From Spirochaetales bacterium (lineage in GTDB: Bacteria; Desulfobacterota_D; UBA1144), in NCBI GenBank assembly GCA_002730475.1, contig PCAG01000037.1, positions 1 to 32,084 of the forward strand: a stretch of DNA of 32,084 bases, given 5' to 3'. How positions within the stretch are numbered: position 1 is the first letter of the stretch; the number at the start of each line of letters is the position of its first letter. A program made the translations under genes and the position numbers. Under the pieces are notes generated by a model. It saw nothing but the letters and a program-made list of their open reading frames with translations, was not told the origin of the DNA and did not search any database. Below, one piece after another: positions 1-32,084 of the stretch.

Positions 1-45
1 TAAAATCTATTTTTTTTAATTTAACAGTTCCAAATTAAAGATTAA

Positions 46-63
46 ACTGATAGAATCAGTGGG
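46..63 (+). promoter_or_regulatory. Palindrome and -10-like box before the luciferase-like gene
   Basis: Bases 46-60 form a perfect inverted repeat, ACTGAT-AGA-ATCAGT. It contains a -10-like TAGAAT (51-56) that ends seven bases before the GTG start at 64. No Shine-Dalgarno sequence is visible, so a leaderless mRNA is plausible. The -35 region is weak. The palindrome could be an operator, but no partner site was found elsewhere in the window. Confidence 0.35.
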
Positions 64-1122
64 GTGAGTATCAAATTCGGTCTAACCGCTTCTTATCCTG
101 GAGCTGACTATGGGGGCTATGTTCAATTTGTGAAAGAAGCCGAGAATATGGGCTTCGACAGCGTTTGGTTTCCAGATCATCTAGTCTTTGTTTCACAAGG
201 AAGAGAAGCATTAGATGCCTGGACCTTAATCACCAGCGCCTCAAAGGAAACAAACAAAATTCAATTGGGAGCAGTCGGTGATCCACACAGAATACACCCA
301 GCAGTTCTTGCTCATAGGTTAGCAACCGTAGATCAACTAAACAACCATAGAACAAATATTTGTCTTGGTGTAGGTGAAGCAATGAATCTCGATCCGTTTG
401 GAATACAATGGGATAATCCACTTGACAGACTAAGCGAATCAATGGATGTCATGAGAATGCTGTGGTCAAACGACCATACAAATCCTGTTAATTTTAATGG
501 TGAATATTTCAAACTTAAAGACGCTTTTATCCAAATTAAATTGCCAAATCAGAGCAAGAGCATTCCTATGCATATAGCGACAACAACAAAACAAGGTCTG
601 CGACTTACGGGTGAAAAAGCAGATGGCTGGATACCAATAGATTTAACACCAGATTTATATTCCCATTACTATTCTCAGATTCAATCTTCTGCGGATTCTG
701 TCAATAGAAGTTTAGATGATTTTGATCCTTGCCTGTGGGTTTTTACTTCGCTAGGGAAGAATGAGGATGAAGCCTATAAGACTTTAGAACCGTGGCGTTA
801 CGTTTGTATTATGCAAAACCAACTCGAACATGCAGGCTATTCCATAGATATCCCTGAAGAATACAAAGGACTTAATTATTTTAATGTACTTCCAACAGAC
901 GAAGAAAGAAGAAACAAACTTAGAGAGCTCGGAAGCTTTTTTCCAAGAGAAGCTGTGATAGATTTTACTATTACGGGCTCAAAGAACGATTGTATAAAAA
1001 AGATTGAAAAATTTATAGATAAAGGTGTGCGACATTTTATCTTTTTTCATTATTTTAGTCCAGACTTTAAGGAAGCCCAAAAGATATATTCCGAAGAAAT
1101 TATTCCGTATTTCAGAAGCTAA
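64..1122 (+). CDS. LLM-class (luciferase-like) flavin-dependent oxidoreductase
   Basis: A 352-residue protein of the bacterial luciferase-like monooxygenase/F420-dependent reductase superfamily, which forms a TIM barrel binding FMN or F420. The N-terminus has the family pattern of a first strand (IKFGLTASYPG) followed by MGFDSVWFPDHL. The conserved region LGAVGDPHRIHPAVLAHRLATVDQL and LGVGEAMN follow near residues 70-105. The C-terminal helix and strand near residues 310-330 (KGVRHFIFFH) close the barrel. The length is normal for the family. The start is GTG, seven bases after a -10-like box and without a ribosome binding site. It stands 24 bases ahead of the MORN gene, which has its own promoter-like sequence. 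The substrate cannot be told, and neither can the choice between FMN and F420. Confidence 0.85.
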   Translation: MSIKFGLTASYPGADYGGYVQFVKEAENMGFDSVWFPDHLVFVSQGREALDAWTLITSASKETNKIQLGAVGDPHRIHPAVLAHRLATVDQLNNHRTNICLGVGEAMNLDPFGIQWDNPLDRLSESMDVMRMLWSNDHTNPVNFNGEYFKLKDAFIQIKLPNQSKSIPMHIATTTKQGLRLTGEKADGWIPIDLTPDLYSHYYSQIQSSADSVNRSLDDFDPCLWVFTSLGKNEDEAYKTLEPWRYVCIMQNQLEHAGYSIDIPEEYKGLNYFNVLPTDEERRNKLRELGSFFPREAVIDFTITGSKNDCIKKIEKFIDKGVRHFIFFHYFSPDFKEAQKIYSEEIIPYFRS

Positions 1123-1146
1123 GAATTCTCTGCTACAATCAGTACT
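1111..1146 (+). promoter_or_regulatory. Probable promoter of the MORN gene (leaderless type)
   Basis: TTCAGA (1111-1116), a 17-base spacer and TACAAT (1134-1139) are followed by seven bases and then the ATG at 1147. The segment from the -10 box to the start codon resembles that before the first gene (TAGAATCAGT and TACAATCAGT, each followed by three bases and the start codon). No Shine-Dalgarno sequence is present. Confidence 0.35.
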
Positions 1147-2241
1147 ATGAAAAAAATGCTTTTATCAATCATTCTGTTTGCCGCACTTTGCTTTGATGCT
1201 TTTGCTTTACCAAAGTGTGAAGGCGACAAGTGGGACAATTGCGTAGGATCCTTCACCGCGGAAGATGGTTCGAAGTACGAAGGAGAATGGAGGAATGCTC
1301 AGCCAAGTCGTAAAGGAACCTTTACCGCTTCCAATGGTGACGTATACAAAGGTGAACATAAAAAGGGTAATCCCCATGGCAAAGGAACGTTTACCTCAAA
1401 AACAGGGGATAAATATATAGGTGAGTGGAAAGAAGGACAACCTCATGGCAATGGAACGTTTGTTTATCCAGACGGAAGAGAATACAAAGGTGAGTGGAAA
1501 GAAGGAAAAAAGCATGGAAAAGGAACTTATCATTCCCCGCAGGGCACCAAATATGTAGGGACCTTTAAAGATGATTTAATTAATGGCCAAGGAGTCTTAT
1601 CGTTGCCTAATGGTGATAAATATGAGGGTAATCACAAGAATGGTATACCTCATGGCAAAGGAACGTTTACCTCAAAAACAGGGGGTAAATATATAGGTGA
1701 GTGGAAAGAAGGAAAAAAGCATGGAAAAGGAACATTTATCGCAGCATCGGGCAATAAGTACAAAGGTCAATGGAAAGACAACAAAAAGAGTGGCAAAGGA
1801 ACTTTTAGTTCGCCTGACGGTAAAAAATATGTAGGCGAAGTTAAAGACGACAAGAAGCATGGCAAGGGAACTTATACGTCTCCTGATGGTAACAAATATG
1901 TAGGCGAGTACAAAAATGACAAGTATGACGGCAAAGGAACTTTTATTGCTCCAGACGGTTCAAAATACAAAGGAGAGTGGAAAGAAGGAAAATTTCACGG
2001 CAAGGGGACTGTGACGTCATCAGAAAATGTAAAAGAAGATTTGTATTTTGTAAGGGGAGCTATCGTTGGTCAACATATAAAATGCTCTGATGCTCCTTTT
2101 GATAAACTCGAAAGCCTCTTGGTGCTACACGAAGAAGCCGATTCAGAAATCTGTGGCATGGTTGCCAGCTCGAAGAACAAACGCTATTGCGGTGTATTAA
2201 AGAAAGAGATTGAAATATGCAAAAGCAAAACGAAGAAATAA
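1147..2241 (+). CDS. Exported MORN-repeat protein
   Basis: A 364-residue protein with a Sec signal peptide (about residues 1-20, ending DAFA) and then roughly a dozen tandem MORN repeats of about 23 residues. The repeat pattern is KYxGEWKxGxxHGKGTFxxxxG, running to about residue 305. MORN repeats make elongated beta-hairpin sheets that act as protein- or lipid-binding scaffolds. A non-repeat C-terminal domain of about 60 residues has several cysteines (CSDAP, EICGM, RYCGV, EICKS), which could form disulfides in the periplasm. The DNA repeats are near-identical in places (for example around 1380-1440 and 1655-1715), so unequal recombination could change the repeat number. The gene converges on dsbB with a five-base gap. 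The binding partner is unknown. Confidence 0.85.
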   Translation: MKKMLLSIILFAALCFDAFALPKCEGDKWDNCVGSFTAEDGSKYEGEWRNAQPSRKGTFTASNGDVYKGEHKKGNPHGKGTFTSKTGDKYIGEWKEGQPHGNGTFVYPDGREYKGEWKEGKKHGKGTYHSPQGTKYVGTFKDDLINGQGVLSLPNGDKYEGNHKNGIPHGKGTFTSKTGGKYIGEWKEGKKHGKGTFIAASGNKYKGQWKDNKKSGKGTFSSPDGKKYVGEVKDDKKHGKGTYTSPDGNKYVGEYKNDKYDGKGTFIAPDGSKYKGEWKEGKFHGKGTVTSSENVKEDLYFVRGAIVGQHIKCSDAPFDKLESLLVLHEEADSEICGMVASSKNKRYCGVLKKEIEICKSKTKK

Positions 2242-2246
2242 AGGAA

Positions 2247-2771
2247 TCAATTCTTAAATTGATAAAAGAATTTAAAGAAAATAAGAAATATAAAAAATAA
2301 AAATATAGCGGCAGACCATTCTGAAATTTGAAAACCAATAATCATATATACAGGCTGAGAGCAACTGCTATCAGCCTGAAAAATACGGCTTATAAACTCA
2401 GTAAAAGGCAGATTCACAAACAAGTCAAAGAACTTGGGACCACAGGACAGTACTTGATCAGTCATAGTACTTTGCAAATATATTTGTCTGCCAGACGCAA
2501 TTAATCCAAGAAAACCAAAAAAAAGTGGGAGGAGAAGAAAGTACTTCGTTTGAATAGAGAAAATATTCCTTAGAAGAAAAACTGCCAGCATAATAGAGAA
2601 TAAAGTTCTCTGTGCAACGCACAAAATACATGGAGCAACACCCAAATAGTACTCAAAATAAAATGAGACGGAAAGCGCTATAAGACAAACAAAGATTATT
2701 AAGAAATTATATTTCGGATCATCATACAAGAAAGATAAAATTTTGTTTATCATGAAAGTAACAATATACAT
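2247..2771 (-). CDS. dsbB: Disulfide bond formation protein DsbB family
   Basis: An inner-membrane protein of about 174 residues with four predicted transmembrane helices. In the family, DsbB reoxidises periplasmic DsbA and passes electrons to quinone. Counting from the codon before the chosen ATG, the first cysteine pair is C49-I-L-C52 in the first periplasmic loop, followed by the expected QR of the quinone region. The second pair is C111 and C138 in the long second loop. The ATG at 2771 is chosen; TTG at 2774 and ATG at 2753 are alternatives, and none has a clear ribosome binding site. The gene diverges from apbE. No dsbA lies nearby. The cysteine-rich MORN protein next door is a possible client, which is inference only. 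Confidence 0.88.
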   Translation of the reverse strand: MYIVTFMINKILSFLYDDPKYNFLIIFVCLIALSVSFYFEYYLGVAPCILCVAQRTLFSIMLAVFLLRNIFSIQTKYFLLLPLFFGFLGLIASGRQIYLQSTMTDQVLSCGPKFFDLFVNLPFTEFISRIFQADSSCSQPVYMIIGFQISEWSAAIFLFFIFLIFFKFFYQFKN

Positions 2772-2808
2772 CAATGATATGTTAAGACAATAATGCTATC
2801 TTTCGAAT

Positions 2809-2843
2809 CAGACATGCACATAGTTCAATGTATAATCTTAAAT
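2809..2843 (+). promoter_or_regulatory. Probable apbE promoter (leaderless type)
   Basis: A consensus -10 box TATAAT (2831-2836) ends seven bases before the ATG at 2844. A -35-like CAGACA lies at 2809-2814 with a 16-base spacer. There is no Shine-Dalgarno sequence, so transcription is expected to start at or next to the start codon. This supports 2844, not 2793, as the apbE start. Confidence 0.45.
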
Positions 2844-3893
2844 ATGCCAAGCAGGGGAACTCATCAACCATTAGCTATTAAACGAAATTGGAGACAACTA
2901 GGAAGCGCCATTTTGTTTTTTCTGCTAGTAATTATTTTACTTACTTTAAATTCGTACTCATATCAGAAAGAATTTAAACGTAGTTTTGTTGCATGGGGAA
3001 CTAATTTAGATTTTGTAATCTTATCAGACTTAAATGAAAAACATGTAAACAAGGCGATATTGGAAGCTCAAAAAATAGCCCTAGATAAGAATGCAATCTT
3101 TAACAACTATGATAGTAATTCTGAAATATCTAAATTTAATTTATTAGATTCAAATATAGAGAGAAAAATATCTGGAGATTTTTTAGAGCTATTTAAGATT
3201 TCTATGAGATACAATCAAATTTCCGATGGGTATTTTGATATAACATTAGGCAGGATAACCAAGAATATCGATTATAAAGAAGGAGGCGAATTAGATAGCA
3301 CGCGAACTAAGGTAGCCAACATCCTTAAAGAGTGTTCGGGTTTTGATAAAATTATTTTTGACCCTTATAAGCAATCTCTAACGAAACGAGTTGGGTGTCT
3401 AGAACTAGATTTCGGAGGTATTGCCGAGGGATACGTGATAGGCCTCATGGTTAAAAAACTAACGGACAACAAGATAAAAGATGCTTTGATAAATTTTGGT
3501 GGAAATATAACTACAATTTCTACTAATCACAAATGGGAAATTGACATCAAAGAGCCCGGCTCCCACGAAACGGTTTACAAATCATATAATTTAAATAATA
3601 TGTCAGTGTCAACATCAGGGAGATCTTTAAAGAATATCGAGGTAGATGGTGAGCTAATGTCTCATATCATCAACCCCTTGGAAAACACATTGAAAGCAAA
3701 AAAAGATATTTCAATATCTGTGTTTTCCAAAGATTCAACTTATGCAGATGCAATGTCCACAGCGCTTTTGGCTATGCCATTAGATATGGCTATAAAAAAG
3801 TTAAATAATTTAGATGACTTAAATGCGTTAATATTAGTTAAAGATAATTTGGGCAACATAGAAGTTGTATTTCAAAATATCCAATCTAATTAA
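2844..3893 (+). CDS. apbE: FAD:protein FMN transferase ApbE
   Basis: About 349 residues with one N-terminal membrane anchor (around AILFFLLVIILLTLN) and a periplasmic ApbE domain. The family transfers FMN from FAD to a threonine in a target motif of exported redox proteins. Recognisable elements are DKNAIFNNYDSNSEISKFN, the segment SDGYFDITLGRI, LDFGGIAEGYVIG, LINFGGNI, the active-site region SVSTSGRS, SHIINPL, and the metal-site segment TYADAMSTALLAM. An in-frame ATG at 2793 would add 17 residues, but a consensus -10 box sits between the two codons. A matching substrate with the SGAT motif is encoded about 1.5 kb downstream, so the pair probably works together. Confidence 0.92.
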   Translation: MPSRGTHQPLAIKRNWRQLGSAILFFLLVIILLTLNSYSYQKEFKRSFVAWGTNLDFVILSDLNEKHVNKAILEAQKIALDKNAIFNNYDSNSEISKFNLLDSNIERKISGDFLELFKISMRYNQISDGYFDITLGRITKNIDYKEGGELDSTRTKVANILKECSGFDKIIFDPYKQSLTKRVGCLELDFGGIAEGYVIGLMVKKLTDNKIKDALINFGGNITTISTNHKWEIDIKEPGSHETVYKSYNLNNMSVSTSGRSLKNIEVDGELMSHIINPLENTLKAKKDISISVFSKDSTYADAMSTALLAMPLDMAIKKLNNLDDLNALILVKDNLGNIEVVFQNIQSN

Positions 3894-3910
3894 AATTTCA
3901 TACCCCCCTC

Positions 3911-3978
3911 TTGACTTTATCCTAAAATAACATAAATTTAACCTGGATATTCTGGATATGGTACATCCAGAATAGCAA
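3911..3978 (+). promoter_or_regulatory. Porin promoter with CTGGATATTC operator-like element
   Basis: TTGACT (3911-3916) is followed after 16-17 bases by an AT-rich -10 (about 3933-3939) and then CTGGATATTC at 3943-3952. The element is followed by a second TGGATAT, and the distal arm ATCCAGAAT (3964-3972) pairs with ATTCTGGAT upstream. The same CTGGATATTC occurs at nearly the same distance (32-33 bases) from the TTGAC box of the FTR1 promoter. This points to a common repressor. Iron is a reasonable signal given FTR1, but the motif does not match a Fur box that I recognise. Confidence 0.5.
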
Positions 3979-3988
3979 GGAGGAGACA

Positions 3989-5266
3989 ATGGACTACAAA
4001 ATAAAAATCTTTATTCTGGTTTTTACAATTTTTCTAATGCCTAGCATTACCTCGTTCTCTAAGGAGAGCGCAGAGTTTTCTAATGCTTCTACAAGTCAAA
4101 AAATTGACATATTAGCTGAAGAAATAGAAAAACTTAAAAACCAAGAGTTGTTTGGTGGGGAACTAGGTTCGCAAAATGGATTTGGACCGGCAGCTTCGAA
4201 AGTCTACAACACAGCGCAAGGCCTAGCGATAGGTGGTTATGGTGAAATAGTAAACAAAAGCTATTTGGCCGGTGACAACTACGATCAATCAGACGCATAT
4301 AGAGGAATTCTTTATGTAGGATATAAATTTGATGATGAATGGTCACTAAACACCGAAATCGAAATGGAACATGGAAACGAATCTTACTTAGAGTTCGCAT
4401 ATGTTGATTATTTACCTAAAGCAACTGATGGGAAACTTGGTGCTAGGGCCGGCCTCTTACTACTCCCACTTGGAATCATCAACGAACAGCATGAACCGAT
4501 TCTTTTTCATGGTGTCTACAGACCATGGGTAGAGAACAAAATTATTCCTACTACGTCAAGAGAGAACGGTGCAGGCCTTTTTGGGTCGCTTTTAGACAAG
4601 AAAATTGATTACAAGTTGTACTATGTAACATCTTGGAAATATCCTGGTGCAAGTAAAACTGGTGCCGGAATGAGAGATTTTCGTGGCAAAGGTAGCAAAA
4701 CTGTATCTAATGAGTGGGCTACAATTGGAAGAGCTCAATACAATATTAACGACAAGACTATGATTGGATTCTCAATTTACGACGGAAACATAAACCCTAG
4801 CAGTGGCGTAACAAACTATAAAGTTAACGATGCTCGAACAGGCGTTAGAATGATTAGCGCTTTCACAAAAGGTGAAATGTATGGCTTCGAATATGCCGCT
4901 CTATATCATGAAAACCGATTTCGTCATATAACAAGATTAAATAACACTTTGACTGGAGCCGCCAATACTAAGTTTGGAAAAAAACAAGTTGGTTATTACT
5001 ATGAGATCGCTAAAGATATGGGTAAATATATGAATACATCTTGGTACATTGCTCCTTTCTTTAGATACGAGTTCTTGGATTTTCATGATGACGTTGATTC
5101 CTCCGCAACAAGAAATGTAGATTATCAGACTGAATATCACACCACTGGTATCTCAATCAAACCAATTTACAACGTTGTTATCAAGGCTGACTATACAAGA
5201 TACACTGACGGGGGTGCAAATGGAGATTCTAGATTGCTTAATCTAGGTCTAGGTTATGTATTTTAA
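3989..5266 (+). CDS. Outer-membrane beta-barrel porin-like protein
   Basis: A 425-residue protein with a Sec signal peptide (about residues 1-24) and a short helical or coiled stretch around residues 37-52 (KIDILAEEIEKLKNQE). Many alternating amphipathic strands follow, and the last residue is an aromatic F after GLGYV, typical of outer-membrane proteins handled by the BAM machinery. It resembles phosphate-selective or general porin-like barrels, but I cannot assign a substrate. A strong ribosome binding site (AAGGAGGAG) precedes the ATG. It shares an operator-like sequence with the FTR1 gene downstream and is followed by a long stem-loop. A role in iron or flavin-linked uptake across the outer membrane fits the cluster but is inference. 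Confidence 0.75.
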   Translation: MDYKIKIFILVFTIFLMPSITSFSKESAEFSNASTSQKIDILAEEIEKLKNQELFGGELGSQNGFGPAASKVYNTAQGLAIGGYGEIVNKSYLAGDNYDQSDAYRGILYVGYKFDDEWSLNTEIEMEHGNESYLEFAYVDYLPKATDGKLGARAGLLLLPLGIINEQHEPILFHGVYRPWVENKIIPTTSRENGAGLFGSLLDKKIDYKLYYVTSWKYPGASKTGAGMRDFRGKGSKTVSNEWATIGRAQYNINDKTMIGFSIYDGNINPSSGVTNYKVNDARTGVRMISAFTKGEMYGFEYAALYHENRFRHITRLNNTLTGAANTKFGKKQVGYYYEIAKDMGKYMNTSWYIAPFFRYEFLDFHDDVDSSATRNVDYQTEYHTTGISIKPIYNVVIKADYTRYTDGGANGDSRLLNLGLGYVF

Positions 5267-5284
5267 TTCTTAATTCACCCAATG

Positions 5285-5352
5285 AACACTCAAGGTTCCG
5301 TACACATTCCTTAATTGCAGCGATTCAAACCATGGAACCTTAAGTGTTTTTT
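5285..5352 (+). terminator. Long stem-loop with T-run after the porin gene
   Basis: AACACTCAAGGTTCC (5285-5299) pairs with GGAACCTTAAGTGTT (5334-5348) with one mismatch in 15. The loop is 34 bases and six T residues end the structure (5347-5352). The position 18 bases after the porin stop fits a factor-independent terminator, although the loop is unusually long. It could also act as an attenuator or mRNA-stabilising element between the porin and the FMN-binding gene. Confidence 0.55.
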
Positions 5353-5383
5353 GGTTAAATTATTTACAATCGTTGAGCTGGTG

Positions 5384-5905
5384 ATGATTAGATATTTTTT
5401 AATTGTATTTTTTTTCTTGATGTCCATAGGTGCACACTCAAAAGTATTGATGAAGATTCCTGAGGCTTTAGATTTGTATTTTCCCGACCATAAAATTAGA
5501 AAGAAGACTTTATTCCTAACAGATGGCGCAATCAACTTGTTGGAAAACGAATCAAAATCGAATTTTGCAACTAAAATCTACACCTACTATGAGGTTTACA
5601 AGGGCAGTAGAAGATTAAATACAGCTATTATGGAAACGCACATCCTAAGAAGCAGGACACAGACAATCTTTGTTGTGTTTGACAACAAGGGGAAAATATC
5701 GAGTACGGAGATTTTAGCGTTTTACGAACCCGACGAGTATATTATGTCCAAGAAATGGCTTAATCAATTCGTAGGAAAAACCCTGAAAAACAAATTGGTA
5801 CCGAGAAAAGATATTGCACACGTTTCAGGCGCTACAATATCTTACAATGAGACCACAAAAGCAATACGAAGGACTTTGAGTCTTTATAACTATATTTATA
5901 ATTAG
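5384..5905 (+). CDS. Exported FMN-binding domain protein (likely ApbE substrate)
   Basis: About 173 residues from the preferred ATG. A hydrophobic signal (MIRYFLIVFFFLMSIGAHS) is followed by one FMN-binding domain. The motif DIAHVSGATIS has its SGAT at residues 148-151. In the FMN_bind family the threonine of SGAT is esterified to FMN by ApbE, and apbE is encoded upstream in the same cluster. The open frame extends back to 5315, but that extension runs through the stem-loop and lacks a ribosome binding site. The protein is probably a periplasmic one-flavin electron carrier. Its neighbours (a four-helix membrane protein with histidines, then FTR1) suggest it passes electrons to or from an iron-handling membrane system, which is inference. 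Confidence 0.82.
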   Translation: MIRYFLIVFFFLMSIGAHSKVLMKIPEALDLYFPDHKIRKKTLFLTDGAINLLENESKSNFATKIYTYYEVYKGSRRLNTAIMETHILRSRTQTIFVVFDNKGKISSTEILAFYEPDEYIMSKKWLNQFVGKTLKNKLVPRKDIAHVSGATISYNETTKAIRRTLSLYNYIYN

Positions 5906-5928
5906 GTTATTATGTAAAAGAATAGAAT

Positions 5929-6426
5929 ATGCGCTTTTTCGTTACAAAAGATTTAAATAAGAATAGTGCCTTAAAGCTAATCATCTTTTTTGCACTTATT
6001 TTCTTTATAGGTTTGATAATTACGAACTTCCTTTTTATGTACAAAATAGGGTTCACTCCTTCATCTGTAATTGAATACTATTTAGGAAATCCAGATGTAT
6101 TTAGAGAACCAAAAAGCTATGGTTCCCTAGTAGAGGAAACGCATTTTCATCTTTTCGCTATGGGCATCATCCTCATGACGCTAAATCATTTGATGCTTTT
6201 TAGCAATTTGAAAAATAGCCACAAAGTATTAATTATTATTATTTCTTTTACTTCGTGCCTACTCGACATATCTTCAAGTTGGCTTGTAAGATATGTTTCA
6301 AGTAGCTTTTCCCTTTTAAAAGTAACCTCGATGATTGTGGAACAGGTATTCCTTCTTTTACTTATAATTATAATTACCCAATCCATCTTTCTAAAAAACC
6401 AAAAAGAAGAGGTGACATATAAATGA
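5929..6426 (+). CDS. Four-helix membrane protein with conserved-looking histidines, unknown
   Basis: A 165-residue inner-membrane protein with predicted helices at about residues 17-38, 72-92, 100-118 and 131-152. Helix 2 starts ETHFHLFAMG and contains H72, H74 and, one helical stretch later, H87. Such a pattern could bind b-type heme or a metal, but I do not recognise a characterised family. It lies 23 bases after the FMN-binding gene and overlaps the next gene by four bases (ATGA), so the three are probably co-transcribed and translationally coupled. A role as quinol-to-flavoprotein or flavoprotein-to-iron electron conduit is possible but speculative. Confidence 0.7.
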   Translation: MRFFVTKDLNKNSALKLIIFFALIFFIGLIITNFLFMYKIGFTPSSVIEYYLGNPDVFREPKSYGSLVEETHFHLFAMGIILMTLNHLMLFSNLKNSHKVLIIIISFTSCLLDISSSWLVRYVSSSFSLLKVTSMIVEQVFLLLLIIIITQSIFLKNQKEEVTYK

Positions 6427-6773
6427 AATATACTTTTATAGTTGTTTTACTATTTGCTGCTTTTACAGTTAATAGTCTTGCTGATTTTAAACCACTAGAA
6501 GACGAGGTTGCTCTGTTAAGATCGGAACTCTCCACCAATGAGAAAATTGACAAAGAGAAGCTCGAATCATCATTAAATCGGATTAAACTCAAGGCGATGA
6601 AGATAGAAAACAAGATAGCCAAGAATGATATTGCAGGCGATTTGGATATCTTATTAAAAAAATATGTAGAGAAGAGCAAGTCCAACAAAATAGACAGCAA
6701 AGAAGTAGATTATTGGCTAAAGCATATAGTGGATGATCTAGCAATGTTCCGGAAAATGGGTATAGAAAAATAG
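6423..6773 (+). CDS. Small periplasmic helical protein, unknown function
   Basis: A 116-residue protein with a clear signal peptide (residues 1-20, ending NSLA) and a charged, almost wholly helical mature part of about 95 residues with no cysteine or histidine cluster. Its start overlaps the stop of the membrane protein upstream by four bases, which indicates coupled translation. It sits between that protein and the FTR1 promoter. I do not recognise a family. Its position suggests an accessory of the flavin/iron cluster. Confidence 0.65.
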   Translation: MKYTFIVVLLFAAFTVNSLADFKPLEDEVALLRSELSTNEKIDKEKLESSLNRIKLKAMKIENKIAKNDIAGDLDILLKKYVEKSKSNKIDSKEVDYWLKHIVDDLAMFRKMGIEK

Positions 6774-6776
6774 CTC

Positions 6777-6827
6777 TTGACCTGAACATATGATTTGTTA
6801 GTATTTATGCTGGATATTCAATATCCA
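6777..6827 (+). promoter_or_regulatory. FTR1 promoter with perfect palindromic operator
   Basis: TTGACC (6777-6782) and TAGTAT (6799-6804, 16-base spacer) precede a perfect palindrome, TGGATATT-C-AATATCCA (6811-6827), over the predicted transcription start. Preceded by C, it reads CTGGATATTC as in front of the porin gene. The placement over the start site is that of a repressor operator. Confidence 0.55.
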
Positions 6828-6840
6828 CAATATTATTGTT

Positions 6841-7614
6841 ATGAGCACTGCGTTTTTAGCTTCCTTTACGATTATCTTTAGAGAGTCTCTCGAGGCAGTT
6901 TTAGTTATAGCCGCCATTTATGGTTATCTTAATCAAATCGGTGAGCATCCTGCAAAAAGAATAATTAACTATGCATGGATTGCTGCTTTGCTAGTTGGTG
7001 GATTAACCTTCGTAGCCGCAAATTATCTTTTTACTTTAACCGCAGCAAATGCGGAAATTGTTGAAGGAGTCACGAGCATAATTGCCTCACTCGTTTTATT
7101 CCAAGTGGCCGTATGGTTTGCATCCAAAGCTGAAGCTAATAAATGGAAAGAATACATAGAGTCTAAGGTCAAATGTGCTATTTCCAAGAAGGATTTAGCA
7201 ACTCTTTTTATGGTTGTATTCTTTGCAGTGTATAGGGAAGTTTTTGAAACAATACTTTTTTATGAAGCACTATTGATGCAATTTGATGTGGACAGTATTT
7301 CGTTTGGATTCATGGTAGGACTTGTTGCAGTATCAATAATTTCTTACTTAATCCTAAAAATGTCTCTCGTAATTAATCTAAGACTTTATTTCGTTGCAAC
7401 AAGCATAATGCTTTTTTTCCTCTCTATTTCTTTTCTTGGCTATGGAATAACAGAGCTACAAGAAGTTGGAATAATTGGAACATCTCTCATCCCTATTCCA
7501 AAGTGGTCTGTTTTAGGAATTTATCCAACTCTTGAAACAACAATTCCACAACTAGTTTTAATTACAGCACTAGCGTATTCTTTGCTTAGAACTTTTCGTA
7601 AAAACACTATATAA
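6841..7614 (+). CDS. FTR1-family iron permease
   Basis: A 257-residue, seven-helix membrane protein of the oxidase-dependent iron transporter family (FTR1/EfeU). Both iron-binding R-E-x-x-E motifs are present: RESLE at residues 14-18 and REVFE at 132-136. The length matches bacterial EfeU-type permeases without an N-terminal periplasmic extension. The family imports iron, usually together with a periplasmic or membrane redox partner. Here no EfeO, EfeB or P19 is seen; instead a flavinylated protein and a histidine-bearing membrane protein are encoded upstream, suggesting a different redox partner. The gene has its own promoter with a palindrome shared with the porin gene. It ends convergently with the dehydrogenase gene, overlapping by eight bases. 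Confidence 0.9.
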   Translation: MSTAFLASFTIIFRESLEAVLVIAAIYGYLNQIGEHPAKRIINYAWIAALLVGGLTFVAANYLFTLTAANAEIVEGVTSIIASLVLFQVAVWFASKAEANKWKEYIESKVKCAISKKDLATLFMVVFFAVYREVFETILFYEALLMQFDVDSISFGFMVGLVAVSIISYLILKMSLVINLRLYFVATSIMLFFLSISFLGYGITELQEVGIIGTSLIPIPKWSVLGIYPTLETTIPQLVLITALAYSLLRTFRKNTI

Positions 7615-8629
7615 GCTCGTCCTTTACATTGTTTATTATTTCATCTGCGAATTCATTCGTCTTAAGTGCCCCACCCATATCTTTTGTTCTATTTCTCGCT
7701 TTCGATAACGTTTGGATTACCGCTTGCTCAAGCGCCACCGCAAATGAAGATTTCCCTATATGTTTAAGCATCATAATGGCGGAAAGTATAGTGGCCAAAG
7801 GATTTGCAATACCTTTTCCCGCAATATCTGGAGCAGTACCATGTGCAGGTTCAAAAACTGCATAGTTTTTACCAAGGTTCGCGCCAGGCGCAGCACCCAG
7901 TCCACCAACAAGTCCCGCGCAAAGATCCGAGACTATGTCCCCGTATAAGTTCTCTGTTAAAATCAAATCAAACTTATTAGGATTCATTACTAGCTGCATA
8001 CATCCATTATCGACAATTGTTTCCTCATATTCTATCTCCGGATATTTCTTTGCTACAATTCTTGCACGCTCTAAGAACAACCCATCAGTAAGCTTCATTA
8101 TATTGGCTTTGTGAAATACCGTTATTTTTTTTCTTCCATTCCTCGAAGCATATCTAAATGCATATTTGGCAACCCTATCGCTTGCGCTTCTTGTTATAAT
8201 CTTAATAGATTGCATAATTCCTTTTGCGATTTCGATTTCTTTACCAGCATATAGGTCCTCCGTATTTTCTCGAAGAATTACTATATCTACATCTCTATAA
8301 TTGCTCTTAAAACCTTCAAAATTTCTGATAGGTCTAAAGTTTACAAAGAGCTCGAATCTCTTTCTTATCGCAACATTTATACTTCTAAAACCTTTTCCAA
8401 TAGGAGTAGTGAGTGGGCCTTTTAAAGCAATCCTATTTTTCGTCAGAGAGTTTTCAAGTTCTTTTGATATTTTATTTTTTTTCTCGTCGAAAGGTTCTTG
8501 GATTATATCCCAGTTTATTCCCATATCGAAAGTATCAATTATTTTTCGTGTAGCAGAAATAACCTCAGGCCCTATTCCATCTCCAGGTATTAGAGTGACA
8601 ATTTGGCTCGTTTTTAAATTTCTTGCCAT
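7607..8629 (-). CDS. NAD-dependent isocitrate dehydrogenase (IDH/IPMDH family)
   Basis: About 340 residues of the beta-decarboxylating dehydrogenase family. Visible motifs in order are IPGDGIGPEV, ALKGPLTTP, the segment VILRENTEDLYAGKE, FHKANIMKLTDGLF, LTENLYGDIVSDL and FEPAHGTAPDIAGKG. The R-E-N-T-E loop is that of isocitrate or homoisocitrate dehydrogenases; isopropylmalate dehydrogenases have a different loop (RELTGG type). The size and motif order fit NAD-dependent IDH of the TCA cycle; homoisocitrate dehydrogenase cannot be excluded. The ATG at 8629 has GGGAG six bases upstream and is preferred. An ATG at 8635 overlaps the bioB stop (ATGA). Either way it is translated in an operon with bioB. 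Confidence 0.85.
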   Translation of the reverse strand: MARNLKTSQIVTLIPGDGIGPEVISATRKIIDTFDMGINWDIIQEPFDEKKNKISKELENSLTKNRIALKGPLTTPIGKGFRSINVAIRKRFELFVNFRPIRNFEGFKSNYRDVDIVILRENTEDLYAGKEIEIAKGIMQSIKIITRSASDRVAKYAFRYASRNGRKKITVFHKANIMKLTDGLFLERARIVAKKYPEIEYEETIVDNGCMQLVMNPNKFDLILTENLYGDIVSDLCAGLVGGLGAAPGANLGKNYAVFEPAHGTAPDIAGKGIANPLATILSAIMMLKHIGKSSFAVALEQAVIQTLSKARNRTKDMGGALKTNEFADEIINNVKDELI

Positions 8630-8631
8630 AG

Positions 8632-9630
8632 TCATCTCCCATCCTTACTTATCGGAATCTGGAGATTTTTAAGCATATTTAAATCGTCTTTTGCCTGTCT
8701 TCCCAAGGTAGTCAAATAATTTCCTATTATCATCCCATTGGAACCCGCTAGGATAGCTAGGGGTTGTAAGTCATCAAGCGTTCTTTCTCTTCCACCTGCT
8801 AGCAATATAGTTTGAGTTGGTAAGATTAATCGAAATACTGATATTGTCTTTAAAGCTTCAAGGCTAGGGATGCTTGCTAGGTGGCCCAAGGGCGTTCCGG
8901 GTCTGGGATCAAGAAAATTAATAGGTACAGTATGTGGGTTTAATTTTTTAATCTCGAAAGCTAACTGAATTCTCTGCTTTACACTTTCACCAACGCCAAT
9001 CATGCCCCCACAACAAAGCTTCATACTTGTTGCATTAACTAGTTTTGCCGTGCTAACTCTGTCTTCATATCTGTGAGTTGTGCATATGGTATCAAAAAAC
9101 TCCTTACACGATTCTAAATTATGATTGTATCTCCATACGCCAGCATCATTAAGTTTTTTAGCTTGTCCTTCTTCAAGCATTCCAAGAGAACATCCTATTA
9201 GCAAAGTGGTTTTTCTTTTTATCAATTTTATATATTCCAAAATTCTTTCAAACTGTCTTTTATTAGGAGATCTAACGGCCATCACTAAACATAAATCAAA
9301 GGCGCCCATTTTTTCAGATTCTAGTGCCACTTCTAAGACTTTGTCGACATCAAGCATGTCATATGTAGAAATATTAGTTTTGTAGTGGACTGACTGAGAA
9401 CAAAAAGAACAGTTCTCTGAACAGTCCCCAGATTTGACATTAACTATAGAACGAAGGAATACGCCATCACCATTATGTTTTAAAGTAATTTTTCGTGCTA
9501 GAGCGAAAAGATCTAGTAATTCGTCGTTAGGTATTTGTATTAAATTAATTGCATCATCAAAAGTTATACCTCTTTCTCGATCTAGCAGCTCTTGTTCCAC
9601 ATGTCTTAGTAAATCCATGGTGGCTAACAC
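8632..9630 (-). CDS. bioB: Biotin synthase BioB
   Basis: A 332-residue radical SAM enzyme that inserts sulfur into dethiobiotin. The radical SAM cluster motif is C70-SEN-C74-SF-C77, followed by SQSVHY. Other conserved elements are YNHNLES, CCGGMIGVGE (the region supplying ligands of the second Fe-S cluster), NFLDPRPGTPL and LAGGRERT. The start is GTG at 9630, seven bases after a strong GGAGGG. It is the first gene of a two-gene operon with the isocitrate dehydrogenase. A promoter with an 11-codon leader ORF lies upstream. No other biotin genes are in the window. Confidence 0.95.
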   Translation of the reverse strand: MLATMDLLRHVEQELLDRERGITFDDAINLIQIPNDELLDLFALARKITLKHNGDGVFLRSIVNVKSGDCSENCSFCSQSVHYKTNISTYDMLDVDKVLEVALESEKMGAFDLCLVMAVRSPNKRQFERILEYIKLIKRKTTLLIGCSLGMLEEGQAKKLNDAGVWRYNHNLESCKEFFDTICTTHRYEDRVSTAKLVNATSMKLCCGGMIGVGESVKQRIQLAFEIKKLNPHTVPINFLDPRPGTPLGHLASIPSLEALKTISVFRLILPTQTILLAGGRERTLDDLQPLAILAGSNGMIIGNYLTTLGRQAKDDLNMLKNLQIPISKDGR

Positions 9631-9715
9631 GATATGCCCTCCATTTGCTATGGCTAATGCACAATAACAACAGATTGTAGGCTCAAAGATAAACCTATAC
9701 AGACTAGTTAGAACC

Positions 9716-9790
9716 TTAGAGAGTTCGTATCGTTACTTTTCGTAAAACCATAGCGCAATAAAAAAATACCTTAATAATTTTGGAAATCAA
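9716..9790 (-). promoter_or_regulatory. Probable bioB promoter with 11-codon leader ORF
   Basis: On the minus strand, TTGATT (9785-9790), a 16-base spacer and TATTTT (9763-9768) are followed after 11 bases by GCTATGG, whose ATG (9751) opens an 11-residue ORF, MVLRKVTIRTL, that stops at 9716. The GCTATGG-after-(-10) arrangement is the same as in front of nosZ and the nitroreductase-like genes. The ORF may be a leaderless leader peptide or a chance frame. Confidence 0.35.
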
Positions 9791-9832
9791 GGCATAAGGG
9801 CAATTGACAAAACTACTTAATATTTAAAAGTC

Positions 9833-10861
9833 TTATCTGGGTGTAGGTTTATTTGACGAATCCCCGTGAAAGACTAAGCTTGTCAACATCTTGGCGTGTT
9901 TCTCTATCCAAAGATCGTCTATTTTTTTCAATTCTTCCTCCTGAAGTTCTTTTAAGTCAGAAGTTGCACAAAATTCATCGATTTCAGCTCGTTTTGTGAA
10001 GTTTGGAAACACTGAGCATGCAGATTCTTCAGCCAATGCAAAGAGTATAGCGGCTTGCCCTATTGTTCTATCGTGTTCAAGTAAAAAATCAAAATCCCTT
10101 AGCACATCTACTCCGGCATCGATCCACATCCGTTTCCTGTGACTTCTATGGTCATCTTTGTCCAAGTCTAACTTTTCCGTAATTGACCCATCCAATAGAC
10201 CCGATGCATGTGGAACCCTAATCATGAGTCCGGTATTCGTTTCACGGGCCTTGTCAAAGAGGAACTTCATCGGTTCTTGCTCAAGTAGATTATAAATGAC
10301 ATGGAGGGCAATCGGATCATGGTCCATCGACACAACACCTTCTTGAAGCCATCCAATATCAGGACCTAGGGCCATGGCATAGGATCTTATTTTTCCTTCT
10401 CTTGTCAAAGCTTCAAGTGTATCTACAACTTCGTCACCGTTTATAAAATCCAACCTTGGATTATGGAGTTGATATATATCTATATAGTCTGTCTTAAGCC
10501 TTTTAAGGCTTTGTTCACATGAGTACCTTATGTCTTTGGCCAAAAACTTTTGGCGAAGCTCACTATGCCCCGTTCTTTCTTCTAAAACACCAGAGTCAAT
10601 ATCGTATCCAAATTTTGTTGCGTAAACTCTTTTGTCCCTTGAATCAGGAAATGCTTTAGGCAGGATTGTTTCGCCATAGCCCAAACCATATACATCCGCT
10701 GTATCATAAAAATTGACACCACGGTCGCTCGCATATTGTAATAAATCAATGGCCATTTTCTCGTCCTTTACTCCCCACCAATTAGTCGCTACAGACCATA
10801 CCCCGAAACCTACTTCCGAAACTTTAATATCTTTATTTTTTGGAAACTCTCGATATTTCAC
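9833..10861 (-). CDS. Aldo/keto reductase family protein
   Basis: A 342-residue NAD(P)H-linked oxidoreductase with the (beta/alpha)8 fold of the aldo/keto reductase superfamily. The family signature is visible: LGYGET preceded by NFYDTADVYG (with the catalytic D and Y), YATKFGYD (catalytic K), and SLKRLKTDYIDIYQLHNP with the H of the active site. The C-terminal part (TIGQAAILFALAE, FTKRAEIDEF) matches the cofactor-binding end of the barrel. The start is GTG with AGGAG eight bases upstream. It follows the chlorite-dismutase-fold gene by 27 bases, so the two probably form one transcript. The substrate is unknown. Confidence 0.9.
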   Translation of the reverse strand: MKYREFPKNKDIKVSEVGFGVWSVATNWWGVKDEKMAIDLLQYASDRGVNFYDTADVYGLGYGETILPKAFPDSRDKRVYATKFGYDIDSGVLEERTGHSELRQKFLAKDIRYSCEQSLKRLKTDYIDIYQLHNPRLDFINGDEVVDTLEALTREGKIRSYAMALGPDIGWLQEGVVSMDHDPIALHVIYNLLEQEPMKFLFDKARETNTGLMIRVPHASGLLDGSITEKLDLDKDDHRSHRKRMWIDAGVDVLRDFDFLLEHDRTIGQAAILFALAEESACSVFPNFTKRAEIDEFCATSDLKELQEEELKKIDDLWIEKHAKMLTSLVFHGDSSNKPTPR

Positions 10862-10888
10862 TTTTTTTTCTCCTACACGAAACTTATT

Positions 10889-11581
10889 TTATAAGATATT
10901 TATTAGTTTTTCTATATCTTTATGTATGCAAGTAATAATAGGGATGTCTCGTTCCGTATACGGCCTAGCTTTGTGGAACCTCATTGCTTCAACTAAATCG
11001 AGAAAATCTTCTGGATGATCAGTTTCGAACCCTACCACTTGCTCCTGATCGTCAATGCCAAACGAGTACGACGTATTAATTTTTATCGAAGGGAAAAGAA
11101 TTCCCGCATTAATATGTTCTTTCATCATAGTTTTTCTCGTTACGTCCGACAATTGATACCATTCGGCCTTTTTTACAAAGGGGTAAACGAATAAATACTT
11201 CTTTTTACCAGGAGAAACTTCTATTCTTCTTCCTTTTATCTGCATTTCTTTGTGTTTGCTAACATATCGAGAATATTTAGTCATAGACAAGAATGAATAT
11301 ACAGGATGGATAAATTTGCCAATGGAAGAATTCATCAAATCAGAAGACATTTGCTCAAAAGCTTCAAGCGTATCCCCTATCCTCCAAAACATAAAATCAC
11401 ATTCCGCTCTAATTCCAAGAGTAGAATATGCATTCAAAGTAAGCTCTTTCGAATAATCTTTGAACACTTTCAATAACGACTTCAAGGCCTTATTCCTTGT
11501 TGCTTTTGTTTGGCGATACCAGTCCTTGTCAAGTTTATAGAAGGAATAATTTATAACCTGTCGGCGACCTTTATCTTCCAT
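10889..11581 (-). CDS. Chlorite dismutase-fold heme protein (Cld/HemQ superfamily)
   Basis: A 230-residue protein with the C-terminal half of the Cld/HemQ family: YLFVYPFVKKAEWYQL, MMKEHINAG, YSFGIDDQEQVVGFETD, then PYTERDIPIIT. H156 of MMKEH is the expected proximal heme ligand. In chlorite dismutases an arginine, and in coproheme decarboxylases a glutamine, lies 13 residues after this histidine; by eye this position (169) is asparagine here. That makes both classical activities doubtful. Members of this fold are found with nitrite oxidisers and denitrifiers, where a role with reactive oxygen or nitrogen species has been suggested. The gene is preceded by a copy of the promoter module of the siroheme reductase region and is followed by an aldo/keto reductase. 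Confidence 0.8.
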   Translation of the reverse strand: MEDKGRRQVINYSFYKLDKDWYRQTKATRNKALKSLLKVFKDYSKELTLNAYSTLGIRAECDFMFWRIGDTLEAFEQMSSDLMNSSIGKFIHPVYSFLSMTKYSRYVSKHKEMQIKGRRIEVSPGKKKYLFVYPFVKKAEWYQLSDVTRKTMMKEHINAGILFPSIKINTSYSFGIDDQEQVVGFETDHPEDFLDLVEAMRFHKARPYTERDIPIITCIHKDIEKLINIL

Positions 11582-11613
11582 TCGTTTTACCCGTATTTTA
11601 TATTTGTTTTACT

Positions 11614-11799
11614 TCAGTGTGATTTCTTACTTCTATATTGTGGCTTCCTGCTGCGTTGTACTACAGAAAACAGTCTCAACGTGGCACTATTGGGTTTTCT
11701 TATTAGTCCGAGTTGCTGGATTTCGTAAAACCTCGCCTCCTTCCTCAATCCAAGGAAAGATATACAAGCCCTAGAGAGTCTAGTAAGGACAGTAGCCAT
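11614..11799 (-). CDS. Putative 61-residue leader ORF upstream of the Cld-fold gene
   Basis: A 61-codon frame opens at the ATG of GCTATGG, nine bases after a -10-like TATCCT (11809-11814), and ends 32 bases before the Cld-fold gene. The product is rich in arginine and lysine (for example LGLRKEARFYE and RSRKPQYRSKKSH) and has no recognisable domain. With transcription starting next to the ATG, translation would be leaderless. It may be a leader peptide, a small basic protein or a chance frame in an otherwise 322-base gap; there is no independent evidence of translation. Confidence 0.3.
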   Translation of the reverse strand: MATVLTRLSRACISFLGLRKEARFYEIQQLGLIRKPNSATLRLFSVVQRSRKPQYRSKKSH

Positions 11800-11870
11800 A
11801 GCCTCAATAGGATACACAAAGAATTATGCCTTAGTCAATACCTATACCCTGTTTTTGACAATCAATAAAA
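11796..11870. repeat. Promoter module, copy A of a 75-bp intergenic duplication
   Basis: This segment aligns without gaps to 22334-22408: 68 of 75 bases are the same and all seven differences are transitions. It contains, on the minus strand, -35 TTGACT (11833-11838) and -10 TATCCT (11809-11814) with an 18-base spacer, pointing to the Cld-fold gene. It also holds the site TTAGTCAATACCTAT (11831-11845) and an outward TTGACA (11855-11860) that has no good -10 and no gene to serve. It appears to be a duplicated bidirectional promoter in which only one side is still used. Confidence 0.8.
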
Positions 11871-11903
11871 ATTGATCCAGGAGTGGCTTTCAAGTAACGA
11901 TTC

Positions 11904-12821
11904 CTACGAAACATACATTCTATGAATAAAATCAGTCACTTCATCAACAAGATGCTTGTTGTTGTTGTCTCTTCTTGTGACCAATTCCACTTTTCTCGAG
12001 TAACTCTTCGGCGCAGGAAAATAGACCAGATTATCATCATCTTTTTTGGCAATAGCAGGTATTAAGGTAGCATTGTTGCTTCTCTCTACAATTGTTCTTG
12101 CACTTTCCATATTATTTGTCTTGATTGCCTTTTTGGGATCGACCAATGACCCATCTTCGAATATCTGAGAAATCTTTTCAGATATAGAACTTTCGCCATG
12201 CAATAAAACAAAATTTATTTCTGGGTGGAATTTGAGTTTTTTGAAATCCGTATCATCTATGAACGGATTGTCCTTTGATAATGCAAAATACAAGTTTTCA
12301 GTAAATAATTCTTTTCTATTTATTAAGGGATTTAAAGTATTGATGAAACACTCCTCACAATGGATACTTCTATCTGGGGAACTTATAATTGCCAAATCAA
12401 CATGTCCCGCCATCAGCAATTGCATCAAACCATCATTTGTTGATTCAATGTAATTTACTTTCAGATTGGGGTTTACTTTTTCTATACCATTTTGTATGCG
12501 TGGAAAGAGATAGGGGCCGATTGTAAAAAGTGCACCTATATCGAGATTAAATACTGTTTCGAGTTGACTGTTTTTGGCCATTGTGTGTATATTGCCTATA
12601 GAGTTCTGAACATCAATCAACTGAGGAAGTATTTTTGATCCAAATTCTGTTAATTTCACCCCTTTACTGTTCCTAATAAATATCTTGGAACCCAATTCGG
12701 ATTCAACTTTTTTAATTTGGGCACTTAGGGTTGGTTGACTAACGGAACACGCTCTGGCGCCTTCGGCAAAGCTTCCAAGTCGCGCTGAGGTTATAATATA
12801 TATAATGTCTTTTGAGTTCAT
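11904..12821 (-). CDS. LysR-family transcriptional regulator (OxyR-like)
   Basis: A 305-residue regulator with an N-terminal winged helix-turn-helix (residues 1-60; GSFAEGARACSVSQPTLSAQIKKVE) and a LysR substrate domain. LLMAGHVDLAI and the late NNMESARTIVERSNNATLIPAIA resemble OxyR-type members. The redox cysteines of OxyR are not evident at the usual place (segment LLHGESSISEK). Instead C155-E-E-C158 is present, which could bind a metal or respond to oxidation. Two OxyR-like ATAG-N7-CTAT sites lie in its own promoter, and related sites lie before five neighbouring transcription units, so it is the best candidate for a local nitrogen-oxide regulator. The ATG follows a -10-like box without a ribosome binding site. 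Confidence 0.88.
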   Translation of the reverse strand: MNSKDIIYIITSARLGSFAEGARACSVSQPTLSAQIKKVESELGSKIFIRNSKGVKLTEFGSKILPQLIDVQNSIGNIHTMAKNSQLETVFNLDIGALFTIGPYLFPRIQNGIEKVNPNLKVNYIESTNDGLMQLLMAGHVDLAIISSPDRSIHCEECFINTLNPLINRKELFTENLYFALSKDNPFIDDTDFKKLKFHPEINFVLLHGESSISEKISQIFEDGSLVDPKKAIKTNNMESARTIVERSNNATLIPAIAKKDDDNLVYFPAPKSYSRKVELVTRRDNNNKHLVDEVTDFIHRMYVS

Positions 12822-12828
12822 ATATACT

Positions 12829-12873
12829 ATAGAGTATACCTATACACAAAAGAAAGCCATAGCCCTTGACTAT
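12829..12873 (-). promoter_or_regulatory. Two OxyR/LysR-type operators before the LysR gene
   Basis: ATAG-AGTATAC-CTAT (12829-12843) and ATAG-CCCTTGA-CTAT (12859-12873) are two ATAG-N7-CTAT sites with a T-N11-A core, centred 30 bp apart just upstream of the regulator start at 12821. The established OxyR half-site is ATAGntnnnanCTAT. This is the layout of an autoregulated LysR promoter. Confidence 0.6.
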
Positions 12874-12971
12874 AAGAAATTTTATCCTATAATTACTGTT
12901 AATAACCCTCTTCCTAATCAGAGCCATAGCAATTGTTCTCTACGGACAAGGTCTTTTTGAGGAGGGTTTTT

Positions 12972-13757
12972 TTAAAAATCCTTCTTTTTGAATAGATATT
13001 TCCCAATATATACAAGTAGAACAATCCATATGGCGTTTGCAATAAAGCACAATGCTATAGAAAATCCACCCTCGAAGAAACTTTTAAACAGTCCTCCTGT
13101 ATATCCTAAAAGAACTGGATTATCTAATAGAAAAAGTGTCTGGATTCTAGATAAATCTATCGGGTTAAGGAATATCATGGCTAACAAAAATTTTTGAATT
13201 TCATAATCTCTAAAATAAATGATTATAGAAAGTAAAATGAAATCAAACAAGAACGCATAGAAAAACCAGACTGTAAGACTTACGACTATACCTTGAAATT
13301 TGTCATTGACAAGTAGTCCAATCACGACTGATAAACACGAAAAGAAAATAACCACATTCATACTAGCTGCCACTACATAAAGTAATTTATAAATTTCCGT
13401 TCCAAGAATAGGAAACCTAAATAGAAAAGAAGGCAAGCTACCTAATAGGAAAAATAGGGAAACAAGGATAATGTATGTAAAAATCTTACTTAAATAGACC
13501 TCGGATCTACTAATGGGATTTGACAACAAAAGTGAGATATAGTCTTTTGTCGAGTAAAACCCATTCATTCCCATTACAAGTGCGAGAAGAGGAAGAAGAT
13601 ATAAGCTAATACTTAGAAGAGTTAACAAAACTTGATCTATATCAGAAGCAAATCTAACTAACATTTCTATACAAAAAAAGAATAGGACTGGGGCAATGAA
13701 GATAAACTTCGATTTCAACAGAATTTTTATTTCGGCTTTAACCAGTTCTTTAAACAT
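12972..13757 (-). CDS. nosY: NosY, permease of the Nos ABC transporter
   Basis: An inner-membrane protein of about 261 residues with six predicted helices, of the ABC-2 permease type (SKFIFIAPVLFFFCIEMLVR, then GMNGFYSTKDYISLLLSNPISRSEVYLSK, typical of NosY). With NosF and NosD it forms the transporter needed to assemble the copper centre of N2O reductase. The ATG at 13757 overlaps the last codons of nosF by eight bases and is preferred over an upstream ATG at 13838 that would lie deep inside nosF. It is the last gene of the nos operon. Confidence 0.88.
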   Translation of the reverse strand: MFKELVKAEIKILLKSKFIFIAPVLFFFCIEMLVRFASDIDQVLLTLLSISLYLLPLLALVMGMNGFYSTKDYISLLLSNPISRSEVYLSKIFTYIILVSLFFLLGSLPSFLFRFPILGTEIYKLLYVVAASMNVVIFFSCLSVVIGLLVNDKFQGIVVSLTVWFFYAFLFDFILLSIIIYFRDYEIQKFLLAMIFLNPIDLSRIQTLFLLDNPVLLGYTGGLFKSFFEGGFSIALCFIANAIWIVLLVYIGKYLFKKKDF

Positions 13758-14454
13758 ACTCATCAAAGAGATTAGAAATTCCACCTTCCAAGTTTCTCGA
13801 ATCCTTATTTGCATGAAGTTCCTTGATGCTAGAATCAAGGATTATTTGACCATTGTTCATAATCAAAATATTATCGACCAAAGGCTCTAGCTTGTTAAAA
13901 TAATGTGATGTAATCAATATGGTTTTTTGCTTCTTGGCCTCTTCTAGAAAACCAATCAGAGTTTTTGTAGATTTTTGATCTAACGAAACAAAAGGCTCGT
14001 CCAGCATCACCAGATTAGGCTCGGTTATAAAGACAAGGGATAAAAGGAATTTCTGTTTCATTCCTCCAGATAAATTAGAAAATTTAATTGATTCGAAACT
14101 ACGGATATCGAACAAACTGCGTAGTACATTGCTAGGCTGCTGAATTTTTTTAATGTTTAGAAATAAGTCTTCTATGTCCTTAACTATCATATCGCCAAAT
14201 ATATCGTTATCTTGAGGGAGGTATGATATGTGCGCTTTGTAGGAATCCCCTATATCGTCCACATCTTTTCCATTAGAAATGATTTTGCCAGAATCCTGAT
14301 TGACCAAGCCCATAATTATCTTTAGGAGTGTGGATTTGCCACAACCATTTGGTCCCATCAAAAGAGAAAGCTCGTTTTGTCTAACTTTTAAATTGACGCC
14401 AGATAGAACATCCTGTTTCGTAAAACTTTTATAAATTTGAAAACATTCTATCAT
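13750..14454 (-). CDS. nosF: NosF, ATPase of the Nos ABC transporter
   Basis: A 234-residue ABC ATPase. Walker A is GPNGCGKST (residues 34-42), the signature is LSGGMKQK (128-135), Walker B is LVMLDEP with D152 and E153, and the switch histidine is in ITSHY near 184. It powers the NosFY-NosD complex that supports CuZ maturation of N2O reductase. It starts six bases after nosD and overlaps nosY, as usual in a tightly coupled operon. Confidence 0.92.
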   Translation of the reverse strand: MIECFQIYKSFTKQDVLSGVNLKVRQNELSLLMGPNGCGKSTLLKIIMGLVNQDSGKIISNGKDVDDIGDSYKAHISYLPQDNDIFGDMIVKDIEDLFLNIKKIQQPSNVLRSLFDIRSFESIKFSNLSGGMKQKFLLSLVFITEPNLVMLDEPFVSLDQKSTKTLIGFLEEAKKQKTILITSHYFNKLEPLVDNILIMNNGQIILDSSIKELHANKDSRNLEGGISNLFDEYV

Positions 14455-14460
14455 GACAAC

Positions 14461-15720
14461 CTAAGAATGGAGCACTTTGGGATTTTGGTCAATATATGGG
14501 GACTTGATTATTGCGGGTAAATAAATCTCCATTAAATCTATTATGTGAACCATATACGACTCGAGAAACAATACAGAATTAGGGAATTTCTCTACTATCA
14601 TGGAATATAGTCTGACAGGATAATGAGGAATGTCTCCCAAGTTGTCGTTATCCAGATCGTAACCTACATAATCATCCCAAAAGTTTTCATTAAATTTGTT
14701 ACTCTTATCAGCTCTATTGGTTGTCACATCAAAGACATTGGCAATAAAACGATTTTGTTCGAAATGGTTTTTGTAAGAACTACCAAGTATCCGAATGCCA
14801 ATACCATTGTTGATAAAATTATTTTTTTTAAATTTTATTTCATCTGAACTATCCATATAGACCGAGACAAAGTTTCCATAAAAAGAATTATTAGATATCT
14901 CAGATGATTTAATGTCCTTAAGAAGCAGAGAAGACGTCCCAGGATTAGTATGGTACTCAAAAGTATTTCCAACCATATTTATACTTCGTGAATACATTAC
15001 AGCTACTCCTCCAGCATTATTGACAAATTGATTGTCGACAAAAGAGTTCCCATCCGAGAACATAAAATGTAGACCATATCGAAAATTGTTCAAGGATTTA
15101 TTATTTTCGATTACTATGTTCTCAGCAAATTCAAAATATAGACCGTCTCTATGACTTACAATTGTATTGTTTTTAATTACGATATCGTTAGAATTCCATA
15201 GGTGGATACCGTTTCCCATTTTTGACTGTCGAAAAGAAGTATTTAGATTTTCTATATAATTTTTTAAAATGTAACTATTAGAAACTTCCTCTAAGTGGAT
15301 ACCAAAAAAGCTGTCCAAAATTGTATTATTAATTATTTTACAATTTGATACTTTAAAAAGCCTTATTGCTGAGAAATCTCGCATGTGACCTCTCCCGGAA
15401 TTTTTAATTGTTAAATCTTCTAATGTTACATTGTCAGAAATTATCGTGATAATTTGACCTTGGTTTTGCCCATCTATTATAGAGCCTGGAAGGCCTCTGA
15501 TGGTCAATGGCTTGTCAATTACAATATCCGTTACTTTATGATGACCAGCCACCACAATTATATCGTTGGCTTTTGACGATTTAAGAATTTCCTGAAGTGA
15601 ACGATTCGTGTTCTCGGTGTAAATTGTTTCCGCATACGGTTCGACAAACAAGGCAAAAAAGAAAATAATTACAAAAAAACTTCTTATCATGTTGTTGAAT
15701 ATTTGTTTTATGTTAATCAT
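14461..15720 (-). CDS. nosD: NosD, periplasmic copper-site maturation protein
   Basis: A 419-residue exported protein with a signal peptide (about residues 1-30, ending PYAET) and a right-handed parallel beta-helix made of repeated N-rich turns (for example SNCKIINNTILDS, IVIKNNTIV, IVIENNKSLNN). The NosD-type C-terminus WDDYVGYDLDNDNLGDIPH is present. In the family it cooperates with NosF and NosY and receives copper from NosL. The length is normal. Twelve bases separate it from nosL. Confidence 0.93.
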   Translation of the reverse strand: MINIKQIFNNMIRSFFVIIFFFALFVEPYAETIYTENTNRSLQEILKSSKANDIIVVAGHHKVTDIVIDKPLTIRGLPGSIIDGQNQGQIITIISDNVTLEDLTIKNSGRGHMRDFSAIRLFKVSNCKIINNTILDSFFGIHLEEVSNSYILKNYIENLNTSFRQSKMGNGIHLWNSNDIVIKNNTIVSHRDGLYFEFAENIVIENNKSLNNFRYGLHFMFSDGNSFVDNQFVNNAGGVAVMYSRSINMVGNTFEYHTNPGTSSLLLKDIKSSEISNNSFYGNFVSVYMDSSDEIKFKKNNFINNGIGIRILGSSYKNHFEQNRFIANVFDVTTNRADKSNKFNENFWDDYVGYDLDNDNLGDIPHYPVRLYSMIVEKFPNSVLFLESYMVHIIDLMEIYLPAIIKSPYIDQNPKVLHS

Positions 15721-15732
15721 TACTGTTTTTTC

Positions 15733-16221
15733 TTAATGCTTATGGTCAGACCCATGAACCGACAATGAACCGAGAAGCTCTTCCCAGGACAATCGAACTG
15801 AATCCTTAAACTCTTCCTGTAGTTTTGGATTAGATTTGTTCAGAACTATTAAACCACTTCTCATGGGAGTTTTGATGCGTTTACTTTTAATAACATACGA
15901 GTTCTCCGATTTCACAAGTTCTTTCGTAAAATAATCCACAAAAGTCACTTGTGATAATTGATGATGAGGGTTTTTAGCAAGAAAATTTGTTAGGCATCCC
16001 ACATCATCAAATTTAAATACTATGCCTTTCTTTGTTACCATCCCTGCCGCAAAACTAGAATCGTAAACGAGCATTTTACAGTAATTGCATTTATCTGTAC
16101 CTTCTTTAATGATAACTCCATTGTCTTTTGAACAAGACAAGAGAGGAATTGTCAGCAGCAAGCAAAAAAAGGAGAGTAATACCCTTGGTACGCCTCTCCT
16201 AAGCCTTATTTTTTGTAGCAC
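15733..16221 (-). CDS. nosL: NosL, copper-chaperone lipoprotein
   Basis: A 162-residue lipoprotein. The lipobox ends LLSC with C30 as lipid site, and the copper-binding motif is C45-NY-C48-KM. A conserved aromatic core follows (FKFDDVGCLTNFL, VDYFT). NosL delivers Cu(I) for N2O reductase assembly. The C-terminus is histidine-bearing (VHGSDHKH). Its start overlaps the upstream membrane-protein gene by 23 bases, so translation is probably coupled; a later start is possible but would cut into the signal sequence. Confidence 0.92.
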   Translation of the reverse strand: MLQKIRLRRGVPRVLLSFFCLLLTIPLLSCSKDNGVIIKEGTDKCNYCKMLVYDSSFAAGMVTKKGIVFKFDDVGCLTNFLAKNPHHQLSQVTFVDYFTKELVKSENSYVIKSKRIKTPMRSGLIVLNKSNPKLQEEFKDSVRLSWEELLGSLSVHGSDHKH

Positions 16222-16873
16222 GAATCACTTCCTCTGCTTTTAGCTTCTTCTCATAATCTTTTGTTCTTCTAGAATCCTTACGGGATTCGAATATTATAGT
16301 CAACAGAATTATCAACCCCGATAGACACATTGTCAAAACACCGTACGATGGAAAGGAAAAGACCGTAAAATTTAGTAGATTTTTTTCTCCAAACATTGGT
16401 GGTTGGTACGACATGCCCGGAATTTTAATCGAAGCCATTGGATCAAGGTTGTGTCCATAATCATATAGCCAAAGATAAAGATCGAGCATACTCAACAAAC
16501 CAAAAACAGCAAGGATAACAAGTAGGAAGATTAAATGTTTTTTGTTAAAATTTGAGTAACGAATATACAGACCGTAAACAACTACTGACAACAGAATATA
16601 TTTGAGAAATCTAAATTCTGGAATACTTTCAATATGGATTGGGGCCATCCCTATGTAATGATTTAGGATATTAACATTTTGTAGTGTGCTCGCTTCTCCA
16701 CCTCTTATGGTATCAATATATATAAATAATGACAGACCATTAGGATATTGAGGTGCCGTCAAATGTATTTGCCACAAAGGCAAGAAAATCGAAATAGCCA
16801 AAAGAATAAGGGCACCCAGAAAAAAATCCCGAGGGGGTAAATCAATTCTGGGCACCCTTAGATTAAGACTCAT
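16199..16873 (-). CDS. Nos-cluster membrane protein (NosB-like position)
   Basis: A 224-residue membrane protein with about four or five helices. The first is followed by PLWQIHLTAPQYPNGLSLFIY and then NILNHYIGMAPI, a pattern I associate with membrane proteins found right after clade II nosZ genes. It starts 15 bases after nosZ and overlaps nosL. Its biochemical role is not established; the histidines and the conserved periplasmic loop could serve copper handling or electron transfer to NosZ. The NosB name is used only by position. Confidence 0.75.
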   Translation of the reverse strand: MSLNLRVPRIDLPPRDFFLGALILLAISIFLPLWQIHLTAPQYPNGLSLFIYIDTIRGGEASTLQNVNILNHYIGMAPIHIESIPEFRFLKYILLSVVVYGLYIRYSNFNKKHLIFLLVILAVFGLLSMLDLYLWLYDYGHNLDPMASIKIPGMSYQPPMFGEKNLLNFTVFSFPSYGVLTMCLSGLIILLTIIFESRKDSRRTKDYEKKLKAEEVIRATKNKA

Positions 16874-16888
16874 ACCTGCTTCCCCAGC

Positions 16889-18862
16889 CTACTTATTCGC
16901 CTTAATCTTTACTTTAGAATTCTTTGGTGAAACCCTTATATATCCTTGCATTTCTTGGTGAAGCGCAGAACAAAAGTCAGTACAGTAGAACGGATATACT
17001 CCAATTCTTTTTGGTTTCCAAACCAACGTACGTGTATCACCTGGCATTACTAATAACTCGGCGTTTTCTGCTCCTTGAACTGCAAAACCATGCGGAACAT
17101 CCCAGTCTTGTTCGAGATTTGTCACATGAAAATATACTGTATCGCCTAGTTTGATTCCTTCTATATTGTCAGGAACAAAATGTGTTCTGATTGCTCCCAT
17201 ATAGATATGAACATCAGACCCTTTTCTTACTACTCGTGTTTCATCAAAACTCTTAATTGCAAATGGATTCTTGTTCGCGGCAAGATCAAATATCTTTATT
17301 TGATTTCTTGTTATCAAATCCGCCGGCGCAGCTTGAGCATAATGGGGCTCTCCCTGAGTGGGAAAATCAAGAAGCAATTCCATCTTGTTTCCACTTATAT
17401 CAATCAACTGTGCCGAATGAGCTAACTCCGGACCAGTTGGAAGATATCTATCTTTGGTGGTTTTATTCAATGCAACGAGATATTTGCCATACGGCTTTGT
17501 GGTATCTCCACCTGGTATTAGCAAATGTCCAATTGAGTAATAAACAGGGATTCTATCGACCACCTTCCACTCGCCCAATTTCCATTTTATTACCTCAGAA
17601 CTTATATACACAGAGGTATAAGCATAGCCTTTGTCATCAAATTCCGTATGAAGTGGTCCTAATCCGGGGTCCTCAACTTCACCAGCGATAATTTCGTCAT
17701 AATCTAGTACCGGAATTTTTCCTTCGTATCCCTCAAAGGCCTTTTCTTTTATTGCCTTTTGCATTTTTGTAAATGAGTGCACAGGGATTATCGTGGATAA
17801 TTTTCCACCCCCAACTATGTATTCCCCTGAAGGATCGACATCGACTCCATGAGGAGATTTCGGTGTTGGCAAATAATAAACTAGTCCCGGGTGCTCATGT
17901 GCATCAAGTACGGTTACTTCTTTTTTTTCTTCACTCCTTGCTATCCTTGTATCTTTATCCATCACATTCCTGAAATAACTTGTTCGTAATTTTGTGCCTT
18001 TTCCTTTGGCAACCAATTCTTCCGCATATTTCCAATTTACTGCGGCTATATAATCTTTATCTCTTTGAGAAGCACCTCGTTCTTTTATTGTATGAGCTTG
18101 TTCAACGTTATAGGTAGAGAAAAAAGCCCAGCCGTGTGATTTCTTTTTGCCCAAATGTGTTTTGTCATAATCAAAACCAGGGACAAGAATTTGAAATGCC
18201 ACGGACATGTGTCCTTCGTCATCCACTTTCACAAAAGTTAACACCCCTTTAAAATTTTCTTTATATGAATCGATTGGAACATCTCTTTGTGGAGTAGGGA
18301 CGCTAAATCTCGTTGCCGCAACCAAATATTCTGTATTTTGAGAAATAAATGGTGAAGCATGGTTTCCTGAAACATGAGGAATCTCAAGAATTTCTTCCGT
18401 TTCAAAAGTCGTTAAATCTATTCTCGCTATTCTAGGCGTATTGTTATCGTTAATAAATAACCACCTTCCATCTATTTTTCCTCTTGTTTGTGAGAGCTGC
18501 GGATGGTGAGCATCTCCCCACGGAATCTCACCCCAAGAAGTTTTAAAAAAGGCTTTTGTCTCTTCTGAGAATCCATAGCCATTTTCAGGGAATAGAGAAA
18601 AAACGGGAATCGTCTTCAACAATCTCCCGGAAGGCAGTCCGTATACTGTAACGTTACCACTGTAGCCTCCGGACATAAAAGCGTAAAATTCATCATATTC
18701 TCCAGGGGGTACATATACCGCCTTTGCGTGTTCCGTGGTTTTCGAATCAAAATGAGTAGCGTTCGCACTTATGCTATAACTTAAAAGAGGTGCTCCTAGC
18801 AAAAGAGCGGTTGCTATTGCCAGATGCCAAACTGGTCTTGCCAAACGTGATATTAAAATCAT
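16889..18862 (-). CDS. nosZ: Nitrous oxide reductase NosZ, clade II (Sec-type)
   Basis: A 657-residue periplasmic enzyme reducing N2O to N2. The signal peptide (about residues 1-35) has no twin-arginine motif, which with the gene order marks clade II. The seven-bladed propeller carries CuZ-type histidines in DAHHPQLSQTRG, HVSGNHASP, DAHEHPG, PHGVDVDPSG and PLHTEF. The C-terminal cupredoxin domain has the CuA ligands H591, C627, C631, H635 and M638 (CTDFCSALHQEM). A good ribosome binding site (AGGAG) precedes the ATG. The mRNA leader is about 135 bases and contains a 45-codon ORF ending on the nosZ start. The operon downstream holds all maturation genes, so the enzyme is likely functional. Confidence 0.97.
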   Translation of the reverse strand: MILISRLARPVWHLAIATALLLGAPLLSYSISANATHFDSKTTEHAKAVYVPPGEYDEFYAFMSGGYSGNVTVYGLPSGRLLKTIPVFSLFPENGYGFSEETKAFFKTSWGEIPWGDAHHPQLSQTRGKIDGRWLFINDNNTPRIARIDLTTFETEEILEIPHVSGNHASPFISQNTEYLVAATRFSVPTPQRDVPIDSYKENFKGVLTFVKVDDEGHMSVAFQILVPGFDYDKTHLGKKKSHGWAFFSTYNVEQAHTIKERGASQRDKDYIAAVNWKYAEELVAKGKGTKLRTSYFRNVMDKDTRIARSEEKKEVTVLDAHEHPGLVYYLPTPKSPHGVDVDPSGEYIVGGGKLSTIIPVHSFTKMQKAIKEKAFEGYEGKIPVLDYDEIIAGEVEDPGLGPLHTEFDDKGYAYTSVYISSEVIKWKLGEWKVVDRIPVYYSIGHLLIPGGDTTKPYGKYLVALNKTTKDRYLPTGPELAHSAQLIDISGNKMELLLDFPTQGEPHYAQAAPADLITRNQIKIFDLAANKNPFAIKSFDETRVVRKGSDVHIYMGAIRTHFVPDNIEGIKLGDTVYFHVTNLEQDWDVPHGFAVQGAENAELLVMPGDTRTLVWKPKRIGVYPFYCTDFCSALHQEMQGYIRVSPKNSKVKIKANK

Positions 18863-18996
18863 TTTTGTAACTCCTTTTTGTGTGAAATTTTATGTGAAAT
18901 CAAACTAAACGGTGTGCAAGAAAAGACTACTTTTTCGAAAAAAGAAAAGAGCGAAAAACAGGGTATCGAAAGTGAGAAAATCTTTCCCAGAACCAT
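18859..18996 (-). CDS. Putative 45-residue leader ORF coupled to nosZ
   Basis: A frame of 45 codons opens at the ATG of GCTATGG (18996), ten bases after the -10 TAAGAT. It runs through the whole nosZ leader and stops at TGA 18861-18859, overlapping the nosZ start as ATGA. The predicted peptide (MVLGKIFSLSIPCF..., ending HKKELQK) has a hydrophobic first half and no known domain. Leaderless translation of it would deliver ribosomes to the nosZ start. It may be a coupling or sensing leader, or a chance frame in AT-rich DNA. Confidence 0.35.
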   Translation of the reverse strand: MVLGKIFSLSIPCFSLFSFFEKVVFSCTPFSLISHKISHKKELQK

Positions 18997-19006
18997 AGCA
19001 TGATTA

Positions 19007-19113
19007 ATCTTACCTTGATAAAATACATTGTCAAAAATAGGGTATAGGCATTGCCTAAGGTACGATCTTTTTCTGTATAGATATTGACAAATAAGTCAAA
19101 AAAAAGCAGTATT
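19007..19113. promoter_or_regulatory. Divergent nosZ / cytochrome c promoters with LysR-type site
   Basis: For nosZ (minus): -35 TTGACA (19029-19034), 16-base spacer, -10 TAAGAT (19007-19012). The site ATAGGCATTGCCTAA (19044-19058; core TAGGCATTGCCTA is a perfect dyad of T-N11-A form) is centred 19.5 bp upstream of the -35 centre. For the cytochrome c gene (plus): -35 TTGACA (19084-19089), 18-base spacer, -10 AGTATT (19108-19113), eight bases before its ATG. An inverted repeat TTGAC-N6-GTCAA covers 19084-19099. Confidence 0.6.
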
Positions 19114-19121
19114 AACTTGCC

Positions 19122-19529
19122 ATGGTCCTGCGATTCTTCTTCTTCTCTCTGGTTTTATTTTTTCTATCTTGGCTTTCACCTTTTGCTGAGCAGAACAAAG
19201 GAATCGGACCGGTAAAAAATGTGGATATTCCTGAAACCATTGACAAAAAAATGGCCAAAGAAGGGGAAGAGTTATTCACTATTAAATGTTCTTCCTGTCA
19301 TAAATTTGATGAAAAATTTGCTGGTCCGCCTCTACAAGGTGTCACAAAAAGACGAAGTGCGGAATGGATATTAAATCAAATCGTTAATCCAGCAGAGATG
19401 GCAACAAAAGATCCAATTGCGAAAAAGCTAGTCGGAGAATATTATCTTATCATGCCAAACCAGAATATTGGCGTTAAAGAAGCAAGAAAAATCTATGAAT
19501 ATTTCAGATTAGTAGATTCCACAAAATAA
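19122..19529 (+). CDS. Exported mono-heme cytochrome c
   Basis: A 135-residue class I cytochrome c. The signal peptide (about residues 1-22) is followed by one heme motif C56-SS-C59-H60 and a likely axial M111 in LIMPNQN. The domain has the pattern FAGPPLQGV after the heme site and the C-terminal helix EARKIYEYF. It diverges from nosZ, and cytochrome c genes beside clade II nosZ are common, so it is the likely electron donor to the CuA centre of NosZ. There is no ribosome binding site; the ATG lies eight bases after a -10-like box, suggesting a leaderless mRNA. Confidence 0.9.
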   Translation: MVLRFFFFSLVLFFLSWLSPFAEQNKGIGPVKNVDIPETIDKKMAKEGEELFTIKCSSCHKFDEKFAGPPLQGVTKRRSAEWILNQIVNPAEMATKDPIAKKLVGEYYLIMPNQNIGVKEARKIYEYFRLVDSTK

Positions 19530-19531
19530 TT

Positions 19532-20755
19532 TTAAACACGTTCTTTTTTCAGAGGAGATATCGGCTCTATCTGCCTACCTTTAAGTAGTAAGGGAATCAA
19601 CTTAATAGATAATAGAGAAAAAGAAACTATCCAAAAAACTTGTGCAAGTAGAATATAAATATAATAAGAATCAGGGTCAAAAATAGGAAGGACAACTCTT
19701 ATAAACGCACCTACCATTAATATACCGATTGATATATTAATGAATGTATCTGGATTTTTTGTATTTCCAGAACTAAATCCTATTATTATTCTGCTCATCA
19801 TAGTAGCAGTCATAATCCCAATTCCTCCATATGCAAAAGCATGCAGATACAATGACGGCATTAATTCAAAATACCCCTGGAATCCTCGTAGAAAAACCCC
19901 TAAAAGTATATAGAAAGTAGCAACATACAATCCTAGGATTAAAAAATTGTTCCATATTATTGGCGAATAAATATTAAAGATTCTGACAAAATTACTTACT
20001 AGAATAATAATCGAGATAGCTTGTAAATATTTATCGTCCGCGGAAACAAGAATAAGAATAAAAAAAATCGGGAGCAAAAGAATGTTTATCTTATAAAGTG
20101 TGCTGTTCGACTTTATGATTTTAAATTTTTTATTAAAATAAAGAGCGTTTCCTTCCACAACCGCTGGCAACACTCTTCCACCTATCATCATAATCAAGAA
20201 CACAAGTAGATAGATGGCCATATGTATTAAAGAGATTGAGTTGAAATATATTATTCCTGTTTCAGCAAGATAAAAACATATCTCTATCGAAAGAAATAAA
20301 AATAAGACGTAGGGAAGTGCACGAAGTTGATAAAGCTTCGTGTTCTTGAAAATTCTTTTTGTAACGGAATAAAACAAAAGAAAGCAAAATATTATATTAA
20401 AGAATAATAATATTTTAAAAATGTTCTCATTCGAAAAAGCGGCAAATCTGGCTACAAGCCAGGATCCAAGATTGATTAGGAAGAGATTGTTCGAGCTTCT
20501 ACTATAATATTCTCCTGGTTTTTCCACTACTAGTAAAAAGCCAGAAGCTACAGCAAGAGCATAACCATAAATCATCTCGTGAGCATGCCAACTAAATATT
20601 GAGCTAAAACCAATTATTTGAATATCGGCACCATGAGGACCATATATTAAAAACCATAGCAATAGAGATACTACGGTGAACAAAAGAGCAAAGCCATAAA
20701 ATATTCTTGGACCGATGTCTCTAATCTTTTTAAAAAGCGGGGAAGTTTTGTTCAT
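19532..20755 (-). CDS. nnrS: NnrS family membrane protein
   Basis: A 407-residue protein with about twelve transmembrane helices. The N-terminal FSWHAHEMIYGYALAVASGFLL contains the conserved histidines H57 and H59, and IGGRVLPAVVEGNAL and LHAFAYGGIGIMTATMMSR match the NnrS family. NnrS proteins bind heme and copper and are linked to tolerance of nitric oxide and nitrosative stress in denitrifiers. It is the last gene of a unit that begins with the 437-residue nitroreductase-fold protein, and it converges on the cytochrome c gene with a two-base gap. Confidence 0.92.
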   Translation of the reverse strand: MNKTSPLFKKIRDIGPRIFYGFALLFTVVSLLLWFLIYGPHGADIQIIGFSSIFSWHAHEMIYGYALAVASGFLLVVEKPGEYYSRSSNNLFLINLGSWLVARFAAFSNENIFKILLFFNIIFCFLLFYSVTKRIFKNTKLYQLRALPYVLFLFLSIEICFYLAETGIIYFNSISLIHMAIYLLVFLIMMIGGRVLPAVVEGNALYFNKKFKIIKSNSTLYKINILLLPIFFILILVSADDKYLQAISIIILVSNFVRIFNIYSPIIWNNFLILGLYVATFYILLGVFLRGFQGYFELMPSLYLHAFAYGGIGIMTATMMSRIIIGFSSGNTKNPDTFINISIGILMVGAFIRVVLPIFDPDSYYIYILLAQVFWIVSFSLLSIKLIPLLLKGRQIEPISPLKKERV

Positions 20756-20789
20756 ATAAACCTAGTTCTTCTCAAGCACCTTGTATTTC

Positions 20790-20939
20790 TTAATCTTTTC
20801 TTCGAGTTATATTCTGATTCCGTATTTCGGTTAAACCAAAACTCCAATCTCTTGGCCTCTTCTTTTTTTTAGTGACAATCCGTATTCGTCGACTAGCTGG
20901 GGTCTTTGAATTGTTTTGTTTGACTTTTTTACTTTGCAT
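20790..20939 (-). CDS. Putative small basic protein between the nitroreductase-like gene and nnrS
   Basis: A 49-residue frame starts at an ATG inside the last codons of the upstream gene (11-base overlap) and ends 34 bases before nnrS. It is very basic: MQSKKVKQNN at the start, VTKKKKRPRDWSFGL in the middle, ITRRKD at the end. The overlap suggests coupled translation, but there is no clear ribosome binding site and I recognise no family. Without it the gap to nnrS would be 173 bases with no other visible feature. Confidence 0.45.
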   Translation of the reverse strand: MQSKKVKQNNSKTPASRRIRIVTKKKKRPRDWSFGLTEIRNQNITRRKD

Positions 20940-22242
20940 ATGGATCGGCAACCTCAGGATGAAAGTATTTAAAACAATTACGGTGCTGGTCAGTATATGC
21001 GTTTGGTGGATAATATTTGTCATAAAACTCTAAATCCAAATGATGAGCCTGGAAGACCAATCTCATGTACATCGGATCCACGAATGCCGGGAACCTTCCA
21101 TAGGTATTATAAATATAATTTATAACATCTTTTACGATTCTCCTGGTCTTTTCGGTAGGCCTCGGAGCTTCCATTAATTGCTTGTCGGGCTCCAAATAAG
21201 GATGAGGCATGTCTTGTTCCCTATCCCAAGTTTTGTACTTGTTCTCATAGAAAGCATCAAACGCATCATCCATGTTTTTATAATAAGGAGGGCAATACGC
21301 TTCAAATACTCCATCCCGACCGACGGGAATGCCTTGAGGCTGCTCAATCCCCTTTCCTTCTTTTGGAGAAACGAACCTAAAACCTAGCCCTTTGAATTGC
21401 TCAGGATTTGAACCGAGGGTGTATCTGGGCAACAGGCCTGTAAATGTCCACCCACCAAGACCAAGTGCTTGGAGAGCCAAGGCCATGTTCTGACAAATAA
21501 AAGCTTGTTCAACATTTAGTCCAGTTAAGATTCTAGCTTCTAATTCAAACAAGCTAATTTTTACATCCGATTTAATTCTACCTTGAGCAATCCATTCATC
21601 CTGTCCGGCAGAACATTTCTCTATATCATCCACGATTTGAAAACCATAGCTGTTACTACAATATAAGCACAACAAATTTAAATATTCTTCAGTAATATCA
21701 GTAACCGGAATAAACAAACTGCTTCCAGGCTTATTAGTATTCCATTCGTTAAAAGTAAAGAGGCCGGGCATTTTGTCTGGAATATCTGGTCTTCCATCCT
21801 CTATTTTTAATAGGCTTGTTTTGTATAAGCCCAATAGCTTTTCAATTCGTTCGTCACGAGATAAGTCATAAAAAAGGTTGAGCTCTTTATCTTTTGGCAG
21901 AAGCTTGTTCGCTTCTATCATATACAATCCTTTGTCGTTTGAAAGAAAAAGCTCGGTACTGTGAGGATTGCACGCTGAAGGCCAAGTTCGACCTGTCCAT
22001 TGACAAAGCAAATTTATTGCGTCTGGTGGCAAATCGGCTAGACACAAACCCGTAAGACCAGTTCCGGCCCAGGTCAACATCGCCTCTTGGAATTCGCTTA
22101 GAGGATATGGTTTTTTGTCCGATGTAAAAGATAAATTAGTACCTTCTAACTTAAATCCTAAGCCAAATCTGCGAGAACGTCTATTGAATAAAGCATCGAA
22201 TAGAGGATATTTGAAAGCAGCGTCGTAATCGACTTTGTCCAT
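20929..22242 (-). CDS. Long nitroreductase-fold protein, paralogue 1 (uncharacterised)
   Basis: A 437-residue cytoplasmic protein. The N-terminal LFDALFNRRSRRFGLG and the middle QNMALALQALGLGGWTFTG match the FMN-binding parts of the nitroreductase superfamily, but it is about twice the usual length. The C-terminal half has distinctive blocks: GRDGVFEAYCPPYYKNMDDAFDAF and YGRFPAFVDPMYMRLVFQAHHLDLEFYDKYY. These recur in the paralogue at 27290-28588. The gene has an AAGGAG ribosome binding site and is followed by a small basic frame and nnrS. It diverges from the siroheme reductase gene across a promoter module with a LysR-type site. The reaction is unknown; a flavin-dependent step on a nitrogen compound is inference from context. 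Confidence 0.8.
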   Translation of the reverse strand: MDKVDYDAAFKYPLFDALFNRRSRRFGLGFKLEGTNLSFTSDKKPYPLSEFQEAMLTWAGTGLTGLCLADLPPDAINLLCQWTGRTWPSACNPHSTELFLSNDKGLYMIEANKLLPKDKELNLFYDLSRDERIEKLLGLYKTSLLKIEDGRPDIPDKMPGLFTFNEWNTNKPGSSLFIPVTDITEEYLNLLCLYCSNSYGFQIVDDIEKCSAGQDEWIAQGRIKSDVKISLFELEARILTGLNVEQAFICQNMALALQALGLGGWTFTGLLPRYTLGSNPEQFKGLGFRFVSPKEGKGIEQPQGIPVGRDGVFEAYCPPYYKNMDDAFDAFYENKYKTWDREQDMPHPYLEPDKQLMEAPRPTEKTRRIVKDVINYIYNTYGRFPAFVDPMYMRLVFQAHHLDLEFYDKYYPPNAYTDQHRNCFKYFHPEVADPYAK

Positions 22243-22295
22243 TTTCTTACTCCTTGCTTGGTGTCAGAAATAATGAAAACGGCCGGGGGTTATTA

Positions 22296-22337
22296 TTATG
22301 TACAAGAAGGCTCTTCAATGCTCCTCCTAATCACCAT
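22296..22337 (-). CDS. Putative 13-residue leader peptide
   Basis: GCTATGG follows the -10 box TATTCT, with nine bases between the box and the ATG, which opens the frame MVIRRSIEEPSCT. It ends at TAA 22298-22296, 53 bases before the nitroreductase-like start. It occupies the same place as the leader frames before nosZ, bioB and the Cld-fold gene. There is no evidence of translation beyond this position. Confidence 0.25.
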   Translation of the reverse strand: MVIRRSIEEPSCT

Positions 22338-22408
22338 AGCCCTAATAGAATACACAAAGAATTGTGCCTTAGTCAATACCTATACCCCATTTTTGACAAT
22401 TAATAAAA
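22334..22408. repeat. Promoter module, copy B of the 75-bp duplication (bidirectional)
   Basis: Partner of 11796-11870 (68 of 75 bases the same, no gaps). Minus side: -35 TTGACT (22371-22376), 18-base spacer, -10 TATTCT (22347-22352), driving the nitroreductase-like gene. Plus side: -35 TTGACA (22393-22398) and -10 TAGAAT (22417-22422, just outside the repeat), driving the siroheme reductase. The site TTAGTCAATACCTAT (22369-22383) lies between, centred 19.5 bp from the plus-side -35 centre and overlapping the minus-side -35, so one bound dimer could affect both genes. Confidence 0.75.
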
Positions 22409-22420
22409 GAAGAAGGTAGA

Positions 22421-24610
22421 ATGATTATCACTGTTATGTGTGTACATTATATTTTGCCAGACAATTTAACTGATGAGATAAGTGATTTTTCGGAATCCGT
22501 AAGAAATCATATTGCCCTTAGAGAGAAGGGGCAAGTTCGCATTGAAGAGGAAACGAAGTTCAAAGCCCTAAGAGTTTCTCATGGACTATACGAACAAAGA
22601 GAAAAAGACACTTATATGCTACGAATTAGATGCCCAGGAGGATTGATTAATCCCGACCAATTAATAGTCGTGGCCAATCTGGGTTTACTTTATGGATCTG
22701 GAGATGTTCATTTCACAACACGACAGGAAGTTCAACTCCATCAAATTAACCTTAAAGACATACCTGAAATCTTGTCCAATCTTTTTAATGCTGGATTGAC
22801 TTCAAGAGGAGGCGGAGGCAATACCGTTAGGAATATCCTCTGCCCGGCGGATTCAGGACTAACAACAAGAGATATTTTTGATGTCTCTCCATACGCAGTG
22901 GGGTTAACATCAAAATTAATTTCAGAAAGCGAATCCTGGAATTTGCCAAGAAAATTTAAAATAGCTTTTTCAGACGACCTATCCGATATAGCTTATTCTA
23001 AATCGACCTGTTTGGGTTTTATCGCTTCAATTAAAGATGGTTTAGAGGGTTTTGAAGTTCATTGTGGTGGTGGACTTGGTAGGCATCCTGCTATCGCCAA
23101 ACCTTTATTGGATTTTATTCCCAAAGAGAATCTTTATTACGCAACAAAGGCGCTACTTAAAGTTTACGATAGACATGGGAACAGAAAGAGTAAGCATTCG
23201 AGTAGAATCAAATTTCTTGTTTCCAAAATAGGGATAGATGAACTTTCTACATTGTTCCAAGAAGAGTATGCAGAATTACAAAAAGATAAAGGACTAAAGA
23301 TAGATACTGAAGAAAGTGCTTTTGCTAATAAAGCATTATCATCGGATCTTAAAGTTGAGGAATTGGACAATGTAGATATTAATTTTGACCGCTTTGAAAA
23401 ATGGAAAGAACGGTTTGTAACACCTCAAATACAAGGAGGCTTGGCGGCTGTAAAGATAATGATCAGATCGGGGGATTTAGAGACCCCAGACGCAGTTGAA
23501 CTAAGCAGTTTTCTCAAAAACTTTGGTAGCAACAATATACGATGCGACAGGGATCAAAATATTTTACTCAGAAATATTCCATTGAAATATCTAACAAATT
23601 TGTTTTTAATAGTAAGCAAATTCAAAAATAGCATGGTCGATACGCCTATCTTTTTAGGGGAGATGATTAATTGCACCGGTGCTCAAACTTGTCAATTGGG
23701 GATATGTAAGCCAAGAGGTCTGGTTGAAGCTATCCATGAAGAACTTCTATCTAATAAGAATCTAGAACTTGATGAGCTAAAGAATTTCAGTATAAATTTA
23801 TCTGGTTGCCCAAATTCTTGCGGGATGCATCATATCGCCGACATAGGGTTCTTCGGTAAGGTAGGTAGAAAAGACAGCAAGATATATCCTGCTTACAATG
23901 TTTTATTGGGAGCTGAGATGGACAAAAAAGAGCCTCAGTACGCTAAATTGGTTTCCTCTTTGCCTGCAAACAGAATCCCTGATTTGTTAAGTATCTTTTT
24001 AGAAGACTGGCTAGAACACAAGAAATCAAAGAACTTAAGCTACAAAGAGTATTTAGAAGCAAGGGGGACTCAGTTCGTTCAAGATTTATGCTCTACGTTT
24101 AATGACGAGATGCCCTCTATGGAAGAGAATATCAACGCTTACGTAGATTATACTCCCCCAGGACACGAAAAAAACACGGAGCCTTTGTCTTTAAAAGATA
24201 TCGGCCAAGGAGAGTGCTCCGCGGGCGTGTTCGACATGATTGGAGTGGATAAAGGTTTAATTGAAAAAAATTTAAAATCTCTTAAAAATAACGGTGCTGC
24301 TCCAAATGAGGAGAGGACAATTATTCTTAAAGATACACTTCTACATTCAGCTAGAATGCTACTTATTACAAAAGGAATTTCAACTACCAAGGAAGAAAAA
24401 ATATTTTCATCTTTCAAAAAGCATTTCATAGTTGGGGGTTTGATATCAGATAAATATCTTGTTCTCATGGATGAAAAAGTAAGAGGGGCTCAAAACAATC
24501 CTCAAGAAATTATGGATTTCGAAGAACTAATAGTAGGACTAGCAAGTGACGTAATAAATATTTACGACGAAATGGATGATTCGTTAAGATCGCTAAAATC
24601 AAACAACTAG
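22421..24610 (+). CDS. Siroheme [4Fe-4S] nitrite/sulfite reductase with extra C-terminal domain
   Basis: A 729-residue protein. The ferredoxin-like half domains and siroheme domains span about residues 1-555. Cluster/siroheme ligands are C418-x5-C424 (NCTGAQTC) and C463-x3-C467 (SGCPNSC). RGGGGNTVRN and the stretch TRQEVQLHQI are typical of nitrite/sulfite reductases. Residues of about 560-729 form an extra helical domain after GECSAGVFDMIG, similar to the HEPN-like tails seen on some sulfite reductase homologues. The family makes six-electron reductions, nitrite to ammonia or sulfite to sulfide; context favours nitrite. An alternative ATG at 22436 fits a leaderless transcript, because the first ATG overlaps the -10 box. 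Confidence 0.88.
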   Translation: MIITVMCVHYILPDNLTDEISDFSESVRNHIALREKGQVRIEEETKFKALRVSHGLYEQREKDTYMLRIRCPGGLINPDQLIVVANLGLLYGSGDVHFTTRQEVQLHQINLKDIPEILSNLFNAGLTSRGGGGNTVRNILCPADSGLTTRDIFDVSPYAVGLTSKLISESESWNLPRKFKIAFSDDLSDIAYSKSTCLGFIASIKDGLEGFEVHCGGGLGRHPAIAKPLLDFIPKENLYYATKALLKVYDRHGNRKSKHSSRIKFLVSKIGIDELSTLFQEEYAELQKDKGLKIDTEESAFANKALSSDLKVEELDNVDINFDRFEKWKERFVTPQIQGGLAAVKIMIRSGDLETPDAVELSSFLKNFGSNNIRCDRDQNILLRNIPLKYLTNLFLIVSKFKNSMVDTPIFLGEMINCTGAQTCQLGICKPRGLVEAIHEELLSNKNLELDELKNFSINLSGCPNSCGMHHIADIGFFGKVGRKDSKIYPAYNVLLGAEMDKKEPQYAKLVSSLPANRIPDLLSIFLEDWLEHKKSKNLSYKEYLEARGTQFVQDLCSTFNDEMPSMEENINAYVDYTPPGHEKNTEPLSLKDIGQGECSAGVFDMIGVDKGLIEKNLKSLKNNGAAPNEERTIILKDTLLHSARMLLITKGISTTKEEKIFSSFKKHFIVGGLISDKYLVLMDEKVRGAQNNPQEIMDFEELIVGLASDVINIYDEMDDSLRSLKSNN

Positions 24611-24650
24611 ATTAAAATTCAAACTATAATTTACGGTAGCAGTATTTGAA

Positions 24651-26249
24651 CTATGTCTCTTTTCCGTAATCGTATGTCGTTCCCTCTAGCGTCGGCATTT
24701 CATCAAAATTCAACGTCGGCGGAGGAGTTGCTGTTCGCCACTCCAAAGACTTCGATTTGTACGGATTACGCTCTGTAGTTGCGGATACCGGCCTTAGAAG
24801 AGTGTGGAGCATAACCAGTATCCCTATGGTAAGGATATAAGTACCTACAGTTGATAGTTGATGAATAAATTCAAATTGAGGATCGTAATTAAAATATCTT
24901 CGTGGCATCCCCCTGGTTCCAACTACAAATAGAGGATAGAAAGTTAGGTTGAATCCAATAAACGTGAGTACAAAAGCAATTTTTGCTTTTGTTTCATCAA
25001 ATACCTTTCCCCACATTTTAGGGTACCAGAAATGCACCGCTGAGAAAAAGCCAAAAACCGTTCCTCCAAACATTGTGTAATGCATATGGGCAACAACAAA
25101 ATAAGTATCATGAAGATATATATCTGTAGCCAATGCGGACATATGCATACCAGTAGTACCACCAATTGTAAAAAGAAAAATAAAAGCCAGAGTATGTAAC
25201 ATAGCTGCGCTAAGTTCAATGGACCCCTTGTACATTGTAGCGACCCAATTAAAAACTTTAATTGCTGTAGGAATTGCAACTAGAAACGTTATAACGGAAA
25301 AGACGACATTCATGAATGCTGACTGGCCACTTGTAAACATGTGGTGCCCCCAGACTAAGAAACTTATAACAGCTATACCCACACTTGAGTAGGCTATTGC
25401 CTTATAGCCAAAAATTGGCTTTCTTGAAAAAACCGGTAGAACCTCTGAGACAACACCCATGGCAGGAAGAATCATTAAATATACAGCGGGGTGTGAATAA
25501 AACCAGAAGAAGTGTTGGAATAGGACTGGATCGCCTCCCTTGGCCGGATCAAAAAATCCAAGCCCAAACCACCTTTCAAAAATTAATAAAACTAGGGTGA
25601 TTCCAACAACTGGGGTCGCTAAAACCTGTATGATAGCCGTTGCATAACTTGCCCAGCAAAACAATGGTAGATTGTTCCACGTCATTCCTGGTGCTCGAAG
25701 CTTATGTATTGTAACAATAAAATTAATCCCTGTTAGAATAGATGAAAAACCCAAAAAGAATACGCCCGTAGTGATCATAATCACGTTTGTCTGGCTGTCA
25801 ATTGAATACGGAGTGTAAAAAGTCCAGCCGGTATCAACTGGAGCAGCGAGGGAAACCAGGCATATGATTGCCCCTATACAGAAAAGCCAAAAACTCAGTA
25901 GATTCAATTTGGGGAAGATTACATCTCTGGCGCCAATCATTAGTGGAATTAAGAAATTTCCAAAACTTGCAGCAATCCCTGGAATGATGAATAGGAAAAT
26001 CATTATCGCTCCATGAAGCGTGAATGAGACATTGTACAATTGGGCATTCATTATAGTTTGACTACCAGTAAGATGCTCGGTCCGAACTAAAATAGAAAAA
26101 AGCCCACCTACTAAGAAAAAAACTGATACAGCAATCAGATACATAACCCCTAATCTTTTATGATCAAGGGTGTAGAACCATGTCTTCCAAAAGGGAATAT
26201 CCGAATCTTTACCAGCTGTTAGATAATTATCACCAATTATTTCACTCAT
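24651..26249 (-). CDS. coxA: Cytochrome c oxidase subunit I (A2-type heme-copper oxidase)
   Basis: A 532-residue, twelve-helix subunit that reduces O2 and pumps protons. The low-spin heme ligands are H79 (FTLHG) and H390; the active-site heme ligand is H388 (VAHMHY). CuB is bound by H253, H302 and H303 (WGHHMF), with cross-linked Y257. The D-channel glutamate of A1 enzymes is absent: the motif is FYSHPAVY with YS in its place, the mark of A2-type oxidases such as caa3 enzymes. It follows coxB by 20 bases. No subunit III or IV gene follows; the next gene is convergent. Confidence 0.96.
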   Translation of the reverse strand: MSEIIGDNYLTAGKDSDIPFWKTWFYTLDHKRLGVMYLIAVSVFFLVGGLFSILVRTEHLTGSQTIMNAQLYNVSFTLHGAIMIFLFIIPGIAASFGNFLIPLMIGARDVIFPKLNLLSFWLFCIGAIICLVSLAAPVDTGWTFYTPYSIDSQTNVIMITTGVFFLGFSSILTGINFIVTIHKLRAPGMTWNNLPLFCWASYATAIIQVLATPVVGITLVLLIFERWFGLGFFDPAKGGDPVLFQHFFWFYSHPAVYLMILPAMGVVSEVLPVFSRKPIFGYKAIAYSSVGIAVISFLVWGHHMFTSGQSAFMNVVFSVITFLVAIPTAIKVFNWVATMYKGSIELSAAMLHTLAFIFLFTIGGTTGMHMSALATDIYLHDTYFVVAHMHYTMFGGTVFGFFSAVHFWYPKMWGKVFDETKAKIAFVLTFIGFNLTFYPLFVVGTRGMPRRYFNYDPQFEFIHQLSTVGTYILTIGILVMLHTLLRPVSATTERNPYKSKSLEWRTATPPPTLNFDEMPTLEGTTYDYGKET

Positions 26250-26269
26250 ATAAACATCATTCTCCTAAA

Positions 26270-27247
26270 TCACCTCAACACCTTTATGTATTCAATCATT
26301 GAGGTAATTTGTTTGTCAGTAAGGACTCCTTTGTATGCCGGCATCACGGGCTGATAGCCTTTAACTATTTTTGCAGATGGAATTTCTATTGATGCTCTTA
26401 AATAATTTTCATCAGCTATACTAGAAGTGCCATCTTCAAATTTTCTTTTTTTGCCAAACAAACCTTTCCAGGTGGGACCCACTCCTGAAGAGCCATCAAT
26501 GCTATGACAAGCATTGCAACCGTTTTTTAAATACAAATCTTTTCCTTGTTCTTTTAAGTTGCCACTAGCAACCACTGATTTTTTCGAATCTTTGCTTCCT
26601 TTTTCCCATGCGTAGAAGTCCTCTTCAGAAAGAACATGGACAATCCCTTTCATGTCTGAGTGGGCCACCCCGCAATATTCGGCACAATAGATTACGTAAT
26701 CCCCAACTTTGTTAGGTGTAAAATTAAGAAAGGTGTACATATTGCCAACTACGTCTTGTTTGACCCGAAAAGCGGGAACATAAAAACTATGTAGGACATC
26801 TTCTGAAGTCATTACCAACCTTACAGGTTTGTTTACTGGCAGATAAAGTTCGTTGAATGTTTTTTTACCATCTGAATAATCAAAACTCCACATCCATTTC
26901 GTTCCAGTTACATTAATTTCGTATCCAGCCGGATCTATTTTTTGAGTTTGCAGATAAGGGAATAACGCAACAAAAAAAATTATAAAAACAAGGATAGTGG
27001 GGGCAACCGTCCAAGTCGTCTCCAGAAACGCATTGTGCCTCAAGTCAGGTGTGTAATCATCATCGGTTTTCTTTTTATATTTAATACAGAAAAAGATTAG
27101 TATCAATCCAATAGCTACCGTAAAAAAAATCGATATCCAAGATATGAATGCCAATACGTTATCAACAGACGCAGCTACAGTGGACGCTTGAGGAGGCACC
27201 CAAGAAATGATAGAAAAATTAAAGAAGTGCAACAGAGTTTGAATCAT
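26270..27247 (-). CDS. coxB: Cytochrome c oxidase subunit II fused to cytochrome c (caa3 type)
   Basis: A 325-residue protein. Two membrane helices (about 30-55 and 80-98) are followed by a cupredoxin domain with CuA ligands H153, C188, C192, H196 and M199 (CAEYCGVAHSDM). A C-terminal cytochrome c domain has the heme motif C244-NA-C247-H248 and a likely axial methionine in QPVMPAYKG. The fusion defines caa3 oxidases, which take electrons directly from soluble cytochrome c or a membrane complex. It lies 42 bases after the second nitroreductase-fold gene and no separate promoter is obvious, so the oxidase genes are probably expressed from that gene's promoter. Confidence 0.95.
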   Translation of the reverse strand: MIQTLLHFFNFSIISWVPPQASTVAASVDNVLAFISWISIFFTVAIGLILIFFCIKYKKKTDDDYTPDLRHNAFLETTWTVAPTILVFIIFFVALFPYLQTQKIDPAGYEINVTGTKWMWSFDYSDGKKTFNELYLPVNKPVRLVMTSEDVLHSFYVPAFRVKQDVVGNMYTFLNFTPNKVGDYVIYCAEYCGVAHSDMKGIVHVLSEEDFYAWEKGSKDSKKSVVASGNLKEQGKDLYLKNGCNACHSIDGSSGVGPTWKGLFGKKRKFEDGTSSIADENYLRASIEIPSAKIVKGYQPVMPAYKGVLTDKQITSMIEYIKVLR

Positions 27248-27289
27248 AGCGCTCGATATCGGAAGAAAGCTGTAATAAATATTTACAAA

Positions 27290-28588
27290 TTACAGTTTCT
27301 TATTCCAATTCCTCCTGTGTTCCTTATGTAATTTCGAATATGTCCCTTCGGAATAAAATTTATCGTAAAAATCCAAATCAATAACATGTGATTGGACCAT
27401 CATCCTTGTATACATTGTGTCAGAAAAAGCTGGAAAGCTTCCGTAAGTTTCATATATATAGTTACACAAATCTTTTACAACCATAATTTCTTTTTTGGTT
27501 GGTCTCCTTGTTGCATCCAAGACCGCTTGAGATTCTTTATATGGCATCTTGTCGGTTTCCCAGTTCGTCCATTTCATGTCATTGAACGCATCAACAGCTT
27601 CACCCATGTTCGCATAATAAGGAGGGCAAAATCCGACAAAATGTCCGTCCAACCCTACAGGAATTGCCGTAACTGTAGACCCCCAATCGCTATCTGGGTG
27701 ATCTGAATCTATACATTTAAAACCTAAGCCATTTGAGTCTGGATCCGCACCCAACATATATCTGCTAGCAAAACCTGTAAAAAGCCAGCCACCTAACCCG
27801 AGTGCTTGTTGAGCAAGGTTAACATTCTGACAAAATAGTGGTTGTTCCGCCATATAAGCACTCGCAAACCTAATTTCGGCTTCTATCAAATTAAGAGATT
27901 TGTCTTTATTAAGAAAACCGTTTTTGAGCCACTTTTCAGTTCCTGCTGGTCGTAAATTTTTAAGTTCGTCTAAAAAATTATATCTATGCCCTATTCTCTC
28001 ATAGAAAAACAAAATATTTATTAACCCAGCGGATAAATCTGTTACCGGTATCATAAGTGTCGATCCAGGTTTGTTAACATTCCATGTATTATGTATAGCT
28101 AGCCCCGGTGGCTCCTTCGCTAATTCGGCTCTCTTGTCGCTTATTTTTATCCGACATTCATCAAAAAACTGAAGTATGACATCAAGCCGTTTTTCTGGTT
28201 TTAAAGACTTAATCCCTCCTAAACTATTCATAATCTTGTCGTTTTGTTTGATCATGTATGTCCCATTATCGTTTGTATAAAAAATCTCTGTTCTATGTAT
28301 ATCCCCAAGAGACGGAATCGTTTTGCTAACAAATTTAACTTCTAAATCTAATCCTTTTTCGGGAGGAAAATCTGACAGATTTAAACCCTTCATTCCGCCC
28401 CCCGCCCAAATCAATAAGGCTTCCTCGAGTTCGGTTAAGGGTACTGGCTTATGTGAAGATTTATATTTTAGAGGACCGGAAGGAATCTCGCCGCCCATTT
28501 GAAACCTTCTAGATCTTCTATCTAGAAGAGACTCGAATAATGAGTAACCAAAAAACTCCTCTAACCCCTTCGTGCGTTCTCGAGCCAT
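27290..28588 (-). CDS. Long nitroreductase-fold protein, paralogue 2 (uncharacterised)
   Basis: A 432-residue paralogue of the 437-residue protein. Shared blocks are LFESLLDRRSRRFQMG, WAGGGMKGLNLSDFPP, WNVNKPGSTLMIPVTD, QNVNLAQQALGLGGWLFTG, CPPYYANMGEAVDAF and YGSFPAFSDTMYTRMM. The FMN-binding nitroreductase elements (RRSRRF and the QALGLGGW helix) are intact. The ATG lies in GCTATGG, 11 bases after a TAAGAC -10 box and without a ribosome binding site, so the mRNA is probably leaderless. It heads an operon with coxB and coxA. The function is unknown; placement ahead of an oxidase suggests a redox role coupled to respiration, which is inference. Confidence 0.8.
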   Translation of the reverse strand: MARERTKGLEEFFGYSLFESLLDRRSRRFQMGGEIPSGPLKYKSSHKPVPLTELEEALLIWAGGGMKGLNLSDFPPEKGLDLEVKFVSKTIPSLGDIHRTEIFYTNDNGTYMIKQNDKIMNSLGGIKSLKPEKRLDVILQFFDECRIKISDKRAELAKEPPGLAIHNTWNVNKPGSTLMIPVTDLSAGLINILFFYERIGHRYNFLDELKNLRPAGTEKWLKNGFLNKDKSLNLIEAEIRFASAYMAEQPLFCQNVNLAQQALGLGGWLFTGFASRYMLGADPDSNGLGFKCIDSDHPDSDWGSTVTAIPVGLDGHFVGFCPPYYANMGEAVDAFNDMKWTNWETDKMPYKESQAVLDATRRPTKKEIMVVKDLCNYIYETYGSFPAFSDTMYTRMMVQSHVIDLDFYDKFYSEGTYSKLHKEHRRNWNKKL

Positions 28589-28599
28589 AGCACTAATTA

Positions 28600-28669
28600 G
28601 TCTTATGCGAATTCAAGACATTGTCAACAAGTGTTTTAAGTTAAAACAGAGCATAGGTATATTGACTAA
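28600..28669 (-). promoter_or_regulatory. Promoter of the nitroreductase-like/coxBA operon with LysR-type site
   Basis: Minus strand: -35 TTGACA (28622-28627), 16-base spacer, -10 TAAGAC (28600-28605). The sequence TTGACAATGT, the 16-base spacer and the TAAGA -10 repeat the nosZ promoter closely. A site ATAGGTATATTGACTAA (28653-28669) matches the other operators but has two extra bases between the arms and lies 17 bp farther out (36.5 bp from the -35 centre). Confidence 0.5.
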
Positions 28670-28677
28670 GGTGCAAG

Positions 28678-28712
28678 TCTACGGCTTCACAAAATCCAGA
28701 TGGGTACGCAAG
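28678..28712. repeat. Decayed second copy of the nrdJ 3' end
   Basis: This segment matches the nrdJ tail at 28741-28775 in 29 of 35 bases, and all six differences are transitions. The offset is 63 bases, a whole number of codons. Translated in the nrdJ frame beyond its stop it reads LAYPSGFCEAVDL, against LACSSGSCEVVDL in the gene: the first redox cysteine is lost. It lies between nrdJ and the promoter of the nitroreductase-like operon. Confidence 0.75.
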
Positions 28713-28730
28713 AGATTACCAACGATTACA

Positions 28731-30800
28731 TTAATCTAAATCTACGACTTCGCAGGATCCAGATGAGCACGCAAGCGTTTGGCTGGATTGAGTACGATCT
28801 TCTTTCTCGTAATTAGATAATTTTTCCCAATTTAGTTTTGCATTATGCCTTTCCATCCAATCTAAATACTCTTCTTCGCTCATTTCTTGATAGGGGGCTT
28901 GCTTATAAGAGGTATCATCGTATGGTAGAAAGCTAACTCCACTACAAGCATCAAAGTTGTCCCAAATCCATTTTTGGACATCTATCCATTCCTTTTCTTT
29001 TACGTTGATAGTAACAGAGGGCTTATGTTCGCACCAATGAGTATTGTAAAGTTTCCAAATTTCTAAGTGCTCCATGGCTGTAAGTTCTTTTCTCGTCATA
29101 GAAGAATTAGGACTCATCTGAGGAAAATAAAACACGGATGTATTCTCAGGCTTCATAACATCATCCTCGTTGTACACTCCGTTTTCTGTCATAAATTTAC
29201 AAATAGGATCATTTTTAGAGATTCGAACTGTTCGCAGATAATACCTGCCATATCTTGGATGTATACCTGATCCACTATCGACCAACTGAGAAACGGTTCC
29301 CGATGGCTTTATACATGTTATAGCCGCAGCTTGATTAATCGAAAGCTTTTTAGCAAAATTCAGGTTCGTTTTTATTGCTAATTTTTTTAAATCATTTAAT
29401 TCGTTTTTCAAATCTTCCGACGGAGTAGCAAAGAATTTATTGTCAAAAATCCCAGTCAAACTAACCCCTAGAAGTGCTTCCTCCTCAGTATTGTGCCTCC
29501 AGTTTTTACGTAAATATCTGAAATCTGTAAGCGTCGCCTGAAATGTACCAAGAATTGTGGCCAATCTTACTTTTCGTTTAACATCATCCAGGGTGTCGTC
29601 AGAGCGCAACACACATTCGGTAAGATTGCAGAACTCCTCGGATCTTAAGATGATTTCAGAGCATGGGTTTGTTCCAAAATCAAAATTAGGGTCCCTCCTG
29701 TTAGTCCTAAGAACTTGTAGCTTGGATGCTTCCCGATTAAAAATTCCTCTTTCACCAGATCTAGATTTAATCAAAGAAAGCCATTCATCCATAAATGTTT
29801 CTAATTCGGGTTTTTTGTCATAACATGCACTATTATTTGCTAGAGCCCTCTGAGGATTTTCTTCCCACCAAGAAGAGTTTTTTGCTGTACGCAATTCAGT
29901 ATCGTCAATATCGGACAATGATATTAGAGCTGAACGTCGTACTCCCCCAACAATAACAATCTCTCCTATCTTGCACATAATATCATGACATTGAAGACAA
30001 CTAAGTTTTTGCCCTTTTGATTCATTGAAGATTTTTATTGCAAACTCCATGAGCTCAACAAGTGGCTCGGGGCCACTGGCCCTTCCTCCCATGGTTTTTA
30101 AAGGCGATCCTTTTGGTCGAATTTGAGTTACGTCCCATCGGGGGATTCTGCCAGCATACAATAGAGAAATTAATTTTCTAAATGCTGTAGCCCACCCAAT
30201 TTTTGAATCATCTACAAGAATTATCTCGCTGGACTCTACAATTTCGTCGGGTACTTTTGGTAATTTTTCTACAAATTTTTTCTCTACGCTGAATCCAACT
30301 CCTGTGCCACACATCAATATATACATTGCCTCATCAAAGGATTTAGGATTATCAATATTAAGGAATGAGCAATTGTACCCAGCCACATTGTCTCTCTTCA
30401 GCGCCTCACCAGCTGTCATTAGACATCTCATAGAGGGCATAATCTCAAGATTGCTTATTGCTTTTTCGAGCTGTTTTCTTAGTCGGGCTGGGAGAGTATA
30501 ATTATTTTTCTTTTTTAGATGTGTCTCAAAAAAATCGAGATATCTTTTTACCGTCTCCCCCCAGAATTCCCTTCTTTGTTCCTTTTCATTCCACCTAGAA
30601 TATCGACTGGCATAGATGAATTTTTGATATTCATCGAGATCGTTATTCTTTTTTAAAAATTTTGCTCTTCTAAAACTTGCCAAAGGACTGGCCGCTTCCT
30701 TTTGCTCTAAAGAAATTTGTAGCAATCTAGTCTGTTTTAGCAATTCAAAATCATAAAGATAGTCTGGTAATTTCACTTCTGTGGATTCGTTCTTAATCAT
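28731..30800 (-). CDS. nrdJ: Adenosylcobalamin-dependent (class II) ribonucleotide reductase
   Basis: A 689-residue catalytic subunit related to the monomeric class II triphosphate reductases (RTPR type). It makes deoxyribonucleotides using adenosylcobalamin, independent of oxygen. Visible elements are AGYNCSFLNIDNP, MCGTGVGFSVE, GGVRRSALISL, the active-site loop FGTNPCSEIILR (radical cysteine with neighbouring E), ITCIKPSGTVSQL, and the C-terminal redox pair C678-x4-C683 (LACSSGSCEVVDLD). The start overlaps the stop of the ATP-cone gene by four bases (ATGA). Expression is probably controlled by NrdR through two boxes upstream of the ATP-cone gene. Confidence 0.93.
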   Translation of the reverse strand: MIKNESTEVKLPDYLYDFELLKQTRLLQISLEQKEAASPLASFRRAKFLKKNNDLDEYQKFIYASRYSRWNEKEQRREFWGETVKRYLDFFETHLKKKNNYTLPARLRKQLEKAISNLEIMPSMRCLMTAGEALKRDNVAGYNCSFLNIDNPKSFDEAMYILMCGTGVGFSVEKKFVEKLPKVPDEIVESSEIILVDDSKIGWATAFRKLISLLYAGRIPRWDVTQIRPKGSPLKTMGGRASGPEPLVELMEFAIKIFNESKGQKLSCLQCHDIMCKIGEIVIVGGVRRSALISLSDIDDTELRTAKNSSWWEENPQRALANNSACYDKKPELETFMDEWLSLIKSRSGERGIFNREASKLQVLRTNRRDPNFDFGTNPCSEIILRSEEFCNLTECVLRSDDTLDDVKRKVRLATILGTFQATLTDFRYLRKNWRHNTEEEALLGVSLTGIFDNKFFATPSEDLKNELNDLKKLAIKTNLNFAKKLSINQAAAITCIKPSGTVSQLVDSGSGIHPRYGRYYLRTVRISKNDPICKFMTENGVYNEDDVMKPENTSVFYFPQMSPNSSMTRKELTAMEHLEIWKLYNTHWCEHKPSVTINVKEKEWIDVQKWIWDNFDACSGVSFLPYDDTSYKQAPYQEMSEEEYLDWMERHNAKLNWEKLSNYEKEDRTQSSQTLACSSGSCEVVDLD

Positions 30801-31249
30801 TCTTCCTTCTCCTCTACAAATTCGATTTCTCCATTCTGCACTGATTTCACTAGTTCTACAATTAAGGCCATTCTCCTATCATCACAATCGATTTTCAAGG
30901 TATGTTGTCGTGTTTTTTGAACGTGATTGTTTGAATCCGATTCTCGTAGTTGGGATCTGTTCGCTCTATATAAGATATACGATTTAGCCACATCAAACAT
31001 CTCATATTTCATTAGATTTTTTTCAACAATATCCTGAATGTTCTCAACATTGGGGGTGAAATTCGTGAACTTGCCTGAAATTTCATAACAGATATCATCC
31101 ACAACATTATTTAGGGCCTTTTTTGTTACTTTGGTATCTGTTGCATCAACCGCTGACAATATAGCATTAAAAATTCGCTCCCTATCAAAAAGGACCTCTT
31201 CGCCGGTTCGTTTAACTACATACGAATTACCATTTTTATTCTGTCTCAT
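30797..31249 (-). CDS. Stand-alone ATP-cone protein of the class II RNR operon
   Basis: A 150-residue protein. Residues of about 9-100 form an ATP-cone domain (VVKRTGEEVLFDRERIFNAI at the start, VAKSYILYRANR at the end), the nucleotide-sensing module usually fused to the N-terminus of NrdA, NrdD or some NrdJ, or to NrdR. Here it is a separate gene whose stop overlaps the nrdJ start, so the two are made together. It lacks the zinc ribbon of NrdR. It probably gives the reductase allosteric on/off control. A strong GAGGAGG ribosome binding site precedes the ATG. Confidence 0.85.
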   Translation of the reverse strand: MRQNKNGNSYVVKRTGEEVLFDRERIFNAILSAVDATDTKVTKKALNNVVDDICYEISGKFTNFTPNVENIQDIVEKNLMKYEMFDVAKSYILYRANRSQLRESDSNNHVQKTRQHTLKIDCDDRRMALIVELVKSVQNGEIEFVEEKEE

Positions 31250-31287
31250 ATGACCTCCTCATTTGCTTGGGGAGACAACCAAGAATA

Positions 31288-31342
31288 CCACAATATGTAG
31301 TGGCGTGTCTTATTTTATATCAGCATATAGTGTGTTTGTCAA
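31288..31342 (-). promoter_or_regulatory. nrd promoter with two NrdR-type boxes
   Basis: A near-ideal promoter on the minus strand: TTGACA (31337-31342), 17-base spacer, TATAAA (31314-31319). Box 1, CCACAATATGTAGTGG (31288-31303), matches the NrdR consensus ACACWATATATWGTGT at 13 of 16 positions. Box 2 (31318-31333, TATCAGCATATAGTGT) matches at 11 of 16 and lies in the spacer. The centres are 30 bp apart, close to the three helical turns usual for paired NrdR boxes. The nrdR gene is not in the window. Confidence 0.75.
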
Positions 31343-31427
31343 AGGATTTATACTTTTTTTTTCATACTTCACATCAAGCAGAGAAATAGGCACAAAACAG
31401 GCCATATTTGCGCCCTTATTCAACTAG

Positions 31428-31459
31428 CCCCCGTTCCCGACACAGAACCTTTTGGGGGG
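31428..31459. other. GC-rich hairpin between hsp20 and the nrd promoter
   Basis: CCCCC-GTTC at 31428-31436 can pair with GAAC (31445-31448) and GGGGG (31454-31459), leaving a five-base bulge. It is 12 bases beyond the hsp20 stop and may help terminate that transcript, but no T-run follows on either strand. Confidence 0.3.
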
Positions 31460-31470
31460 TGAATTTTGCA

Positions 31471-31866
31471 TTACGATGTTCTAATTTCTATCGTTTTTTG
31501 TTTCTTAACAGGTTCATTTTTAGGAAGAGTAAGAGTAAGTACCCCATCTGTTAACTTGCTATTGATCCCATCGATATTAACCATATCCGGGATTATGAAA
31601 CTTCGGTTGTATTTACCCTCAAATCTTTCCTCACGTATGTTGGGACCCGCTAGTGCTTTATCGTCCTTTTTGATTTCCGAAGAAATTGTAAGAAAATTGT
31701 CTTCAACGGTAACGGATACATCTTCCTTTTTTGCACCAGGAAGATCTACTTCGATAACAAAAGATTTGTCATCTTCCCCTATATCAACCCTTGGTGATTG
31801 GTTCTCCAATCTCGAAAAAGGATAAAAAAACCGGTCAAAAAGATTGTTTCTTAACAGTATATTCAT
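31471..31866 (-). CDS. Small heat shock protein, Hsp20 family
   Basis: About 131 residues with the alpha-crystallin domain of ATP-independent holdase chaperones. The domain begins at SPRVDIGEDDKSFVIEVDLPG, contains VSVTVEDNFLTISSE and the family motif KLTDGVLTLTLPK near the end. The ATG at 31866 has GGAGG eight bases upstream and is preferred over the ATG at 31881. No sigma-32 type promoter was recognised in the 83-base gap to the divergent gene, which holds an inverted repeat AATCAA-TAG-TTGATT at about 31909-31923. Confidence 0.92.
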   Translation of the reverse strand: MNILLRNNLFDRFFYPFSRLENQSPRVDIGEDDKSFVIEVDLPGAKKEDVSVTVEDNFLTISSEIKKDDKALAGPNIREERFEGKYNRSFIIPDMVNIDGINSKLTDGVLTLTLPKNEPVKKQKTIEIRTS

Positions 31867-31949
31867 AGTGACTACCTCCATAAGCTAAAGGTAGTAATTG
31901 TTGACAAAAAATCAATAGTTGATTTTACTATTGTAGGAATTTAATCGCT

Positions 31950-32084
31950 ATGGCTAGATTATTAATAATTTTTCTTTTTGTTTTTACTCTACAATCTCTA
32001 TCTGATGAACAGCAGATAACAAGAGCCGATAGTCACGCCCCCATAAGCATCATGGGCGATCACTATCACAAGCAAGGAGAAATA
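31950..32084 (+). CDS. 5' end of a gene for an exported protein (cut by window end)
   Basis: The first 45 codons of a gene that continues past the window. The protein starts MARLLIIFLFVFTLQSLSDE, a signal peptide, and the mature part begins with HAPISIMGDHYHKQGEI. The MGDHxHKxGE pattern resembles the N-terminus of outer-membrane transporter-like proteins with histidine-rich starts, but too little is present for a firm call. The ATG lies in GCTATGG. A TTGACA (about 31901-31906) with TACTAT 19 bases later may be its promoter. Confidence 0.65.
   Translation, partial: MARLLIIFLFVFTLQSLSDEQQITRADSHAPISIMGDHYHKQGEI

Follow-up and report, generated by a model that had tools for sequence, protein, structure and literature searches.

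The gcvB gene codes for a small RNA. Together with its neighbor, as gcvA-gcvB, it is among the LysR systems analyzed in PMC5002191, which gives OxyR sites at positions -66, -44, and -35 for Escherichia coli oxyS and OccR sites at -64/-33. Tandem OxyR sites of the form ATAG-N7-CTAT are described as lying 7 to 10 bp apart (PMC8787470). Regulators described for nosZ include members of the Crp/FNR family (FnrP/NNR, FixK2, and DNR; PMC3541799, PMC5582078, PMC5398030, PMC11539149), and studies of clade II nosZ also point to Crp/FNR factors (PMC11539149). In Paracoccus denitrificans, the small RNA sRNA-29 acts on denitrification through a GntR-type regulator, and the same report leaves the role of small RNAs in carriers of clade II nosZ to future work (PMC6686037). 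Organisms that bear nosZ are described as the only known biological sinks of N2O (PMC11148229).

The evidence described here is drawn from one window, i.e., the entire 32-kb stretch of DNA that was analyzed, from an uncultured bacterium. Judging from the relatives of its BioB protein, the lineage is probably Candidatus Dadabacteria. The window contains a LysR gene of the OxyR branch opposite a candidate small RNA, with ATAG-N7-CTAT sites at -64 and -34, one of which covers the regulator's own predicted start, as in the OxyR-oxyS system of E. coli. Unlike that system, the regulator has a CxxC insertion instead of the redox cysteine pair, there is no clear middle site (-44), the targets would be N2O respiration and heme/flavin genes, and the small RNA has no Rfam match. 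With GcvA-gcvB and OccR, the locus shares a LysR gene divergent from its target and sites spaced by ∼30 bp in the vicinity of -65 and -35, although the regulator branch and the target genes are different. The LysR/small-RNA arrangement is itself already known; the version seen here has an OxyR-branch regulator without the redox cysteines and lies beside nosZ. Similarly to Crp/FNR control, it would coregulate nosZ with other respiration genes. However, FNR/DNR boxes (TTGAT-N4-ATCAA type, TTGAYNNNNRTCAA, at most one mismatch) are not enriched in this window (5 versus 7.7 expected, all 5 inside called genes), and the LysR-type site takes their place. The candidate resembles sRNA-29 as a small RNA in N-oxide respiration; the GntR-type regulator sets sRNA-29 apart, and the nosZ of Paracoccus is of the other clade.

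The top-ranked literature matches included no paper describing LysR control of a nosZ regulon in Dadabacteria. In tblastn searches (E ≤1e-5) of NosZ-locus neighborhoods (the best 80 of 579), no homologues of cld, ntr1, or sir were detected, and the sole lysR match in these stretches was a 30% one in locus L080. Searches for ntr1 in the genomes behind 70 of these 80 loci gave distant matches in 2 of 20 and then in none of 50, and a sample of 296 genomes from the phylum of genome G010, among them genomes titled Ignavibacteria or Melioribacteraceae but not the neighbors of Dadabacteria, yielded a single 34% match. No relatives emerged from scans with the LysR alignment, ntr1, sir, NosZ, and BioB, and viral contigs scanned for the exact motif gave three matches, none of them with the window genes.

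The LysR-type regulator and the genes around it

The lysR gene (11904 to 12821, minus strand) encodes a 305-aa protein with the LysR fold, whose matches to PF00126 (57.6 bits) and PF03466 (62.2 bits) are above the cut-offs and place it in the LysR type. The preliminary description had put an OxyR-like LysR gene in the middle of the site-bearing set. Its location and its affiliation with the OxyR branch stand; its identity as a peroxide-sensing OxyR does not. The columns of the OxyR redox cysteines (C199 and C208 in E. coli) hold S211 and I220, and the Dadabacteria relatives P0001 (97%) and P0002 (70%) likewise have no Cys there. The best NCBIfam models are indeed those of OxyR, but the scores of 127.8 and 115.1 bits are far below the respective cut-offs of 500 and 329. 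The TIGPYL motif is retained. In the fold list, OxyR chains and other LysR proteins are tied, and the fold is thus no specific sign of OxyR. The interval between the two sites next to lysR is 15 bp, outside the 7- to 10-bp range of tandem OxyR sites, and a Pfam scan of 18 window proteins detected no family of catalases, peroxidases, or alkyl hydroperoxide reductases. With the redox cysteines absent, peroxide acting through the OxyR disulfide is probably not the signal. A 12-residue insertion carries the sequence HCEEC (H154-C155-E-E-C158), and this CxxC insertion is, speculatively, the likeliest sensor.

The gene that follows the first site, cld (10889 to 11581, minus strand), encodes a chlorite-dismutase/HemQ-fold protein (PF06778, E 5.2e-54), for which the HemQ models score below cut-off. 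The nosZ gene (16889 to 18862, minus strand) codes for a Sec-dependent (clade II) nitrous-oxide reductase (TIGR04246, 912.8 bits against a cut-off of 625). Codirectional with it are accessory genes (12972 to 16873, minus strand) for a membrane protein and nosL-, nosD-, nosF-, and nosY-like products, names assigned here by position and similarity, with tblastn counterparts around other nosZ genes. They are accompanied by cytc (19122 to 19529, plus strand), for a small cytochrome c (PF00034); ntr1 (20929 to 22242, minus strand), whose product has a nitroreductase-like fold and no Pfam match; sir (22421 to 24610, plus strand), whose product resembles siroheme nitrite/sulfite reductases and has an extended C terminus (PF01077 and PF03460); coxBA (24651 to 27247, minus strand), for heme-copper oxidase subunits II (with a cytochrome c domain) and I (PF00115, PF00116, and PF00034); and ntr2 (27290 to 28588, minus strand), an ntr1 paralogue with 40% identity.

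Intergenic sites and shared promoter blocks

The five ATAG-N7-CTAW sites listed in the preliminary description were all recovered on rescanning at exactly the same coordinates, and the version longer by two bases at 28653 to 28669 is present as a 17-bp ATAG-N9-CTAA sequence. The T-N11-A core ascribed to the set is found in sites A, B1, B2, C, and D, but the 28653 site does not fit it. Altogether, ATAG-N7-CTAW occurs at 7 distinct places in the window, 5 intergenic and 2 coding, the latter (15138 to 15152 in nosD and 26354 to 26368 in coxB) being new to this analysis. The motif had been expected to lose its meaning if it were as frequent in coding DNA, and it is not. Intergenic DNA, which by our own gene calls comprises 2,222 nt (6.9% of the window), contains 5 copies against 0.18 ± 0.43 expected from dinucleotide shuffles (none of 2,000 shuffles reached 5, the largest count being 2), whereas coding DNA contains 2 against 2.1 ± 1.3 (200 shuffles); the site excess is therefore in promoters. 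The exact palindrome ATAG-N7-CTAT has two intergenic copies (12829 and 12859) and is joint top among 432 half-site/gap combinations; with one mismatch allowed, it is not enriched over the whole window (21 versus 17.95 expected). In a leave-one-out weight matrix, with the identical sites A and D omitted together and ranks taken over every window position, training sites included, site C ranked 1, A and D ranked 3, B2 ranked 5, and B1 ranked 10. Site E, at 28653, scores -25 on this 17-bp matrix, and its kinship to the others lies in the longer flanks. The sites are a genuine shared sequence set, and the intergenic enrichment and the shared promoter blocks described below bear out the view of a common LysR-type site before cld, lysR, nosZ/cytc, ntr1/sir, and ntr2-coxBA. 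Judging from the protein family, the position of the sites, and their enrichment, they are likely to be operators of the local LysR protein.

Site A (ATAGGTATTGACTAA, 11831 to 11845, minus strand) lies before cld, with its center at about -35 from the predicted cld start, and contains the -35 hexamer. It is part of a 75-bp promoter block (11796 to 11870, minus strand) that matches positions 22334 to 22408 without gaps; 68 of the 75 positions (91%) are identical, and the alignment score of 115 compares with a maximum of 26 among 300 shuffled pairs. The second copy of the block holds site D (22369 to 22383, minus strand), identical to A and located between ntr1 and sir. Sites B1 (ATAGAGTATACCTAT, 12829 to 12843) and B2 (ATAGCCCTTGACTAT, 12859 to 12873), to which no strand was assigned, are IR1-like and IR3-like and are centered at -64 and -34, respectively, from the predicted small-RNA start. 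Site B2 contains the -35 element TTGACT of the small RNA and also overlaps a predicted, weak lysR start. Site C (ATAGGCATTGCCTAA, 19044 to 19058, plus strand), between nosZ and cytc, belongs to a 52-bp block (19027 to 19078) common to A and D, with one gap; two bases of its core depart from those of A and D, and with these two changes its dyad is complete. A weak second site 33 bp from C (ATAGATATTGACAAA, 19077 to 19091, plus strand), with matrix rank 11 among all window positions, is possibly an activation site for cytc. Site E (plus strand) precedes ntr2-coxBA and shares a 29-bp match, interrupted by two extra bases, with A (score 36) and D (score 29). The putative operator and the -35 hexamer overlap, in an identical register, in the predicted cld and ntr1 promoters and at one of the two small-RNA sites; in front of nosZ (center at about -51) and ntr2 (center at about -68 from the predicted start), the operator is placed farther upstream than the -35. 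The preliminary description did not mention that the sites extend into promoter blocks of 29 to 75 bp.

A candidate small RNA and the GCTATGG element

A small RNA of ∼72 nt, predicted at 12900 to 12971 (plus strand) and facing lysR, is plausible from the sequence. It would be closed by a AACCCTCTTC/GAGGAGGGTT hairpin with 45 nt between the inverted-repeat arms, the second of which enters a seven-T run and has two T's paired. The fold has a z score of -2.53, and 2 of 200 shuffles were as good. The predicted promoter, TTGACT-N16-TATAAT (12866 to 12893, plus strand), has 11 of the 12 consensus bases and is the best of 7 promoter-like matches in the vicinity, a number close to the shuffle mean of 7.6. 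A terminator scan did not call the hairpin, the loop being too long for that scan, and Rfam gave no match at gathering score in the window, leaving the small RNA without a family, and one chance-level snoRNA match (E 1.2). With the two sites at -64 and -34, the divergent lysR/small-RNA control region has the layout of oxyS. Neither this small RNA with its oxyS-like operator spacing nor the presence of GCTATGG where mRNAs are predicted to start was noticed in the preliminary description.

The candidate small RNA includes the sequence CCATAGC (12924 to 12930), whose complement, GCTATGG, is located at mRNA starts predicted, all on the minus strand, for nosZ (18993 to 18999, promoter score 10), ntr1 (22334 to 22340, score 9), ntr2 (28585 to 28591, score 9, its ATG being the ntr2 start codon), and cld (11796 to 11802, score 9, with weak predicted pairing). 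The same element marks a possible lysR start (12857 to 12863, minus strand; weak promoter, score 7) and the predicted bioB start (9748 to 9754, minus strand; score 8), and the bioB copy has a cis partner in the CCATAGC close to the ribosome site of bioB (9647 to 9653). There are 16 copies of GCTATGG in the window, against 2.16 expected, and 9 of them are intergenic or at gene starts, a 17-fold density (Fisher P = 2.7e-7). A promoter scoring at least 8 is in register with 5 of these 9 noncoding copies (bioB, cld, nosZ, ntr1, and ntr2), leaving 4 without a good one, versus none of the 7 coding copies. The element occurs without a LysR site at bioB and at the gene at 31947, and cytc and sir are neighbors of LysR sites that have no GCTATGG.

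In a scan of 50-nt tiles (step 10, both strands), the strongest trans pairing of the small RNA was with the ntr2 start (-33.9), followed by a coding site (-33.3) and the leaders of ntr1 (-31.4) and nosZ (-29.7), with background tiles coming next, from -29.2; the energies for cld (-23.6), lysR (-22.6), and bioB (-16.0) ranked below background tiles. When flanks were shuffled, the seven leader sites surpassed the shuffles (1/1,000), and so did eight control sites, seven coding copies and the one at 9647 (5/1,000); therefore, pairing beyond the 7-mer is not specific, and targeting is only suggested. Single sites were unremarkable in such shuffles for cld (100/1,000), lysR (287/1,000), and bioB (378/1,000), and the local similarity between the small RNA and the ntr1 leader (score 25) is within the shuffled maximum of 26. 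Small-RNA targeting of these mRNAs is speculative. A structured cld leader was considered and rejected (z = +0.97; 170 of 200 shuffles fold equally well), and structured ntr1, nosZ, and lysR leaders were set aside (z = -0.55, +0.54, and +0.06, respectively).

Proposed mechanism and competing explanations

The explanation that we favor, with somewhat better than even confidence, combines LysR operators, a divergent small RNA, and GCUAUGG pairing. The local LysR protein would occupy the ATAG-N7-CTAW operators. From the shared control region, it would play the part that OxyR plays with oxyS, repressing its own gene and switching the small RNA, and it would perhaps sense its signal through the CxxC insertion rather than a peroxide disulfide. 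The CCAUAGC sequence of the small RNA could base pair with GCUAUGG where the nosZ, ntr1, and ntr2 mRNAs have their 5′ ends, and less strongly with that of cld. Such pairing may add a second layer of control on N2O respiration, which is the least certain step.

The pairing step would disappear if GCTATGG were the translation start of leaderless or near-leaderless mRNAs (5′-GCU-AUG-G), including those for short leader peptides, a reading that leaves the operators in place and to which we give a little less than an even chance. The ATG within the element starts a long reading frame in ntr2 and in the gene at 31947; the other frames that it opens have 61 codons (cld), 62 (12924, antisense to the small RNA), 45 (nosZ, with a stop overlapping the nosZ ATG), 13 (ntr1), 11 (bioB), 6 (lysR), and 5 (9647). 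Counted by intergenic regions, with two region edges moved to include the ntr2 and 31947 copies, GCTATGG ties with TTGACAA as the commonest 7-mer (7 of 19) and therefore may be a general start element. However, the main ntr1, cld, and nosZ genes start further downstream than these ATGs, the 61-codon cld frame has no Pfam match, and the match of the nosZ-leader frame (E 0.087) is below the cut-off. The antisense copy at 12924 has a minus-strand promoter score of 6, with no good promoter in register, and is therefore unexplained as a start.

The operators could also belong to a promoter cassette copied by recombination, as in the cld/ntr1 block, with the LysR protein a bystander or active only locally and another factor reading the cassette, e.g., via the conserved TTGACAAT. 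The 75 gapless bp begin upstream of the -35, reach as far as the mRNA start, and are longer than one operator would need; TTGACAA is found in 7 intergenic regions, and the cld/ntr1 identity could reflect recent duplication instead of selection. Yet B1, B2, and C, whose cores were not copied from A/D, still fit the leave-one-out matrix, and the two core differences of C complete its dyad. We regard the cassette as unlikely. A genuine OxyR peroxide regulon, as initially proposed, is more doubtful still: the OxyR models as best matches, the ATAG-N7-CTAT sites, the oxyS-like spacing, and the retained TIGPYL are set against scores far under the cut-offs, S and I at the redox columns, the 15-bp interval, and no peroxide-defense family among the 18 scanned proteins. 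That a short degenerate word simply matches AT-rich DNA by chance, which would account for the two coding copies and the window-wide lack of enrichment with one mismatch, is hardly credible in view of the 2,000 intergenic shuffles that never reached five and the long shared blocks.

A more specific version of the favored explanation is tentative, and we consider it unlikely to hold in full: an OxyR-derived LysR protein, now equipped with a CxxC sensor loop and no longer with the peroxide cysteines, would replace FNR/DNR over clade II N2O respiration in a Dadabacteria lineage, with a divergent OxyS-like RNA pairing with a shared GCUAUGG tag at the extreme 5′ ends of its target mRNAs. If this is true, one operator and one RNA tag mark largely overlapping gene sets. 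The LysR operator set and the candidate divergent small RNA provide specific, testable sequences for the control of clade II nosZ and suggest that the oxyR-oxyS layout may be reusable with a different sensor.

Intergenic sites and shared promoter blocks

Exact matches to ATAG-N7-CTAW occur at seven distinct places in the window. Five of these are intergenic: site A before the chlorite-dismutase/HemQ-fold gene cld (11831-11845), B1 and B2 between lysR and a candidate small RNA (12829-12843 and 12859-12873), C by nosZ and the small cytochrome c gene cytc (19044-19058), and D by ntr1 and sir (22369-22383). A longer version, ATAG-N9-CTAA, precedes ntr2-coxBA (28653-28669). The preliminary description, which proposed an OxyR/LysR-type regulon around nosZ, placed all of these correctly but did not list the two coding matches, at 15138 in nosD and at 26354 in coxB. 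The motif exceeds expectation in intergenic DNA (5 observed versus 0.18 expected, with none of 2,000 shuffles reaching 5) and matches it in coding DNA (2 versus 2.1 expected from shuffles). Allowing one mismatch leaves no excess across the window (21 versus 17.95 expected), so it is the exact intergenic matches that carry the signal. In intergenic DNA the exact palindrome ties for first place among 432 half-site/gap combinations, and leave-one-out matrices rank C 1, A and D 3, B2 5, and B1 10. FNR/DNR-type boxes are not enriched in the window. Judged from sequence, the sites are likely operators, and the local LysR protein is their likely binder.

The cld and ntr1 promoters have in common a gapless 75-bp block (11796-11870 and 22334-22408) with 68 of 75 positions identical (91%) and an alignment score of 115, the highest among 300 shuffled pairs being 26. 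A 52-bp match to this block, interrupted by one gap, is present in the cytc/nosZ region (scores 61 and 56); upstream of ntr2 the match is 29 bp long and includes two extra bases (scores 36 and 29). The predicted -35 element TTGACT occupies the same register within the LysR-type site at the promoters of cld, ntr1, and the candidate small RNA; TTGACA is also present for ntr2. The predicted -35 element of nosZ falls within the reverse element TTGACAAT, which could also be used by sir.

Separately, similar palindromic elements (GGATATTC...ATATCC; alignment score 31) at 3947-3974 and 6806-6833 each lie directly past a promoter-like sequence, belonging in one case to a porin-like gene and in the other to an FTR1-type iron permease, and look like a second small regulon.

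The LysR regulator and a candidate divergent small RNA

The product of lysR (11904-12821, minus strand; 305 aa) contains HTH_1 and LysR_substrate domains. Among the 100 matches listed, two homologues are close (97 and 70%) and the others show 23-39%. The closest curated models are those of OxyR, with scores far under their cut-offs. In an alignment of 32 proteins, S211 and I220 occupy the two OxyR cysteine columns. The protein also has a 12-residue insertion, which carries HCEEC here and in its database relative P0001 and YCEEC in P0002 and is absent from the remaining 29. The earlier label "OxyR-like" thus fits the branch but not the sensor: the protein belongs to the OxyR branch yet lacks the OxyR sensor, and we infer that the CxxC loop of the insertion is a new one. 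The structure model is confident except near the insertion and some linkers; the 50 listed rows of the fold comparison are mostly LysR-family proteins, OxyR included.

The candidate small RNA (12900-12971, plus strand; 72 nt), located between lysR and nosY, has a TTGACT-N16-TATAAT promoter. Its two ends pair with each other over 10 bp and lead into a run of seven T, the hairpin loop exceeding the length permitted by the terminator scan. Its fold has a z score of -2.53, with 2 of 200 shuffles equally good; no Rfam match was found, and promoter-like hits in this region are not commoner than in shuffles. Such an RNA is plausible. B1 and B2 are centered at -64 and -34 from its predicted start, compared with -64 and -33 for the two main OccR sites and -66, -44, and -35 for the three ATAG-n7-CTAT repeats of E. 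coli oxyR-oxyS, as given in PMC5002191. The predicted lysR start (a weak promoter, score 7) also lies under B2, as self-repression would lead one to expect. The arrangement would be a LysR regulator with a divergent small RNA, a known kind in a new form.

The GCTATGG element

GCTATGG occurs in 16 copies versus 2.16 expected. Nine lie between genes or at the start of one (17-fold density; p 2.7e-7), and no 7-mer is present in more of the intergenic regions (7 of 19, a tie with TTGACAA). Five of the nine (bioB, cld, nosZ, ntr1, and ntr2) lie 6-8 nt past the -10 element of a promoter scoring at least 8; the other four have scores of 5-7, and the seven coding copies no more than 7. The candidate small RNA carries the complement, CCATAGC, and this antisense copy lacks a good promoter. 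With both strands scanned, the candidate RNA is predicted to pair best in trans with the ntr2 start (-33.9), followed by a coding site (-33.3) and the ntr1 (-31.4) and nosZ (-29.7) leaders; background begins at -29.2, and cld (-23.6), lysR (-22.6), and bioB (-16.0) are weaker. Flank shuffling gave 1/1,000 for seven leader sites jointly and 5/1,000 for eight control sites; because the controls too beat the shuffles, pairing past the 7-mer is not demonstrably specific, and small-RNA targets are speculative. In the main rival reading, GCTATGG would be an element of leaderless starts or leader peptides: its ATG begins the long reading frame of ntr2 and that of the gene at 31947, and frames opened by the remaining copies range from 5 to 62 codons.

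One 45-codon frame starting from GCTATGG (18863-18999, minus strand) has a terminal TGA that overlaps the nosZ ATG, resembling translational coupling. In the bioB leader (9631-9757, minus strand), the 5' GCUAUGG base-pairs with a CCAUAGC of the same leader, by the ribosome site (fold z score -1.89; 8 of 200 shuffles equally good).

Lineage and gene content

BioB has relatives at 97, 81, and 72%, followed by P0228 (65%), the highest with an organism name (Candidatus Dadabacteria), and the nearly equal P0229 (64%), named Spirochaetales. Several ntr1 relatives are named Thermodesulfobacteriota. We take the source lineage as probably Dadabacteria. PMC8115339 reports marine pelagic Dadabacteria as lacking denitrification, which was found in some hydrothermal and organic-carbon-associated genomes.

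The paralogues ntr1 (20929-22242) and ntr2 (27290-28588), 40% identical, each adjoin a LysR-type site. Neither matches Pfam; the predicted model of ntr1 has a nitroreductase fold, and its homologues number in the thousands. The siroheme reductase-like product of sir (22421-24610; 729 aa) exceeds the NirA-type models (513-595 positions), its C-terminal part being unmatched. An NnrS family gene (19532-20755) lies between cytc and ntr1, with no ATAG-N7-CTAW upstream (20756-20928). The candidate target genes, namely cld, nosZ and its accessory genes, cytc, sir, the haem-copper oxidase genes coxBA, ntr1, and ntr2, together look like a set for N2O and O2 respiration plus haem/flavin chemistry.
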